Below, one piece after another: positions 1-64,000 of a stretch of 64,000 nt of DNA (positions are counted from its first letter, which is position 1; the number at the start of each line of letters is the position of its first letter). This DNA is from Bryocella elongata. Its GTDB lineage: Bacteria; Acidobacteriota; Terriglobia; Terriglobales; Acidobacteriaceae. The stretch lies in assembly GCF_900108185.1 (NCBI RefSeq), contig NZ_FNVA01000005.1:310001-374000 (forward strand), given 5' to 3'. The notes beneath the pieces are model-generated. The model ran no database searches. It was not told the DNA's origin and worked only from the letters and a program-made list of their open reading frames with translations. A program made the position numbers and the translations under genes.

Positions 1-92
1 CGCAGGACAAGCCGCGGCCGTTGGCCGAGCTCGATCCGCAGGATCTGGAGTTCGTCCTCGCAACGCTGCCGCAGCTCAAGGCCTACCTGTAA
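1..92 (+). CDS. C-terminal end of an unidentified protein (partial)
   Basis: An open frame enters from the left edge and stops with TAA at 90-92. The visible tail is about 29 residues and ends in VLATLPQLKAYL, a soluble, amphipathic C-terminus. There is too little sequence to name a family. The upstream part lies outside the window. It runs in the same direction as the next two genes and could share a transcript with them. Confidence 0.5.
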   Translation, partial: QDKPRPLAELDPQDLEFVLATLPQLKAYL

Positions 93-134
93 CGAGATGC
101 AATAACCTTTCCCTTGACACCTTCTTCGAGATTC

Positions 135-569
135 ATGACAGCCAAACCCATCCCGACCGCGATCTTGAGCGCCACCGCCGCCTATTTCCTTCTTGGCTCG
201 GCGGCCCTTGTGCTCGGAGGAGGTGGACACGGACTCGTTGAGCCGTTGTTGCTGATGGCTGCGCCGATACCCGTCCAATGGATGGGGTACTACGGCCTTC
301 CGCTGGTCGTCATTTACTGGGGCAACACAGGATATGTGGCGGCGCGGGGAGCCAAGTGGATGCTGCCCATGCTGCTTGTGCTGCATTACGTCGTCGGTGC
401 GATTGTCGTCGCGGTTGCACTGCGCACGGAGCTGAATGACTCGTATTTTCCCCTCGGACAGGTAGCGCGAGACCTCGCATGGCCGCTCGCTTTCTGGATC
501 ATCGGCTACCTCGCGATGCAGGGAATCTTGTGGTTCATCTGGAAGGCGAAGAAAGGGCGATTATCATGA
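135..569 (+). CDS. Small multi-pass membrane protein, unknown function
   Basis: The product is about 144 residues with roughly four hydrophobic segments (near residues 10-30, 45-65, 75-95 and 115-135) and a short basic tail (KAKKGRLS), so it is probably an inner-membrane protein. No family was recognised. The ATG at 135 is preferred over an in-frame TTG at 114, which adds only seven residues; neither has a strong ribosome site. The gene ends 6 nt before the helicase start, so the two are probably co-transcribed. Confidence 0.7.
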   Translation: MTAKPIPTAILSATAAYFLLGSAALVLGGGGHGLVEPLLLMAAPIPVQWMGYYGLPLVVIYWGNTGYVAARGAKWMLPMLLVLHYVVGAIVVAVALRTELNDSYFPLGQVARDLAWPLAFWIIGYLAMQGILWFIWKAKKGRLS

Positions 570-575
570 GATCTG

Positions 576-2708
576 ATGCCGCCACCGCCTCCAATCGAAA
601 GCAAGCTCGAGAAAAAGCTCGAGGCCGCGGCGTCCGAGCGGCGACGGCTGCCTTCGCTGCATGAGTTCTTTCGCCCCGGCGGCATCCTGGCGGACTCCTC
701 GCTGGCCTTCGAGCACCGGCCCGGCCAGTACAAGATGGCGCAGGCGGTCGAGGAAGCGTTGACCCACCGCCGCAATCTGATCGTGGAGGCCGGTACGGGC
801 ACCGGCAAGACGCTCGCGTACCTGCTGCCCGCGCTGCGCCATGCGCGCGAGCAGAGGCAGCGCGTGATCATCAGCACCGGCACCAAGAACCTGCAGGAGC
901 AGCTCTTCTTCAAGGACGTACCGTTCCTTGAATCGCTGCTGGGCCCGCTCGACGTGTGCTACATGAAGGGCCGCGCGAACTACCTTTGCCGGCAGAAGCT
1001 CTACGCGCTGCGCGACAACCCGCTGCTGCGCGGGCTCGAGGAGGTGGAGCAGTTTCACCGCATCTCCAACTGGGAGCGCGAGACCGAGACCGGCGACCGC
1101 GCCGAGCTGGTCACGCTGCAGGAGCACTCGCCACTGTGGCACAAGATGGATGCCCGCAGCGAGGTGTGCCTGGGCCAGAGCTGCCCCAGCTTCGAGCAGT
1201 GTTTCATCACGCAGATGCGGCGCAAGGCGCTGGACTCCGACATCATCATCGTCAATCACCACCTGTTCTTCGCGGACCTCGCCATCAAGCAGCAGTCGGA
1301 TGGCGCGCGCGATGCCGGCATCCTGCCCGATGCGGCGGCAGTGATCTTCGACGAGGCGCATGAGCTGGAGGACGTGGCCTCGCAGTACTTCGGCGTGGCG
1401 CTATCGAATGCCCGCTTCGAGGAGCTCGCACGCGATGTCGAGGCGCTGCTCAAGGCCAAGGGCGTGTACACGGCGTCCATCCCCGGTGCGTGCGAGATGA
1501 TCCGCCAACGCGCGCGGCTGTTCTTCTCTGCGCTGCCCATGCCCAACGGGCCGTCGGGCAATCCGATGGGCCGCATGGAGTTTCACGACCGCGAGGACTT
1601 CCTCGAAGAGTGCGGCGATGTGTATATGGGCGCGCTCAATGCGCTGGAGAAGCTCAGCGGTGAGCTGGAGCGGCTGCGCGAGGTGGAAGAGGCCAGCGGC
1701 CTGCGCAAGCGCGCGCAGGACATCCAGGCCCACATGAAGTTCCTGCTCGAGAGCGAGGAGACGAACAACGTCTTCTGGATCGAGCGCCGCCCAACGGGAA
1801 ACATGCGCAACGCCGCTCGGCTGTTGCGTTCCAGCGATGCCGCGCAGGCCTACTCCACGCATGTGCAGGCCACGCCCATCGATGTCTCGGGCGTGCTCGC
1901 GGACTCGCTCTACATGAGCTATCCGAGCGTCATCCTCACCTCGGCAACGTTGGCCGTGGCGGAGAAGAGCGCCATCGTCGCAGGCGAGACCACGCCGGGC
2001 TTCACGCATCTGCGCAAGCGCCTCGGCGTGCCGATGCCCAAGGAGCTCATTGTTCCGTCGCACTTCGACTACGCGAAGCAGGCGCTGCTGTACCTGCCCA
2101 ACTCCATGCCCGAGCCGCGGCACCCCGAGTTCGTGCGCCAGGCGCAGGAGAAGATTCGCCGCGTGCTGGAGATCACGAAGGGGCGTGCGTTTTGCCTCTT
2201 CACCAGCTATGCGCAGATGCGCGACCTGCACGACCGCCTGCTGCAGGAGCTGCCCTTTCCCTTGCTCCTGCAAGGCTCCGCGCCCCGGCACGTGCTCGTC
2301 GAGGAGTTTCGCAATACCCCCAACGCCGTGCTCTTCGGCACGAGTTCGTTCTGGCAGGGCATCGACGTGCAGGGCGAGCAGTTGAGCTGCGTCATCGTCG
2401 ACAAGCTGCCCTTCGCCGTGCCCAGCGACCCCATCCTCAAAGCCCGCACCGACGCCATCGCAGCGGCCGGCGGCAATGCCTTTGCGGACCTTCAGGTACC
2501 GCAGGCGGTCATCGCGCTCAAGCAGGGCTTCGGGAGGCTCATCCGCTCGTTGAACGACCGCGGCGTGCTGATGCTGCTCGACCCCCGCGTTCGCACTACG
2601 CGTTACGGTGCGACGTTCCTGGAGTCGCTGCCGCCGTATCGGCGGACGGATGACATTACGGATGTGGAGCGGTTCTTCGAGGAACCGTCACCCGCTGGCA
2701 CGAAGTGA
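576..2708 (+). CDS. dinG: ATP-dependent DNA helicase, DinG/YoaA (XPD-like) family
   Basis: This 710-residue protein has the layout of the superfamily 2 Fe-S helicases related to XPD. The Walker A motif is AGTGTGKT (72-79). Four cysteines at 138, 198, 203 and 209 are spaced like the 4Fe-4S cluster ligands of DinG/YoaA. The DEAH box is at 259-262. The C-terminal helicase half carries SFWQGIDVQGE and GFGRLIRS, the usual motif V/VI region. The family unwinds 5'-tailed, forked and D-loop DNA during repair and replication-transcription conflicts. No exonuclease domain is fused, unlike Firmicute DinG. Length is normal. The ATG at 576 follows the previous stop by 6 nt. Confidence 0.93.
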   Translation: MPPPPPIESKLEKKLEAAASERRRLPSLHEFFRPGGILADSSLAFEHRPGQYKMAQAVEEALTHRRNLIVEAGTGTGKTLAYLLPALRHAREQRQRVIISTGTKNLQEQLFFKDVPFLESLLGPLDVCYMKGRANYLCRQKLYALRDNPLLRGLEEVEQFHRISNWERETETGDRAELVTLQEHSPLWHKMDARSEVCLGQSCPSFEQCFITQMRRKALDSDIIIVNHHLFFADLAIKQQSDGARDAGILPDAAAVIFDEAHELEDVASQYFGVALSNARFEELARDVEALLKAKGVYTASIPGACEMIRQRARLFFSALPMPNGPSGNPMGRMEFHDREDFLEECGDVYMGALNALEKLSGELERLREVEEASGLRKRAQDIQAHMKFLLESEETNNVFWIERRPTGNMRNAARLLRSSDAAQAYSTHVQATPIDVSGVLADSLYMSYPSVILTSATLAVAEKSAIVAGETTPGFTHLRKRLGVPMPKELIVPSHFDYAKQALLYLPNSMPEPRHPEFVRQAQEKIRRVLEITKGRAFCLFTSYAQMRDLHDRLLQELPFPLLLQGSAPRHVLVEEFRNTPNAVLFGTSSFWQGIDVQGEQLSCVIVDKLPFAVPSDPILKARTDAIAAAGGNAFADLQVPQAVIALKQGFGRLIRSLNDRGVLMLLDPRVRTTRYGATFLESLPPYRRTDDITDVERFFEEPSPAGTK

Positions 2709-2761
2709 TCGCGTGCAAGCCGGTAGACCGCGCCCCGAGCCGGTAAACTAGACGAGACGTT

Positions 2762-3028
2762 ATGGGACGCAACCTTTACATCCTGGCTGGCACACTCGGC
2801 GGCCTTGGCCTGCTCTCGCTGCTGATCTCCTTCAGCAGCTTCGTGCACACCGTGGGCTCGCCGAGCGACGCGCCCATGTGGCGCATGATGGGCATAGGCC
2901 TGATTCTGTTCGCGTTGATGTCCGCCCTGGGAGCCACCTTGTCGTCGCTGTTTGAACAGGCGGACCGTCGCGCCGCCGATCAGCGCCAGCGCGAGCGCAC
3001 CGAACGCCGCCAGCGCAGGGCACGCTAA
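2762..3028 (+). CDS. Small membrane protein with basic tail
   Basis: This 88-residue protein has two predicted membrane helices (about residues 5-25 and 42-62). The tail after residue 66 is very basic and polar (QADRRAADQRQRERTERRQ), probably a charged or coiled cytoplasmic extension. No named family was recognised. It lies between the DinG-type helicase and queD on the same strand with gaps of about 50 nt, so an operon is plausible. Function cannot be assigned. Confidence 0.65.
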   Translation: MGRNLYILAGTLGGLGLLSLLISFSSFVHTVGSPSDAPMWRMMGIGLILFALMSALGATLSSLFEQADRRAADQRQRERTERRQRRAR

Positions 3029-3083
3029 GTGTCCCGAGCTTCTACAATGGGTATTGGCGCGATTGGCGTCGTTGGAGTGAGTG

Positions 3084-3461
3084 ATGTTTGAAGTCACCGT
3101 GCAGGCAGGGTTTTCTTCCGGGCATTTCCTGCGCAACTACAAGGGAAAGTGCGAGAACCCGCACGGACACAACTACCGCGTGCTGGTCACGCTCGTCGGC
3201 CAGGACCTAGACGCGAGCGGCCTTCTGCTGGACTTCAAGGATCTCAAGCTCGTCCTGCGTCCCACGGTCGAGTACCTCGACCACCAGATGATCAACGAGC
3301 TGGAGCCGTTCGACGTCGTGAACCCCTCCGCCGAGAACCTGGCGAAGTACTTCTTCGAGAAGACCAGCGACCACGTGAAGGCGATGACCGACGGCCGCGT
3401 TCGCGTGAAGGATTGCACCCTCTACGAGACCGATACCAGCTTCGCTCGCTACTACGAGTAA
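3084..3461 (+). CDS. queD: 6-carboxy-tetrahydropterin synthase / 6-pyruvoyl-tetrahydropterin synthase family (QueD)
   Basis: This 125-residue protein has the T-fold hallmarks. Zinc-binding histidines lie in SSGHF (His14) and NPHGHNY (His27, His29). The catalytic-type cysteine is Cys23 in KGKCENPHGH. A DHQMIN motif (like DHxxLN) sits mid-protein and a Glu in the C-terminal LYETD. QueD makes 6-carboxy-5,6,7,8-tetrahydropterin from dihydroneopterin triphosphate in queuosine/7-deazapurine synthesis; the PTPS relatives make 6-pyruvoyl-tetrahydropterin. No other que gene is nearby, so the exact reaction is inferred. The ATG at 3084 has GGAG six bases upstream and is preferred over the GTG at 3081. 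Confidence 0.88.
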   Translation: MFEVTVQAGFSSGHFLRNYKGKCENPHGHNYRVLVTLVGQDLDASGLLLDFKDLKLVLRPTVEYLDHQMINELEPFDVVNPSAENLAKYFFEKTSDHVKAMTDGRVRVKDCTLYETDTSFARYYE

Positions 3462-3464
3462 GGC

Positions 3465-3492
3465 AGGGATTAGGGATCAGGGATTAGGGATT
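3465..3492. repeat. Tandem heptad array AGGGATT x4 after queD
   Basis: Four head-to-tail 7-base units start 3 nt after the queD stop. Three are AGGGATT and the second is AGGGATC. The array therefore contains the telomere-like word TTAGGG, but this is an interior chromosomal site. It lies in a convergent junction with the DUF1440 gene. A reverse-complement fragment (TCCCTGA) occurs about 25 nt further on, so partial folding is possible. It belongs to the heptad arrays described in the findings. Confidence 0.85.
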
Positions 3493-3521
3493 CGGTTCTC
3501 TGGTTTGTCGGTCCCTGATAG

Positions 3522-3562
3522 AAGCCGTGTTTTGGGCGCAGACGCACCACAAAACACTCACG
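3522..3562. terminator. Imperfect bidirectional hairpin between queD and the DUF1440 gene
   Basis: The left arm GCCGTGTTTTG and the right arm CAAAACACTCACGGC pair with a small bulge, giving outer G+C pairs and an inner run of T/A. The genes on both sides converge here, so the structure could end both transcripts. The U-tract is not canonical, hence modest confidence. Confidence 0.4.
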
Positions 3563-3571
3563 GCGCCGGCG

Positions 3572-4042
3572 TTAGTCGATGGCGCGCCGCACCCAGCCGC
3601 GCACCTTTTCGGCGACCACGCCGTAGAGGACGTGCGATGCCATCTCGCTGGTGTGTTCGCGTGGCGTCTGGTCTTCGGCGGCCGCTCCCAGATCCAGAGC
3701 GGGCAGCGCCGCCTCGTGGGTCAGGGTCATCAGCGCCATGCCGAAGGCAGCGCCTTCCTTGGCAGTCGCCGCGGGATAGTACTCGGCAAGCGCTCCATAC
3801 GCTGCGCCGGCAGCCGCACCGAAAGCCCAGTGAAGGCTCTCGGCAGCGACGTGCTTGGTCTGCGGGGAAAGTTTGTGGCCTGCGATGCGCTCGGCGAGCT
3901 CCTCGGGTGGCTCAGGCTCGCCATGCGTACGCGGAGGGTAGAACCGTTCGGCCAGGCTTTTGGCCGCAGTGGCGACGACGCCAGCGACAAGACCGGCGAT
4001 GAGAGCTTTGGAGAGCGAGCGGGTTGGCTTTTTATCTTGCAC
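3572..4042 (-). CDS. DUF1440/YagU-like membrane protein
   Basis: The 156-residue product matches the pattern of the YagU/DUF1440 family of small inner-membrane proteins. An N-terminal glycine/alanine-rich helix (SKALIAGLVAGVVATAAKS) is followed by a proline-rich stretch with two negatively charged runs. Then come helical segments around FGAAAGAAYGALAEY and FGMALMTLTHEAALP, and a C-terminal SHVLYGVVAEKVR. Escherichia coli YagU has been linked to acid resistance; the molecular role is unknown. The start is GTG at 4042 with a weak ribosome site. It converges with queD. Confidence 0.7.
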   Translation of the reverse strand: MQDKKPTRSLSKALIAGLVAGVVATAAKSLAERFYPPRTHGEPEPPEELAERIAGHKLSPQTKHVAAESLHWAFGAAAGAAYGALAEYYPAATAKEGAAFGMALMTLTHEAALPALDLGAAAEDQTPREHTSEMASHVLYGVVAEKVRGWVRRAID

Positions 4043-4093
4043 GATGAGTGAGATGCGCGCCCGGGCCGGGCGCGCTGCATGGACGTGTCAGGG

Positions 4094-4504
4094 CTAAAAC
4101 GTGTAGCCGGGACGCTTGCGACGACCGCCGGTCATGGTCGGGTCGTCCTCGTCCTCGGAGTCCGGGTCATCGTCGTCGTAGTCGACGTAGTCGTCCTCCT
4201 CGTCTTCATCTTCGTCCTCATCCTCGTCGTCTTCGTCGTCCTCATCCTCATCGTCTTCGAACTCATCGTCCTCCTCGTCGAGCTCATCGTCGTCGTCTTC
4301 GAGGTCGTCGTCCTCATCTTCTTCGTCCTCTTCCTCCTCGTCCTCATCTTCGTCATACGCGGCAAAGAGGGGCTCGGCTGCTTCGGTGGGGGGCAGGAAA
4401 GAGGTCTGGACGGGATCTGTGGACTGGGCGGTCGAGTTGCCGGCGAGGGCCAGCAGCAGTGGGCTGGTCAGGTCCAAGGCGGTGAGCGGCTGGATGGAAA
4501 ACAT
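4094..4504 (-). CDS. Extremely acidic low-complexity protein, unknown function
   Basis: This 136-residue protein has three parts. Residues 1-50 are ordinary and mildly hydrophobic. Residues 51-121 contain 63 Asp/Glu out of 71, broken only by two Leu, one Phe, two Tyr, one Val, one Pro and one Ser. Residues 122-136 form a short basic tail containing GGRRKRPGYTF. The start is well supported: on the minus strand a GAGGAGA ribosome site sits about 6 nt before the ATG at 4504. The long open frames on the opposite strand are by-products of the repetitive GAN/GAR codons. I recognise no family. An acidic histone-chaperone-like, cation-binding or DNA-mimic role is possible but is inference. Confidence 0.7.
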   Translation of the reverse strand: MFSIQPLTALDLTSPLLLALAGNSTAQSTDPVQTSFLPPTEAAEPLFAAYDEDEDEEEEDEEDEDDDLEDDDDELDEEDDEFEDDEDEDDEDDEDEDEDEDEEDDYVDYDDDDPDSEDEDDPTMTGGRRKRPGYTF

Positions 4505-4607
4505 CGATCGTCTCCTCGTGGGAACTTCCCACGTGCGGGTTTAGATGCGGCGGGGTTCGATCCGCCCCAATATTATTGCCTGAGTTTAGGCCAACTGTTG
4601 TGACGAC

Positions 4608-6104
4608 TTACGGCTGAAACTTTGCAAGCTGTTCCTGGGTGGGCCGAGGGGAGATCAGACTGACAACGATCAGTCCAGCGAGTGAGGCGACCAGCGCCGG
4701 AAGAATCGCATCCTGCTGGCCGATCGCCGGAGGCAAGAGCGGCCCCAGGCGATCCCAGGCAAGGGTTATGACGGTGCCAGCGGCGATGCTGGCGACAGCA
4801 CCCCCGGCCGTGGCTCGCTTCCAGAAGAACGCGGCCAGGATCACGGGTGTCAGCGCCGCAGAGTAAATCGTATAAGCCTGCAGGCTCTTTTCCAGCACGC
4901 TGGTGACCGCGATTGATTGCACCAGCGCCCATATCCCTAGCAGGATGACCATCGCACGGGAGACCATCAGCACCTCGCCGTTCGAAGCCTCTGGGCGAAG
5001 ATAGCGCACGAAGATGTCGTTGACCAAATTCGTCGCTGGGGAAAACAGGTAGTTGTTGGCCGTGGAGACCACTTTGGCAAAGATGGCCCCCACCAGCAGG
5101 GCTCCGAGCAGCTGCAGCGCGGGGCTTCCGCTAAAGGCGTGGGTCGCGGTGTAGGCCAGGATCTCGCGCGGCCTCTGGGCCACCTCACCGGTGCGGAAGA
5201 TCGCTGATCCGACCACCGCCACGCCCACGATGACGCTCTCCAGGATGACCGTGCCGACGATCCAGCCCAGCGTCGCCCGGGTCGCGTCCTTCTCGCTCTT
5301 GGCGGAGAAGAACTTCTGGTACATCGACTGGTTGCCCAACATGAGCAGGCAGGTGGGCAGGAAGATTGCGAGCGCGGATTTGACCTGCTCGTGGGTCCCG
5401 TCGGGAAGCGTTCGCGTATAGCTGGAGATCGGCCGCAGGTCGCCGAAGAGCTGGAAGTGCGTTGCAGGCAGCGCCGCCTGCACGCCGCTCCAACCGCCGG
5501 CCAGGTGGATGAGCACCGGCAGCGCCACGATCAGCGTCACGCTGGCGAGCATGCCGATCACGACATCCATGTATGCGACCGAGCCCATACCCGCGATCGC
5601 GGTGAAGAGGATCACGAAGCCAGCGAGGATGTAGCGCCCGTGGATTGCGGTCACCTGGGGAAAGATCAGGTGCAGGATGTCTCCGCCGCCGATGAACTGG
5701 TAGCTGGTAATGGCCGTGTAGGTGAACAGCACCGCGATGACGCCCAGCACCCGGGCCGTCTGGTTGTAGCGCGACTCCAGCAGGTCGGGGATGGTGAACT
5801 GCGCGAACTTCCGTGCTCGCGGCGCGATGAAGTAGATCAGCGCCAGCCCCGCCCAACCGCCGGCGGCCTGCCACAGCGCCGCAAAGCCATGCTTATAGGC
5901 GTTCTCCGCTCCGCCCAGCAGCGAGCCGGAGCCGATCCAGCTGGAAAGCAGCGTGAACACCAGCACGAAGGCAGGCAGCGACCGGCCCGCCACGAGGTAG
6001 TCCGCCTTCGTCTTGGTCTTGCCAAGGCGCGCGAGAGACACGCCCAGCAGCGTGACAACGATGAGACCAAGAACGATGACGTAGAGAGTCATGGGTGGGG
6101 CCAT
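4608..6104 (-). CDS. Sodium:solute symporter family protein (SSS/SLC5)
   Basis: The 498-residue protein is hydrophobic throughout, with about 13 helices typical of the SSS family. Family-like stretches include KTKADYLVAGRSLP near residues 30-45 (start of TM2 in PutP/PanF-type carriers), SSWIGSGSLLGGAENAY and the helix around GMGSVAYMDVVIGM. It should import a small solute by coupling to sodium. The substrate cannot be read from sequence. ATG at 6104 and ATG at 6092 are both possible starts. It is divergent from the exported hydrolase at 6193, and the 88-nt gap must hold both promoters. Confidence 0.88.
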   Translation of the reverse strand: MAPPMTLYVIVLGLIVVTLLGVSLARLGKTKTKADYLVAGRSLPAFVLVFTLLSSWIGSGSLLGGAENAYKHGFAALWQAAGGWAGLALIYFIAPRARKFAQFTIPDLLESRYNQTARVLGVIAVLFTYTAITSYQFIGGGDILHLIFPQVTAIHGRYILAGFVILFTAIAGMGSVAYMDVVIGMLASVTLIVALPVLIHLAGGWSGVQAALPATHFQLFGDLRPISSYTRTLPDGTHEQVKSALAIFLPTCLLMLGNQSMYQKFFSAKSEKDATRATLGWIVGTVILESVIVGVAVVGSAIFRTGEVAQRPREILAYTATHAFSGSPALQLLGALLVGAIFAKVVSTANNYLFSPATNLVNDIFVRYLRPEASNGEVLMVSRAMVILLGIWALVQSIAVTSVLEKSLQAYTIYSAALTPVILAAFFWKRATAGGAVASIAAGTVITLAWDRLGPLLPPAIGQQDAILPALVASLAGLIVVSLISPRPTQEQLAKFQP

Positions 6105-6192
6105 TCTAGAGCATTTCCCTGCCCACCCACCGTGATCGCCCCGGCAGATTGATCCAAGTGAAGATGGCCGCTTCCGGAGCTATGCTTCCTGT

Positions 6193-7527
6193 ATGCGAAT
6201 CGTGCGTTGGTTGGCTGCGGTGAGTGTCATGGCGGTGGGGATCGGATGCGCCGCGCAGGACTCTCAGGACGCCTGGGAGGCCTCGATGCACGATGTCCTC
6301 CATACGCCATATGACAGCAAGCTTCCCGCGCTGGACGCGAAGGTGTGGTCGACCTTTTCTCCGACGCCTGGCGTGCTGGCAGACCGCGTGACCTACAGCA
6401 CGGCATCGGAAATGCTGGTCCCGGCAATCGTTTACCGTCCGGATCCGAAGGTGACGAAGTACAAGGGCCAGCTGCCGGGCATCGTCATCGTGAACGGCCA
6501 CGGCTCGGACAAGTTTGGCTGGTACGCGTTTTACTCGGGCATGATGTTCGCCAAGGCCGGCGCGGTCGTCATCACGTACGACCCCATCGGCGAAGGGGAG
6601 CGCAACGCCCGCAAGGCCAGCATGGAGAACCCTTCGCCTCACGATGCCGATGTGACGCCGCCGGCTCCCATTCCCCATGACGATTGGGGACAGAGGCTAG
6701 CCGGGCTGATGCAGGTGGACCTCGCGCAGGCGATCAGCTACCTGCGTGCGCAGCCTGAGGTCGATCCGAAGCGCATCGGCGTGGCCGGCTACAGCATGGG
6801 CGCCTTCATCACCGGTCTGGCGGCTGCGATGGACTACTACGACCACCGCATCGCGGCCGTGGTGCTCTCGGGTGGCGGAACGTATGACGATGCCGCAGGC
6901 GGCTACTTCGACGTCAACAGGAACCCCTGCCAAGCGCCGCCGTATCGTGCGCTGCTGCCGTGGCTGAAGATCAAGGGCGAACCTGCGCGTGGCGAGATCC
7001 TCTATGCGCTCATCGCGAGCTCTCACCATCCCATGCTGATCATGAATGGCGACAACGACACGGTGATGGACATCCCGCATCACAACGCGGCGTGGTTCCA
7101 GGAGCTGCACGATCGCACGATGAAGGACTTCGGCCTGCCGCAGAGCGCGATGTTTCAGGCGGTCTTTTATCCGGGCATCAGCCATCGCACGTCGTGGGTC
7201 AATCGCGATGGTGTGGAGTGGCTCAACAGCCAGCTGCACTTTCCGTTCTGGAAGACCAACGCGATCATCGAAGCGCAGGGCACCACGCACGTCAGCACAT
7301 GGATCACCGCCAACCATGTTGCGATCTCGAAGAACTACTTCCGCGAAGATCGTGAAGGGGGCCTCGATGCTGTCGGCACGGGCCTGCCGGGCATCCCACG
7401 CGGAGATCTGATGGTGTTGCCGGATGCCGATTGGCAGCGTGTGAAAGATCGGCTCACCTATGAGGCATGGGCCGCAAAGACCATGGCCGTGGAGCAGGAG
7501 GCTGCCGAGAAGCTGCGCGTACACTAA
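6193..7527 (+). CDS. Exported alpha/beta-hydrolase (esterase/dienelactone-hydrolase-like)
   Basis: This 444-residue protein has an N-terminal signal sequence (MRIVRWLAAVSVMAVGIGCAA). A Cys near residue 19 could make it a lipoprotein, though the lipobox is not canonical. The hydrolase core shows VIVNGHGSDKFG, the nucleophile elbow GYSMG (Ser201), an acid region around NGDNDTVMD and a late histidine in GISHRTSW. These fit an acetyl-ester or dienelactone-type hydrolase acting outside the cytoplasm; the substrate is unknown. The C-terminal 100 residues extend beyond the core. The next gene starts 5 nt after the stop, so the two secreted enzymes form a pair. Confidence 0.85.
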   Translation: MRIVRWLAAVSVMAVGIGCAAQDSQDAWEASMHDVLHTPYDSKLPALDAKVWSTFSPTPGVLADRVTYSTASEMLVPAIVYRPDPKVTKYKGQLPGIVIVNGHGSDKFGWYAFYSGMMFAKAGAVVITYDPIGEGERNARKASMENPSPHDADVTPPAPIPHDDWGQRLAGLMQVDLAQAISYLRAQPEVDPKRIGVAGYSMGAFITGLAAAMDYYDHRIAAVVLSGGGTYDDAAGGYFDVNRNPCQAPPYRALLPWLKIKGEPARGEILYALIASSHHPMLIMNGDNDTVMDIPHHNAAWFQELHDRTMKDFGLPQSAMFQAVFYPGISHRTSWVNRDGVEWLNSQLHFPFWKTNAIIEAQGTTHVSTWITANHVAISKNYFREDREGGLDAVGTGLPGIPRGDLMVLPDADWQRVKDRLTYEAWAAKTMAVEQEAAEKLRVH

Positions 7528-7532
7528 ACCTC

Positions 7533-9419
7533 ATGCTTTTTCGGTCTTTCTCCGCAGCCTTCCTTGCGGTTGCCGCCGGCAGCCTTTTCGCGCAGACTCC
7601 TTCAGCTACGCTCGCGGTCGATCTCACCGACGCTTCCCGGCACATCCTGCATGCGACCGAGACGCTCACCGTGCAGCCGGGCCCGCTCACCCTGATGTAT
7701 CCCAAGTGGATTCCCGGCGAGCACATGCCGGACGGACCGATCCAGAACCAGGCAGGCTTCATCATCACCACGCCCAGCGGAGAGCGTGTGAAGTGGGAGC
7801 GTGACCCGGTCGAGATGTTTGCGTATCACGTCACGGTGCCGCAGGGCGTCACCACGCTCAACATCAAGATGGACTTCCTCGCGGTCTCGGGAGGGTCGTT
7901 CACGGCGGGTGGCTCGACCAGCAACAACCTTGCGCTGCTCAGTTGGAACACGCTGCTCGTCACCCCGAAGGGCTCCGATCCCGCGAAGGTGATGTTCACG
8001 CCGTCGGTCACCGTCCCGGTGGATTGGAACTTCGGCACGGCCCTGGAGGCCACCAGCAAGCAGGGTCAGACTACGAGCTTCAAGCCGGTTGCGATGGATC
8101 AGCTGATCGATTCGCCTGTCCTCGCTGGCCGTTGGTTCCGCGAGATCCCGCTGGCTGCGGAGATCACTCCGAAGCACTACCTGGATCTCGCCGGCGATGG
8201 CCCGGAAGACATCAAGCTCTCGCAGGAGCATATCGATGAGTTCTCTCGGCTCATCCGCGAGACGGGCGCTCTCTACAAGTCGCGCCACTACAACTCGTAT
8301 CACTTCCTCGTGACGCTCTCTGACCAGGTGGCGCACTTCGGCCTCGAACATCATCAGTCGTCCGACGATCGCGTTGCGGAGAAGACCTTCGTCGACGATG
8401 ATCAGTTCATCGGCAATGGCCTGCTGCTGCCGCACGAGTTCACGCACTCGTGGAACGGCAAGTACCGCCGGCCCATCGGGCTTGCTACAGGCAACTACGA
8501 AGACCCGATGAAGGGCGACCTGCTGTGGGTGTACGAAGGCCTCACCGAGTATCTCGGCGATGTGCTCGCGGCCCGCTGCGGCATCTGGAACAACGCGATC
8601 TATCGCGACAGGCTCGCCACGATTGCGGCGTATCTCAACGACGCCCGCCCTGGCCGGACATGGCGCGACCTGCAGGACACCGCGACCTTCGCGCAGGTGC
8701 TCTATCTCACCGGCGGAGCGTATGACAACTACCGCCGCGACACCGACTACTACGATGAAGGCGAGCTGCTGTGGCTCGAAGTCGATCTCACCATCCGTTC
8801 CAAGACCGATGGCAAGAAGTCGCTGAATGACTTCGCTGCGGCGTTCCACGGCCTCAATGGCAACACCGGTCCCATGGTCGTGCCGTATGACTTCAACGAT
8901 GTAGTGAAGGGCCTCAACGCTGTGGTGCCCAACGACTGGGAGGCCTTCCTGCGCGCGCGCCTCGACTCCAATGAGTCCCATGCACCGGAGATGGCTGGCA
9001 TCGATGCGCTCTCCGGCTACAAGCTCATCTATACCGACAAGCCTGACTACTGGTCGCAACTGACGGAGAGTTCGGCGGGCGTTGGTGGTATCGATGCACG
9101 CTACTCGGTGGGTCTGCAGGTGGATGCCAACGGCATCGTGCAGGACGCGATCATAGGCGGCGTGGCATACAAGGCCGGTGTCGCTCCGGGCTTCCACATC
9201 GTCGCGGTCAATGGCCGGGCGTACTCCGCTGCCTTGATGCATCAGGCACTGCAGGATGCCGCGGGTAAGGGTCCCGCAGTCGAACTGATCGTCGAGAACA
9301 CAGGCTACTTCAAGATGATTCACCTCGACTACCACGACGGCGAAAAGTATCCGCACTTCGAGCGCGTACCCGGCACGAAGGACCGCCTCGATGACATCGT
9401 GGAGCCGATGGTGAAGTAG
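7533..9419 (+). CDS. Exported M61-family peptidase with PDZ domain
   Basis: From the ATG at 7533 the product is 628 residues with a clear signal peptide (cleavage likely after SLFAQ). The zinc-binding HEFTH motif is at about 301-305 in LLPHEFTHSWNGKYRRP. The third-ligand glutamate is in YEGLTEY near 335. A PDZ-like domain near residues 520-600 includes GGVAYKAGVAPGFHIVAVNG. This is the layout of glycyl-aminopeptidase-type M61 proteases, which cleave N-terminal Gly/Ala. Acidobacteriota often encode several. An upstream in-frame start at 7467 would lie inside the previous gene and would spoil the signal peptide. Confidence 0.92.
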   Translation: MLFRSFSAAFLAVAAGSLFAQTPSATLAVDLTDASRHILHATETLTVQPGPLTLMYPKWIPGEHMPDGPIQNQAGFIITTPSGERVKWERDPVEMFAYHVTVPQGVTTLNIKMDFLAVSGGSFTAGGSTSNNLALLSWNTLLVTPKGSDPAKVMFTPSVTVPVDWNFGTALEATSKQGQTTSFKPVAMDQLIDSPVLAGRWFREIPLAAEITPKHYLDLAGDGPEDIKLSQEHIDEFSRLIRETGALYKSRHYNSYHFLVTLSDQVAHFGLEHHQSSDDRVAEKTFVDDDQFIGNGLLLPHEFTHSWNGKYRRPIGLATGNYEDPMKGDLLWVYEGLTEYLGDVLAARCGIWNNAIYRDRLATIAAYLNDARPGRTWRDLQDTATFAQVLYLTGGAYDNYRRDTDYYDEGELLWLEVDLTIRSKTDGKKSLNDFAAAFHGLNGNTGPMVVPYDFNDVVKGLNAVVPNDWEAFLRARLDSNESHAPEMAGIDALSGYKLIYTDKPDYWSQLTESSAGVGGIDARYSVGLQVDANGIVQDAIIGGVAYKAGVAPGFHIVAVNGRAYSAALMHQALQDAAGKGPAVELIVENTGYFKMIHLDYHDGEKYPHFERVPGTKDRLDDIVEPMVK

Positions 9420-9422
9420 GGG

Positions 9423-9457
9423 AGTGGGTAGAGGTCAGTGAGTAGGGAGTAGAAAAA
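9423..9457. repeat. Purine-rich heptad-type repeat (copy of the 19745 repeat)
   Basis: This 35-nt stretch starts 3 nt after the M61 stop and fills the convergent gap before the YihY gene. It matches 32 of 35 bases of the segment at 19745-19779, which also follows a stop codon directly. It contains GAGTAGG/GAGTAGA units at 7-base spacing. Only one orientation is present here. Confidence 0.75.
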
Positions 9458-9458
9458 C

Positions 9459-10583
9459 TTACATAGTCGGCTGCGTGCCGGGTTCTGCACTCACCTGTTG
9501 CGGGATGGCGCCTTCGCGCTTCATCCCGCGTTCGGCCACCGCAGCTTCAATCTCCGAGTTCACCTCCGCACCCAGGAGCAGCATGAGCCCGCTCAGGTAG
9601 AACCAGGTCAGCAGCACGATGACAGCCCCCAGTGAGCCATAGGTGAGCGAGTATGTGTCGAAGTAGTGCAGGTAGATTCGCAGCCCGATCGATGTGAGCA
9701 GCCAGCCGCTGATTCCCAGTGCTGCGCCCGGCGTCAGCCATCGCCATACCTTGTTCTTCAGGTCGGGCGCGAAGTAATAGATCACCGCAAACAGCAGCAT
9801 CAGCAACGCCAGCGCTACAACGGTCGCAACGGTGTGGATCAGGACAATCGCTGTCCACTCCAGCCAGTGATGGTGGATGCGCAGATGTGCAAACCTCGCC
9901 GCGGCATCACCCACCAGCAGCACCGCGAGGTTGCCCGTGACGAGCAGACTGAGCAGCGTCGTTACCAGGATCGCCGCACCGCGGGCCTTCCAGTAAGGCC
10001 GCGTCTCCTTCACCTTGTAGACGGTGTTCATCCCGTCCTGCATCGCAGAGAAGCCCACCGACGCTGACCACAGCGCAGCCACGATACCGAAGGTCAGCTT
10101 GCCCCGCGTCGCCGCAGCTGTCGTCTGGTTGAACGTGTCGATGACCATGCTGTAGGCGGTGTGCGGCACCACCAGCGCGAGGTACTGGAGCAGGTGGTCG
10201 TAGAACTCGCCTGCGCGTCGTGCCACAAGGCCCAGCAGCGCGCTCGCGCACACCAGCGTGGGGAACAGCGCAAAGAGAAAGTAGTAGCCCATCTCCGCTG
10301 CACGGGAGAGCAGGTTGTCGTCCAGCAGCGCGGCAAGCGTGCGCTTCGCGATCAGCGAAGGCGGAACACCCTGCAGGTCCCAAAGGCTGTGCAGCGGCGA
10401 GTGCGAGACGCGGTCCCAGATGCGCTGCGCCCACGGGTCGACGTGCGCTATGGTGTGGTCCTTCGCGTTGACGGGTGCATGTGCCGTTGGGATAGCTGGC
10501 GCAATGGCGGGAGCGAGTTCGCGCGCTGGCCCTATCTCGATTGCGGGTTGCGTTTTGGTCGAGGCTGAATCGGAGGAAAGCAT
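9459..10583 (-). CDS. YihY/BrkB-family inner-membrane protein
   Basis: About 374 residues. After a Pro/Ala-rich 60-residue N-terminus comes the family core of six membrane helices with SRAAEMGYYFLFALFPTL, NQTTAAATRGKLTFGIVAALWSAS-type segments and the C-terminal SLGAVIVLLTWFYLSGLMLLLGAEVNSEI region. The family was once called RNase BN in error; it is an integral membrane protein of uncertain role. The ATG at 10583 with GAAGGG about 5 nt upstream is preferred over a TTG 26 codons earlier. Confidence 0.88.
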   Translation of the reverse strand: MLSSDSASTKTQPAIEIGPARELAPAIAPAIPTAHAPVNAKDHTIAHVDPWAQRIWDRVSHSPLHSLWDLQGVPPSLIAKRTLAALLDDNLLSRAAEMGYYFLFALFPTLVCASALLGLVARRAGEFYDHLLQYLALVVPHTAYSMVIDTFNQTTAAATRGKLTFGIVAALWSASVGFSAMQDGMNTVYKVKETRPYWKARGAAILVTTLLSLLVTGNLAVLLVGDAAARFAHLRIHHHWLEWTAIVLIHTVATVVALALLMLLFAVIYYFAPDLKNKVWRWLTPGAALGISGWLLTSIGLRIYLHYFDTYSLTYGSLGAVIVLLTWFYLSGLMLLLGAEVNSEIEAAVAERGMKREGAIPQQVSAEPGTQPTM

Positions 10584-10724
10584 CGGGGCCCTTCTACGGC
10601 GCGATGCCTGCGTTTGCACCGCGCGGGCGGCTCCTTGACCGTGCGAAGGTCGCTCCTGCAACCTCAGATGCGTCCACGACGAAGCGAGTTGGTGCGATGT
10701 GAAGAGCTTGTGCCGCCGCGCAGC

Positions 10725-11564
10725 CTATCGCAGCGTGTGCGCCCCGCCACGGATCCCGTACAGGATCGACTCCAGTGCACGCTCCGGGTTGCCCTCCGGC
10801 AGCGGCACATTCATCCGCGCTGCCATCTGCTGCACGATGCGTTGCGCCATTGTTGCCCGGGTCTCGAGCGAAAGGTCCAGTGCGCGTGCGAAGAAGGCAT
10901 CGATCACGATCAGGTCCTGCTGGCTCAGCTTTGCAATGGCATCGGCCGGGAACACAGCCGGCACCGGCTGCGACTGCCATGCGGGCGCTTCGGCAGCCGC
11001 GAGGGGAAGCGTCGGTTGCACCATGAGCGGCTGCTCCGCCAGGCTCTCATGCACGACGATCGTACCCACCACGAGGTCGCCCAGACGCTTGTTCTGCTTG
11101 TTGCACAGCATGGCGATGACCCCGGCAACGTACGCGCTGGGCAGATAGTCGACAAATCGCATCAGGTTGCGCGCCAGTGCCTCGAAGAATGTGATCTGGC
11201 GGCCCGAATCCTTGAGCACCCGCAGCTTCATCACGCGCTTGCCGGGCGTTTGACCATGCCACACCGCTTCGAAGATCGCAAAGTATCCCCACACGATGAC
11301 GAAGTTGATGAATATCAGGATGGCCGTCGCCCAGTGCTCGACCCATGTCTCGCCCCTGCCTCCGGCCCGCGTGACGGCTGTGGCGGCCGCCACCCCGAAG
11401 ATGATCAGCATCTCCGCAAAGAAGAACGCAAGGATCAGCAGGCCATCCAGCAGCGCCGCGACGAAGCGGCTGCCGATGCCGGCAATATTGAAACGAAGAT
11501 CGACCCGCTCCGGTGTGTCGATGCTAAGCTGATCGCTAAAGTGGTGGCGCTCGAAGCTTCCCAT
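10725..11564 (-). CDS. RDD-family membrane protein
   Basis: The 279-residue protein starts with a soluble stretch containing LSIDTPERVDLRF. The RDD core follows: IGSRFVAALLDGLLI (Arg and Asp hallmarks), a second helix, TPGKRVMKLRVL, ARNLMRFVDYLP and NKRLGDLVVGTIVV. The C-terminal third is soluble and Ala/Gln-rich. It is divergent from the SpoIIM-like gene, separated by about 50 nt. In many genomes RDD, SpoIIM-like, MoxR, DUF58, DUF4350 and DUF4129 genes travel together, including an actinobacterial moxR2 region. The start at 11564 is chosen because it has AGAGGG upstream and does not run into the divergent gene. Confidence 0.85.
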   Translation of the reverse strand: MGSFERHHFSDQLSIDTPERVDLRFNIAGIGSRFVAALLDGLLILAFFFAEMLIIFGVAAATAVTRAGGRGETWVEHWATAILIFINFVIVWGYFAIFEAVWHGQTPGKRVMKLRVLKDSGRQITFFEALARNLMRFVDYLPSAYVAGVIAMLCNKQNKRLGDLVVGTIVVHESLAEQPLMVQPTLPLAAAEAPAWQSQPVPAVFPADAIAKLSQQDLIVIDAFFARALDLSLETRATMAQRIVQQMAARMNVPLPEGNPERALESILYGIRGGAHTLR

Positions 11565-11613
11565 GCTGTGCCCTCTGCTTTGAATCTCTGCGGTGACCTG
11601 CGGCGGTAGACCT

Positions 11614-12585
11614 GTGCTGAGCAATTCCTGGATCAGTCAACGCAAGGATAACTGGAGTCGGCTCGAGACGCTCGCCCGGCAGGCCGAGACCTTCGGCGTG
11701 CGCTCGCTGTCGCACCCGGAGCTTCGCGATTTCGGCCTGCTTTACCGGCAGGCTGCGGCGGATCTCTCGGCGGCACGCGCAGACCGCGGCTCGCGAGCCA
11801 TCGAGCAATATCTCAACCAGATCGTCAGCCGCGCGCATAACTATGTCTACTCCGGGCAGCGATTCTCGGCGCTCACCGTATGGCGATTCCTCGTGCACGG
11901 CTACCCCCGCGTCATCCGCCGCTTCAATGGCTACGTTTATGCGGCGATTGCCATCACGCTGCTGACGGCGGCCCTGGGCGCCATCATCACCATGGTGCGT
12001 CCGGAGTTCGGTGTCGCCTTCTTCGGCGCAGAACGCATCGCCGACCTCGACAAGCACAAGATGTGGACGGACAGCATCCTCAGCGTGAAGCCGGAAGAGT
12101 CCTCCAGCATCATGACCAACAACATCATGGTGTGCTTCCTTACGTTCATTGGTGGCATCACGGGCGGCCTCTTCACGTTGTACTCGCTGTTCAACAACGG
12201 GCTGATGCTGGGCGTCATCGCGGTCATCTGCGCGCAGCATCACATGGCACTCAGCCTGTGGAGCTTCATCGCCGCACACGGCGCGCTGGAACTGCCGTCG
12301 ATCATGTTCGCGGGCGCGGCCGGGCTACGCCTCGGTGCGGGCATTCTCTTCCCAGGCAACCTGCGCCGCCGCGATTCGATGGCGATCGCTGGCTCCGACG
12401 CCGTGCAGATCGTCAGCGGCACGATCCCGCTGCTCATCATCGCCGGCACGCTGGAGGCTTTTCTCTCTCCGAATCACATCGCTGTGGGCATCAAGTTCGG
12501 GGTGGGCGGCGTGCTGTTCGTCGGGCTTTGCCTGTGGCTGTACCTGGGCGGACGAGCGACTGAGACAGCAAACAGTAGAGCGTAG
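11614..12585 (+). CDS. Stage II sporulation protein M-like (SpoIIM/DUF95) membrane protein
   Basis: About 323 residues from the GTG at 11614 (another GTG at 11593 is possible). The soluble N-terminal ~95 residues include SQRKDNWSRLETL and LYRQAAADL, typical of the long SpoIIM-like proteins of non-sporulating bacteria. The membrane part has FLTFIGGITGGLFTLYSLFNNGLMLG, of which GGITGGLFTLYSL is diagnostic, and SFIAAHGALELPSIMFAGAAG. In Bacillus SpoIIM acts in the DMP engulfment complex; here there is no sporulation context, so the role is unknown and tied to the MoxR cluster. The last codons (TANSRA) are made of the heptad repeat that follows. Confidence 0.88.
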   Translation: MLSNSWISQRKDNWSRLETLARQAETFGVRSLSHPELRDFGLLYRQAAADLSAARADRGSRAIEQYLNQIVSRAHNYVYSGQRFSALTVWRFLVHGYPRVIRRFNGYVYAAIAITLLTAALGAIITMVRPEFGVAFFGAERIADLDKHKMWTDSILSVKPEESSSIMTNNIMVCFLTFIGGITGGLFTLYSLFNNGLMLGVIAVICAQHHMALSLWSFIAAHGALELPSIMFAGAAGLRLGAGILFPGNLRRRDSMAIAGSDAVQIVSGTIPLLIIAGTLEAFLSPNHIAVGIKFGVGGVLFVGLCLWLYLGGRATETANSRA

Positions 12586-12642
12586 ACAGCAGACAAGCAA
12601 TCGAAGGCTCTTGCCTGCACACTACTGTCTAACCTCTACTGT
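12572..12642. repeat. Heptad-type inverted repeat across the SpoIIM-like/DUF58 convergent junction
   Basis: The left arm starts at 12572 with ACAGTAGAG, continues as TAGACAG, and spans the SpoIIM-like stop codon. The right arm ends at 12642 and reads ACAGTAGAG then TAGACAG on the minus strand. Over 21 bases 18 match, so the arms can pair into a hairpin with a loop of about 30 nt. Each gene is thus followed by CAGTAGA-type heptads in its own sense. Confidence 0.8.
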
Positions 12643-12648
12643 CCGCCC

Positions 12649-14127
12649 CTACACCATTCCCTTCGCCTTCACTTCGAGATACTGGCTCACCGCGCGTATC
12701 CCGATCTCTTCGGCGGTGGTCTCTACGATGAGCACGCCCGAGCGCTCCAGCTTCGCGATGCGTTCTCGACGGCGCTCCAGCATCTCTTCTGCCGCGGCTG
12801 CGTGGTACATCTGCGAGCTCGTCGTGGGTGCGCTCGCCGCGAGGGCATCGAGCTCGGGATGGTGCAGCAGCACCAGTACCACGCGATGGCGTCGTGCAAG
12901 TTCCGTCGCGGCGATCACCAGCTCGGGCGTGCCCGCAGCGTCGGCGAGCTCCGTGATCCACACGATCAGCCCACGACGGCGCTGTACGTTCTTCAATCTC
13001 GCGATGGCATTCAGATGATCCGCCTCGGCAGCCTCGCTGCGAGTCTGGCTCAGCAGGTCCAGCAGCAGTCGAACGTGCATCGGTCCCGCGCCTGGCATCA
13101 GCAGCTGCTGCACGCTGCGGCCGTACGTCATCATGCCGAATTTGTCGCCGGAGATGGACACCACCTGCGCCAGCATCGTCGCCGCCGTGGTCGCCTGGTC
13201 GAGCTGGGTCACCGTCATCGCGTGCGCGCGCTCCCGCTCGGCATCCGTCTCGGCAACCACCTCGTTCACCGATCGCCGCAGTTCGAAGGCCGTGCGCGAG
13301 AGGCGGCCGGCATCGAGCACCACCCACACCTGCTGCGAGCGCTCCACCGTGAACTGGCGAGTCACGAGCTTGCCACGCCGCGCCGTCGCCGTCCAGCTCA
13401 CGTTGCGGAGCTCGTCGCCGGGCTGGTAGTCGCGCAGCGAATCGAAGTCGCGGCCGATACCGCGCATCTGCAGCTTGCGCCGCTGCATCTCGATCTGCCT
13501 CGCGCGCAGCAGGTAGAACTGCGTTGTGCCTCGGCTGTCTTCATGCGCAGGGAAGACTCGCACGGGCTGCGGCTGTGGACCTTCGATGCGTTGGACGACA
13601 GGCAGCGCAGCGGCCCAGCGTTCGATCAGCCCCAGCGCGCTGCGATAGCGCAGATATACCTTGCCCAGGGCGAAGTCGCCCCGCTGGCCGGGTCTCAGCG
13701 TCGTGATGCTGAGGTTCTCGTCCTGCGGGAAGGCTTCGATCTGCTGCATTGCGGGCTGAAGGATGAGCCCAGCGTGCAGGTCATCGATAGCGACGACGTG
13801 CAGGACACCGCTGCCGGTGTGCATAACGCCCAGCTCTACACGCGTCGGTTCGCCCAGCTGTGGGGAATCGAGAAACGTGCGGCGCACGGTGAACGCCGCA
13901 GCTCGCGGAAGCAGTATCAGATCGAGTGCGGCGAGCGCCAGCACAAGCGTGTCCCACAACAGCATGAAGCCGATGGCGCGCGGGTGATAGAACGCCGGGA
14001 TGGATAGCAGCAGACCGCCAGCCAGCAGCAGCAGGGCACGCTGCGTGAGGCCGAATGAGATCCAGCGGATCCGCTTGCCCAAGGGCTGCGCGGCGGCCGA
14101 GGCCGAAGGTGGGATCAGCGTCCTCAT
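12649..14127 (-). CDS. DUF58 domain-containing protein
   Basis: The 492-residue protein has two N-terminal membrane helices (about residues 32-75). A beta-rich region follows, then the DUF58 signature around residues 225-245 (FDSLRDYQPGDELRNVSWTA) and a von-Willebrand-like region (VWVVLDAGRLSR). DUF58 proteins occur with MoxR AAA+ ATPases and are thought to act as their partner in folding or activating membrane or metal-containing complexes. The ATG at 14127 lies 8 nt after the moxR stop, so the two are translationally close. Confidence 0.88.
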   Translation of the reverse strand: MRTLIPPSASAAAQPLGKRIRWISFGLTQRALLLLAGGLLLSIPAFYHPRAIGFMLLWDTLVLALAALDLILLPRAAAFTVRRTFLDSPQLGEPTRVELGVMHTGSGVLHVVAIDDLHAGLILQPAMQQIEAFPQDENLSITTLRPGQRGDFALGKVYLRYRSALGLIERWAAALPVVQRIEGPQPQPVRVFPAHEDSRGTTQFYLLRARQIEMQRRKLQMRGIGRDFDSLRDYQPGDELRNVSWTATARRGKLVTRQFTVERSQQVWVVLDAGRLSRTAFELRRSVNEVVAETDAERERAHAMTVTQLDQATTAATMLAQVVSISGDKFGMMTYGRSVQQLLMPGAGPMHVRLLLDLLSQTRSEAAEADHLNAIARLKNVQRRRGLIVWITELADAAGTPELVIAATELARRHRVVLVLLHHPELDALAASAPTTSSQMYHAAAAEEMLERRRERIAKLERSGVLIVETTAEEIGIRAVSQYLEVKAKGMV

Positions 14128-14134
14128 CGTGTCT

Positions 14135-15139
14135 CTACTTCGGCACCGGCGTTGCGGCGAGCACATCCCGCAGCACGCGGTCGGAACTCATGCCCTCAAG
14201 CTCAGCCTCGGGCCGCAGCACCAGGCGATGGCGCAACGTCGGCAGAGCAGCTTCCTTCACATCGTCGGGCACCACGAAGTCGCGTCCCTCGCGAGCTGCA
14301 AAGGCTTTCGATGTAAGCAGCAACGCTGCACTCGCACGGGGGCTTGCACCGAGCGAGATGGCCGGCCACTCGCGGGTGCGACGCACAACGGCAAGCAGAT
14401 AGTCGAAGATATCGTCTTCCACGCGCACGCTGCGGATCTCGTTTCGCGCCGCGCTCAGCAACTCAACCGGCACAGGCTCGATCGGAGTATCCGCGAGGGC
14501 CGTCATGGTGTGCGCGGCATGGTGCCGCTCCAGCACCGTGCGCTCCTCCGCTGCGCTCGGGTAGTCGATCATGATCTTCAGCAGGAAGCGGTCGAGCTGC
14601 GCTTCGGGCAGAGGATACGTGCCTTCGAACTCGACCGGATTCTGCGTTGCGAAGACGGTGAAGAAATCGTCAAGCGCACGTCGTTCGCCATCGGCTGTCA
14701 CCTGCCGCTCTTCCATCGACTCCAGCAGTGCGGCCTGCGTGCGGGGCGGCATGCGGTTGATCTCGTCCGTCAGCAGGAACTGTGTAAACACGGGGCCGGG
14801 ATGGAAGCGGAAGCCGCCGGGCTGATCGCCGGAGGCAGGCGTGAAGATGTTCGTGCCGAGGATGTCGGCGGGCATCATGTCCGGGGTGCCCTGCACGCGG
14901 CGAAACTCGAGGCCGAGGAAGCGCGCGAGCGTCTTCACCGTCAGCGTCTTGGCAACGCCGGGCACGCCCTCCAGCAGCGCATGACCGCCGCAAAGCATGG
15001 TCACAAGCGCCTGCTCCACGGCCTCCTGTTGGCCCGCAATGATGCGCCCGATCTGATCGCGGCCGCGTGTAAAGAGTTCCGTGGCGGCGGCGACTCCTGC
15101 TCCAACTCCTGATACTGCGCCGGTTTCGTGACTGGCCAT
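14135..15139 (-). CDS. MoxR-family AAA+ ATPase
   Basis: The 334-residue protein carries the MoxR core. Walker A is GVPGVAKT (about 58-65), Walker B is FLLTDEINR (about 121-129) and the sensor 1 region is TVFATQNPVEFEGTYPLPEAQLDRF. The C-terminal lid includes LGASPRASAALL. MoxR ATPases act as chaperone-like machines with VWA or DUF58 partners. The flanking DUF58 and DUF4350 genes on the same strand support this pairing. Length is normal for the family. Confidence 0.92.
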   Translation of the reverse strand: MASHETGAVSGVGAGVAAATELFTRGRDQIGRIIAGQQEAVEQALVTMLCGGHALLEGVPGVAKTLTVKTLARFLGLEFRRVQGTPDMMPADILGTNIFTPASGDQPGGFRFHPGPVFTQFLLTDEINRMPPRTQAALLESMEERQVTADGERRALDDFFTVFATQNPVEFEGTYPLPEAQLDRFLLKIMIDYPSAAEERTVLERHHAAHTMTALADTPIEPVPVELLSAARNEIRSVRVEDDIFDYLLAVVRRTREWPAISLGASPRASAALLLTSKAFAAREGRDFVVPDDVKEAALPTLRHRLVLRPEAELEGMSSDRVLRDVLAATPVPK

Positions 15140-15248
15140 GCTGGTCGTATCTCCTGCTGCTAGCTGTGTTGTAGCGGTATTGCACTAAGGCGGTGTCGCG
15201 TCGTTCTCGTTGGCAGCGCCTGACTCGTGTCAGCGGAGGCGGTCGGTC

Positions 15249-16502
15249 CTATCCGCTGCTGTTCGCAGCTGGAGCCACTGACTTTCTTTGCTGTGCTGCC
15301 ATTTCAGTGGTGGGATGAAGGATGGCGTGCAGGCGCATCTCCTGCTCGTGGATGCCGCGGACAAGATGCAGGGTGCTGCGTGGCGTGAGCTTCTTCTCGT
15401 CCGCTTCGGCAGCCTGTTCAAGCAGATCCCGCAGCAGCGTCCATTCGCCTCCGAGGCGATTGGAGAGGGAAGCGGCGATTGCTGTTGGCCCCTCTGCGAG
15501 GACGGCCTGCGGCAGCCCGGCCTCGCGTGTCAGCACACGATCCAGCCGTCGCCGTGCCGCGCCGATAGCGGCGATCCGCGCGCCGGCCTTCTCGTACAGG
15601 TCGCCCATCGATTCGGCAAATTCGACCGGCGACGAGCGCGGCAGAGTCACCGGCAGACGCAGTGGCCCTCGGCGTCTGCTGAAGCTGAAGAGCAGCAGCG
15701 CGCCTACGGCCATCGCCTGCAGTACAAGCCACGTAAGCGGCAGGCCGCGCGCGTAGTCCCACAACGACTCGCGAACCGTCCGCAGCGATTCGTCGAAGTA
15801 CACGCGGCGTCCATGGCCCAGGTCAGGTCCCAGGCTGGCGAGGAACAGCCTCAGGTTCGCATCGTCCTTCAGGCCGCCATTGGTCAGGGGAGTCGCTTCG
15901 GTCCACCAGATGGCCTCGCCCACACCCGATTTTCCGATCACAGAAAACCGCACCACCACGGGATCGAGTCCGCACCGTTGCTCCACGCGATACTGCGGCC
16001 CCGGCTTCGCCCAGCGGAGGTAGGCCTGGAACTGCGCGTGACCCGCCGCGGCAAGTTCGCCGGGACCTTCCGGTGTCGTTAGGCAAAGACCCTTGGCGAG
16101 CTGACCGACAAACTCCACCTTGCCGTCCAGAAGCTGCGCCCCACCCCAGCCCGTGGTAATCACGCGCCCGCCGTGCTCGAGAAACCGGTGCAGCTCGGAG
16201 GCAAGCTCTTTGCCCTGCTGGTCGGTGAAGCTCGGGTCTGCGAGGATCAGCGTCGTGTGCGGGGCGTCCGCATCACTCAGCTCTGCCATCGGTCGCTCCC
16301 AGCGCTCCGTGGGCACGCCCAGGGCCTGCAGCATCAGGTACGCCGCCTTGGCGCCCCCGTCTCCGGCGTTCATCGTGGTCGGGCGGGGATCATTGTCCGA
16401 GCTCGCGGGCGCAAGCAGGGCAATCACGATCACGAGCACCAGCGTGACCCCTGCGATCGAACCCAGCATCCACTTGTCCCGACGGCTGACGCGATAGCTC
16501 AT
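15249..16502 (-). CDS. DUF4350 domain-containing membrane protein
   Basis: The 417-residue protein has a membrane helix near residues 12-32. An extracytoplasmic domain follows with NAGDGGAKAAYLMLQALG and a Rossmann-like THTLILADPSF/HGGRVITTGWGG pattern. This is typical of DUF4350, which resembles a glutamine-amidotransferase-like fold. A second helix lies near residues 258-276 (WLVLQAMAVGALLLFSFS), followed by a cytoplasmic tail. It overlaps the DUF4129 gene end by about 4 nt and precedes moxR by 110 nt. Function is unknown but it belongs to the MoxR module. Confidence 0.82.
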   Translation of the reverse strand: MSYRVSRRDKWMLGSIAGVTLVLVIVIALLAPASSDNDPRPTTMNAGDGGAKAAYLMLQALGVPTERWERPMAELSDADAPHTTLILADPSFTDQQGKELASELHRFLEHGGRVITTGWGGAQLLDGKVEFVGQLAKGLCLTTPEGPGELAAAGHAQFQAYLRWAKPGPQYRVEQRCGLDPVVVRFSVIGKSGVGEAIWWTEATPLTNGGLKDDANLRLFLASLGPDLGHGRRVYFDESLRTVRESLWDYARGLPLTWLVLQAMAVGALLLFSFSRRRGPLRLPVTLPRSSPVEFAESMGDLYEKAGARIAAIGAARRRLDRVLTREAGLPQAVLAEGPTAIAASLSNRLGGEWTLLRDLLEQAAEADEKKLTPRSTLHLVRGIHEQEMRLHAILHPTTEMAAQQRKSVAPAANSSG

Positions 16503-17545
16503 GCAGCCTCCCCGGCGGCGATCTCCGGTGCGGAAGGCGACTGAGCCGATGCCGTGGCCAGGCGTTCGTACAAGGCACGCGCCTCGCGGTACTCTTCGCC
16601 ATTCGAGCTCTCGAGGCCGTACCAGGCGCGCTCGAAGATTCGGGTCAGCTTCGCCAGAGCCTCCCGCTGCTCACTCCCCGGCGCCAGCAGGCGGACGTAT
16701 TCACGCGGCGTCCGCGAGGGATCATGACGCCACATCCGCCGCGACTCCAGGTTCAGGATCGCTGCCCAGTACAGCCCATGCAGCGCCTCCCGCCAGTTGT
16801 GAGCTGCGGCGCACTTCTCCGCGTGTTCGGCCCAGTCCGTGGATTCGCGGTCCCAGATCGCCGCGTGGGCGGAGGAACCCGCGCTCAGCTTTACCTGCAG
16901 CCGCTGCTGAGCCAGCGCGCGTAACATCACGAAAGCCAATCCCGCTGCCGCGCCGAGGAAGAAGACCCACTCCAGCAGAGGGCCTATCCATGGTGTCGAT
17001 CGGCCCACCTTGCCGACACCGTTGAAGAGGCTATTGATCGCCTGCCAGAAGCGAGCAGCAAAGCGGTCCATCCAGGACGTGCCCTTCACGTGCTGGAACT
17101 CCGGCCGTGCGAGGATCGCGTCCACCTGCCGGCGGGCGTTGGACTCCGCCGGAGGCGCGGTGGCGGGCGCTTTCGCTTCACTCTCCAACTCGTCGAGTCG
17201 CGCGGTGGCGCCTTTCATCTCCGTAGCACGTTCGTCCGGCTTGGCCTTGCGGGCCTCATCCAGGGTGGTGCGCAGCCAGATCCAGTGCTGGGCGTAGCCA
17301 CCATCCTTGCCGGGCTCGCCCACGTTGCCATCATTAGCGACCTTGCCGGAGTCGCACGCCTCCGCCTTTGCCGCGCATGCCGCGACGAGCGCTCGCATCT
17401 CCCCGATCTGCGCGCGAAGATCCCCCGCCGTGATTGCAGGCAGGGACTCGCCGAGGGCGGTGGAGCCCATCCCCGTCGCCGCCGCCAGCAGGACAGCAAG
17501 GAGCCCGGCGGAGGTGCGCGAGTTAGAGGCCTTCGCTGTGACCAT
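16499..17545 (-). CDS. DUF4129 domain-containing membrane protein
   Basis: From the ATG at 17545 the protein is 348 residues with a signal-like N-terminus (TSAGLLAVLLAAATGMGS). A helical periplasmic stretch precedes a membrane helix around ~200-225 (LLEWVFFLGAAAGLAFVMLRALA). The cytoplasmic C-terminus has the DUF4129 pattern ALHGLYWAAILNLESRR, DPSRTPREYVRLL and FERAWYGLESSNGEEY. This start overlaps the upstream gene by about 23 nt, which suggests translational coupling. A longer open frame upstream (to 17893) is only an overlap with the membrane gene and is rejected. Confidence 0.85.
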   Translation of the reverse strand: MVTAKASNSRTSAGLLAVLLAAATGMGSTALGESLPAITAGDLRAQIGEMRALVAACAAKAEACDSGKVANDGNVGEPGKDGGYAQHWIWLRTTLDEARKAKPDERATEMKGATARLDELESEAKAPATAPPAESNARRQVDAILARPEFQHVKGTSWMDRFAARFWQAINSLFNGVGKVGRSTPWIGPLLEWVFFLGAAAGLAFVMLRALAQQRLQVKLSAGSSAHAAIWDRESTDWAEHAEKCAAAHNWREALHGLYWAAILNLESRRMWRHDPSRTPREYVRLLAPGSEQREALAKLTRIFERAWYGLESSNGEEYREARALYERLATASAQSPSAPEIAAGEAA

Positions 17546-18737
17546 CGGTGCCCGGAGGGATGTCAGATGTAGTCGTTGAGCCAGGAGCTTCTGCTTCAGG
17601 CAAAGGGGGCGTTGCGGGTGCGTCGGTCGATAGCGGAGCTCGCGGCCTGGCCACCAGCGCCTGGTAGATGCCTCCATCCGGCGCGGGCTGCACTGCGTCT
17701 GCGGTGATGAACCTGGGTTGCTCTGGCTGGACCCACGACCCGTTGTTCTGCGTCGCCACCGGTGCAGGAGTGCCTGCGGCTGCGGAGCCTCCCAGCAGAA
17801 GTTCCAGGTCCCAGGCCTCCTTCCGCACCCGCTGGTCGAAGTACACCAGCGCGATGCCCAGCGCTCCGATGGGCCCGACCATGCAGGTTCCAAGGAACGA
17901 GATGACGAGGTTGATCGCCTGCGCCCACAGAGCCTCCTGGTGCCGCATGGCCGCTCTCACGGCCACGTAGCCCAGCGGAGCCTCCAGCGCGGCGACGACC
18001 ATGTACATGGCGACGACCACCAGCAGCACCACCAGCAGCCGGCCCTTGGTTCCGGCGGACAACACCTTGCTTCGGCGTATCGACGCCCGGACCGGAAGGT
18101 CTTCCAGCACCGAAGCCGGGATCGCCAGCGCATAACGCAGATAAAGGAACGCACCCACCGGAATGGCGATGAACGCTCCCAGGATGATCAACAGCCCGGC
18201 GGCGATGAGCATCGTCGGGTTGTTGTTCGCCGTGGCGCGTGTGGAAAGAACCACTCCCGGAACCACGAACAGAAAATACAGTCCGCCGCTGACGAAGAAC
18301 TGCCACGCGCCAATGCCGAGGTAACGCAGCCACTTTGAGGAGACCGCGCTCATCGACTCCGAGATGGAGGCGTCGCGCCCTTGATAGGTCTCGTAAAGGG
18401 CATGAACTACCGCCGCATGCACCACCGAGAAGATCAGGTACCCAAGGACGCTCGCCGAGTAGCTGATGGCCAGAGAGACCAGCGAGATGGTCGCCTGCGT
18501 GGCCCGCGCTCGCATGAAGTGCGCGACCGCAACGACAATGCCGGCCATCAGAACCCGGATCAGCGCCGGGGTCGCCAGCAGCCCGCAGAACAGCCAGAAT
18601 CGCGAACGGTAGACGGTAAAGATGCGATCGAGAATTTCGCCGAGCGAGAGCGGGCGCAGCTCGAAGGCCGCACCTTGCGAGGTGTTGGGCGGCGCAGTCG
18701 GCTGGGCTGGCGACGGGCTCCACGGGGTTGACGCCAT
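17523..18737 (-). CDS. Multi-pass membrane protein (glycerophosphodiesterase-membrane-domain-like)
   Basis: The 404-residue protein has a Pro/Ser-rich N-terminus, then FELRPLSLGEILDRIFTVYRSRF, which resembles the opening of the membrane domain found beside glycerophosphodiester phosphodiesterases. About six to seven helices follow to residue ~310, then a disordered Pro/Ala-rich tail. No phosphodiesterase catalytic domain is present. It is the first gene of the minus-strand run membrane protein - DUF4129 - DUF4350 - MoxR - DUF58, so its promoter should lie in 18738-18971. Confidence 0.75.
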   Translation of the reverse strand: MASTPWSPSPAQPTAPPNTSQGAAFELRPLSLGEILDRIFTVYRSRFWLFCGLLATPALIRVLMAGIVVAVAHFMRARATQATISLVSLAISYSASVLGYLIFSVVHAAVVHALYETYQGRDASISESMSAVSSKWLRYLGIGAWQFFVSGGLYFLFVVPGVVLSTRATANNNPTMLIAAGLLIILGAFIAIPVGAFLYLRYALAIPASVLEDLPVRASIRRSKVLSAGTKGRLLVVLLVVVAMYMVVAALEAPLGYVAVRAAMRHQEALWAQAINLVISFLGTCMVGPIGALGIALVYFDQRVRKEAWDLELLLGGSAAAGTPAPVATQNNGSWVQPEQPRFITADAVQPAPDGGIYQALVARPRAPLSTDAPATPPLPEAEAPGSTTTSDIPPGTDGHSEGL

Positions 18738-18971
18738 GCGAAGACTCCTTCCACTCCACCGAAGCGGTCGGCCTGGCGTATCCCGGCAAATCTTCCGGGG
18801 TACGCGGCGGCAGTTGAACCGGGCCGGCGCGATGTGCTGGATTGCGGAAGGATAGCATCAACTGGCGACGATCCCGCGCCGCCCGTCCCGGAGTCGAACG
18901 GTGCCGCCTGCGGTACATGTTCTCCTCGAGAATTTGCGACGCTGTAATCAACGGCGACTAGCCTGAAGACC
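18738..18971. other. Divergent intergenic region (membrane-protein operon / GT2)
   Basis: These 234 bases separate two divergent genes and should carry both promoters. No convincing -35/-10 pair could be fixed on either strand. A minus-strand stretch near 18888-18900 contains GTTCGACTCCGGGA, which resembles a tRNA T-arm, but no D-arm, anticodon arm or acceptor stem surrounds it. I see no gene here. Confidence 0.4.
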
Positions 18972-19739
18972 ATGCGACTTAGCTTCGTCATACCGGCCTA
19001 CAACGAAGAGGCCTACCTCCCTGCCTGCCTGGAATCGATTCTGGCTCAGATCACGCCCGAACTCCGGGACGTCACGGAGATCATCGTCGTGAACAACGCG
19101 AGCACGGACCGGACCCGCGAGGTCGCCCTGCGCTATCCGGGAGTCAAGCTGGTCGATGAGCCGCGCAAGGGCCTCACCTATGCCCGCCAGGCGGGCTTCG
19201 CCGCGTCTACTGGCGACCTCATCGCCAACATTGACTCCGACTCGCGCCTCACTCCGGGCTGGCTCACCAAGGTGATCGCCGCCTTTGAGGAAGCTCCGAA
19301 GAATGCCGACCGGCCGCTGGTCTCCTTCTCCGGCCCGTTCCTCTACTTCGATCTCACGCCCTCGCAGCGGGTCTTTGTGCATGGCTTCTACATGCTGGCC
19401 TGGTGCACCTATGCGCTGAACCGCTACGTGCTCCGCGTTGGTTCCATGGTGCAGGGCGGCAACTTCGTGGTCACGCGAAAGGGGCTCGCCTCCATCGGCG
19501 GCTTCAACACCGACATCACCTTCTACGGCGAGGACACGGACATCGCCCGCCGCCTCAACGACGTCGGCGAGGTCCGCTTCACCTTCGAGCTGAAGATGTT
19601 CTCCTCCGCCCGCCGCCTGCGCAAGGAAGGCATGTTCACGATGGCTGCGCGTTACTCCATCAACTACCTCTGGACCACCTTCATGAAGCGCCCGTTCACC
19701 GAGACCCACATCGACATCCGCGAACAGACGCAGGAGTAG
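18972..19739 (+). CDS. Glycosyltransferase family 2 protein
   Basis: The 255-residue protein opens with LSFVIPAYNEEAYLPACLESI, the GT-A nucleotide-binding start of family 2. A VVNNASTDRTREVA motif follows and the metal-binding region NIDSDSRLTPGWL (DxD-like) sits near residues 80-92. FYGEDTDIARRL near 190 is the usual ED acceptor-side motif. It transfers a sugar from a nucleotide donor in the cytoplasm; donor and acceptor are unknown. A strong intrinsic terminator follows at 19787. Confidence 0.9.
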   Translation: MRLSFVIPAYNEEAYLPACLESILAQITPELRDVTEIIVVNNASTDRTREVALRYPGVKLVDEPRKGLTYARQAGFAASTGDLIANIDSDSRLTPGWLTKVIAAFEEAPKNADRPLVSFSGPFLYFDLTPSQRVFVHGFYMLAWCTYALNRYVLRVGSMVQGGNFVVTRKGLASIGGFNTDITFYGEDTDIARRLNDVGEVRFTFELKMFSSARRLRKEGMFTMAARYSINYLWTTFMKRPFTETHIDIREQTQE

Positions 19740-19786
19740 AGGGAAGTGGGTAGAGGGCAGTGAGTAGAGAGTAGAGAAAGACTGAG

Positions 19787-19819
19787 GCCGCCGGGAAGAC
19801 TCCCGGCGGCTTCTGTTTT
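19787..19819 (+). terminator. Intrinsic terminator after the GT2 gene
   Basis: A 10-bp perfect stem (GCCGCCGGGA, 19787-19796, with 19801-19810) has a 4-nt loop and is followed by TTCTGTTTT. This is a canonical rho-independent terminator for the plus-strand glycosyltransferase gene. Confidence 0.88.
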
Positions 19820-19854
19820 CGGCGCTTACTTTGATTTCGTTTCGTGGGATGAAC

Positions 19855-19892
19855 TGCAGAAAGAGTAAGGCCACCGGCGGTTGCCGGTGGCC
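19855..19892 (-). terminator. Intrinsic terminator after the PHP-like gene
   Basis: A 10-bp perfect stem (GGCCACCGGC, 19869-19878, with 19883-19892) has a 4-nt loop. On the minus strand it is followed by TTACTCTTTCTGC, a U-rich tail, so it should end the PHP-like transcript. Confidence 0.75.
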
Positions 19893-19980
19893 AGGTGATG
19901 CAGGTCGATTCCCAGATTCCCAGACTCCAGATTCCAGATTCGATCTCTACTCTCTACTCACTGCCCTCTGCTCACTTCTC

Positions 19981-21135
19981 TTAGATCCACTCCATCTCGT
20001 GCGTCGCGTCGTTCACGCGGGGGAAGGCGAGGCTCAGCGGCGCCGAGACCGGTCCCTTGCCGAAGAGCCGGGTGATACCAATCGCCGTTCGTACCGCGAG
20101 CGGGGGGCGGCCATCGGCCCACAGCGAGTGCAGCGTCTGCATCTGGCCATTCGCATCCGGGTGGTACACGCGCTCGTCCCAACGCTGCCAGCCGGGCATG
20201 AACTCCGGAAAGTTGGTCACAGCGTTCAGCGTCGACCGGACGATCCGCTGCTCCCAGCGCTCCTGGTACTGATTCATGATGTGCAGGTGGCTGCGCTTCT
20301 CCACGCGAATCTCTTCGACGAACTCCGTGAACGTGGCGGCGCGGGTCAGGTTGAGCACCGCGTTCGGCTCCAGGCCATGGCGGTCGCCGCCCGAGATCAG
20401 CAGCGTGTTCGTGTCGCGCGCCAGGCGGATCACCTCGCGGTTCTCCTGTGCGTGACGAAGTCCGTTCAGCTCCACGGCGTGGATGGTGTCGCCGGCGCGC
20501 TGCAGGAAGCGCAGCACCTCGGAGGTGTGCAGGCAGTCACCCACCTTGTGCAGATCCCACAGCGGGTGGTTGAACACGATGAGAATCTGCGGTGATTCGT
20601 GCAGCTCGCGCAGCATGCTCAGCAGGATCTCGTCGTTGGGCTGCGCCGTGTAGGCGGCGAAGCGCTGCATCCAGGTTGTAGCGTCGGCGGAAGGCACGTT
20701 GTGGATGCCGAGGTGGAAGATGCTCTGGCCGAACGGGGCCGACCACTCCACCGACATCGGGATGTGGCGCGAACCGGGCAGCGTGCGCAGGGTGAAGCAG
20801 CCATCCATCGTGTCATGGTCGGTGATCGAGACCAGCGAGCGGAAGCCAAGCTTCTCGATCTGCCCGCACTCCAGGTCCCACGCCATGCGCGGCTGCAGCG
20901 GCGGACGCCAGTTGGCGCGATCGAAGTCCAGCTCGATCCCGAACTTGTTGCGCACATGCTTGCGGTAGTGGCTCTCGATGTTCTTTACGCCAGGGATCCA
21001 CTGGCTCAGCGCGTGGATGAAGTTCAATGTCTCCTCCGACACGCTGGTGTGGCTGTGCAGAGAGACGCCCGTGGTCAGTTCGCCGCCTGCCAGCGGCTCG
21101 TCCCAGTTGTTCGTGATTCTGGACGTCAGTTGCAT
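19981..21135 (-). CDS. PHP-superfamily metal-dependent hydrolase-like protein
   Basis: The 384-residue protein carries metal-ligand patterns of the PHP superfamily: GVSLHSHTSVSE near residue 30, SITDHDTMDG near ~118, VFNHPLWDL near ~205 and ISGGDRHGLE near ~265. Such proteins are usually phosphoesterases acting on nucleotides or small phosphates. It is longer than the YciV-type phosphoesterases, and the C-terminal 100 residues have no recognised domain. ATG 21135 is chosen because the upstream extension is not conserved-looking. It is convergent with the GT2 gene. Confidence 0.72.
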   Translation of the reverse strand: MQLTSRITNNWDEPLAGGELTTGVSLHSHTSVSEETLNFIHALSQWIPGVKNIESHYRKHVRNKFGIELDFDRANWRPPLQPRMAWDLECGQIEKLGFRSLVSITDHDTMDGCFTLRTLPGSRHIPMSVEWSAPFGQSIFHLGIHNVPSADATTWMQRFAAYTAQPNDEILLSMLRELHESPQILIVFNHPLWDLHKVGDCLHTSEVLRFLQRAGDTIHAVELNGLRHAQENREVIRLARDTNTLLISGGDRHGLEPNAVLNLTRAATFTEFVEEIRVEKRSHLHIMNQYQERWEQRIVRSTLNAVTNFPEFMPGWQRWDERVYHPDANGQMQTLHSLWADGRPPLAVRTAIGITRLFGKGPVSAPLSLAFPRVNDATHEMEWI

Positions 21136-21244
21136 GCGTGTCGCGCCCCCTTGCGCCGACTTACCCGCTACCGCTCTTGCGGTGCTGGGAACAGAATCGC
21201 CAGCGCCCATGCACTGAAGGTGTCGGAAGTATGAAAATGCCTTC

Positions 21245-21330
21245 AATCTTGGGCAGGTTCCGCCCAAGGTACGGAATTGGTCCGCTCTTACGGTCCGAAG
21301 CCGGGAAATCCCGGAGGCTTTTCATCGAAA
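21245..21330 (+). promoter_or_regulatory. Two-hairpin leader with a terminator-like element before the pectate lyase gene
   Basis: The first hairpin is CTTGGGC (21248-21254) with GCCCAAG (21262-21268), a 7-bp stem. The second is AAGCCGGG (21298-21305) with CCC plus GGCTT (21310-21320, 3-nt bulge), followed by TTTTC. The decamer CCGAAGCCGG occurs at 21295-21304 and again at 21347-21356, which could allow alternative pairing. The gene starts 70 nt later at 21391. This looks like a transcription-attenuation leader, but it matches no riboswitch class I can recall. Confidence 0.4.
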
Positions 21331-21390
21331 CGCAACGTCTTTCCTCCCGAAGCCGGCAAGCGGAATCGTTTTCTGACGCGGAGGCTTAGG

Positions 21391-22794
21391 ATGATCCGGA
21401 TGCGCACGCTCCTCGTTCTCTCAGTCGCTGCAGGCCTTCATGCCTCGGTCATCGGTGTCAGCAAACCCGTGGAGCCGCTCACCGTCGAGCGCATCAACAC
21501 GATCGTGCCCGCTGCCCAGCGCGGAGCCTGGCTCACCTACCTGAAGCACTCCGCTGACCTTCAGGCAGCAGACAAGGCCTCCATCGAGGCCGAGCGCAAG
21601 GGCCTTGCAACGATTCCGCCGCTGCCCACGCAGAGCTACTCCGCGCACACCATCCCGCTGCATCGCGAGGCCGGCTTCTACGCGAGCGACGAAGCGAAGC
21701 ACATCGGCGACGTCATCCTCAGCTTCCAAACGCCCTCCGGCGGGTGGTCGAAGAACCTGGAGATGGGCGCTTCACCCCGCCTGCCCGGCCAGAGCTATGC
21801 CACCGCCAACGCCGCGCCCACGCAGAGCAGCGCCGATGACTTCGATCATCCTGCCGATGAGCATTGGCACTACATCGCCACGCTCGACAACGACGCGACC
21901 AACACCGAGCTGCACTACCTCGCCGAACTGAGCGCCGCCCTGCCCGGGCCCGAAGGCGACAAGTACCGCGCTGCAGCGAAGCATGGCATCGTGTATCTGC
22001 TCGCCGCGCAATATCCCAACGGCGGCTGGCCCCAGGTCTATCCGCTCGAAGGCGGCTACCACGACGCCATCACCTTCAACGACGGCGCGCAGATCGAGAC
22101 CACCCAGGTGCTCGCGGCCGCGGCAAAGGGAGCGCGCGTCACGAGCGACCCCGAGGCCATCGACCTCGAGACGAGGGCTGCTCTCGAGCGCATGGGCCGC
22201 AAACTCCCTGAAGAGCACCCCAGCACGGAGGACTGGAGCTTCGTCCCCGCGCCCTTGCGCGCTCGCGCCAGGGCTGCCGTCACGAAATCACTGGACGTGA
22301 TTCTGAAGACCCAGGTGCAGCTCGCCTCAGCACCCGGCCAGCCGAAGGCTCTCACCATCTGGGGCCAGCAGTATGATCCGCTGACGCTTGAGCCCTGCTC
22401 GGCCCGCAACTACGAGATGCCCTCGCTCAGCTCCGGTGAGTCCGCCGAAGTGATCGAGTACCTCATGGACCTCGATCACCCCTCGCCCCAGGTCGTGCGC
22501 TCTGTGAGCGCCGCCGCCACATGGTTCGAAGCTCACAAGATCATGGGCTACATCTTTACAGGCGGGCGCAATACGCCGGGCGGGCGTCATCTCGAAGCGA
22601 AGGAAGGCGCGGGCCCCATCTGGTCCCGCTATTACGCCCTCGACACCCAGAAGCCCATCTTCGGCGATCGCGACAAGAGCATTCACGATGATGTGATGGA
22701 CATCTCGCTCGAACGCCGCAACGGCTACGCCTGGTATGGCAACGGTCCGGCCAGGGCACTCGCCGAGTACGCCACGTGGAAGAAGACCCACTGA
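21391..22794 (+). CDS. Secreted pectate lyase, polysaccharide lyase family 10-like
   Basis: The 467-residue protein has an N-terminal signal sequence (MRTLLVLSVAAGLHAS). The PL10/PelA-type helical toroid is marked by QTPSGGWSKNLEM, LDNDATNTELHYLAEL, AQYPNGGWPQVYPLEGGY, TFNDGAQ, WGQQYDPLTLEP and NGYAWYGNGPARALAEY. The enzyme cleaves polygalacturonate by beta-elimination outside the cytoplasm, usually with calcium. The ATG at 21391 has GGAGG 6 nt upstream; the longer open frame to 21277 runs through the hairpin leader and is rejected. It suggests growth on plant cell-wall pectin. Confidence 0.9.
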   Translation: MIRMRTLLVLSVAAGLHASVIGVSKPVEPLTVERINTIVPAAQRGAWLTYLKHSADLQAADKASIEAERKGLATIPPLPTQSYSAHTIPLHREAGFYASDEAKHIGDVILSFQTPSGGWSKNLEMGASPRLPGQSYATANAAPTQSSADDFDHPADEHWHYIATLDNDATNTELHYLAELSAALPGPEGDKYRAAAKHGIVYLLAAQYPNGGWPQVYPLEGGYHDAITFNDGAQIETTQVLAAAAKGARVTSDPEAIDLETRAALERMGRKLPEEHPSTEDWSFVPAPLRARARAAVTKSLDVILKTQVQLASAPGQPKALTIWGQQYDPLTLEPCSARNYEMPSLSSGESAEVIEYLMDLDHPSPQVVRSVSAAATWFEAHKIMGYIFTGGRNTPGGRHLEAKEGAGPIWSRYYALDTQKPIFGDRDKSIHDDVMDISLERRNGYAWYGNGPARALAEYATWKKTH

Positions 22795-22826
22795 GCCGAA
22801 CCGCGCTTCGCCGCATCTGACTCCTC

Positions 22827-24158
22827 ATGCAAGTGCAGCACGAATTCGACGCAGACCTCCTCATCCTTGGCGCTGGTATGTCCGGCCTTGCGGCCGCACG
22901 TGCGCTTGGGGAGCGCGGCATGCGCGTCCTCGTGCTCGAAGCCCGCGACCGCATCGGTGGCCGCGTCTGGTCTCAGCGCGCTCTATCAGGCGACGTCGTC
23001 GAGCTTGGCGCGGAATTCATCCACGGTCGCGCGCCGGAGCTGTGGTCGCTCATCGAAGAGTCCGGAGTCACGACAGCCGAGCGCGATGGTGTGATGCTGC
23101 GCGAGACTTCAGATGGCCTGAACGCTGCCGAAGATCATGGCGAAGACATCTTCGCTCCGCTCGAAAACCTCGAAGGCTACGAAGGCGAAGACCTCAGCTT
23201 CGCCGACTGGCTCAACACGAGCGATGTGCCCGAAGACTCCCGCGCCGCCGTCACCGCCTACGTCGAAGGCTTCAACGCCGCCGACGCCACGAAGATCAGC
23301 ATCAAGAGCCTTGGCATCCAGCAGAAAGCCGAGGACGAGACCGAAGGCTACCGTTCCTGGCATGTACACGGCGGATACGTGCAGCTTGCGGACTACCTCG
23401 CGACGCGCTTGGTGGCGCAACATGGCCGGATCGAGACGAACTGCGTTGTCGAGTCCATCGCGTGGCAGCAGGGGAGTGTTGAGGTCACCACATCGAAGGG
23501 CACCTTCCGCGCTCCGCGCTGTGGCATCACGCTTCCCCTTGGCGTGCTGCAGCAGGTCAATCGTGAGGGCGGGATCCGTATCGAACCTCAGCCTGCGGCC
23601 ATCGCACAGTCGCATCGCATGGAGATGGGCCAAGCCGCTCGCGTCACGTTGGTCTTTCGTTCGCGCTGGTGGGAGAAAGGCTCCGCCGCGCCCCCCGAAG
23701 AGTTGCAGCAGATGGGCTTCCTGCTCACACGCGATCGGCTACCCAGCGTGTGGTGGACGGCACGCACCGAGGCCGAACCTGCACCGACGCTCACCGGCTG
23801 GTCGGGCGGCCCGCGATCGCTGATCTTCAGTGGCCGCACCACCGACGAGCTCGCCGCCGAAGCTTGTTCGACGCTGGCGAAGATCTTCCAGATGGACGAG
23901 TTCCTCGTTCGCAGCGAGCTTCTCTCCGCGCATACGCATGACTGGACCGCAGACCCGTTCTCGCGCGGAGCCTACAGCTACGTGGCGGCGGGTGGCATCG
24001 ATGCTCCCCGGGCGATGACCGAACCCGAGCAGAACACGCTCTTCTTCGCTGGAGAGCATACCGACGTTACAGGCCATTGGGGCACTGTCCATGCGGCCAT
24101 TCGCTCCGGACTCCGTGCGGCGGAACAGATCCTCGACACGCAGTCGCCGAGATTGTAA
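22827..24158 (+). CDS. FAD-dependent amine oxidase family protein
   Basis: The 443-residue protein begins with the dinucleotide-binding fold LLILGAGMSGLAAARALGE, then VLVLEARDRIGGRVWS, the GG doublet of flavin amine oxidases. Near the C-terminus LFFAGEHTDVTGHWGTVHAAIRSG is the usual FAD-binding end motif. It oxidises an amine (polyamine, aromatic amine or similar); the substrate is not predictable. It starts 32 nt after the pectate lyase stop on the same strand, though a functional link is not evident. Confidence 0.88.
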   Translation: MQVQHEFDADLLILGAGMSGLAAARALGERGMRVLVLEARDRIGGRVWSQRALSGDVVELGAEFIHGRAPELWSLIEESGVTTAERDGVMLRETSDGLNAAEDHGEDIFAPLENLEGYEGEDLSFADWLNTSDVPEDSRAAVTAYVEGFNAADATKISIKSLGIQQKAEDETEGYRSWHVHGGYVQLADYLATRLVAQHGRIETNCVVESIAWQQGSVEVTTSKGTFRAPRCGITLPLGVLQQVNREGGIRIEPQPAAIAQSHRMEMGQAARVTLVFRSRWWEKGSAAPPEELQQMGFLLTRDRLPSVWWTARTEAEPAPTLTGWSGGPRSLIFSGRTTDELAAEACSTLAKIFQMDEFLVRSELLSAHTHDWTADPFSRGAYSYVAAGGIDAPRAMTEPEQNTLFFAGEHTDVTGHWGTVHAAIRSGLRAAEQILDTQSPRL

Positions 24159-24233
24159 CTCCGGTGATCGCACGGGGCATCCCCAGAAAAGCGGACTCGC
24201 ATCCTCCCGCCGCCTGGTGGCATCCTAGGCAAC

Positions 24234-27313
<3,080 letters not shown>

Positions 27314-27314
<1 letters not shown>

Positions 27315-27350
27315 GGCAGACAGTAGACAGGCTGACAGCAGAGGGCACGA
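27314..27350. repeat. Heptad-type repeat after the formate-dehydrogenase-like gene
   Basis: The 40-nt gap between two co-directional genes is filled by CAGACAG, TAGACAG and CAGAGGG-like units at 7-8 base spacing, sense with the upstream gene. It shares TAGACAG with the arrays at 12572 and 41151. No inverted partner is seen here. Confidence 0.6.
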
Positions 27351-27354
27351 AACC

Positions 27355-27942
27355 ATGGCACATCCGATCACGTTCAAACCGCAGCCCATCGATCCCAAGG
27401 ACGAGCTGGTTCGCGAGCTCGAACAAGCGCGGCGCGAGCACGCCGAGGCTCTGCTCTCCGCCTATGAGCTCCTGCAGTCCGCGCACGACCAGGGCATCCT
27501 CGACCTGCTGCGCGCCATAGTGGGTGGACGCGACGTCATCGCCGAGAAGGTCGGCGCGGGCATGGCTCTGCCGGAGACCATTGCCGCGCTGCGCAACACC
27601 ATCGCGCTCACCCGCATCCTCGCCTCCATCGACCCCGAGATGCTGCACGGCCTGTCCCGCGCCATGGCCGAGGCTGCTGCGCCCATCCTCGAGCGCCAGA
27701 AGGAGACCGCCGTCGCCAAGACCGCCCCGCTGAGCTCGGCAGGCACGGAGAGCTCTACGCCTCCGCGGCCGGCCTTCGCTGTCCACGCTCGCCGCGATCC
27801 CACAACCGAGCCGCCAAGCCTGTGGCAGCTCTACCGCCGTGCCACGTCGAAGGACGCCCGCCGAGGTATGGCCACCATGCTCGGGATGTTGACCTCCATG
27901 GGCCGCGCCATGCGCCCGAAGGAAGAGCGGGACCACGAGTAG
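27355..27942 (+). CDS. DUF1641 domain-containing protein, formate-dehydrogenase partner (YjgD-like)
   Basis: The 195-residue, mostly helical protein contains the DUF1641 pattern in residues ~35-120: LQSAHDQGILDLLRAIVGG, MALPETIAALRNTIAL and MLHGLSRAMAEA. The C-terminus has LWQLYRRATSKDARRGMATMLGMLTSMG. DUF1641 proteins are encoded next to YjgC-type formate dehydrogenases and are assumed to be an accessory or membrane-tethering subunit; the biochemical role is not settled. It starts 40 nt after the catalytic subunit on the same strand, so co-transcription is likely. Confidence 0.85.
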   Translation: MAHPITFKPQPIDPKDELVRELEQARREHAEALLSAYELLQSAHDQGILDLLRAIVGGRDVIAEKVGAGMALPETIAALRNTIALTRILASIDPEMLHGLSRAMAEAAAPILERQKETAVAKTAPLSSAGTESSTPPRPAFAVHARRDPTTEPPSLWQLYRRATSKDARRGMATMLGMLTSMGRAMRPKEERDHE

Positions 27943-28058
27943 ACTCGGTCGCCGCACCTTCAGCACAGGCAGGCATTGGGATTTTTTCTCTGGACCGGGG
28001 AACGCGCGGTACACTCTCTTCGTCCCGACAACTCAAGCCGGCGAAGGAGGTCAGCCCC

Positions 28059-28805
28059 ATGTCCGATGCGGCCGTTTCCCTTGAAATCACACCCCCCATG
28101 TCGCAGCCCATGCGCGTCATCGACACGTTCGTAGCGCCGTCGAAGACCTTCGAAGACATCCTGAAGAGCGCTAACTGCTGGCTGCCTCTGGTTCTTATGG
28201 CCGTTCTTACCTTTGCGTGGACGGCGACGATCGATAAGACGATCGGCTTTGATACCGTCATGCAGGTTCAGATGGCGAAGAATCCCGAACGTGCCGCACA
28301 GCTGCAGAGCCTGCCCGCTGACCAGCGCGCCGCCCAGATCGAGATGGGGGTGAAGCTCACCCGGACCATCACCTACTGCAGCTTCATCATCGTCATCGTC
28401 TTTATGTTGATCGAGGCTCTGCTCCTGTGGGCGGCCTTCAACTTCGGACTGGGAGCGAAGACGACGTTCCCGCAGGTCTTCGCTGTCGTGTCCTTTGCTG
28501 GATTGCCGCGGGCCCTCACGTGGGTGCTCAGCATGATCCTGATGGCAGCGGGTGTTGGCGGAGACAACTTCGACGTGCAAAATCCCGTAGGCACCAACCT
28601 CGGTTACTACCTCAGCGAAGCACCCAAGTGGATGCAGGCCGGCGGAAAGTTCTTCGACGTTCTGGGCCTCTGGTCACTGGGGTTGCTGATCCTGGGTATG
28701 GCGATTATCTCGAAGAAGAAGGTTTCGTCTTCGGCAATGATCATCGGCGGGATCTGGGTCATTGGCCTGCTGCTCACCGCTGGTATTACCGCAGCCATGA
28801 GCTAG
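28059..28805 (+). CDS. YIP1-family membrane protein
   Basis: The 248-residue protein has a short polar N-terminus, then MRVIDTFVAPSKTFEDILKS, the entry motif of the Yip1/DUF1282 type. Five hydrophobic helices follow, with a TFPQVFAVVSFAGLPRAL stretch in the middle. The start at 28059 has a perfect AAGGAGG ribosome site 8 nt upstream; a longer open frame from 27822 overlaps the DUF1641 gene and is rejected. Bacterial Yip1 proteins have no defined function. A bidirectional terminator follows. Confidence 0.82.
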   Translation: MSDAAVSLEITPPMSQPMRVIDTFVAPSKTFEDILKSANCWLPLVLMAVLTFAWTATIDKTIGFDTVMQVQMAKNPERAAQLQSLPADQRAAQIEMGVKLTRTITYCSFIIVIVFMLIEALLLWAAFNFGLGAKTTFPQVFAVVSFAGLPRALTWVLSMILMAAGVGGDNFDVQNPVGTNLGYYLSEAPKWMQAGGKFFDVLGLWSLGLLILGMAIISKKKVSSSAMIIGGIWVIGLLLTAGITAAMS

Positions 28806-28823
28806 AGAACACGCTGTCAGCCG

Positions 28824-28849
28824 AAGGGCATGGCTTGGGCCATGCCCTT
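28824..28849. terminator. Hairpin terminator between YIP1 and the alpha/beta-hydrolase
   Basis: An 11-bp perfect stem (28824-28834 with 28839-28849, arm AAGGGCATGGC) has a TTGG loop. It sits between convergent genes and is followed on plus by TTCTGCGTCTGTCT, a weak U-rich tail. It could serve both transcripts. Confidence 0.65.
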
Positions 28850-28860
28850 TCTGCGTCTGT

Positions 28861-29691
28861 CTACTTCAGGAACTCCAGCAGCGCCAGGTTCACCTCGGTC
28901 GCGTGCGTCCAGTTCAGGCCGTGCGGTCCGCCCTTCACCACGTGCAGCTTCGATCCCGGAATCAGTGCAGGCACCCGTCCTCCGGTCGCGTCGATCGGCA
29001 GGATCTGGTCCTCGTCGCCGTGGATCACGAGTGTCGGCACCGTGATCTGCTTGAGGTCCTCGCGGAAGTCCTCCAGCCAGGCGTCCACGCAGCTCAGGTA
29101 CGCGATGTAGCTTGACCCGCAGCCGACGTTGAAGCTCGCGTGGATCGCCGCATCGGAGATGTCCGTGCCGCCCACCAGCTTCTTGTTGTAGAAGAGCTTC
29201 AGGAAGCCCTCCAGCTGCGCGAAGCGATCCTTCTCGATCGCCTGCTTGATGCCTTCGAAGACCTCCGGAGGAACGCCCTCGGGATTGTTGCCATCCTTGC
29301 GCAGCGCAGGAGCGATCGAGGCCATGAAGCACACCTTCGTCACGCGGCCCTCGTTGTACTTGCCCATGTAGCGCGCCACCTCGCCACCCCCCATGCTGAA
29401 GCCGACCAGCGCCACGTCCTTCAGGTCCAGGGCTTCGAGCAGATGATAGGTGTCCTTCGCGAGTGTGTCGTAGTCGTAGCCTTCGGAAGGCTGCGAGCTG
29501 CGGCCAAAGCCTCGGCGATCATACGTGATCACGCGGTAGCCGGCAGCCAGCAGCGCCGAGCCCTGCTTCTCCCAGCTCGCGCCCGAGAGCGGCCAGCCGT
29601 GGATGAGCACGATGGGGCGGCCCGTGCCGCGGTCTTCGTAGTAGATCGAGATGTCCGAGGAGTTCTCCTCGCCAACTTTCAGGTAAGGCAT
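28861..29691 (-). CDS. Alpha/beta-hydrolase, non-haem chloroperoxidase-like
   Basis: The 276-residue protein has VLIHGWPLSGASWEKQ (oxyanion hole), YDRRGFGRSSQP, the nucleophile motif GFSMGGGE near residue ~98, an acid at VIHGDEDQILPID and a late histidine in KGGPHGLNWTH. This pattern is typical of cofactor-free haloperoxidase/esterase hydrolases. The natural substrate is unknown; haloperoxidase activity in this family is often a side activity. ATG 29691 with AAGGAG upstream is preferred over an N-terminal extension to 29772. No signal peptide, so cytoplasmic. Confidence 0.87.
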   Translation of the reverse strand: MPYLKVGEENSSDISIYYEDRGTGRPIVLIHGWPLSGASWEKQGSALLAAGYRVITYDRRGFGRSSQPSEGYDYDTLAKDTYHLLEALDLKDVALVGFSMGGGEVARYMGKYNEGRVTKVCFMASIAPALRKDGNNPEGVPPEVFEGIKQAIEKDRFAQLEGFLKLFYNKKLVGGTDISDAAIHASFNVGCGSSYIAYLSCVDAWLEDFREDLKQITVPTLVIHGDEDQILPIDATGGRVPALIPGSKLHVVKGGPHGLNWTHATEVNLALLEFLK

Positions 29692-29765
29692 GTTCTGGTT
29701 CTCCTTAAGCTGTTGGACGCATTCCTGGCAGGGCGTGGCATCACGTTTTGGTGAATCCCTCTGGC

Positions 29766-29794
29766 AAAACAAAAGCCCCAGCCGAAGCCGGGGC
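29766..29794 (-). terminator. Intrinsic terminator of the acpP-fabF transcript
   Basis: On the minus strand GCCCCGGC and GCTGGGGC pair (one G-U wobble) around a TTCG tetraloop at 29775-29794. The stem is followed by TTTTGTTTTG (29766-29774 side). This is a classic terminator just after the fabF stop. Confidence 0.85.
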
Positions 29795-29822
29795 CCTTTC
29801 GAGCTTCCTGGATCCGCTGAGC

Positions 29823-31076
29823 CTACTCAGTCCAGCGTTTGAAGATCAGCGAGCCGTTTGTTCCACCGAATCCAAAGCTGTTGGAGAGCGCGTAGTTAAT
29901 CTTCGCCTCCTGCGGCTTGTTGGGGACGTAGTTCAGGCGGCAGGCCGGATCCACATTCTCGAGGTTGATCGTCGGGGGGACGATCTGGTTGATGAGTGCC
30001 ATCACCGTGATGCCCGCCTCCAGTCCGCCGGCGCCACCCAGGAGGTGACCCGTCATGGACTTGGTCGAGCTGACCAGCAGCTTGTGGCTGGTGGCATGCT
30101 CGCCGAAGGTGTTCTCGATGCCCTGGGACTCCAGTGCATCGCCCAGAGGTGTGGACGTCGCGTGGGCGTTCACATAGCCGATCTCTTCCGGCCGGATCCC
30201 AGCGCACTTGATGGCCGCCATCATGGCGCGACGGCAACCGTCGCCCTCGGGGGCCATGCCGGTCATGTGGAAGGCGTCCGCGCTCATACCGTAGCCGACG
30301 ATCTCGGCCAGGATGTTCGCTCCGCGCGCCCTGGCAAACTCCAGCTCCTCAAGGATGAGGATGCCTGCGCCTTCGCCCACCACAAAGCCGTCGCGGTCCT
30401 TGTCGAAGGGCCGGCAGGCGTGGGTCGGATCGTCGTTGCGGGTGGAGAGAGCCTTCATCGCGGCGAATCCGCCCACCGAAAGCGGTGTGATCGCAGCTTC
30501 GGCGCCACCGGCAATCATGGCGTCGGCATCGCCGCGCTGGATGATCCGGAAGGCGTCGCCGATGGAGTGAGCTGACGAGGTGCAGGCCGTTGCCGTCGCT
30601 TCGTTCGGTCCCTTGGCGCCGTAGCGGATGGACACATGTCCGGCGGCAAGGTTCACGATCGATGCAGGGATAAAGAACGGCGAGATACGACGCGGGCCGT
30701 GGTTCATCAACTGCGTGTGTTCGCGCTCGATGATGTCGAAGCCGCCGATACCCGAGCCGATGTGAACACCCACCTGCTCCGAGTTCTCGTCGGTAACCTT
30801 GAGTCCCGAGTGCTCCATGGCCTCATGGGCGGCAGCGAGAGCAAAGTGGATGAAGCGGCCCATCTTCCGGGCCTCCTTCTTGTCCACGAACTGGTGCGGA
30901 TCGAAATCCTTCACCTCAGCAGCAAAACGAACGGAGTGGCCGGCGAGATCATACTGCGTGATCTCAGCCATGCCACTCTTGCCAGCAAGCACCGACTCCC
31001 AAACGTGGTCTTTGGTGTTACCCACGCCGCAGAGCAGGCCCATGCCGGTCACGACGACGCGACGCTGTTGCAACAT
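29823..31076 (-). CDS. fabF: Beta-ketoacyl-[acyl-carrier-protein] synthase II
   Basis: The 417-residue protein has the condensing-enzyme triad: Cys165 in ATACTSSAHS, His305 in NAHATSTPLGD and His344 in MTGHLLGGAG. The C-terminal SFGFGGTNGSLIF is the standard glycine-rich end. FabF condenses malonyl-ACP with acyl-ACP in fatty-acid elongation and is needed for C16:1 to C18:1 in many bacteria. It lies 38 nt downstream of acpP on the same strand, the usual acpP-fabF pair. The length matches the family. Confidence 0.96.
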   Translation of the reverse strand: MLQQRRVVVTGMGLLCGVGNTKDHVWESVLAGKSGMAEITQYDLAGHSVRFAAEVKDFDPHQFVDKKEARKMGRFIHFALAAAHEAMEHSGLKVTDENSEQVGVHIGSGIGGFDIIEREHTQLMNHGPRRISPFFIPASIVNLAAGHVSIRYGAKGPNEATATACTSSAHSIGDAFRIIQRGDADAMIAGGAEAAITPLSVGGFAAMKALSTRNDDPTHACRPFDKDRDGFVVGEGAGILILEELEFARARGANILAEIVGYGMSADAFHMTGMAPEGDGCRRAMMAAIKCAGIRPEEIGYVNAHATSTPLGDALESQGIENTFGEHATSHKLLVSSTKSMTGHLLGGAGGLEAGITVMALINQIVPPTINLENVDPACRLNYVPNKPQEAKINYALSNSFGFGGTNGSLIFKRWTE

Positions 31077-31114
31077 CTTGCTTTCAGAACCTCAATTTCA
31101 AATTCGTGGAAAGA

Positions 31115-31351
31115 CTACTTCTTGGTCTTCTCGATGTAGTCGACGGCGTCCTTGACAGTCTTGATCTTCTCGGCGTCTTCGTCGGGAATCTGAATGTCGA
31201 ACGCTTCCTCAAACTGCATGACGAGCTCAACGACATCGAGCGAGTCAGCGCCGAGATCTTCCTGAAAGCTCGCGCCCGGCGTCACTTCCGCCTCGTCCAC
31301 CTGAAGCTGCTCGACAATAATCTGTTTTACCTTCTCGTCTACTGCTGCCAT
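31115..31351 (-). CDS. acpP: Acyl carrier protein
   Basis: The 78-residue acidic helical protein has the phosphopantetheine site [13 protein letters not shown] with Ser37. It carries growing acyl chains for FabF and the rest of type II fatty-acid synthesis. AGGAGA lies 8 nt before the ATG. A promoter-like pair sits upstream at 31436-31464. It is the first gene of the acpP-fabF unit. Confidence 0.97.
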
Positions 31352-31435
31352 CTTGCAAATCTCCTAATCAGGTTCCGTGTGGGAGTGGGATACGGGCCCT
31401 CTGGCCGCAGAGCCATCTGGAAGCCTCAAGGAAAG

Positions 31436-31464
31436 AGCATATAGACGTGGTCTGCGGGTGTAAA
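31436..31464 (-). promoter_or_regulatory. Sigma-70-type promoter candidate for acpP-fabF
   Basis: On the minus strand TTTACA (31464-31459, 5 of 6 to consensus) is separated by exactly 17 nt from TATGCT (31441-31436, 4 of 6). It is about 85 nt upstream of the acpP ATG, a plausible leader length. No start-site data can be inferred from sequence alone. Confidence 0.5.
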
Positions 31465-31591
31465 GCAAACCGAACCCCCGTTCCGCCCACCGCAGGAGGA
31501 AATTGTTCCGGCCGAACCGATTTCCGGTAGCATGGGTTTCGACCCGGTACCTGAGGCGTGGCCGAATAAGGCCGGGCGGCGGAGCAACACC

Positions 31592-31819
31592 TTGACGCAC
31601 AAGACCTGTATGCATTGCGGTTCCAATGCAATGCGCCGCATTAATCGAAAAGGGTTTCTCGAAGAGACACTGCTCCCCAAGCTTGGCCTCTTTCCGTGGG
31701 AGTGCGCCATGTGCCGGCGCAAGACCTTCCTGCGGAATAACGGCCACTCCGAACTCCGGCGCAAAGCCCACGACCGCCGCGATCAGGAACACACCGAAAG
31801 CCAGTCGCCCGCCGACTGA
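31592..31819 (+). CDS. Small zinc-ribbon protein, unknown function
   Basis: The product is about 75 residues from the TTG at 31592 (GGAG 7 nt upstream). An ATG at 31532 would add 20 residues without a good ribosome site. Two CxxC knuckles, CMHC (Cys6, Cys9) and CAMC (Cys38, Cys41), are 28 residues apart and fit a one-zinc ribbon. The rest is basic and polar (RRINRKGF, CRRKTFLRNNG), so nucleic-acid or protein binding is possible. The tail after residue ~48 looks disordered. No family was recognised. It is divergent from acpP and convergent with rmuC. Confidence 0.6.
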   Translation: MTHKTCMHCGSNAMRRINRKGFLEETLLPKLGLFPWECAMCRRKTFLRNNGHSELRRKAHDRRDQEHTESQSPAD

Positions 31820-31880
31820 CATCTCCGACTTGTGTGATCGTTGGACGACACACGCGGTGAAATGTAACTGAGGAGCTTTG

Positions 31881-33395
31881 CTACTCCTCCTCGTTCGCCG
31901 CCAGCATCGGCAATAGTCCGTCGAAGTTCCCCTGAGCCGCAGCGGGCAACGCGTCTGCGCCTCCAGACGCACTCTCAGAGCTCACATCCCGCAGCGTGCG
32001 GTTGATGGCGCGCGTCCTCACGCCGAGCTTCTGGATCGTGTTCTGCACCGTCCCCACCTGCTTCTCCATGGAATCCATCAGGCCCTCGAAGTTCTTGAAC
32101 TCCTTCTGCGCGGTCGCCAGCACATTCCACACCTCGTTCCCCTTCTTCTGCAGGTTGAGGATGCGGAAGCCCAGCTGGAAGCTCGTCAGCAGGGCATAGA
32201 GGTTCGAGGGGCCGGCCACCATCACGCGGCATTGCTGATGCAACTCGGCCTGCAGGCCGTCGCGGCGTAACACCTCCGCGTAGAGGCCCTCGGTGGGCAG
32301 GAACATGATCGCGTAGGGCGTTGTCACCGGCTCGTTGATGTACTTCGAACAGATCCGCTTGCCCTCGGTCCGGATCGCGTTGTCGAACGCTTTGCGGGCC
32401 TGCTCGATCTCCGCCTGCTCGCCGTGTTCGTAGGCCGTCTCCAGCCGCTCCCAGTCCTCGCGCGGAAACTTCGCATCGATCGGCAGCAGCACGTCTGCTC
32501 CCGTTGAGCCCGGAAACTTCACCGCATACTCGACTACCTCCAGCGAGTTCGCCTTCACCCGCGCATTCTCCAGGAACTGTCCCGGCGCGAGCACCTGCTC
32601 CAGCAGCTTACCCAGTTGCACCTCGGCAAAGCCGCCGCGCGACTTCACGTTGGAGAAGATGCGGTTCAGGTCGTTCACTCCAGCCGAGAGAGTGTTCATC
32701 TCTCCGAGGCCGGTGTGCACCTTGGCGAGTTGGTCTGTCACCTCACCGAAGCTCGAGGTGAGCCGGTCGTGCAGGGTCTTCTGCAGCTTCTCGTCAACCG
32801 TATTGCGCATCTCCTCCAGCTTGGCTGTGTTGTCCGCGTTCAGCTTGTCCAGCCGCTGCTGTACGGTCTCGCGCAGCTTCTCCTGCTCGCCGGCCTGCCG
32901 CGTGCTCAACGCTTCAAGACTCTGCTGCAGCGCCTCGCGCCCGCTGGTCTGCGACTGTGCCTGGTCGGCGGCAAACGCATTCATGCGCTGCGTCAGCGTG
33001 TTCAGTTGAGCCTCGACGGCCTGTCGCAGCGCCTCGCTGCCTGTCTTGTTATCGCCACGGAAGGTTTCCAGGCCGCTGGCCAGCGTTTTGCCGAGCGTGT
33101 TCACAGTGCCCAGAAGCTCTTCACGCAACTCCCGGGAAGATTTGTCTGCGGCCACTCTGGCTCGTTCTGCGGCTCCTGAAGCCTCCTGCCGCGTCTGCGC
33201 CAGCTCCTCGCGCAACGCACGCTCGGTGCCTCCAGCCTGCGTCTCCAGGCGCGTCAGCCGAGAGGGCAGATCGGCGGCCAGCAACGACTCCAACCGCGGA
33301 TCGGCGACGTTCGCGGCCGGTTTGCGTGAGGCAATCCAGAGCACAATCAGGGCAACAAGGGTGACGATCTGGAGAGCAATCAGAATGGGCAGCAT
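31881..33395 (-). CDS. rmuC: DNA recombination protein RmuC family
   Basis: The 504-residue protein has an N-terminal membrane anchor (residues 2-23). A long coiled-coil region follows (about 40-230), rich in Glu/Gln/Ala/Arg. The RmuC nuclease-like core contains SRGGFAEVQLGKLLEQVL, LPIDAKFPREDWERL, GKRICSKYINEP and AIMFLPTEGLYAEVL. RmuC limits inversions between short inverted repeats in E. coli, which is notable because this chromosome carries many short inverted repeats. The DAKFP segment matches the predicted PD-(D/E)xK-like active site. Length is normal. Confidence 0.92.
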   Translation of the reverse strand: MLPILIALQIVTLVALIVLWIASRKPAANVADPRLESLLAADLPSRLTRLETQAGGTERALREELAQTRQEASGAAERARVAADKSSRELREELLGTVNTLGKTLASGLETFRGDNKTGSEALRQAVEAQLNTLTQRMNAFAADQAQSQTSGREALQQSLEALSTRQAGEQEKLRETVQQRLDKLNADNTAKLEEMRNTVDEKLQKTLHDRLTSSFGEVTDQLAKVHTGLGEMNTLSAGVNDLNRIFSNVKSRGGFAEVQLGKLLEQVLAPGQFLENARVKANSLEVVEYAVKFPGSTGADVLLPIDAKFPREDWERLETAYEHGEQAEIEQARKAFDNAIRTEGKRICSKYINEPVTTPYAIMFLPTEGLYAEVLRRDGLQAELHQQCRVMVAGPSNLYALLTSFQLGFRILNLQKKGNEVWNVLATAQKEFKNFEGLMDSMEKQVGTVQNTIQKLGVRTRAINRTLRDVSSESASGGADALPAAAQGNFDGLLPMLAANEEE

Positions 33396-33638
33396 TTCGG
33401 TTTTCCTTCGCTAACAGCCTGGATCGGAGAATAGCACCGGGAATTGCGGAATCGCTTTGGGTCTCGGCGTCTCGGCTTCTACTTGTCAGGCATCGATCGC
33501 GACGCTACTCTTGGCAGACATTTCCTCTTCGGATTCGTGGCGTGCTGGAACTCCATCCCGGGTCGGCTCACTCACGTCCAGTAGAGGTGATTTCGGTTTG
33601 GGGGGCGGCGGGTTCGGTCCTTCCCCGCGGAGTTTGCC
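33396..33638. other. Intergenic region between rmuC and the DUF3857 gene
   Basis: These 243 bases separate divergent genes and should hold two promoters. A minus-strand open frame (33486-33749, 87 codons, Pro/Ser/Glu-rich with a PPPPKPK run) overlaps the start of the DUF3857 gene antisense. It has no recognisable family, so I do not call it as a gene. No clear promoter could be fixed. Confidence 0.35.
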
Positions 33639-35687
33639 GTGACCAGAATTGCCCTGAATCGATTTGCTCTGTGCCACCGTGCCGTGAGAAGTGTCCTTCT
33701 CCAGAGCCTCGTGGGTCTGCTGCATGCGATCTTCGCTCCATACGCTCACGCCTCTTCTCCGGCATGGACAGCGCCCACCCCAGACGAGCTAAAGATGACG
33801 GCCGAGCCGAAGGCTCCCGGCGCACCTTCCGTCATGCTCTCGTACGACGAGGTGGACGACGCCAGTTCGGCCGAAGTCACCATCCATGTCCGGATCAAGA
33901 TCCTCACGGAAGCCGGACTCCGTTCCGGCACCATCGAGCTGCCGCCCCGCATCTTCGACTACGACGTTGATGGCGAGCACATCGTCGCCCGCACCATCCA
34001 CGCCGATGGAACCATTATTCCGTTCAATGGGAAGCCGCATCATGGTCAGCAGTCTGAAAACAGCGACGCCGACAAGACATTTATCTCGATGCCTTCGGTT
34101 GAGGTTGGCAGCATCCTCGAATACATCTGTCACTTCGACAGCCAGAACCGCATCTATCAGCAACTCGCGCGCTATTACGCTCCGATCTGGCGCGTGCAGC
34201 GCACCTTCTTTGTGAAACAGGAACACTTTCTGCTCAAGTTCGCGAGCCGCGAGAACTCCGCCGGAGCGCGCTGGGTATCCCATCTCCCTCCCGGTGCCGA
34301 TCTCGTCCGCGACAAGCAGACCGTGCGGCTCGATCTCGCCGACGTGCCCGCCTACCAGACCGAGCCCTTCATGCCTCCGGCCGATGCTGTCGTCTATCGT
34401 GTCCGCTTCTTCTACTTTGCGGGCGACCCTGCGAGCTTCTGGGCGTTAACCGGTACCTCTACCCGCGATGACTGGAACCATGAGCTCATCGCGGGCAAAG
34501 ACCTTCAGGCAGCCGTCCACGGGCTCCTTCACGAGGGAGATACGGAAGATCAGAAGCTGCGCCGCCTCTACGCAGCCGTCATGACGCTGGAGAACACCGA
34601 CTTTACCCGGGAGCGTTCCGCGCGGGAGGACAAGAAGAGCGGCATCCGAACCACAGGTCTCATCGACGACGTCTGGATCGGCCGCCGGGGCACCAGCTAT
34701 GCCATTGCCATGCTGTTCATCGCAATGGCTCGCGTCGCGGGCTTCGATGCATTTCCGATGGTCGTCGCGTCTCGCAACCGTACCCGCTTCGACGAGCAGG
34801 TCCTCACCTGGAGCCAGCTCGATTCCACTCTTGCTGTCGTGAGTTACAAGGGCAAGCTCTTCTTCCTCGATCCCGGGATGCCTGCCTGCCCCTACGGTGT
34901 TCTCGCGCCGTGGCATCTGCAGGCCGCCGGATTTGCCGCCTCGACCGACCGCATGTCGCTCATCACCAGTCCGGCCTTCAGTCCCGCTAACTATCGCCGG
35001 GAGCGTGCCGCAAACCTCTTGCTTGCGCCCGATGGATCTGTGACTGGCACTGTGACTGAGGCTTGGGTCGGAGGTGGCGGCATCGCATTACGCCTCGTCG
35101 CCCGCGCCACAGATGCGACCGCAATGGAGAAGGGACTAGAGGAATCGCTGCGGAGCGACCTTCCTTCAGCCTTCCAGGTGAAGCTCACCAAGCTGGAGGG
35201 TGTGGAGGATGGAGAAGCCCCTTTGATCGCCAGTTTTGAGGTGTCAGGCAAGCTAGGAACCGTGACTCCACGGCGGCTCCTTCTGCCTGCGCAGCTATTT
35301 CAAACGAACGAGACAAATCCCTTCACCGAAGCCGAGCGCAAATTACCGATCAGCTTTCCCGAAATCGTCCGCAGCCACGATCAAGTGAAGATTCGGATGC
35401 CCGCTGGCCTAAAGATCGACTTCACGCCCGATGGGCACACGCTGAACGTTCGCACCTCGCTGGACTACGCCTCGGAGATCAAGAAGGGGCATCTGGCCGG
35501 CACACCCGGCTCCGATCCGAACGTCCTTCTTCTAGACCGTGTATTTGCGGTAAGCACGATGGACTTTCCCATCGACGACTATCCGACGCTTCGGAAGTAC
35601 TTTGGCGACATCGCGACCGCCGATCAGGAGCAGATCGTTCTGAGTCGCGCCACTGCCGAGGTTTCTGGCGCCAGCGCGGCCCACTAG
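33639..35687 (+). CDS. Exported DUF3857/transglutaminase-like protein
   Basis: The 682-residue protein starts at GTG 33639 (GGAG 6 nt upstream) with a long signal region ending APYAHA. The DUF3857 domain covers about residues 60-260: VTIHVRIKILTEAGL, IFDYDVDGEHIVARTIHADG and SMPSVEVGSILEY. A transglutaminase-like core follows about residues 300-440. It contains GLIDDVWIGRRGTSYAIAMLF, but the usual catalytic cysteine of the G.C.d pattern appears to be Thr/Ser here, so it may be inactive as a peptidase/transglutaminase. This family is common in Acidobacteriota and Bacteroidota; its role is unknown. Confidence 0.85.
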   Translation: MTRIALNRFALCHRAVRSVLLQSLVGLLHAIFAPYAHASSPAWTAPTPDELKMTAEPKAPGAPSVMLSYDEVDDASSAEVTIHVRIKILTEAGLRSGTIELPPRIFDYDVDGEHIVARTIHADGTIIPFNGKPHHGQQSENSDADKTFISMPSVEVGSILEYICHFDSQNRIYQQLARYYAPIWRVQRTFFVKQEHFLLKFASRENSAGARWVSHLPPGADLVRDKQTVRLDLADVPAYQTEPFMPPADAVVYRVRFFYFAGDPASFWALTGTSTRDDWNHELIAGKDLQAAVHGLLHEGDTEDQKLRRLYAAVMTLENTDFTRERSAREDKKSGIRTTGLIDDVWIGRRGTSYAIAMLFIAMARVAGFDAFPMVVASRNRTRFDEQVLTWSQLDSTLAVVSYKGKLFFLDPGMPACPYGVLAPWHLQAAGFAASTDRMSLITSPAFSPANYRRERAANLLLAPDGSVTGTVTEAWVGGGGIALRLVARATDATAMEKGLEESLRSDLPSAFQVKLTKLEGVEDGEAPLIASFEVSGKLGTVTPRRLLLPAQLFQTNETNPFTEAERKLPISFPEIVRSHDQVKIRMPAGLKIDFTPDGHTLNVRTSLDYASEIKKGHLAGTPGSDPNVLLLDRVFAVSTMDFPIDDYPTLRKYFGDIATADQEQIVLSRATAEVSGASAAH

Positions 35688-35765
35688 CGAGTGCAATTTC
35701 CGCACGCTGTGTTCAAATATTCAGTGAGAGCACGCTTGCTCGCAAAGGACCGGCAATTGCGTCAG

Positions 35766-36434
35766 ATGGGTATGAATCGTGCATTGGCTTTGGCTGTAGC
35801 GTTGGCAACCGGCTGCGGAATCGCAGCTGCGCAGACCTCTGTACCTCCCAACGAGGTTGCGCCCTACAAGGACACCTCGATGCTCAAGCCGCCGGCCGGG
35901 GCAAAGGTCGCTGTCATCGAGTGGGAAGACCTCGAATGCCCGGCCTGCGCGCACGCCTTTCCCATCGTGCATGAGGCTGTCGCCAAGTACCACATCCCCC
36001 TGGTGCGCCATGACTTCCTCATTCCCGGCCACACCTGGAGCCGCACCGCCGCCATCTATGCACGCTGGATGGAAGACACCATCGGCTTCGACTACGCGAC
36101 CGACTACCGCCGCCAGGTCTTTGCCTCGCAGTTCCGCATCGCCAGCCCGGACGACCTGAAGCAGTTCACCGAGGCGTACCTCAAGAACCACGGCGGCAAG
36201 TCGCTGCCCTTCGTCGTCGACCCGAGCGGCAGATTCACCCGCGAGGTCGAGGCTGACGCTGCCCTCGGCGACAAGCTTGGCCTGCGTGAGACCCCGACCA
36301 TCCTCGTGGTCACCAACCGCCACTGGATCCAGGTGAAGGACGTGATGCAGCTTTACACCGCCATCGACCAGGCCCAGGCCGAAGCCGCGCGTGAAGGAGG
36401 AGCTCCAGCAGCGCATAGGAACGCAGCGCGGTAG
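35766..36434 (+). CDS. Exported DsbA-like thioredoxin-fold protein
   Basis: From the ATG at 35766 the protein is 222 residues with a signal sequence ending near GIAAAQ (a Cys at 17 could be lipidated, but the lipobox is poor). The thioredoxin fold has the active-site pair CPAC (Cys58, Cys61) in EDLECPACAHAFP, and a cis-Pro region LRETPTILV near residue ~178. It should catalyse thiol-disulfide exchange in the cell envelope. The upstream in-frame extension to 35691 has no ribosome site and would bury the signal peptide. An intrinsic terminator follows. Confidence 0.85.
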   Translation: MGMNRALALAVALATGCGIAAAQTSVPPNEVAPYKDTSMLKPPAGAKVAVIEWEDLECPACAHAFPIVHEAVAKYHIPLVRHDFLIPGHTWSRTAAIYARWMEDTIGFDYATDYRRQVFASQFRIASPDDLKQFTEAYLKNHGGKSLPFVVDPSGRFTREVEADAALGDKLGLRETPTILVVTNRHWIQVKDVMQLYTAIDQAQAEAAREGGAPAAHRNAAR

Positions 36435-36735
36435 GGAGACCGAGAATTTACGACCTGAAGGCCCGCGCGTCGGGCCTTCTTCATTGCTCAGAGCACAATG
36501 TTGTTGCGACTTCTGCTTACCCGCTTTTCTTCTGACCGTATCCGCGGTGGTGGCGGTTCGACAAACAGTCATTGGCTTCCATTGGGAGTATCCGGGGATA
36601 CTGATCAAGCACAGCTCGGTGCTCAAGGTGAGAGCTTGCGACAAGGTCGACATTCTCAAGTGGGCTGACCCGCGGTGCCATGTCGCAACGCATCGCTAGT
36701 CCGGTGCCACTTTCATCCGCGCCCGTCTAAGAAAA
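36435..36735. other. 301-base region without a convincing gene
   Basis: The region starts with the terminator of the thioredoxin-fold gene (36457-36485). After it, two short open frames overlap. One starts at ATG 36498 (57 codons). The other frame, closed at 36699, encodes a hydrophobic start then HWEYPGILIKHSSVLKVRACDK but has no usable start of its own. A frameshift between them would give a signal-like small protein, so this may be a decayed gene, but evidence is thin. Confidence 0.35.
36457..36485 (+). terminator. Intrinsic terminator after the thioredoxin-fold gene
   Basis: A 9-bp perfect stem (GAAGGCCCG at 36457-36465 with 36471-36479) has a 5-nt loop and is followed by TTCATT. It lies 22 nt after the stop codon and should end this transcript. 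Confidence 0.75.
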
Positions 36736-37275
36736 ATGCGCCCACTCCAATGCCTATCGCTCGTTACTCTCCTCGTCCCGTGCGCTGCTTGGTCACAGCA
36801 GGCAGATGCCGTCCCGCTGAAGTTGACTCTTGCAAGGACACGGATGATTGGCCTCCTACGCGTTGGCCTGCAAAATGAGTCCGAACGAAACGTGCACCTA
36901 CGCCTTGGCGCTGGCGACGACCGCGGCTATGACTACCTCACAGCCATTTCTCTGGAAATGCGCTCGCAGGACGGCAAGCAGTACCAGCTCGAGTACCTGG
37001 CGATGCCGATCACGGGCGTGTCGCGAAGGGTGGAAGTGACGATTCCTCCCCACGGAACCTGGACGGGCGATGTGGTGTTGTGGAACTTTTTCATTTTTCC
37101 AGGGGGACCAGGGCACGCTGACAATGCCCACCCCATACCGCTGGAGGATATGCCCGCGGCCCGTTACAGCATCACGGCGGTCTTCACCGAGGCGCCCCCT
37201 GCATCAAATCCTGATCCGTCTGATTGGGTAGGCACGGTCCGCTCGCAGCCGCTGGCCTACGACTGGCCCTACTGA
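36736..37275 (+). CDS. Hypothetical exported protein
   Basis: The 179-residue product begins with a signal peptide (MRPLQCLSLVTLLVPCAAWSQ, cleavage likely near AWSQ). The mature part is predicted beta-rich and resembles a single immunoglobulin-like domain: VGLQNESERNVHLRLG, VTIPPHGTWTGDVVLWNFF. No family was recognised. There is no strong ribosome site at ATG 36736. Its last 7 nt overlap the end of the convergent radical SAM gene. Confidence 0.6.
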   Translation: MRPLQCLSLVTLLVPCAAWSQQADAVPLKLTLARTRMIGLLRVGLQNESERNVHLRLGAGDDRGYDYLTAISLEMRSQDGKQYQLEYLAMPITGVSRRVEVTIPPHGTWTGDVVLWNFFIFPGGPGHADNAHPIPLEDMPAARYSITAVFTEAPPASNPDPSDWVGTVRSQPLAYDWPY

Positions 37276-38366
37276 ATCTGAACCAGCCCTGAGTCCGCGC
37301 CATGCCCCGCGCCGCCCGGCGTAATCGCGTTTGCCTGCTCTCCCCGCCAGTGGTCGATGTAGCTCACCTGGTGGACGCAGCTGATGGTGCAGTTCGGAGC
37401 GCAGGACTTCTCCGTCAGGAACTCGCGCTTCACATCTTCTACCGAGTACTCCGCGATCGGCACGCCGGGGTAGCCGCGCTGCTGCGAGCAATAGTGGATC
37501 AGCCCGTTCTCGCACACGTACAGGTAGCGCGAGCCCGCGCGGCAGCGCCAGTCGTTCGGCTTGCCGTTTGCGATGGCTTCCTGAAAATGGTTGAACCGCG
37601 AGTAGCTGCGCCGCGTGAGCTTGCGCACGGCGTCCCAGGTCTTGCGCTCGTCTGCTCCCAGGGCCTTCAGCTGTCCCGAACCATCGTGGATGATGCCGAT
37701 GGTCGACGAGAAGCCGAGGTCCAGCGCGCGGGTGCTCACCAGGTACGCGTCGTTCGGATCGGCAATCCCACCGCCCACGACGCTGTTAATGTTTACGTGG
37801 AAGTCGGCGTGCTCGGCCAGCATGCGCAGCTTGGCGTCCAGCACCTTCAGCGACTTCTTCGAGACATCGTCGGGCATCACGTTGTCGATGGAGATCTGCA
37901 GGTGGTCGAGGCCAGCCTCGTTCAGCGCCTTGATCTTGTCCGGCATCAACAGGTAGCCGTTGGTGATCATCCCGGCGATGGCGCCGGTCTTGCGGATCGC
38001 GCGGATCACGCCTTCGATGTTGGGGTGCAGCAGCGGCTCGCCGCCGGAGATGGTGATGACGGACGTGCCCAGCTTGCCGAGGTGCGCAATCCTGCGCTCC
38101 ATCTCGGCCAGATCCACCGCGCTCGAGTGGTCGTCATACTCGTTGCAGTAGGTGCACGCCAGGTTGCAGCGGCGCATGGGCACGATCTGCGCCATGTACG
38201 GGTGCGCCGTATCGGCCAGCGCCCAGCCGATCGAGCTAAGCTCGCGCATACGTCGCGAGGCCGCAATCAGGCGGCGCTTCGCGGTCATGCGACGTGCTGC
38301 GGCAGGCGGAGGGGTGAAGCGCGCTTCCGTCTTCGGGGCCGTTTGGGTCTGGGCTGTGGTGTCCAT
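37269..38366 (-). CDS. Radical SAM/SPASM domain protein
   Basis: The 365-residue protein binds a 4Fe-4S cluster through CNLACTYC (Cys67, Cys71, Cys74) and has a GGEPLLHP motif typical of radical SAM barrels. The C-terminal SPASM-like region contains CRAGSRYLYVCENGLIHYC and a further CAPNCTISC. Such enzymes modify peptides or proteins or act in cofactor synthesis; the substrate is not evident and no precursor peptide was found next to it. ATG 38366 with GGAG upstream is preferred over a TTG two codons earlier. The start faces the GH3 gene (divergent). Confidence 0.85.
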   Translation of the reverse strand: MDTTAQTQTAPKTEARFTPPPAAARRMTAKRRLIAASRRMRELSSIGWALADTAHPYMAQIVPMRRCNLACTYCNEYDDHSSAVDLAEMERRIAHLGKLGTSVITISGGEPLLHPNIEGVIRAIRKTGAIAGMITNGYLLMPDKIKALNEAGLDHLQISIDNVMPDDVSKKSLKVLDAKLRMLAEHADFHVNINSVVGGGIADPNDAYLVSTRALDLGFSSTIGIIHDGSGQLKALGADERKTWDAVRKLTRRSYSRFNHFQEAIANGKPNDWRCRAGSRYLYVCENGLIHYCSQQRGYPGVPIAEYSVEDVKREFLTEKSCAPNCTISCVHQVSYIDHWRGEQANAITPGGAGHGADSGLVQIQ

Positions 38367-38583
38367 AGTCAACGCTCCATTCTATCGCGATGCGGTCAAC
38401 AGCCTGCCAGAGACGGGCCAGCTTCGCTCTGCGGCGGTCTCGGTTCCGTTCTGGTTACAGCGAAGCAAGTCACGCCACGACCCTCTAACCCGCGTGCTGA
38501 CAGAGGTTGCGAGCAGGGGCTACTATCTGTCTCCGTTAGCGGTCTCTTTCTCCGCGCGCAGCCCAAGGCCCGTGACTCTGCCC

Positions 38584-40866
38584 ATGATCAAGCTCCACGC
38601 CCTCCTGCCCTCTGTTGTTGCCCTTGCACTTCTTGCCGGTCAGGCCCCGGCGCAATCGGCTCTCACGACCGACGATCTTCGCCGAGCCGACGCGCTCCTC
38701 GCGCAGATGACGCCAGCCGAGAAGATCGGCCAGCTCAATCAGCCCTTCTACTTCAAGCTGCCGATTGCCGGCTTCAAGGCCGACCCCGTCTCCTACGAAG
38801 ACCACATTCGGCGCGGCGAGATCGGCTCACTGCTCTTCCTCACGGATGCTGCCGAGATCAACCGGCTGCAGAAGATCGCGCTCAACGAATCGCGCCTGCA
38901 CATCCCCATCCTCTTCGGCTTCGATGTCATCCACGGCTTCGATACGGAGTTCCCCGTGCCCATCGGCGCGGCCTCCTCGTGGGACCCTGAGATGGTGCAG
39001 CGTGCGCAGGCGATGGCCGCGGAAGAGGCCTGGCACGCCGGCCTGCGCTGGAGCTTCGCTCCCATGGTAGACATCGCGCGCGACCCGCGCTGGGGCCGCA
39101 TCTCCGAGGGCGCCGGCGAAGATCCCTTCCTCGGCGCGGCGATGGCGCGGGCGCAGGTGCTCGGCTTCCAGGGCTCTTCGGAGCGTCCCTTCCTCGCGAC
39201 GCTGAAGCACTTCGCCGGCTACGGCGCTGCCACAGGCGGCCGCGACTACGACGCCTCCTACATCTCCGAAGAGCAGCTGCAGAACGTCTATCTCCCACCC
39301 TTCCGCGCGGGTGTCGAGGCCGGCGCAGGCTCCGTGATGAGCGCGTACATGGACCTGAACGACGTGCCCGCCAGCGGCAACGTACATCTGCTGCGCGAGA
39401 TCCTACGCGAGCAGATGGGCTTCCACGGCTTCGTCGTCAGCGACGCCTTCGCTGTGGGCAGCCTGGTCACCCAGGGCTTCGCCAAGGACCCCGCGGACGC
39501 CGCTCAGCGAGGAGCCATCGCGGGCGTCAACATGGACATGGGCTCGGCTACGTACCTCAACCAGATGAAGGCGCTGCTCGACAAGGGGCAGCTCCCTACG
39601 TCGCAGCTCGATGACCTCGCGCGGCCCATCCTCGCGACGAAGTACCACCTCGGCCTCTTCGATCATCCCTTCTCCGACGCGACCGGACAGACCCACTCCG
39701 AGATGCTCGCCAAGCATCGCCCGGCTGCACGTCTCGCTGCCGAGCGCTCCGCGGTGCTGCTGCGCAACGAAGGCCATCTGCTGCCGCTGGCCAAGAGCAC
39801 GAAGCGCATCGCAGTCATCGGCCCGATGGGGGACCGCGCCGAAGACATGAACGGTCCCTGGAGCCTCACGGCCAAGGGTACGGACACCGTCTCCGTCGTC
39901 GCAGGCCTCAAGACCAAGTTCGTCGGCGCGAATGTGCGCTTCGCTCCGGGAGTGCAGCTCATCAAGGAGTTTCCGTCCTCCTTCGATGGCATGTTCGGCC
40001 CCAAGCCCGAGACGCCCTGGTCCGCCGAGGAGGCCGAGAAGCAGTGGAAGGCCGCGCTGGATCTCGCGCGCAACTCCGACGTCGTCGTGATGACGCTGGG
40101 CGAGCTTGCGGCGATGGACTTTGAGTATTCTTCGCGCTCCTCGCTGCAGCTTCCCGGCCGGCAGCAGGAGCTGCTCCAGGCCGTGCAGGCGCTGGGCAAG
40201 CCCGTCGTGCTGCTGCTCTTCAGCACCCGGCCGCTGGATCTGGCCTGGGCTTCGTCGCACGTGCCGGCCATCATGGACTGCTTCTTCGGCGGCACGGAGA
40301 CCGGGAATGCCGTGGCCGATCTGCTTGCGGGCGATGCCGTCCCCGGCGGCAAGCTCACCGTCTCCTGGCCGCGCAACGTGGGCCAGGTACCTGTCTTTTA
40401 TGCGCACACCGCATCGCACAAGCCCTATGATTCGCCGGAGTTCACCTCGCGTTACTGGGACCTGCCCACGTCGCCGCTGTATCCCTTCGGCTTCGGGCTC
40501 AGCTACTCGACCTTCAGCATCAGCAACCTTCGCTTGAGCGCGAAGTCCTCGCCGGTGGATGGCACCACGACCGCGACCGTCACTGTTACCAACACCGGCA
40601 AGGTCGCCGCGGATGAGGTTGTGCAGCTCTACCTGCATCAGCGTTACGGCTCCGGCTCGCGCCCGGTGCGCGAACTCAAGGGCTTCCGCCGCGTCACGCT
40701 CGCTCCCGGCCAGTCGCAGGAGGTCAGCCTCACCGTCGGGCCGAAGGAGCGCACCTACTTCAGCGCCGCGAAGGGTAGCTGGGTCACCGAGCCCTCCGAC
40801 TTCGACGTGTGGGTGGGTGACAGCTCCGAGGCCACGCTGCATGAGAGCTTCAGCGTGCTGCCGTAG
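38584..40866 (+). CDS. bglX: Beta-glucosidase, glycoside hydrolase family 3 (BglX-like), exported
   Basis: The 760-residue protein has a signal peptide (LPSVVALALLAGQAPAQ). The GH3 N-terminal barrel includes RDPRWGRISEGAGEDPFL, LKHFAGYGAATGGRDYD and the nucleophile Asp287 in GFVVSDAFAVG. The C-terminal alpha/beta sandwich and a fibronectin-III-like domain (VTVTNTGKVAADEVVQLYLH) complete the BglX layout. It releases glucose or other sugars from beta-linked oligosaccharides in the periplasm or outside. The ATG at 38584 is chosen because the 144-codon extension upstream has no signal peptide and overlaps the divergent radical SAM gene. Confidence 0.92.
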   Translation: MIKLHALLPSVVALALLAGQAPAQSALTTDDLRRADALLAQMTPAEKIGQLNQPFYFKLPIAGFKADPVSYEDHIRRGEIGSLLFLTDAAEINRLQKIALNESRLHIPILFGFDVIHGFDTEFPVPIGAASSWDPEMVQRAQAMAAEEAWHAGLRWSFAPMVDIARDPRWGRISEGAGEDPFLGAAMARAQVLGFQGSSERPFLATLKHFAGYGAATGGRDYDASYISEEQLQNVYLPPFRAGVEAGAGSVMSAYMDLNDVPASGNVHLLREILREQMGFHGFVVSDAFAVGSLVTQGFAKDPADAAQRGAIAGVNMDMGSATYLNQMKALLDKGQLPTSQLDDLARPILATKYHLGLFDHPFSDATGQTHSEMLAKHRPAARLAAERSAVLLRNEGHLLPLAKSTKRIAVIGPMGDRAEDMNGPWSLTAKGTDTVSVVAGLKTKFVGANVRFAPGVQLIKEFPSSFDGMFGPKPETPWSAEEAEKQWKAALDLARNSDVVVMTLGELAAMDFEYSSRSSLQLPGRQQELLQAVQALGKPVVLLLFSTRPLDLAWASSHVPAIMDCFFGGTETGNAVADLLAGDAVPGGKLTVSWPRNVGQVPVFYAHTASHKPYDSPEFTSRYWDLPTSPLYPFGFGLSYSTFSISNLRLSAKSSPVDGTTTATVTVTNTGKVAADEVVQLYLHQRYGSGSRPVRELKGFRRVTLAPGQSQEVSLTVGPKERTYFSAAKGSWVTEPSDFDVWVGDSSEATLHESFSVLP

Positions 40867-40931
40867 CGTTTCACGATCCTCGTAGTCGTAAACTGAAGGA
40901 GAACGCTGAAGAAGCAAGACAGGGAGCAACG

Positions 40932-41150
40932 ATGCCGCGCGAGATCGACTGGACCGACGTACTGGAGATTGGGATTCAACTGCTGGAGATGTTCCCCGAC
41001 ACCGATCCCTACACCGTGCGCTTCACGGACCTGCACAAGTGGGTGACGCAGCTGCCCGGCTTCGTTGGCGACCCCATGAAGTCCACCGAGAAGGGCCTGG
41101 AAGCCATCCAGCTCGCCTGGCATGAAGAGTACGAGGAAGCGAAAGGATAA
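40932..41150 (+). CDS. iscX: IscX-like Fe-S assembly adaptor
   Basis: The 72-residue acidic protein matches the IscX (YfhJ) pattern: IDWTDVLEIGIQLLEMFPDTDPYTVRFTDLHKWV and a C-terminal LEAIQLAWHEEYEE helix. IscX binds IscS and modulates cysteine desulfurase and iron delivery in Fe-S cluster assembly. No isc or suf genes lie nearby, so it is a stand-alone copy. A GGGAG ribosome site precedes the ATG. The gene is followed directly by a tandem 14-base repeat. Confidence 0.85.
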   Translation: MPREIDWTDVLEIGIQLLEMFPDTDPYTVRFTDLHKWVTQLPGFVGDPMKSTEKGLEAIQLAWHEEYEEAKG

Positions 41151-41218
41151 GGCGAGACAGTAGAGGCGAGACAGTAGACAGTTGCGTGGGGCCGAGCGAC
41201 CCACGCACTGTCTACTGT
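41151..41218. repeat. Tandem 14-mer and hairpin between iscX and murJ
   Basis: The 14-base unit GGCGAGACAGTAGA occurs twice without a gap at 41151-41164 and 41165-41178, directly after the iscX stop. It consists of two heptads. The following arm 41171-41190 pairs with 41200-41218 (one bulged base, 19 pairs, 9-nt loop). The right arm is the sequence just downstream of the murJ stop on the minus strand. The structure is well suited to end both convergent transcripts. Confidence 0.88.
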
Positions 41219-41221
41219 TTA

Positions 41222-42832
41222 CTATCTGCCTCTCCGAAGTAGCTGCTTCGGCAGCTTCGACCCTGACGCGAGCAGCACCACCAGCGCGACTAGACCCCAC
41301 GCTACGGACCCTGCCGCGATGATCACGAGCCCGCCGCGATGGCTCGTCGTTGCCGGCAGCGCATGTGCCGTGGCATAAGCCGCGCCGAATGACAGTACCG
41401 CCGCCAGCGCTGCGCGGCCGAGCTCGCCAAACTCCAGCTGCGCCAGCGACACGAGCCGCTTCTTGTGCAGCAGGATCGCCAGCGTGCCGGTCTGCACCAG
41501 GATGCCCAGGTCGGAAGCGATCGCAAGGCCTGTGAGATCCAGCGTGTGAAACAGCGCCCAGTAGATCGGCGCCGAGAGCACCGTCACAGTCGTGCCGATG
41601 ATCGCAGGTGTCTTCGTGTCGCTGGCGGCGTAGAACGCCCGCGCGTAGATGCCCTGAATTGCCCAGATGCTCAGCGTGAACGCGAGCAGGATAAACAGGT
41701 GCGTTGTGGTGGACGCATTCGCGCGGCTGAAGGCGCCGCGGCGGAACTGGTCCATCAGCCATGGCGCCAGCGCGATCATCCACGCTGAAACGAGAAAGCC
41801 CACAGAGGCCAGCCGCGACACCGCCCGCGTCACCGACGCCGAGAACTCCCACTCCAGCTTGCGCTGGTACAGCGATGCGAAGAAGGGAAGCGACGCTGCT
41901 CCGGCGGCGGCTCCGATCACGTTGAACGGAGCATTGAAAAGGTCCTTCGCGTTGCCGATCAGGGTGATGCCGCCTTCGCGCGCGGAAGCGAAGTAGTTCA
42001 GAAACTGCCGGTCGAACATGACCAGCGAAACGCCGATCATCAGCGGCAACGAGAGCCGCAGCCATTCGTGGAAGGCCGGATCGCGGAAGTCGATATGCAG
42101 TGAGTACCGGAGCCCGGAGCGCAGCGCGCCGATGCCGTTCAGCAGCGCATTGCCGAAGAGCATGCCCGCCGTCACGCCCACCGCCAGCGACACCACCCCC
42201 AGCTGCTTGTGCAGCAGGAACGCCCCGCCGATGATGCCGACGTTATAGAGAAGCGGAGCGACGGCCTGGTAGATGAAGATCTTGCGCACCTGCAACCGCG
42301 ATCCCATCACGCTGCCGAAGAAGAAGAAGATCTGCCCGGGCAGGATGATTCGCGTCATCGTCGTCGCAAGGCTGCTGCGCAGCGCATCGCCACGGAAACC
42401 CTCGTTCGCGAGCCAGATGTACTGCGGCGCGAAGATCTCCGCCAACAGCACGCCCACACCCAGCACGACGAGCATGTTGTTCAGGATCACCGAAAGCGCA
42501 TGGTCCGCGCCGCGCTCATCGCCCGCCGTGAGGTACCGGTTCAGGATCGTGATGACGGAGATTGAGGCCGCTCCACCGATGAGGAAGTAGGCCAGCAAGT
42601 CCGGCAACGCAAAGGCTGCGCGATACGCGTCCTGCTGCGCTCCCGCGCCAAACAGGTAGTTCACATACGCAGTCCGCACCAGGCCCAGAACGCCGGAGAG
42701 CAGGGCGCTCGCCATCAGCAGCATCGCGGCCGAACCGGCCGTGTGGGTCTTCGTTGTCTTCGCGGTCGTGGCCGCGGGGGGCGTCTGAATTTCGCTCACG
42801 TCGTCTTCAAGGCAAAGGGTTCCGCGCGGCAC
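41222..42832 (-). CDS. murJ: Lipid II flippase MurJ (MviN family)
   Basis: The ~530-residue protein has about 14 membrane helices of the MOP superfamily. The N-terminal signature MLLMASALLSGVLGLVRTAY and GAGAQQDAYRAAFALPDLLAYFLIGGA are typical of MviN/MurJ. MurJ flips lipid II for peptidoglycan synthesis. The start is GTG at 42832, or GTG at 42799 (VSEIQT...), which may be more natural; neither has a strong ribosome site. The last codons run into the heptad-type repeat shared with iscX. Confidence 0.9.
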   Translation of the reverse strand: MPRGTLCLEDDVSEIQTPPAATTAKTTKTHTAGSAAMLLMASALLSGVLGLVRTAYVNYLFGAGAQQDAYRAAFALPDLLAYFLIGGAASISVITILNRYLTAGDERGADHALSVILNNMLVVLGVGVLLAEIFAPQYIWLANEGFRGDALRSSLATTMTRIILPGQIFFFFGSVMGSRLQVRKIFIYQAVAPLLYNVGIIGGAFLLHKQLGVVSLAVGVTAGMLFGNALLNGIGALRSGLRYSLHIDFRDPAFHEWLRLSLPLMIGVSLVMFDRQFLNYFASAREGGITLIGNAKDLFNAPFNVIGAAAGAASLPFFASLYQRKLEWEFSASVTRAVSRLASVGFLVSAWMIALAPWLMDQFRRGAFSRANASTTTHLFILLAFTLSIWAIQGIYARAFYAASDTKTPAIIGTTVTVLSAPIYWALFHTLDLTGLAIASDLGILVQTGTLAILLHKKRLVSLAQLEFGELGRAALAAVLSFGAAYATAHALPATTSHRGGLVIIAAGSVAWGLVALVVLLASGSKLPKQLLRRGR

Positions 42833-42918
42833 GTGTTTGCCACCATGCGCTCAATCTTGACGATACCAAGTAGGTAGGGAGGAGTGGGATGGCACGGGCT
42901 GAGTGTGCGAGGGATTCG

Positions 42919-43551
42919 CTACTCGGTTGTGAACAGGTCGCCCTGGAATCGCTCGCCGCGATCTGCGGGCTTCTCCGTATTCCGCTCCACCAGTCGCGGC
43001 CTCATGGTCCGCACCTTGGTCGGTCCCGGCGTCGCGGTCTCGCCGTCCATGTTCACCGGTCGCGCGAGAATCGCGGCCAGCGCACGAAGATCATCCCGCA
43101 GCAACTGAATCGCTGCCTCGCGGCGAAGCGTCGTGATGGAGGCCACCTGAGCGCCCTGCAAAGGTTCGCGCACGGGCATCTGCGTCGGGGCGGGCGCTGC
43201 CATGGATATCGCAGGCGCCGCTGGGGCCATCACGGGCTCCGCGGCAAACGACGCGGCCTCCTTCGGCTTGGCCTCGCCCTTGAAGACCTGTCGCGCTCCG
43301 GGAATCGTGTAGCCCTGGTCGTAAAGCAGGGTCTTGATGCGCAGCGCCACTTCGACATCCTTGCGGCGATACAGCCGCTGGCCGGTGCCGCCCTTGTTGG
43401 GCTTCAGGTGAGGGAACTCACTCTCCCAGAACCGCAGCACGTATGCGGGCACCTCGCAGATGCGAGCCACATCCCCGATGCGGAAGTACAGCTTGTCGGG
43501 GATCTCCGGCGTCTTCGCCGTGTTCTTCCGAATTGGATTCTGAACAGCCAT
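42919..43551 (-). CDS. MerR-family transcriptional regulator
   Basis: The 210-residue protein has an N-terminal MerR winged-helix domain (residues ~18-88): KLYFRIGDVARICEVPAYVL and RLYRRKDVEVALRIKTLL. The C-terminal half is Pro/Ala-rich then helical (REAAIQLLRDDLRALAAIL). No effector-binding domain or cysteine sensor is visible. It is the HTH type found near ihfA/pheT in other bacteria, with unknown target. The ATG at 43551 is preferred over the extension to 43626. Confidence 0.85.
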   Translation of the reverse strand: MAVQNPIRKNTAKTPEIPDKLYFRIGDVARICEVPAYVLRFWESEFPHLKPNKGGTGQRLYRRKDVEVALRIKTLLYDQGYTIPGARQVFKGEAKPKEAASFAAEPVMAPAAPAISMAAPAPTQMPVREPLQGAQVASITTLRREAAIQLLRDDLRALAAILARPVNMDGETATPGPTKVRTMRPRLVERNTEKPADRGERFQGDLFTTE

Positions 43552-43655
43552 CCGTCTCACCGCAAGTATAGGTCGCGTCGCCGGAGATCGGTGGAAAAAC
43601 AGAGGTTCTCCTTTTGAGTCTTCCACTTGGCCCGTCCCGGACGCGGAATTTCGTA

Positions 43656-43684
43656 TTGACCCCGGAACCGGGCTCGTTTAGATT
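43656..43684 (+). promoter_or_regulatory. Sigma-70-type promoter candidate for the methyltransferase gene
   Basis: TTGACC (43656-43661, 5 of 6) is separated by 17 nt from TAGATT (43679-43684, 4 of 6). It lies about 90 nt upstream of the ATG at 43774 in a 222-nt divergent gap. Spacing is ideal, but no experimental start site is known. Confidence 0.5.
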
Positions 43685-43773
43685 TCGCCCAGCGTAAACT
43701 TCCCTTCCTGGCGACCACTCAAAGCACGGTCCGCTGCCGCTGCCTGCCTTCTGCTGAAGACGAACCCAGGACC

Positions 43774-45276
43774 ATGCCGAGCCAGAACATCTATGATCGC
43801 GTGATCTATCCGGCAGCCACGCATCCGGATACGCATCCCCGCCGCCTTGCAGCGATAGCCAGGCTGCATGGTATTCCCGCGGTTGCCCCGGACAACTGTC
43901 GTGTGCTGGAGATCGCCTGCAACACTGGTGCGAACCTGATCCCGATGGCCTATGCTCTGCCGGGCAGCCAGTTCACCGGCTTTGACCTTGCCGGGGGAGC
44001 CATTGCTGAGGGGCAGCGGCGCATCGAGTCTCTGGGGCTTCGCAACATCCGTCTCCTGCAGGCCGACCTGATGGAGGCCGACCAACTCCCCGAGCTGCAG
44101 GGCGAGTTCGACTACATCATCGCGCACGGGCTCTACAGCTGGGTTCCTGACGCCGTCCGCGACCGCCTGCTTGGCTTCTGCAACGAGCGCCTCTCGCCGC
44201 ACGGCATCGCATTCATCAGCTACGCGGCGCTTCCCGGTGGGTATCTCCGCCTTTTGAGCCGGGAGATTCTCCTCGCCGTTGAAGGCCATGGGACGGAGAA
44301 CGTTCCTGAGAAGGGGCTCGATGTCCTCCGCTTCATCGCGGCGTCGCGTCCGGAAGGTGACGGCTTTCGCGTCCTGCTGGAGCGCGAGATCCATGGGATG
44401 GAGAGGCGCGGCCCAGCCGTCGTCTTCCACGATGAGATGGCCTCCGAGTACAAGCCCGTCAGCTTTCAGGACTTCTTCCTCCACGCGCAGGCCCATACGC
44501 TGCAGCACTTCAGTGATGCCCAGATTCCTCCGCCGACCGACCCCTGCTATCGCGCCGAGGTTCGGAAGAAGATTCAGGAGCTCGTCGGCGATGATTCGCT
44601 CGCCAACGAGCAGGCGCTCGATTTCGTCCGGATGCGGTCCTACCGCGAGTCACTGCTTTGCCACGCGGGCGTACCGTTCCAGGTCGATCCGCAGCTGGAG
44701 CCGATGCGTCATCTCTGGCTGTCCTCGAAGGCTTCCGTGGAGCGTCGCAGTGACGGGGTGTGCGTGTTCTCACTGCCTGACCTGGTGCGATTCGAGGCGC
44801 AGGATCCTGGCCTCATCGCACTGCTGGGTGGTCTTGCGGATCGCTTTCCGGAGGCGGTTCCGTTCGCCGAAATCACCGGACCGATCGTGGCGCAGGGCCT
44901 CGCATCAGAGACGCAGCTGCTTACCCTGCTACTGCAACTCGTCATCGCCCGCTTTATCACTCTTGAGGCGTCTCCTGTGCCTGTGCCTGTGCCTGTGCCT
45001 GTGGCTCATGGCGTCCCTGATCGGCCGAAACTAAGCCCGTTGTGCCTGGTGTTCCTGAATGGCGGCGGTCTCATCGTCACACCGTTGCACGCGACGCTGA
45101 GTACCGAAGAGCCGCTGGTATTCAAGCTCCTCCAGCTCCTCGATGGCACGCGCGATCATGCCGACCTGGCCCGCGAGCTCGCGGCGAGGAGTCCAGAGAT
45201 CCCGCCCGGAGACATTGAGGGAGGCCTCAACGGCATGCTCCAACTCTTCTATCGCGCCGGGGCGCTGGAGGCCTGA
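43774..45276 (+). CDS. SAM-dependent methyltransferase with methyltransferase regulatory domain
   Basis: The 500-residue protein has an N-terminal class I methyltransferase fold with SAM motif I VLEIACNTGANL (about residues 45-56) and the acidic motif II FTGFDLAGGAI. Residues ~220-310 fit the methyltransferase regulatory domain (PF10119-like). The C-terminal third resembles a further regulatory extension. A run of five Pro-Val pairs (residues ~401-410) is encoded by five perfect CCTGTG hexamers. The substrate is unknown. It is divergent from the MerR gene. Confidence 0.85.
   Translation: MPSQNIYDRVIYPAATHPDTHPRRLAAIARLHGIPAVAPDNCRVLEIACNTGANLIPMAYALPGSQFTGFDLAGGAIAEGQRRIESLGLRNIRLLQADLMEADQLPELQGEFDYIIAHGLYSWVPDAVRDRLLGFCNERLSPHGIAFISYAALPGGYLRLLSREILLAVEGHGTENVPEKGLDVLRFIAASRPEGDGFRVLLEREIHGMERRGPAVVFHDEMASEYKPVSFQDFFLHAQAHTLQHFSDAQIPPPTDPCYRAEVRKKIQELVGDDSLANEQALDFVRMRSYRESLLCHAGVPFQVDPQLEPMRHLWLSSKASVERRSDGVCVFSLPDLVRFEAQDPGLIALLGGLADRFPEAVPFAEITGPIVAQGLASETQLLTLLLQLVIARFITLEASPVPVPVPVPVAHGVPDRPKLSPLCLVFLNGGGLIVTPLHATLSTEEPLVFKLLQLLDGTRDHADLARELAARSPEIPPGDIEGGLNGMLQLFYRAGALEA
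44974..45003 (+). repeat. Hexanucleotide tandem repeat (CCTGTG)5 inside the methyltransferase gene
   Basis: Five perfect CCTGTG units encode a (Pro-Val)5 linker. Copy-number change would add or remove PV pairs without shifting the frame. Confidence 0.95.
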
Positions 45277-45403
45277 ACGTCTCTGCCAGCTCGCCCGGAA
45301 GCGCCCTGGCGATGGCCCAGCCTGGACGCAACGATCGCCATCCCCGGCCGAAGACGTTCCCCCATGTGCCGCGAGTCCAATAAAATGGATTCAGAGGCTT
45401 GGA

Positions 45404-46474
45404 ATGATGTCCACCACGGTGGCTGGAAACGAAAATGTAGCACCGGAGGTGATCCATAGCTGCCCCAGCTGCAGTCACTGGCTGCCCGACGGCACCCTCA
45501 CCTGCCCGGATTGCCAAACCCTGACCTACGGTGCACACCTCTCGCAGGTCGCCGCACAGGCCCAGCAGCTGGAGCAGGAGCAGAAGTGGGCGGAAGCCCG
45601 CGCGCGCTGGAAGGAAACCCTTCCCTGGCTCCCGGAGGACACCCGGCAGGCTGCCAGCATCCGCGAACACATCGTACAGATCGACCGCAGGCTCGCCGCA
45701 CAGGAGGACCAGAAGGCCAGGTGGACCAAGCGTCTTGGGCCCTTTGCTCCTATCGCGTTGTTCCTCATCAAGGCCAAGAGCTGGCTCTTCCTGCTCTTCA
45801 AGGCCAAGTTCCTCCTGAGCTTCCTCGCCTACTTCGGTATCTACTGGGCTCTCTTTGGCTGGGCGTTCGCGTTGGCTCTCGTGCTCACCGTCACGCTGCA
45901 TGAGATGGGCCACTACATCGCGGTCAAGCGTCGCGGCCTGCCCGTCGACCTCCCCGTCTTCCTGCCCGGCTTTGGCGCCTACGTTCGCTGGTACGCCTCA
46001 GGCGTCTCTCGCGAGGACCTCGGCATCATCGCTCTCGCCGGACCGATGATGGGCCTCGCTGTCGCGCTGATCGCCTACGGGATCTTCGTCGTCATGCCTT
46101 CCCACCCGCCGTTCTTCCACCTGATGGCGTATCTGGGAGCCTGGATCAACCTGCTCAACCTGTTTCCGGTAGCGTTCATCGTGGCCTTCGACGGAGCCCA
46201 GGCTACCATCGCTCTCACCCGCATGCAGCGCATCCTGGTCGCCGCGACCTGTCTGTTGTTCTTCGGCCTCACCGTCAGCATGAACATAGACGCCAATCCC
46301 ATGGGCCCAAACACCCATTGGATCTTCCTCGTTCTTGCTGTTGGAATGGGCTGGCGGGCGCTCGGCCGCGATGTTGCCGAAGAGGGAACCCCGAGCAGGA
46401 TCTTCGTGATCTTCCAGGTGCTCATCATTGCGCTGGGGGCGCTGCTGATGCGCTCGCAGGTTCCGGGAATGTAA
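45404..46474 (+). CDS. Site-2-protease family (M50) metalloprotease with N-terminal zinc ribbon
   Basis: The 356-residue protein begins with a zinc ribbon (Cys20, Cys23, Cys34, Cys37). An Ala/Gln/Glu-rich helical region (45-110, tetratricopeptide-like) follows. The membrane protease core has HEMGH at 166-170 in the first core helix and NLFPV...FDGAQ (about 252-265) as the third ligand helix. M50 enzymes cleave substrates within membranes in signalling pathways. AGAGG sits 6 nt before ATG 45404; the longer open frame upstream overlaps the methyltransferase gene. Confidence 0.87.
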   Translation: MMSTTVAGNENVAPEVIHSCPSCSHWLPDGTLTCPDCQTLTYGAHLSQVAAQAQQLEQEQKWAEARARWKETLPWLPEDTRQAASIREHIVQIDRRLAAQEDQKARWTKRLGPFAPIALFLIKAKSWLFLLFKAKFLLSFLAYFGIYWALFGWAFALALVLTVTLHEMGHYIAVKRRGLPVDLPVFLPGFGAYVRWYASGVSREDLGIIALAGPMMGLAVALIAYGIFVVMPSHPPFFHLMAYLGAWINLLNLFPVAFIVAFDGAQATIALTRMQRILVAATCLLFFGLTVSMNIDANPMGPNTHWIFLVLAVGMGWRALGRDVAEEGTPSRIFVIFQVLIIALGALLMRSQVPGM

Positions 46475-46560
46475 GAGCAGGGATCAGGGCACAGGTATTG
46501 GGGATTACAAGTCTTGCGAGCGCGCCGCGACAGTCCCTCATCCCTTATCCCTCACTCTTC
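46475..46560. repeat. AGGGATN heptad arrays at the M50/purN convergent junction
   Basis: On plus, CAGGGATCAGGG-type units begin 3 nt after the M50 stop. On minus, AGGGATA, AGGGATG and AGGGACT run across the purN stop codon (46545-46547). Both sides use the same AGGGATN word as the array at 3465, in inverted orientation, so the two 3' ends can partly pair. Confidence 0.75.
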
Positions 46561-47189
46561 AGATATCTCCGCCCCACAACCTCGTACTCTCCGCTGACGA
46601 CCCGCGCGATCGCTTCGACATACGCTTGATGCTCTTCCCGCAGCACGCGTGCTGAGAGTGTGTCTTCGGTGTCTTCCGGCAGGATCTCGCAGGTCCGCTG
46701 CAGCACAATCACGCCGCCGTCCATCACCTCGTTCACAAAGTGCACGGTGCAGCCTGTCACCTGCGCGCCATACTCCAGCGCCTGCCGCTGAGCATGCAGC
46801 CCGGCGAAGGCCGGCAGCAGGGACGGGTGGATGTTCAACATCCGCGAACCCCAGCGCTGCGTGAACTCCGCCGACAACAGCCGCATGTACCCTGCGAGGC
46901 AGACGAGGTCGACGCGGAACTTCTCCAGCAGCGCCGTCACGGCCTGCTCGTGCTCCGCGCGGGATCGCCCTTTGCTCTCCAGCGCGACCGCAGGAACCCC
47001 CGCACCACGGGCAGCTTCAATCCCACCGGCGCCGGCAATGTTGGAGATGACGACAGCGATCTCGCAGCCGGGCAAACGGCCTTCCTGTACCGCGCGGAGA
47101 ATGGCCATCGCATTGGAGCCGCGACCGCTGATCAGGATGCCAATACGAGTGCCGTTGCGGGTGCTGTCTGGAGAGGTCGTCAAACTCAT
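46545..47189 (-). CDS. purN: Phosphoribosylglycinamide formyltransferase
   Basis: The 214-residue protein has the GART fold. RIGILISGRGSNAMAIL binds the substrate phosphate, VCLAGYMRLL follows, and NIHPSLLPAFAGLHAQ with a later TVHFVNEVMDGG supplies the catalytic Asn/His/Asp. It transfers the formyl group of 10-formyl-tetrahydrofolate to GAR in purine synthesis. It follows purM by 24 nt on the same strand. The C-terminal LKSEG and the stop codon lie inside the heptad repeat. Confidence 0.95.
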   Translation of the reverse strand: MSLTTSPDSTRNGTRIGILISGRGSNAMAILRAVQEGRLPGCEIAVVISNIAGAGGIEAARGAGVPAVALESKGRSRAEHEQAVTALLEKFRVDLVCLAGYMRLLSAEFTQRWGSRMLNIHPSLLPAFAGLHAQRQALEYGAQVTGCTVHFVNEVMDGGVIVLQRTCEILPEDTEDTLSARVLREEHQAYVEAIARVVSGEYEVVGRRYLKSEG

Positions 47190-47213
47190 CCCTTCAAGGG
47201 TAGCAGCGCCTTC

Positions 47214-48305
47214 CTACACGTACAGCACCCTGCGCTGTGGCGCGCGCACCACGCGACCCAGGATCCAGCTGCGCTCGTTGATCCGGTGCAGCACGGCCCG
47301 GGCCTTGGGGAGCAGCGCCGGAGGCACAAACGCGACCAGCCCCACACCCATGTTGAATGCCCGCAGCATGTCCTGTTGATCGATCTCCGTCAGGTCCCGC
47401 AGATGCTGAAAGAGCGGCGGAACCTCCCAGCTGGAGAGATCGACATGCGCTGCGAGTCCCCGGGGCAATGCCCGGGGAAGGCTGTCCGTCACGCCCCCCG
47501 AGGTGATGTGCGCGAATCCGTGTGCGCACTCCGCCTGCAGCAGCTTGCGGATCGGCGCCAGGTAGCTGCGATGCGGCCGCAGCAACGCTGCACCCACCTT
47601 GTCCTGCAGCGCGTTCACATACTGCTCGATGTGGTATCGCCCGACCTCCAGCAGCCCCTGGCGGGCGCGATCGAAGCCTGTGTTGTGCAGGCCGTTCGAA
47701 GGCAGCGCGAGCATCAGGTCGCCGTCCTGGATGTGATCCGGCTCCAGCAGCCGCGCGCGGCTCACGACGCCGGTCAGGAAGCCGGCCAGCTCGTACTCCG
47801 TCTCGCGCAGCAGCCCGGGACGCTCTGCGGTATCGCCGCCCAGCAACGCGCAGCCGTTGGCTTTGCAGGAGTCCACCAGCCCGCTGATCACCTGCTCGAC
47901 CACCTGCGGATCAAGCCGCCCGGCAGCGAAGTAGTCCATGAAGTAGAGCGGCGTGGCGCCCTGGACCGCGACGTCATTGACGCAGTGATTCACCAGGTCC
48001 GCGCCCAGCACGCCATGCAGCCCCATCTGCGCGGCGAACTCCAGCTTGGGGCCGATGCTCGCGGATGACGCGACAAGGATCGGCTCGGGATAGCGCTCGG
48101 CATCCAGCGCATACAGGCCGGAGTAGCCGCCCAGCTCGCTCAGCACCTGCTTGTTGAAGGTACGGCGGGCGAGGCCCTTGATGCGGTCGTTGGACTGGAT
48201 ATACCTGTCGCCCAACCAGGTGGCGCGCGCTGCCCGTTCTTCTTCCTCGCTCAAAGGCGTGGTTGGAGGATTGGCATCTGCGGGAAACCTGCTCACAACA
48301 ACCAC
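47214..48305 (-). CDS. purM: Phosphoribosylformylglycinamidine cyclo-ligase, divergent
   Basis: The ~363-residue protein aligns with PurM over most of its length: [50 protein letters not shown] and GVGLVAFVP. However, the ATP-site loop that is DGVGTK in most PurM proteins reads SSASIGPK (residues 80-87), and the GGETAEMPG motif reads GGDTAERPG (156-164). The N-terminus is also atypical. It precedes purN, which supports a real purM role. The start may be GTG 48305 or the GTG three codons later. Confidence 0.85.
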
Positions 48306-48370
48306 CTTACTGCGAAGGGTTCAGTGCCTGGCTTCACGGGAAGTGTACCAGCCGCTCTTATACTTACGGC

Positions 48371-49693
<1,323 letters not shown>

Positions 49694-49705
49694 CAGCGTC
49701 CCTTA

Positions 49706-49760
49706 CCTGAAGGCCTCGCCCCTCTACAGAAAGATGCTGTAGAGGGGCGAGGCCATCAGG
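49706..49760. terminator. Long hairpin (24-bp arms) between hemL and the MFS gene
   Basis: The inner stem is 18 perfect pairs (49712-49729 with 49737-49754) around a 7-nt loop. After one A-A mismatch another 5 pairs follow (49706-49710 with 49756-49760). There is no clear U-tract on either side. It lies in the convergent gap and may terminate both genes or be a small mobile palindrome. Confidence 0.75.
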
Positions 49761-49800
49761 TCACGAGGAATGCGGCTGCAACGAACAGCAAACAGCCCGC

Positions 49801-51153
49801 TCAAGCCGCGTGCGGCTCGGGTTCCATCCACAGCTTGCCTGCGATCACCAGGGCGACCAGCATTCCCGTGCAGATGGCGAAGACGCTGCGCACGCTGGTG
49901 TGGTCCGCCAGGATGCCCGAGAGCAGCAAACCGGCAATCTGCGCCGAGAAGATCGCCGACATCGTCGTTGACCCCACGCGGCCCATCAGTGCCTGCGGTG
50001 TCTCCTGCTGAATCAGCGTCTGCGATGGCACAATGATGCCCGCGCAGGAGAAGCCGATGAGGAAGCAGCCGAAGACCGTGATCGCAATCGGCACACCGAC
50101 GTGGAGCACCGTGAAGCCGGCAATCGGCGCCAGCGCCAGCAGCAGTGTGCCGAGCGCGATGCCGCCCAGCCCGAGGTACACCTGTGTGGTATTCGCAATC
50201 CGCTTTGCAAAGGCGTTCAGCGCATTCACGCCGATCAGCAGGCCGATGCCGATCGCCGCGCTGGTGATGCCGAAGGTGTTCGTCGAAGCACGCAGCGTAT
50301 CGCGCACATAGATCGCGATCAGCGGACCGAAGCAGCCCATCACGAACATGCCCGCGGCCAGCGCTACGATCACAAACAGCAGCGCCGCGTGGTGAAAGAT
50401 GAACCCCGCGCCCACCTTCATGTCCTCGAGGATGCTACCCACCTTCGACTTCGGCGCGGCTCCCTCTGCTGCCGGTACCGCGGGCCTCTTCGGGATCGTC
50501 AGCGCGATCGATGCAATCAACGAACCGGACGCGAGAAAGCTCGCTGCATCGAGGCCATAGCAGAGCCGCGGCGTCGTGTAATGAACCAGCGTCGTCGCGA
50601 TGGGGCCGCCGATGATGCGCATGATGAACATGACCTGCTGCATCAGCGCATTGGCCGAGCGCAGGCCGTGCATCGGCACCACCGAACGCAGCGCCACGCC
50701 CTGCGCCGGCGAGAAGAAGCTCGAAAAGATGCTGATCGTCGCCATCACGATGTAGAACCCCGTGATGCTGTGCACGAAGAACAGCAGCAGGCACAGGCAG
50801 GCGCGGATGTAGTCACTGCCTACGAGCGTCAGCTTTACCGGCCAGCGATCGACAAACACGCCTGAGATGACGCCCAGCACAGCGATCGGCAGCAGGTAGG
50901 CAATGTTCAGGCCCGTCACCTGCTGCGGCGTTGCATGCATCTGGAACGTCATGATGGTGATGATCGCGAACAGCGCAAGGAAGTCGCCGAAGACGCTGAC
51001 GATCTGGGCGTACCAGAGTCGCCGCAGCGGAGCGATCTGCAGCACGGCATTCATCGATAGCGGCTCCGCCGGGGCGGTCGGCTGCGGAATCGGTATAGCT
51101 TCTGTGGCCTCGACGGTCTCGTCGAAGACAGGATTCTGGCTCTGTTCTTCCAT
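49801..51153 (-). CDS. MFS transporter
   Basis: The 450-residue protein has about 12 helices after a polar 35-residue N-terminus. RRLWYAQIVSVFGDFLALFAI and VDRWPVKLTLVGSDYIRA are typical of the MFS groups related to enterobactin exporter-like and macrolide-exporter-like carriers. QEVTPQALMGRVG-like QQETPQALMGRVGS in the second half fits the same group. The substrate is unknown. It lies downstream of pyrR, separated by a strong terminator. Confidence 0.87.
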   Translation of the reverse strand: MEEQSQNPVFDETVEATEAIPIPQPTAPAEPLSMNAVLQIAPLRRLWYAQIVSVFGDFLALFAIITIMTFQMHATPQQVTGLNIAYLLPIAVLGVISGVFVDRWPVKLTLVGSDYIRACLCLLLFFVHSITGFYIVMATISIFSSFFSPAQGVALRSVVPMHGLRSANALMQQVMFIMRIIGGPIATTLVHYTTPRLCYGLDAASFLASGSLIASIALTIPKRPAVPAAEGAAPKSKVGSILEDMKVGAGFIFHHAALLFVIVALAAGMFVMGCFGPLIAIYVRDTLRASTNTFGITSAAIGIGLLIGVNALNAFAKRIANTTQVYLGLGGIALGTLLLALAPIAGFTVLHVGVPIAITVFGCFLIGFSCAGIIVPSQTLIQQETPQALMGRVGSTTMSAIFSAQIAGLLLSGILADHTSVRSVFAICTGMLVALVIAGKLWMEPEPHAA

Positions 51154-51206
51154 GGTCAGAACTTTCTGGATGAATGGGGTGAAGGAATGGTAGCAGCTAA
51201 AAAGGG

Positions 51207-51240
51207 AAGGCCCTCCACGCTGGTCTGCGTGGAGGGCCTT
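51207..51240 (-). terminator. Intrinsic terminator after pyrR
   Basis: A 14-bp perfect stem (51207-51220 with 51227-51240) has a 6-nt loop. On the minus strand it is followed by CCCTTTTTAG. It lies 25 nt after the pyrR stop and isolates pyrR from the MFS gene. Confidence 0.88.
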
Positions 51241-51264
51241 CGCCTGATAGGGAAGGGAAGCGAT

Positions 51265-51852
51265 CTAGTCGATCAGCTCCACGAGGATCACCTGTTCGTC
51301 GTTGTCTACTTCCCGAAGCTTCACCTCGATAATCTCGCGGCGGCTTGTAGGGACGGTGCGGCCAATAAATCGGGCCTCAATGGGAAGTTCGCGGTGGCCG
51401 CGGTCGATCAGCACCAGCAGTTGCACGCTCTTGGGGCGGCCGTGGTCGAACAGCGCATCCAGCGCCGCGCGAATCGTGCGGCCCGTGTACAGCACATCGT
51501 CCATCAGGATGATGTCCTTGCCGTTGACATCGAAGCCCAGCTCGCTCTGCGTCACGGTCGGCCGCGGGCCTGCGGTCGACAGATCGTCGCGGTAGAAGCT
51601 GATATCCAGCGTGCCCGTTGGAACCGGGGTCTTCTCAATCTTTTCGATGAGCGTACCGATGCGCGCCGCCAGCGGCACGCCGCGGCGCTTGATGCCGACG
51701 AGCCCAAGGTTCGAGGCTCCGTTGTTGCGCTCCACAATTTCATGGGCCAGACGAACGAGCGTGCGCTCAATCTCGGAGGCGGACATCAGGCGGCCCTTCT
51801 CGCGAAGGCGGGGCGAACGGCTCTCAGGCGTGGCGGAGGTTACTTCACTCAT
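51265..51852 (-). CDS. pyrR: Bifunctional pyrimidine operon regulator / uracil phosphoribosyltransferase
   Basis: The 195-residue protein closely follows the Bacillus PyrR pattern: LVRLAHEIVERN, LGLVGIKRRGVPLA, the PRPP loop IILMDDVLYTGRTIRA (114-129) and VLIDRGHRELPIEA. PyrR binds pyr mRNA leaders in response to UMP and has weak UPRTase activity. No pyr biosynthesis genes or leader terminators are in the window, and a terminator follows at once, so here it stands alone. The ATG at 51852 has GGAG 5 nt upstream; the longer extension is rejected. Confidence 0.92.
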   Translation of the reverse strand: MSEVTSATPESRSPRLREKGRLMSASEIERTLVRLAHEIVERNNGASNLGLVGIKRRGVPLAARIGTLIEKIEKTPVPTGTLDISFYRDDLSTAGPRPTVTQSELGFDVNGKDIILMDDVLYTGRTIRAALDALFDHGRPKSVQLLVLIDRGHRELPIEARFIGRTVPTSRREIIEVKLREVDNDEQVILVELID

Positions 51853-51941
51853 GATGGCTCCGATCATAGCAGCGCTGCACCGTGGATTGGGTGATCTGCT
51901 GCACGGCACGGAAAGCGCCTGGCGTCGAATTTCGGCCAGAC

Positions 51942-52631
51942 CTAAAGTGCCGCCCGGCCCGGCGCGCGGGAGCGGGTATAGCCCGCCAGCGCTCCTGCTG
52001 CACTGATGACGCCCAGGAAGATCGCGATCATCAGCGCCGCACCGCACAGCATCATCCCGGCGCGGAACTCAGGAATATTCAGGAACGCCGTCGTCCCCGC
52101 GACATCCGGAGTGTGCTGCGCCGTCAGCTGGTCACGGAATTGCTGGATCTGCGTGCGGAAGGCGTCGTCAAAGGCCGAATCGCCGTGGCTGCGGACCCGC
52201 AGGATCAGCGAACTTATAGCCCCGATCGTCCCCGTCACCGCAGACACGATGATCCCGCACAACAGCCCGATCCGCGCGCCCAGCCCTGCCGTCACGCGGG
52301 CCTGCCGAAAGCGGCTCGTGTACAGCGACATGGCGATCGCCGGAGCGAACAGCGATAGGGGAAGCAGGAAACTGAAGAGGCCGAAGCATGCGCTCACCCC
52401 GGCAACCAGCTTCAGCATCGGCTGCCATTGGATGACCGTCGGATCCAGCTGCTGAGTCGCCGGAGTGGCAGCCCCATCCGCGCCGTCGGCTGGAGCCTGC
52501 TGCTGCTCGGCAACGTCCCGCAGCTCCTGGCTCAGCAAGACCTGCGGCGCTCCGCAATGAAAGCAGAACACCAGCGAAGACTCCTCGAGCTCGAGGTGGG
52601 TGTGGCAGCGGGGGCAGGTGCGGGCGATCAC
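51942..52631 (-). CDS. Zinc-ribbon membrane protein, unknown function
   Basis: The 229-residue protein has an N-terminal zinc ribbon (Cys6, Cys9, Cys23, Cys26) typical of small zinc_ribbon modules. A Gln/Ala-rich linker and then three to four membrane helices follow (about 75-100, 115-140 and 195-220). A soluble helical loop lies at 140-190. No named family was recognised. The start is GTG 52631. It sits between pyrR and a lipoprotein gene on the same strand. Confidence 0.7.
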   Translation of the reverse strand: MIARTCPRCHTHLELEESSLVFCFHCGAPQVLLSQELRDVAEQQQAPADGADGAATPATQQLDPTVIQWQPMLKLVAGVSACFGLFSFLLPLSLFAPAIAMSLYTSRFRQARVTAGLGARIGLLCGIIVSAVTGTIGAISSLILRVRSHGDSAFDDAFRTQIQQFRDQLTAQHTPDVAGTTAFLNIPEFRAGMMLCGAALMIAIFLGVISAAGALAGYTRSRAPGRAAL

Positions 52632-52721
52632 TCTTCACAGGGTAAGCGTGCGAAGGGCCGGGGGCAAACTGGCGTCCCGCGGCCCGAACCGCTTCGCAAG
52701 CCCTGCTGATCCCCGTGGAGG

Positions 52722-53327
52722 CTACTCCACGTCTTTCTTGTCGTGAATTACCGGCAGATCCAGCGCGACCAGCCCAATCTTGGTCTTGCCGCTCTTGTCT
52801 TCGACTCCCACCACGTGCTGGTGCTGCTGGCTACCGGCGCGAAGCTCCAGGTCGCCGGAGTCCATGTTCGACGAGGTGACGTGGTTCTTCTTGTCCTCAT
52901 CGCAGGTCAGGCCCTGCGCCGTGCGGGTGGGCTCGCCCAGTGTCGAATCCCCGCGGCAGGTGATCACGTCGCCGTACTTCGCCAGCTCCTTCTTGTAGAA
53001 GGCCAGCACCTTGTCCTGCGAGTCCGGCGTGATGAAAGTCGCGGCCTTCACCCCGAGGTGAAAGTCACCGAAGCTCATGTTGATATCCGCGGAACCGCTG
53101 TCCTTGTGGTCGCTTCCCGGGTCCTTGTAGGGCGTCGCGCCGGGATAGACCGCCAGTCCGATCGAGGTCGTGTCCGGCTTCTCGTCCGTGTTCACATGCA
53201 TCGAGCCGAACGGCGTGGCGATGCTGACGTTCTTCTTGTCGCCCTGCTCCTCGCTGCTCACACGGCAGCCGGTGGCGAGCGTAAGCATCAATGTGGCCGA
53301 GACAGCGGCGGCGAGGGTGATCTTCAT
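52722..53327 (-). CDS. Putative lipoprotein
   Basis: From ATG 53327 (GGAGG 5 nt upstream) the protein is 201 residues with a signal sequence and the lipobox-like TLATGC (Cys21). The mature part contains GLAVYPGATPYKDPGS, a stretch seen in small secreted proteins, and KVLAFYKKELAKYGDVITC. No family could be named. The stop codon lies within a 7-bp hairpin (52714-52731). The upstream 303 nt to tkt contain no other gene. Confidence 0.75.
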   Translation of the reverse strand: MKITLAAAVSATLMLTLATGCRVSSEEQGDKKNVSIATPFGSMHVNTDEKPDTTSIGLAVYPGATPYKDPGSDHKDSGSADINMSFGDFHLGVKAATFITPDSQDKVLAFYKKELAKYGDVITCRGDSTLGEPTRTAQGLTCDEDKKNHVTSSNMDSGDLELRAGSQQHQHVVGVEDKSGKTKIGLVALDLPVIHDKKDVE

Positions 53328-53630
53328 GGATCCTCCGTGGCGGAGACGCAGCTCCGCCAGACTGCTGGTGCAGATCAGCATACGACGGACTCTCCGTTTT
53401 GGTTCCACTGCAGGTTTCCAGCAGGCCGCCCACTGCGGTCTGAGCCCCTTGGTCCGGGCCGCCTTCGCCCTTCGTTCCCGCACCATCGTGGTATCGGCTG
53501 CCAACTCGGAAGAGATTCACGCCGCCGCAAAGAGGGCGAGTACACTAGAGCCACGGTTTGCGAGTGAGGTACGGGCCGCCCCGTCCGTGGTGCGGCTGCG
53601 GCTCGTGACATTTTTTCGTTGAGGATAGGA
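53328..53630. other. 303-base divergent gap between the lipoprotein gene and tkt
   Basis: The region must hold both promoters. An 8-bp hairpin (53338-53345 with 53352-53359) sits directly upstream of the lipoprotein ribosome site. Near 53541 TACACT follows TTCACG (53516) at 19-nt spacing, a weak promoter candidate for tkt. I see no gene. Confidence 0.4.
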
Positions 53631-55640
53631 ATGAGCGAACAGCATCAGGATGCTACGCCGCTGACAGCGGACGTCACGCAGTTGGCGATCAATACCCTCC
53701 GGCTTCTGGCCGTGGACCAGGTCCAGAAGGCCAACAGCGGCCACCCCGGCGCCCCCCTTGGCTGCGCCCCCATCGCCTACCTGCTGTACCACAAGTTTAT
53801 GAAGTACAACCCGACGGAGCCGAAGTGGAGCGATCGCGACCGCTTCGTGCTTTCGAACGGTCATGCTTCCGCGCTGCTCTATGGGTCGCTGCATCTGGCC
53901 GGCTATGACCTGCCGATGGAGCAGCTCAAGCAGTTCCGCCAGTGGGGTTCGCACACCCCCGGTCACCCGGAGTACGGTGAGACCGCCGGCGTCGAAGTCA
54001 CCACCGGTCCGCTCGGCCAGGGCTTTGCGATGGCCGTCGGCCTCGCGATCGCTGAAAAGCACCTCGGCGCGGTCTACAACAACGACAAGTACAAGGTCGT
54101 CGACCACTACACCTACGTCCTCTGCGGCGACGGCGATCTGATGGAAGGCGTCTCGCATGAGTCCGCTTCGCTGGCTGGCACCCTGCAGCTCGGCAAGCTC
54201 ATCGTGCTCTATGACGACAACCTCATCTCGCTCGATGGTCCCACCGACCTCAGCTACACCGAGGACGTCACCAAGCGCTTCGAAGGCTACGACTGGCACG
54301 TGCAGTTCGTCTCCGACGGCAACAACCTCGACGAGCTGAACCTCGCCATCGAGGCTGCGAAGATGGAGCGCACTCGCCCCTCGCTGATCCGCGTCCGCAC
54401 CGTTATCGGCTACGGCGCTCCCAAGGCCGGCACCAAGTCCGTGCACGGTGAGGCACTCGGCGTCGAAGGCACCAAGGCGACCAAGAAGTTCTTCGGCTTC
54501 GATCCCGAAGAGAGCTTCGCTGTTCCCGATGCCGCGCTGAAGGTCTGGCGTGAGGCTATCCCCAAGGGACAGAAGGCCCAGGCCGAGTGGCAGGTGCGCT
54601 TCGATGCCTACAAGGCTGAGTTCCCGGAGCTCGCCGCTCAGTACGAGCGCACCTTCGCACAGCAGCTTCCCGCAGGCTGGGAGTCCAAGGTTCCCACCTT
54701 CCCCGTCGAGAAGGCTGTGGCCACGCGTAACGCCGGCCAGGTCGTCCTCAACTCGGTGGGTGCGGTGCTGCCCGAGCTCTTCGGCGGCGCGGCCGATCTC
54801 ACCAGCTCCACCAAGACCATCTTCAAGGACTCTGGCAACTTCCACTCCGATGCCAAGGGCCGCAACGTCTTCTTCGGCGTGCGCGAGTTCGGCATGATGG
54901 CTGCGGTCAACGGCATGGCGGCGCACGGTGGCCTCATCCCGTTCGGCTCCACCTTCTTCACCTTCTCCGACTACTGCCGTTCGGCCCTCCGCATGGGCGG
55001 TCTGATGGGCGTGCACTCGCTGTACATCTTCACGCACGATTCGGTCGGCCTCGGCGAAGACGGTCCTACGCACCAGCCGATCGAGCACCTGATGAGCCTG
55101 CGCGCGATCCCGCAGCTGACCGACTTCCGTCCCGCGGACGCGAACGAGACGGCTGCCTGCTGGAAGCTCGCTCTCGAGCGCAAGCACGCCAGCTGGATGG
55201 CTCTGTCCCGACAGGATCTCCCGGTCCTCGATGCCGCGAAGTACAAGGTCTTCGAAGGCACTGCGAAGGGTGCTTACATCCTCGAGCAGGGCACGGACAT
55301 CGTCCTCGTCGCTACTGGCTCCGAAGTCGAACTGGTCATGAAGGCTGCTGAAGAGCTGAAGGGCGCAGGCATCAGCGCGACCGTCGTCTCCATGCCCAGC
55401 TTCAAGATCTTCGAGGAGCAGGATGAGGCCTACAAGGCGAGCATCTTCCCCAAGGGCACGCCGGTCGTTTCCGTCGAAGCTGGCGCCACGATGGGCTGGT
55501 ACAAGTACATCGCCGGCAACGGTGTGGCCATCGGTCTCGACCGCTTCGGCGCGTCGGCTCCCGGTCCCATCGCGCTGGAGAAGCTCGGCATCTCGGTCGC
55601 TCACGTCGTCGAAGCTGCCAAGGGGCTGGTCAAGAAGTAA
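53631..55640 (+). CDS. tkt: Transketolase
   Basis: The 669-residue thiamine diphosphate enzyme has ANSGHPGAPLG, LSNGHASALLYG, the ThDP-binding CGDGDLMEGVSHE and DDNLISLDG, and SVGLGEDGPTHQPIEH in the second half. It moves two-carbon units between sugars in the non-oxidative pentose phosphate pathway. The ATG at 53631 has GAGG upstream and is preferred over the one four codons earlier. It heads a block of sugar-phosphate genes and is followed by a strong terminator. Confidence 0.96.
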   Translation: MSEQHQDATPLTADVTQLAINTLRLLAVDQVQKANSGHPGAPLGCAPIAYLLYHKFMKYNPTEPKWSDRDRFVLSNGHASALLYGSLHLAGYDLPMEQLKQFRQWGSHTPGHPEYGETAGVEVTTGPLGQGFAMAVGLAIAEKHLGAVYNNDKYKVVDHYTYVLCGDGDLMEGVSHESASLAGTLQLGKLIVLYDDNLISLDGPTDLSYTEDVTKRFEGYDWHVQFVSDGNNLDELNLAIEAAKMERTRPSLIRVRTVIGYGAPKAGTKSVHGEALGVEGTKATKKFFGFDPEESFAVPDAALKVWREAIPKGQKAQAEWQVRFDAYKAEFPELAAQYERTFAQQLPAGWESKVPTFPVEKAVATRNAGQVVLNSVGAVLPELFGGAADLTSSTKTIFKDSGNFHSDAKGRNVFFGVREFGMMAAVNGMAAHGGLIPFGSTFFTFSDYCRSALRMGGLMGVHSLYIFTHDSVGLGEDGPTHQPIEHLMSLRAIPQLTDFRPADANETAACWKLALERKHASWMALSRQDLPVLDAAKYKVFEGTAKGAYILEQGTDIVLVATGSEVELVMKAAEELKGAGISATVVSMPSFKIFEEQDEAYKASIFPKGTPVVSVEAGATMGWYKYIAGNGVAIGLDRFGASAPGPIALEKLGISVAHVVEAAKGLVKK

Positions 55641-55654
55641 GCGAAGTCAACACG

Positions 55655-55687
55655 AAGGCCGGAGCGAGCGTTCGCTCCGGCCTTTTT
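55655..55687 (+). terminator. Intrinsic terminator after tkt
   Basis: A 13-bp perfect stem (55655-55667 with 55672-55684) has a 4-nt loop and runs into TTTTT. It is a strong rho-independent terminator, so tkt is probably transcribed apart from the next gene. Confidence 0.92.
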
Positions 55688-55764
55688 GCTTTTGCAATCA
55701 AGCTGGAACAACCAGCACGGTCCTCGCGTATCTGGCAGCAGATCCTGTCTTCCCGGAGCTGCGC

Positions 55765-56934
55765 ATGACCACCAGCCGTCAACCAACGAGCCAGCGGCCG
55801 GACCAAAAGCCCTCGCTCGCCCTCCTCGTGACCCGCATCGTCCTGGCGGCCGTGCTGGCGATTCTCAGCTTCGGCGCAGCAACGATCCGAGCCCACGCCC
55901 AGGCCCCGGCAACGGGCCAGTGGCAGGGAACTACCGCAGGCGAGAAGCCCGAGCGCGTCGTCCTTCTCCTTCCGGAGGTCGCCGCCAAACGTGGCTTCGT
56001 CTACCTGCTCGACGAGGAGAACTCCTCCAGTGCTCACGCAACCTCCACACTGGAGGTATCGAAGACCGCCGTCTCGTTCAGCCTCTCGAACATCGAGGCC
56101 ACCTTCAGCGGCGCCTTCAGCGCCGACCATGCCTCTCTTACCGGAACCTGGACCGTCCGCGGCAAATCCGTTCCTCTCAATCTCGCGCACGTCGCCGGTG
56201 ATGCCGCCTGGGAGATCCCGAAGATCAGCGCAGCGATGGACCCCGCCGCCGACCCCTCCTTCGAGGTCGCCACCATCCGCCTCGCCGACCCCGACCTGCA
56301 CAACACCGGCTTTCAGCAGGACGGTACCCGCTCCCGCGCCCACAACCAGAACCTCGAGACCATCATTGACTTCGCTTACAACATCCACCGCACGCAGATC
56401 ATCGATGCGCCTTCGTGGATCAAGAGCGAGCGCTGGGAGATCAGCGGCATCAGCGACACGCCCGGCGATCCCAGTCTTGCGCAGTTCCGCAACATGTTCC
56501 GCAAGCTGCTCGCCGATCGCTTCGGTCTCGTGCTCGAGGAGCAGGCGCGCGAGATTCCCGTCTACGCCCTCGTGAAGACGAAGGACGCGCCGAAGCTGAC
56601 GCCCAGCGCCACCGGCAACACGCTGCCCAACGTCAACGGCAACGGCAACAACGGCGTGCAGAGCTTCGTCTACGAGAACATCTCGCTCGATGAGTTCGCG
56701 AGCGAGCTTTCCTATTGGGAAGACCGCCCCGTCGTGAACAAGACCGACCTCTCGGGCCGCTTCGACTTCCGGCTCAGCTTCACCCGCAACGACGCTCCGC
56801 CCGCGATAGACTCCAACGCGCCTCCTGTCCTCTTCACCGCGATCCAGGAGCAGCTCGCCCTCAAGGTCGAAGCCACCCATCTTTCCACCAAGGTGTACGT
56901 CGTGAAGCACGTCGAACACCCCACCGCAAACTAG
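55765..56934 (+). CDS. TIGR03435 (DUF3738) family exported protein
   Basis: The 389-residue protein starts at ATG 55765 (GGAG 6 nt upstream) with a signal/membrane segment (ALLVTRIVLAAVLAILSF...RAHAQ). The second half has the TIGR03435 hallmarks: FEVATIRLADP, LETIIDFAYNIHRTQI, LLADRFGLVLEEQAREIPVYALV, SLDEFASELSYW, PVVNKTDLSGRFDFRL and HLSTKVYVVKHVEHPTAN. Residues ~50-145 form an extra N-terminal beta-rich domain. The family is highly multiplied in Acidobacteriota; function is unknown. It interrupts the pentose phosphate block, and its end is 32 nt from rpiA. Confidence 0.88.
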   Translation: MTTSRQPTSQRPDQKPSLALLVTRIVLAAVLAILSFGAATIRAHAQAPATGQWQGTTAGEKPERVVLLLPEVAAKRGFVYLLDEENSSSAHATSTLEVSKTAVSFSLSNIEATFSGAFSADHASLTGTWTVRGKSVPLNLAHVAGDAAWEIPKISAAMDPAADPSFEVATIRLADPDLHNTGFQQDGTRSRAHNQNLETIIDFAYNIHRTQIIDAPSWIKSERWEISGISDTPGDPSLAQFRNMFRKLLADRFGLVLEEQAREIPVYALVKTKDAPKLTPSATGNTLPNVNGNGNNGVQSFVYENISLDEFASELSYWEDRPVVNKTDLSGRFDFRLSFTRNDAPPAIDSNAPPVLFTAIQEQLALKVEATHLSTKVYVVKHVEHPTAN

Positions 56935-56966
56935 GCTGTATCGTTGAGGTGAGGACGAATCGCCGC

Positions 56967-57662
56967 ATGACTCAGGACGAAGCAAAGGCACTGGTAGGCA
57001 AACGCGCCGCGGAGATGGTCGAAAGCGGCATGCGGGTGGGACTCGGCACCGGCTCCACGTCGGTGGCGTTCATCAAGGCGCTTGGCGCACGCGTGCAGGC
57101 CGAAGGCCTCAAGATCCGCTGCGTCGCCTCCTCCGACTCCTCGACTGAGCTTGGCCGCTCCCTCGGCATGGACGTCGTCACGCTCGAAGAGCTCCCCGAG
57201 CTCGATCTCTACATCGACGGCGCCGATGAGGTCGCCATCAGCCCCAACGGCGAGTTCTACCTCATCAAGGGCGGTGGCGCCGCCCTGCTGCGCGAAAAGA
57301 TCGTCGCCAGCGCCGCAGAGAAGTTCATCTGCGTCGTCGACCAGTCGAAGATGGTCCCCAAGCTCGGCAAGTTCCCTCTGCCCGTGGAGATCATCAAGAT
57401 GGCGAGGCCACTCGTTGAGCGCCGCCTCGCCGACCTTGGCCTCAACCCCGTCCTCCGCAGGAAGAAAGACGACAGCGGCCCCGTTCTCACCGACGAGCAG
57501 AACTACCTCCTCGACTGCCACTGCGGTGTGATCGAAGACCCCGAAGAGACCGCCGCGGAGATTCGCTCCATCGTCGGCGTCGTCGAACACGGCCTCTTCC
57601 TCGGCATGGCCTCGAAGGTGCTGATTGCGGGCGAGAATGGTGTGGAGGAGAGGGAAGCGTAG
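56967..57662 (+). CDS. rpiA: Ribose-5-phosphate isomerase A
   Basis: The 231-residue protein has GLGTGSTSVAFIKALG (phosphate binding), the catalytic YIDGADEVA and KGGGAALLREKI. It converts ribose-5-phosphate to ribulose-5-phosphate. MTQDEAK matches the start of many RpiA proteins, supporting ATG 56967 over the GTG at 56949. A hairpin follows at 57709. Confidence 0.95.
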   Translation: MTQDEAKALVGKRAAEMVESGMRVGLGTGSTSVAFIKALGARVQAEGLKIRCVASSDSSTELGRSLGMDVVTLEELPELDLYIDGADEVAISPNGEFYLIKGGGAALLREKIVASAAEKFICVVDQSKMVPKLGKFPLPVEIIKMARPLVERRLADLGLNPVLRRKKDDSGPVLTDEQNYLLDCHCGVIEDPEETAAEIRSIVGVVEHGLFLGMASKVLIAGENGVEEREA

Positions 57663-57708
57663 CAGCGCCGAGATGCATGATCCGAACAGCATCTTGACCG
57701 AAATCGCT

Positions 57709-57741
57709 TTGTTGGGCGGGGCTGAAGCTCCGCCCCAACAA
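57709..57741. terminator. Hairpin between rpiA and the YkgJ-like gene
   Basis: A stem of 8 plus 6 pairs with a single bulged C (57709-57722 with 57727-57741) encloses a TGAA loop. The outer pairs are T/A-rich (TTGTT with AACAA), so a U-tract is partly built in. It lies between convergent genes and may serve both. Confidence 0.6.
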
Positions 57742-57831
57742 AACAGGTCTGCGAATCCCCAGAACGACGGAGCCCTAACCGGCTGCAATTTCCCCGGGCC
57801 ACTTGCGAGCGACAGACCGCGCTCTCCACAG

Positions 57832-58431
57832 CTAAGCTCTGGCCGTCAACGCAAACGCCACCAAAGTAGGACGATCTTCCGCATCGATCTCCTCGATCAG
57901 CTCAGCCTCCAGCCCGCGCCAGCTCTGGTCCATCTCGCAGCGTTCGACCTCTTCCTCGGGTGCGTCCACAAAGCAGAGTTCGCACACCGTCAGCGCGCCG
58001 TCTTCATCGCGCACCGGAGGTCCGAAGGTCCTGCACTGGACCGGGCGATGCGCGTACAGGTCGCAGGTTCCGCTGGCCGGGTCGAGCGCCGGGCACACCT
58101 CATCGTTCGCGTAGTCCTCGAACGCCTCTTCTTGCCCATCTTCAGTGAAGAGCTCGCCCGTCGCAGCATCTCCCGGGAAGCCCATCGCGATCAGCCGCTC
58201 GCGGCTCGCTTCGGCGCGTGCGATCACTCGCTGGCGGACGTCCTCTGCCGCAGCCGCAAGGCCTTCGCGCAGCACGGCTGCGTCCAGCGGCGAGATAGGG
58301 AAGACTCCCACGCAGCATTGATGGCAACCCGGCCGGCAAGCCAGCCAGGCACCCGAGCGTTCGGCCGCGGACGCGAGCGCCGCGTCGACCATCGGGAAGA
58401 GTGGAAACAGGGATTTGCCCGCCGAAGTCAC
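57832..58431 (-). CDS. YkgJ-family cysteine cluster protein
   Basis: The ~199-residue protein contains the CxxxCxxCC-type cluster ACRPGCHQCCVGVFP (Cys32, Cys36, Cys39, Cys40). A second set follows: CPALDPASGTC, HRPVQCRTFG and TVCELC. YkgJ/UPF0153 proteins are thought to hold Fe-S clusters or zinc; function is unknown. The GTG at 58431 has AAGGAG 8 nt upstream, while the internal ATG at 58392 has none. It is divergent from the SDR gene. Confidence 0.82.
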   Translation of the reverse strand: MTSAGKSLFPLFPMVDAALASAAERSGAWLACRPGCHQCCVGVFPISPLDAAVLREGLAAAAEDVRQRVIARAEASRERLIAMGFPGDAATGELFTEDGQEEAFEDYANDEVCPALDPASGTCDLYAHRPVQCRTFGPPVRDEDGALTVCELCFVDAPEEEVERCEMDQSWRGLEAELIEEIDAEDRPTLVAFALTARA

Positions 58432-58566
58432 GTCTGGGTCTCCTTCGGTCAGCGTACTGCAAAACGCGCCAGCGAACGTTTGTCCTGCGCAGGAATGCCG
58501 GCACTGGCCACATGAACAGATGGCAACGTTTGCATCGTTGCGGTGGTCTCGGGCGTCTTTTAACGC

Positions 58567-59454
58567 ATGGCATTCGAGGAACCCTCTCCGAAGGCAGCCC
58601 TCGCAGGTGATCCCACCTCGCAGAGCGGCAAGAACTGGTTCATCACCGGTGCGTCCACAGGCTTCGGTTTCCTGCTCACCGAATACCTCGCGACCCTCGG
58701 CGCGAAGGTGATTGCGACGGCTCGCAAGCCCGAGTCCCTCGCGGGCCTCGCCGCGAAGTATCCCGGCAACGTCTTCCCCGAGGCGCTCGACGTCACGAAG
58801 CCCGGGCAGATCGAGGCAGCCGTCAGCAGCGCGCTCGCGAAGCTCGGCTACATCGATGTGCTGGTGAACAACGCGGGTTACGGCGTCAATGGCGCCATCG
58901 AAGAGGTCTCCGAGGACGAGCTCCGTCCCATGTTCGAGACCAACGTCTTCGGCCTGCTCGGCGTGACCAAGGCGCTTCTGCCGCAGTTCCGCGCGCGGCG
59001 TTCCGGCAGCATCGTGAATCTCTCGTCTATTGGCGGCCTCATCGGCTCGCCCGGATGGGGCTACTACAATGCGACCAAGTTCGCGGTCGAAGGCCTCAGC
59101 CAGGCCCTCGCGGGCGAGATGGCGCCGCTCGGTGTGAACGTCACCGTCGTCGAGCCCGGCCCCTTCCGCACCGACTTCCTCGGCCGGTCCGGGCAGGAGG
59201 CTGCCGTCGAGATCGACGACTACCGCGCCACCGCTGGCAAGGCCCGCGAGTACCTTCGCACCCAATCCGGCCTGCAACCCGGCGATCCGCAGAAGGCCAT
59301 TGAGGCGATCGTCGCCGCAGTCAGCGCGCCCCACCCGCCGAAGCACCTCGTCCTCGGCAAGATCGCGATTCAGCGCTGGAAGAACCAGCTTACGGCGCTT
59401 GGCACGGAGTTGGAGCAGTGGGAAGCCTTTGGGGCCGCGACGGACTTTGAGTAG
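58567..59454 (+). CDS. Short-chain dehydrogenase/reductase (SDR)
   Basis: The 295-residue protein has the nucleotide-binding TGASTGFG (about 27-34), LVNNAGYG, the Ser in NLSSIGG and the catalytic YYNATK. Classical SDRs reduce or oxidise alcohols/ketones with NAD(P)H; ATARKPESL after strand 2 with an Arg suggests NADP preference. The substrate is unknown. It lies between the YkgJ-like gene and gnd. Confidence 0.9.
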   Translation: MAFEEPSPKAALAGDPTSQSGKNWFITGASTGFGFLLTEYLATLGAKVIATARKPESLAGLAAKYPGNVFPEALDVTKPGQIEAAVSSALAKLGYIDVLVNNAGYGVNGAIEEVSEDELRPMFETNVFGLLGVTKALLPQFRARRSGSIVNLSSIGGLIGSPGWGYYNATKFAVEGLSQALAGEMAPLGVNVTVVEPGPFRTDFLGRSGQEAAVEIDDYRATAGKAREYLRTQSGLQPGDPQKAIEAIVAAVSAPHPPKHLVLGKIAIQRWKNQLTALGTELEQWEAFGAATDFE

Positions 59455-59625
59455 AGCATTCGTCCCAGTCAGCCCAGGAGGGGCCTGGCCGGACCAGCAG
59501 GCCAAAGCTGAAAATTTGCATGAAGAGACCGTTTTCACGAGATCCGGCGATGAGCGGACGGCCCCGTTTGACGACGATTACGGTTACTCTTTATATGGCG
59601 CTCCACGCGTCATGAGGACAGGTGA

Positions 59626-60531
59626 ATGGAACTTGGACTGATCGGACTCGGCAAGATGGGCGGCAACATGGCGGAGCGTCTTCGCCGCGCCGGCCACAAG
59701 GTCGTGGGATTTGATTTTTCAGCCGAAGCGGTACAGCGGCTCAACGATGCGGGCTCCGTGGGTGTGACCACGCTGGAAGACCTCGTAAAGAACCTGCAGG
59801 CGCCTCGCGCCATCTGGATCATGGTGCCCGCCGGCGATCCGGTTGACGAGACCATCGCGAAGCTGAAGCCCATGTGCTCTCAGGGCGACATCTTCATCGA
59901 TGGCGGCAACTCCAACTACAAGGACACGCAGCGCCGTCACGACGAGCTCAAGCCCCAGGGCTTCGAGTTTCTCGATTGCGGGACCTCCGGCGGTATCTGG
60001 GGCATCACCGAGGGCTACTCGATGATGATTGGCGGTGACGACGATGTCGTCGAGCGCCTCCGTCCCATCTTCGAAGCGCTCGCGCCTGCACCCGACAAGG
60101 GCTGGGGACGCGTCGGACCTTCGGGCTCCGGCCACTTCGTCAAGATGATTCACAACGGCATCGAGTACGGCATGATGCAGTCCTATGCCGAAGGCTTCTC
60201 GATCATGAAGGCCAAGAAGGTGCTCGGCCTCGATCTCACGCAGATCTCCGAGATCTGGCGCTATGGTTCGGTCGTTCGCTCGTGGCTGCTGGATCTCACG
60301 GCAGACGCGCTCAAGAAGAACCCGGAGCTGGATGGCCTAGAGGCCTATGTCCCCGATTCCGGCGAAGGTCGTTGGACGGTATACGAGGCGATCGATCTGA
60401 ACGTCTCCGCGCCGGTCATCACAGAGTCGTTGATTCGTCGTCTGCGTTCGCGTGAAGAGAACAACTTCACCGATCGCATGCTCGCCGTCATGCGCAATGA
60501 GTTTGGCGGTCACGCAGTTAAGAAGGCATAG
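59626..60531 (+). CDS. gnd: 6-phosphogluconate dehydrogenase, decarboxylating (short GntZ type)
   Basis: The 301-residue protein has GLIGLGKMGGNMAERL, FIDGGNSNYKDT and the catalytic GPSGSGHFVKMIHNGIEYGMMQ. It is the short class (about 300 residues, GntZ/YqeC-like) rather than the ~470-residue dimeric type. It makes ribulose-5-phosphate and CO2 from 6-phosphogluconate. Its 3' end carries a heptad array and zwf follows 115 nt later. Confidence 0.94.
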   Translation: MELGLIGLGKMGGNMAERLRRAGHKVVGFDFSAEAVQRLNDAGSVGVTTLEDLVKNLQAPRAIWIMVPAGDPVDETIAKLKPMCSQGDIFIDGGNSNYKDTQRRHDELKPQGFEFLDCGTSGGIWGITEGYSMMIGGDDDVVERLRPIFEALAPAPDKGWGRVGPSGSGHFVKMIHNGIEYGMMQSYAEGFSIMKAKKVLGLDLTQISEIWRYGSVVRSWLLDLTADALKKNPELDGLEAYVPDSGEGRWTVYEAIDLNVSAPVITESLIRRLRSREENNFTDRMLAVMRNEFGGHAVKKA

Positions 60532-60536
60532 CAATC

Positions 60537-60634
60537 GCGAGATGCGAGATACGAGTTGCGGGTGAGATGCACGATACGATCGAGGCTCGGCCTCCCTCGC
60601 ATCTCGTCGCCCGCCTCCCGGATACTCGATCTCC
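60537..60634. repeat. GCGAGAT heptads with inverted partner between gnd and zwf
   Basis: GCGAGAT occurs twice in tandem at 60537-60550 and is followed by degenerate units (ACGAGTT, GCGGGTG). An 11-bp perfect inverted copy (CGAGATGCGAG, 60538-60548) lies at 60596-60606 on the other strand. The block fills the co-directional gap. Confidence 0.75.
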
Positions 60635-60646
60635 CAGGAGAACGAA

Positions 60647-62194
60647 ATGGCAACTACCCAAGTGAACGTAAGTCCGGCGGCGCTGGAGCGCAGCCAGCAC
60701 CTCGACCGTCGGCCCGACCCCTGCGTTGTCGTCATCTTCGGCGCATCGGGCGATCTGACCAAGCGCAAGCTTCTCCCCGCTCTGTATCACCTGGAGCAGT
60801 CCGGCTTCCTGCCGGAAGACTTCGCAGTCCTGGGTGTTGCCCGTCGCGATCTCAGCGCGACCTTCGCTGACGACATGAAGGACGGTATCGTCAAGGGCGG
60901 CGGCGTCGAGACCAACGACCCCAACCTCGATCCCTTCATGGAGCGCGTTCAGTACTTCGCCATGAACTTCGATGATGAGGGCGGTTACGCCGGCCTCAAG
61001 AAGAAGCTCGAGGACATGGATGCCCAGTTCAACACCAAGGGCAACCGCCTCTTCTATCTTTCCGTTGCGCCGGAGTACTTCTCCGACATCGTGGGCTTCC
61101 TCGGCAAGCATGGCATGAACAAGCCTGGCGCCGGTGAAAAGCACTGGGTCCGCACCGTCATCGAAAAGCCCTTCGGCCACGACCTCGAGTCGGCCCGCGC
61201 GCTCAGCGATGAAGTCAACAAGGTGTTCGACGAAAGCCAGATCTTCCGCATCGATCACTACCTCGGCAAGGAGACGGTGCAGAACATCCTCGTCTTCCGC
61301 TTCGCCAACGGTATCTTCGAGCCCGTCTGGAATCGCAACTACATCGACCACGTCGAGATCACCGCTGCCGAATCCATCGGCATCGAAGGCCGCGGCCCGT
61401 TCTATGAGCAGGCCGGTGCGCTTCGTGACGTTGTACAGAACCACGTGATGGAAGTGCTGTCCTTCATCGCGATGGAAGCTCCATCTGGCTTCGACGCGGA
61501 TGCCGTCCGCACCGAGAAGGTCAAGGTCTGGCGCTCGATCAAGCCCATCCATCCGGCGGATACGGTGCGTGGCCAATACGGCCCTGGCCTCGTCGATGGC
61601 AAGGCCGTCGTCGGCTATCGCCAGGAAGACCGTGTGCATCCCCGCTCGCAGACCGAGACCTACGCTGCTCTTCGCGTGGAGATCGACAACTGGCGCTGGG
61701 CTGGCGTGCCCATCTACATCCGCGCCGGCAAGCGTATGGCCAAGCGCGTCACCGAGATCACCATCCAGTTCAAGCAGCCGCCGCTCATGCTCTTCAAGGA
61801 CGGCGAAGGCAAGGGTGGCGAAGGCATCAAGCCGAACGTCATCTCCATGCGCATCCAGCCCGATGAAGGTATCGCGCTGCGCTTCGCGGCCAAGGTCCCT
61901 GGCCCGAACATGAGCATGAGCTCGGTGAACATGAACTTCAGCTACGCGGATGCCTTCGGCGCCAGCTCGGCCAACGGCTACGAGCGTCTGCTGCTGGACG
62001 CGATGCTCGGCGACGGTACGCTCTTCGCTCACCGCGACGGCGTCGAAGCCACCTGGGCGCTCATGACCCCGATTCTCCAGGCCTGGGCCAAGGATCCGGT
62101 CAAGGACTTCCCCAACTACGCTGCCGGTACCTGGGGCCCCGTCATGGCCGATGCCATGCTCAAGGCCGACGGTCGCAAGTGGCGCAAGCTGTAA
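60647..62194 (+). CDS. zwf: Glucose-6-phosphate 1-dehydrogenase
   Basis: The 515-residue protein has VVIFGASGDLTKRKLLPALY (cofactor) and the active-site RIDHYLGKETVQN. EKPFGHDL precedes the catalytic region. It oxidises glucose-6-phosphate to 6-phosphogluconolactone and makes NADPH. It is followed by heptad arrays and pgl, then glk. Confidence 0.96.
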   Translation: MATTQVNVSPAALERSQHLDRRPDPCVVVIFGASGDLTKRKLLPALYHLEQSGFLPEDFAVLGVARRDLSATFADDMKDGIVKGGGVETNDPNLDPFMERVQYFAMNFDDEGGYAGLKKKLEDMDAQFNTKGNRLFYLSVAPEYFSDIVGFLGKHGMNKPGAGEKHWVRTVIEKPFGHDLESARALSDEVNKVFDESQIFRIDHYLGKETVQNILVFRFANGIFEPVWNRNYIDHVEITAAESIGIEGRGPFYEQAGALRDVVQNHVMEVLSFIAMEAPSGFDADAVRTEKVKVWRSIKPIHPADTVRGQYGPGLVDGKAVVGYRQEDRVHPRSQTETYAALRVEIDNWRWAGVPIYIRAGKRMAKRVTEITIQFKQPPLMLFKDGEGKGGEGIKPNVISMRIQPDEGIALRFAAKVPGPNMSMSSVNMNFSYADAFGASSANGYERLLLDAMLGDGTLFAHRDGVEATWALMTPILQAWAKDPVKDFPNYAAGTWGPVMADAMLKADGRKWRKL

Positions 62195-62207
62195 GAGACA
62201 GGGTGTA

Positions 62208-62340
62208 GGGCCCAGGGCTCAGGGTTCAGAATTTCGAATCCTGGGCCCAATCCCTTTTTTGCGGTCTCGCATCCAACGACAACTGGCGTCCTCGCCACAA
62301 CGCTGAGCGTTCTGGGCCCTGAGCCCTGAACTCTGGACCC
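62208..62340. repeat. GGGCTCA-type heptad arrays, inverted pair, between zwf and pgl
   Basis: On plus, GGGCCCA, GGGCTCA and GGGTTCA are consecutive heptads (62208-62228). On minus, from 62340 to 62313, GGGTCCA, GAGTTCA, GGGCTCA and GGGCCCA are consecutive heptads. The two blocks share the 12-mer CAGGGCTCAGGG as an inverted repeat. A nearer pairing (62208-62216 with 62240-62248) followed by six T's at 62255-62260 looks like a zwf terminator. Confidence 0.85.
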
Positions 62341-62346
62341 TCACTC

Positions 62347-63153
62347 ATGCCTCGTCCCGTCCAAGTTACCTACGAAGTCTTCCCCGACGCCCCGGCCATG
62401 GCCCTCGCTGCCGCGACTCGCTTCGCGCACAAGATTGAGCAGGCAGTAGCCTCGCGCGGCATCGCGCGTCTCGCTATCTCCGGCGGCTCTACCCCGCAGG
62501 CGATGTTCAAGATCCTCGCCGACCCATCGCACCCGTTCGCCGCGACAATCCCGTGGGACAAGCTGCAGCTCTTCTGGGTCGACGAGCGCTGCGTCCCGCC
62601 CTCGCATCCTGACTCCAACTACGGCGTCTGCCGCGATCTGCTCCTGAGCAAGGTCGGCATCCCCGCCGCCAACGTCTTCCGCATGGAAGGCGAGCTCGAT
62701 CCCGAGGAAGCCGCCTCGCGCTATGAGGCGACGATCCGCAACGCCCTCAAGCTCGAAGGCGCTGAGAGCCCGCACTTTGACATGATCGAGCTCGGCATGG
62801 GCCCGGACGGCCACACCGCCTCGCTCTTCCCGCATACCGACGCCATCAACGAGCTTGGCCGCATCTGCGTCGCGAACTACGTGCCTGAGAAGGACACCTG
62901 GCGTATCACGCTCACCTCGCCCGTCATCAACCAGGGCGCGGAGGTGGTCTTCGAGATCGCAGGCGAAGAGAAGACCGACGTCCTCGCAAAGGTCCTCACC
63001 GGCCCCCGCGACGTCGACCGCCTGCCCTCGCAGCTCATCCGCCCTTCCAACGGCAAGCTCCTCCTGCTGCTGGACGAGGTTGCTGCCGCCAAACTGCCAG
63101 CGGCATCGGTGCTCAATGACGGGCAGCCCAGGGTCGGCACACTGGAGATCTAA
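62347..63153 (+). CDS. pgl: 6-phosphogluconolactonase
   Basis: The 268-residue protein has the DevB/Pgl fold: LAISGGSTPQAMFKIL, FWVDERCVPPSHPDSNYG and ELGMGPDGHTASLFP. It hydrolyses 6-phosphogluconolactone between Zwf and Gnd. A 16-bp palindrome (63155-63170) follows the stop. Confidence 0.95.
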   Translation: MPRPVQVTYEVFPDAPAMALAAATRFAHKIEQAVASRGIARLAISGGSTPQAMFKILADPSHPFAATIPWDKLQLFWVDERCVPPSHPDSNYGVCRDLLLSKVGIPAANVFRMEGELDPEEAASRYEATIRNALKLEGAESPHFDMIELGMGPDGHTASLFPHTDAINELGRICVANYVPEKDTWRITLTSPVINQGAEVVFEIAGEEKTDVLAKVLTGPRDVDRLPSQLIRPSNGKLLLLLDEVAAAKLPAASVLNDGQPRVGTLEI

Positions 63154-63154
63154 G

Positions 63155-63170
63155 GTTCAGCCGGCTGAAC
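63155..63170. repeat. Perfect 16-bp palindrome after pgl
   Basis: GTTCAGCCGGCTGAAC is its own reverse complement. It lies two bases after the pgl stop and about 130 nt before glk. It could be a dimeric repressor operator for glk or a short cruciform/terminator; no T-run follows. Confidence 0.5.
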
Positions 63171-63298
63171 ATCGCGGTTAGAGCTATCGTTTGTCCACCG
63201 GGGTCGTGCCCGGGAAATCGTCCGAAAGGCCGATGAATCCAGTCCGCCAAAGATGATAAGGTTGGCGCGTTGACTGACACGACTGGAACTGAGGCTCG

Positions 63299-64000
63299 AT
63301 GATTCTTGCTGGTGATGTAGGCGGGACCAAGGTCCACCTGGCTTTGTACAACTTTGCGGACGGCAGACTTGCCCCAGTGCGGGACCACAAGTTCCCTGCT
63401 GGTGAGTTCGCCAGCCTCGACGACGTGGTGAAGGCTTTCTTTGCCCAGCAGGACGGCAAAGAAGTCGCCCAGGTCGTGGCAGCCTGCTTCGGTTGCCCCG
63501 GCCCAGTCCGCGATGGCCGCCTCAAGTTGACCAACCTTCCCTGGGAGCTCGACCAGCGCCTCCTCGCAAAATCCCTCGGCATCGAGCACATCTTCCTCAT
63601 CAACGACCTCGAAGCCAACGGCTACGGCATCCCCGAGCTCGCTCCCGAGGCCGTCTTCACGCTCTATGCCGGCGATCCCGCCGTCGTCGGACACCGGGGC
63701 CTCGTCTCCGCAGGCACCGGTCTTGGCGAAGCCCTCCTCATCTGGGACCCTAAATCCCGTCAGCATCACCCCCTGCCCAGCGAAGGCGGCCACACCGACT
63801 TCGCTCCACGCAACGACCAGGAGATCGCTCTCCTCCATTACCTGCAGCGGACGCTGAATGGCCGTGTCAGCTACGAGCGCGTGGTTTCGGGGATCGGCAT
63901 CAAGAACATCTATGCCTTCCTCCGCGACGACCAGAAGATGGAAGAGCCCGAGTGGCTCCGCGAGCGCATCGCGAAGGAAGATCCCAACGCCGTCATCGGC
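63299..64000 (+). CDS. glk: Glucokinase, N-terminal part (runs off the window)
   Basis: 234 codons are visible from the ATG at 63299 and the frame is open at the right edge. AGDVGGTKVHLAL is the phosphate-1 motif. INDLEANGYGI holds the catalytic Asp, and VSAGTGLGEALL and PSEGGHTDFAPRNDQE are typical of Glk. It phosphorylates glucose with ATP to feed Zwf. It is the last gene of the zwf-pgl-glk run. Confidence 0.93.
   Translation, partial: MILAGDVGGTKVHLALYNFADGRLAPVRDHKFPAGEFASLDDVVKAFFAQQDGKEVAQVVAACFGCPGPVRDGRLKLTNLPWELDQRLLAKSLGIEHIFLINDLEANGYGIPELAPEAVFTLYAGDPAVVGHRGLVSAGTGLGEALLIWDPKSRQHHPLPSEGGHTDFAPRNDQEIALLHYLQRTLNGRVSYERVVSGIGIKNIYAFLRDDQKMEEPEWLRERIAKEDPNAVIG

What the first reader, a model, noticed from the sequence alone, without database searches (positions are those of the whole stretch)
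3465..62340. Dispersed period-7 repeat arrays at gene 3' ends with site-specific heptads and inverted partners
Seen: at least eight intergenic sites (3465, 9423, 12572, 19752, 27314, 41151, 46475, 60537/62208) carry short arrays with a 7-base period, starting within a few bases of, or across, a stop codon. They are usually purine-rich in the sense of the upstream gene. The heptad differs per site (AGGGATT, GAGTAGA, CAGTAGA, GCGAGAT, GGGCTCA), yet at most sites a second array lies in inverted orientation, so the RNA can fold. I know of no named family with this behaviour. Because 7 mod 3 is 1, arrays whose heptad contains TAG supply stops in all three frames. Hypotheses: 3'-end protection/termination elements, or slippage- or template-driven repeats.
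Basis: partly seen in the sequence, partly recalled or inferred. Interest (0 to 1): 0.75.

Follow-up and report, generated by a model that had tools for sequence, protein, structure and literature searches.

The report
Hairpin repeats that change their words
Many gene ends in this soil bacterium and its relatives carry hairpins built from a repeated seven-letter word, and close relatives often keep the hairpin at the same gene end but swap the word on both arms at once, a striking form of fast DNA evolution in an already described class of bacterial repeats.

Summary
In 1.264 Mb (22%) of the genome, strong lag-7 self-similarity between genes is about 25 times commoner than at lags 4, 5, 10 and 11. 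Arrays favour gene 3' ends, avoid divergent intergenes and often have a word-matched inverted partner. In the window, 7 of 9 listed sites reach a score where the count exceeds chance, and 6 of 9 have a significant partner. "No named family" is wrong: heptameric repeats with convergent partners near stop codons were described in Xanthomonas and Nostoc (Rehm 2015).

New here, in an Acidobacteriaceae genus that includes Granulicella mallensis: many words coexist (43 among 68 arrays; also 8-mers), and words turn over while site and pairing persist. Between two genomes at about 97% protein identity, 3 of 6 shared hairpin sites in an unselected 360 kb changed word on both arms, with normal flanks. 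Against a third genome (about 89%), 4 of 5 shared sites did. The G-rich arm comes first in 51 of 61 hairpins (8 C-first).

Best reading: self-templating DNA hairpins renewed by slippage and intrastrand template switching, tolerated or used at gene ends. The mechanism is inferred. Tests for terminator replacement and RNA wobble were inconclusive.

The parts
3465..3495 (+). AGGGATT array 3 nt after the stop of a PTPS-domain gene (3084-3461); partner weak
   Evidence: lag-7 score 17.1, partner p 0.052; fold z -4.4; Pfam
9437..9452 (+). weak GAGTAGA-like array after the stop of a peptidase M61 gene (ends 9419); no partner
   Evidence: score 6.7, partner p 0.146; marginal
12565..12639 (+). CAGTAGA-type hairpin overlapping the 3' end of a SpoIIM-domain gene (ends 12585); convergent intergene
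   Evidence: hairpin 12575-12639; partner p 0.002; fold z -4.8
19738..19981 (.). GAGTAGA hairpin: left arm 19738-19777, right arm 19944-19981, filling a convergent intergene from stop to stop
   Evidence: partner score 32; RNA MFE -143 kcal/mol, z -11.6
19784..19892 (.). two GC-rich hairpins nested in the loop of the GAGTAGA hairpin (about 19784-19819, followed by T; and about 19869-19892)
   Evidence: structure; sequence; coordinates counted by eye
19907..19941 (-). GGGAATCT array in the same loop that switches from an 8-nt to a 7-nt period
27318..27330 (+). short CAGTAGA array between co-directional genes; no partner
   Evidence: score 6.0, partner p 0.94; marginal
41150..41223 (+). CAGTAGA hairpin (left arm from 41171, right arm 41207-41223) after an iron-sulphur assembly gene, reaching the stop of the convergent gene
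   Evidence: partner p 0.002; fold z -6.1
46475..46552 (.). AGGGATN arms (left from 46475, right 46534-46552) between convergent genes; imperfect
   Evidence: right arm score 9.7, partner p 0.018; fold z +0.2
60537..60606 (+). GAGATGC hairpin between a 6-phosphogluconate-dehydrogenase-like gene and zwf (G6PD)
   Evidence: partner p 0.004; fold z -1.6
62200..62341 (+). AGGGCTC hairpin (arms 62200-62239 and 62312-62341) filling the zwf to 6-phosphogluconolactonase-like intergene
   Evidence: partner p 0.002; fold z -5.3

Best explanation
These are self-templating intergenic hairpin repeats. Replication slippage multiplies a 7-nt (sometimes 8-nt) unit. Intrastrand template switching (quasipalindrome correction) copies one arm onto the other, so that a new word spreads within an array and across both arms. 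Sites persist because an existing hairpin seeds its own renewal, and because gene 3' ends tolerate it, or use it as a bidirectional 3'-end hairpin, whereas promoters do not. Shown here: period 7, 3'-end bias, paired arms, site persistence with word change, ordinary flanks, G-rich-arm-first order. Inferred: the two copying processes and any 3'-end function.
For: Arms of one intergene match each other rather than other intergenes: 14 of 57 arrays have a strong own inverted partner, against 14 of 855 comparisons with other heptad intergenes, 2 of 855 with the rest, and 3 of 57 for direct copies. In the unselected 360 kb of G002/G023 (100 intergene pairs) a hairpin is in both at 6 sites, in one at 6, in neither at 88 (Fisher 5e-6). 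Three of the 6 have another word on both arms: stem score per base 0.81 within a genome, 0.42 across genomes; at same-word sites the cross score stays 0.76-0.90. Flanks of the three are 93-98% identical, baseline 94.9%. Two of the three keep a recognisable loop (0 and 1 of 200 shuffles as good), which argues against wholesale replacement. One same-word site differs by 21 nt = 3 units (site 32). Template switching can create and maintain hairpins (PMC8794818, abstract) and acts on quasipalindromes in E. coli (PMC7202029, abstract and start of introduction). G-U and A-C mismatches are about equally common in sense stems (43 against 38), as DNA-level copying predicts.
Against: No template-switch event was caught in the act. 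The wobble test has low power: canonical terminators in the same DNA show 17 G-U against 10 A-C, not significant (p 0.25) and not different from the heptad hairpins (p 0.50). Overall intergene identity is not significantly lower at hairpin sites (G002/G023 medians 0.70 against 0.85, p 0.35). Own stems are high partly because hairpins were chosen by stem score. The third word-changed sister site (64) has no loop similarity, and neither has any of the four word-changed G010 sites, so replacement is possible there. Template switching alone does not predict the G-rich-arm-first order. At G010-90, G023 has lost the intergene shared by G010 and G002 and carries a heptad hairpin instead, which looks like replacement.
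Confidence: 0.5

Rival explanations
1. RNA-level selection: the hairpins are 3'-end elements (U-tract-less bidirectional terminators or barriers to 3' exonucleases). Structure is selected, sequence is free, and arms covary by compensation.
For: 3'-end preference and scarcity between divergent genes (arrays in 6 of 144 divergent, 39 of 458 co-directional, 12 of 117 convergent intergenes; 2 of 38 heptad hairpins of G000 and G002 are divergent, Fisher 0.02); very strong folding at some sites; a G-rich 5' arm and C-rich 3' arm give a weak RNA-DNA hybrid when the 3' arm is transcribed (hybrid energetics recalled, no call), and this holds on both strands.
Against: Five or more T in the next 8 nt after only 5 and 2 of 61 hairpins on the two strands; canonical terminator-like sites in convergent intergenes: 4 of 13 with hairpin, 8 of 13 with array only, 95 of 192 with neither (all heptad against none p 0.84); co-directional 7 of 44, 15 of 55, 151 of 779; no G-U excess (low power); period 7 and shared words are not needed for a terminator.
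Confidence: 0.27
2. Mobile hairpin elements: families of small inverted-repeat elements with heptad-array ends insert after stop codons and replace one another.
For: Words are shared by many loci and genomes: the AAGTGNN array is in 7 of 8 genus genomes tested. One insertion or deletion lies directly after a stop codon (G010-59) and one gain replaces an old intergene (G010-90).
Against: The loops of different loci that I compared by eye do not look alike; no target duplication seen at G010-59 (by eye); words grade into each other at one site (AGGGATT/AGGAAAC in G010-27); loops are kept across word change at 2 of 3 sister sites.
Confidence: 0.15
3. Ordinary simple sequence repeats with G-quadruplex or triplex propensity, without further biology, as proposed for the Xanthomonas and Nostoc repeats.
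For: AGGGATT-type words have the G-tracts; same placement and convergent pairing in Xanthomonas.
Against: Many words lack GGG tracts; by inspection only 2 of 9 window sites (3465, 62200) have four GGG tracts in an arm.
Confidence: 0.08

Closest known systems
G-rich heptameric repeats of Xanthomonas (GGGAATC) and Nostoc (GGGGAYT), Rehm et al. 2015, PMC4692102 (abstract, introduction, discussion, results parts 1-2 of 3 and the homology section read)
   Same: [quoted passage not shown] only a few in Nostoc), sites conserved between relatives
   Different: That study analysed one G-tract word type per genome; here many words per genome, many without G-tracts, also 8-mers, and words that differ at orthologous sites
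TAACTGA direct repeats of Beggiatoaceae, PMC4679880 (abstract and passages read)
   Same: dispersed intergenic heptamers, patchy across phyla
   Different: one word, mostly just upstream of start codons, one inverted pair only
Quasipalindrome template-switch mutation, PMC7202029 and PMC8794818 (abstracts and start of introductions read)
   Same: a DNA-level process that makes or restores inverted-repeat arms
   Different: not tied to heptads or gene ends; not observed in this organism
Cyanobacterial short tandemly repeated repetitive (STRR) heptanucleotides
   Same: 7-nt tandem repeats between genes (name recalled; Rehm's introduction mentions three tandem heptanucleotides in Calothrix)
   Different: not compared here; the one search that named STRR found no held paper
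Perfect inverted repeats downstream of bacterial stop codons, PMC13155455 (passages read)
   Same: inverted repeats enriched just after stop codons
   Different: a survey of perfect repeats of all kinds, read as rho-independent terminators; no heptad structure in the passages read

Membership tests
G-rich heptameric repeats (Rehm 2015) | tandem 7-nt unit, dispersed, enriched between genes | tested here: met
   51 intergenic lag-7 segments at score 10 against 2 each for lags 4, 5, 10, 11
[quoted passage not shown]
   18 of 46 co-directional within 10 nt against 7.5 expected (no excess in convergent, 6 of 15 against 5.5); 0.20 arrays per kb divergent, 0.63 co-directional, 0.98 convergent
G-rich heptameric repeats (Rehm 2015) | convergent inverted partner (G-rich strands facing) | tested here: met
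   61 hairpins among 152 arrays, G-first 51, C-first 8, ties 2; partner 3' of the array 24 of 111, 5' of it 0 of 111
G-rich heptameric repeats (Rehm 2015) | G-tract word able to form a G-quadruplex | tested here: not met
Intrinsic transcription terminators | GC stem followed by a U-tract | tested here: not met
   5 and 2 of 61 hairpins have 5 or more T in the next 8 nt on the two strands
Intrinsic transcription terminators | termination of transcription at the site | not testable with these tools
   needs Term-seq
REP/MITE-type mobile palindromes | conserved sequence among copies, defined ends or target duplication | tested here: inconclusive
   words shared but loops differ by eye; no duplication seen at the one clean insertion or deletion
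Quasipalindrome template-switch products | arms become more alike within a lineage | tested here: inconclusive
   own stems 0.81 against cross stems 0.42 at 3 word-changed sister sites; direct events not observed

The most novel reading that the evidence does not exclude
Structure is inherited while sequence is not: a genus-wide, possibly bacteria-wide, class of gene-end hairpins is rewritten as a unit, both arms at once, by a dedicated or strongly biased copying process (G-rich strand first), drawing on a shared vocabulary of 7- and 8-letter words.
Probability: 0.2. Interest if true: 0.85.

Novelty: new variant of a known kind. Interest (0 to 1): 0.58.

Why it matters
Covariation of two arms is usually read as selection on RNA structure. 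Here is a natural system in which whole stems change word in concert over short times, probably by DNA copying, so it can test how much covariation in noncoding RNA comes from mutation rather than selection. Granulicella mallensis MP5ACTX8, a cultured type strain, carries it. The G-rich-arm-first order, seen across phyla for one word, is unexplained and is a clue to mechanism.

Tried and rejected
Stop-codon supply as common function: rejected, several words lack stops (inspection). G-quadruplex as common cause: rejected for words without GGG. Replacement of canonical terminators: tested, not significant. RNA selection by G-U excess: 43 against 38, but the positive control on canonical terminators was not significant either (17 against 10), so the test decides nothing. 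Lower identity of hairpin intergenes in general: not significant. Import by recombination at word-changed sites: flanks are ordinary. Integron attC sites (imperfect hairpins at gene 3' ends) came to mind from memory; not tested, judged unlikely because these elements are dispersed and 7-periodic. Intrastrand triplex repeats (PMC4666352, abstract only): considered, not tested. The literature searches listed no paper whose title or abstract start tells of multi-word heptad hairpins or word switching in Acidobacteriota; beyond the papers named in this report only the listings were seen, and 'not in print' is claimed for these searches of the held library alone. Genes were called with a simple in-house ORF scorer, so single boundaries may be wrong.
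Full report
What was checked. The window is C14:310001-374000 of a 5.67 Mb genome in 16 contigs. One relative (G023) has the same G6PD coordinates as the genome that holds a Granulicella mallensis X5P3 record, and another (G002) is a single contig of 6,237,577 bp, the size published for G. mallensis MP5ACTX8 (PMC3910553, passages). Both are told as same genus as the window. So the window comes from Acidobacteriaceae (lineage), in the genus-level group of G. mallensis; it is another species (G6PD 85-86% identical).

Observation. All nine listed places hold lag-7 segments. Seven reach a score (7 or more) at which the window's count exceeds chance as a set (7 against 1.8); 9423 and 27314 do not. 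Six of nine have a significant inverted partner. Folding is extreme at 19740-19980: a stem of about 38 bp, z -11.6, enclosing two further GC-rich hairpins. The other eight range from z -6.1 to +0.4. In 1.264 Mb (window plus 60 sampled stretches), intergenic lag-7 segments at score 10 number 51, against 2 each for lags 4, 5, 10 and 11, 8 for lag 13 and 19 for lag 8; 14 of 22 period-8 rows at score 9 are AGCRGAAC-type octamers. Multiples of three are raised mainly inside genes, as expected of coding DNA; lags 14 and 16 are harmonics. One lag-7 row is a run of 30 C, not a heptad.

Placement. Of 719 intergenes of 25-600 nt, heptad arrays occur in 39 of 458 co-directional, 12 of 117 convergent and 6 of 144 divergent. 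Co-directional arrays lie within 10 nt of the upstream stop in 18 of 46 cases against 7.5 expected; at the next start there is no excess (8 against 7.4), and convergent intergenes show none (6 of 15 against 5.5). All 15 convergent arrays have more G than C in the sense of the nearer stop; of 46 co-directional arrays 23 do.

Words and pairing. 68 arrays gave 43 distinct words; word pairs within one mismatch are commoner (6.2%) than after shuffling letters within words (2.3%). Strong inverted partners are specific to the own intergene: 14 of 57, against 14 of 855 and 2 of 855 in the two controls; direct copies 3 of 57. With a looser cut, 61 hairpins among 152 arrays were found in eight genomes of the genus: G-rich arm first 51, C-rich first 8, ties 2; co-directional 46, convergent 13, divergent 2. 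Leaving out G010 and G023, which share sites with G002: 36 to 8 with one tie, and 32 of 34 among strongly skewed hairpins. Non-heptad inverted repeats of G000 and G002 show no such order (42 to 41; Fisher 0.002 against 30 to 7 for their heptad hairpins), though among the strongly skewed controls G-first also leads (15 to 6). C-first heptad cases are mostly words with nearly equal G and C.

Spread. In the 113 stretches held, a strong inverted partner lies 3' of the G-rich array in 24 of 111 testable arrays and 5' in 0 of 111; control windows reached that score at 4. Of 120 arrays 48 lie within 30 nt of an upstream ORF end on the G-rich strand, and 38 were called inside an ORF (rough ORF calls, relatedness not corrected). 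In Acidobacteriota a three-unit pattern with up to one mismatch occurs in 32 of 297 sampled genomes. The word AAGTGNN occurs in 7 of 8 genus genomes tested, and the nearby inverted pairs that I read by eye in the cut list all run + then -. Heptad excess is clear in G002, G023 and G010 and visible in G007; it is weak in G006 and G017 and absent in G016.

Turnover. At the zwf locus several relatives carry hairpins of different words in the same two intergenes, and others have none. G002 and G023 share 175 reciprocal best genes at a median of 97.4% protein identity. In 360 kb chosen only by synteny around zwf, 100 orthologous intergene pairs give heptad hairpins in both at 6, in one at 6, in neither at 88 (Fisher 5e-6). 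Adding three segments gives 137 pairs with 8, 6 and 123, but those segments were fetched because both genomes hold AAGTG arrays there, so their two same-word sites are not an unbiased draw. Of the 6 unselected sites three keep the word and three have another word on both arms: AGGGATT to AGGGYYC-type words twice, GTGTAGA/GATAGAG to AAGTGRY once. Some sites counted as 'one only' (14, 28, 30) show the same word in both genomes by eye and fell under the cut in one; another (61) shows a changed word. Own stems of the three score 0.81 per base, cross stems 0.42. Their flanks are 93-98% identical, like the baseline of 94.9%. Loops are recognisably homologous at two of the three. Against G010 (about 89% identity) five distinct sites are shared; four changed word (compared with G002 and G023 alike) and one, tested with G023 only, kept it. 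Sites are shared more than chance allows (Fisher 0.008 and 0.0002). Alignments are, including one whole-intergene replacement (G010-90) and one clean insertion or deletion after a stop (G010-59). Against this reading: identity over whole intergenes does not differ significantly between hairpin and other intergenes (p 0.35, 0.18 and 0.49).

Mechanism. The data fit slippage plus intrastrand template switching: units multiply, arms are copied onto each other, and an existing hairpin seeds its own renewal. Template switching is known to make and restore hairpins (PMC8794818 abstract; PMC7202029 abstract and start of introduction), and RNA-DNA hybrids are reported to initiate such events in yeast (PMC3820800 abstract), which might link it to transcribed, G-rich gene ends; that link is inference. 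The polarity is unexplained. One functional reading is that a pyrimidine-rich 3' arm makes a weak RNA-DNA hybrid and so favours release of the transcript on either strand. Direct tests here gave no support: few T-tracts, no significant shortage of canonical terminators, no wobble excess, though the last test lacks power.

Comparison. Rehm et al. described the same placement, convergent pairs in Xanthomonas and site conservation (83% of Xcc repeats in the same context in Xac) for one G-rich word type. The present case adds many words, non-G-tract words, octamers and word switching. It is therefore a new variant of a known kind, with a testable and unusual evolutionary behaviour.

Noticed in passing
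L004, L006, L032, L053, L055, L058: Octamer arrays AGCRGAAC, up to 98 nt, some with an inverted partner and some next to heptad arrays; the period is 7 or 8, not strictly 7.
   Followed up: partly
G002/G023 intergenes (sites 7, 21, 34, 53): A longer dispersed palindromic element with conserved sequence (CTGGTTGTCATTCCGAGCG ... CGCTCGGAATGACAACCAG), unlike the heptad hairpins; looks REP/MITE-like.
   Followed up: no
window:44974-45003: Five perfect copies of the hexamer CCTGTG inside the ORF 43774-45276.
   Followed up: no
window:4166-4356: Short-period tandem repeats (GTCGTC-like) inside the minus-strand ORF 4094-4504.
   Followed up: no
L007:11662-11691: A run of 30 C (on the + strand) 7 nt from a gene boundary, in an intergene that also holds a CGGAGAA-type heptad array.
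   Followed up: no
window:19907-19941: An array that changes from period 8 (GGGAATCT) to period 7 (GAATCTG) within 35 nt.
   Followed up: no
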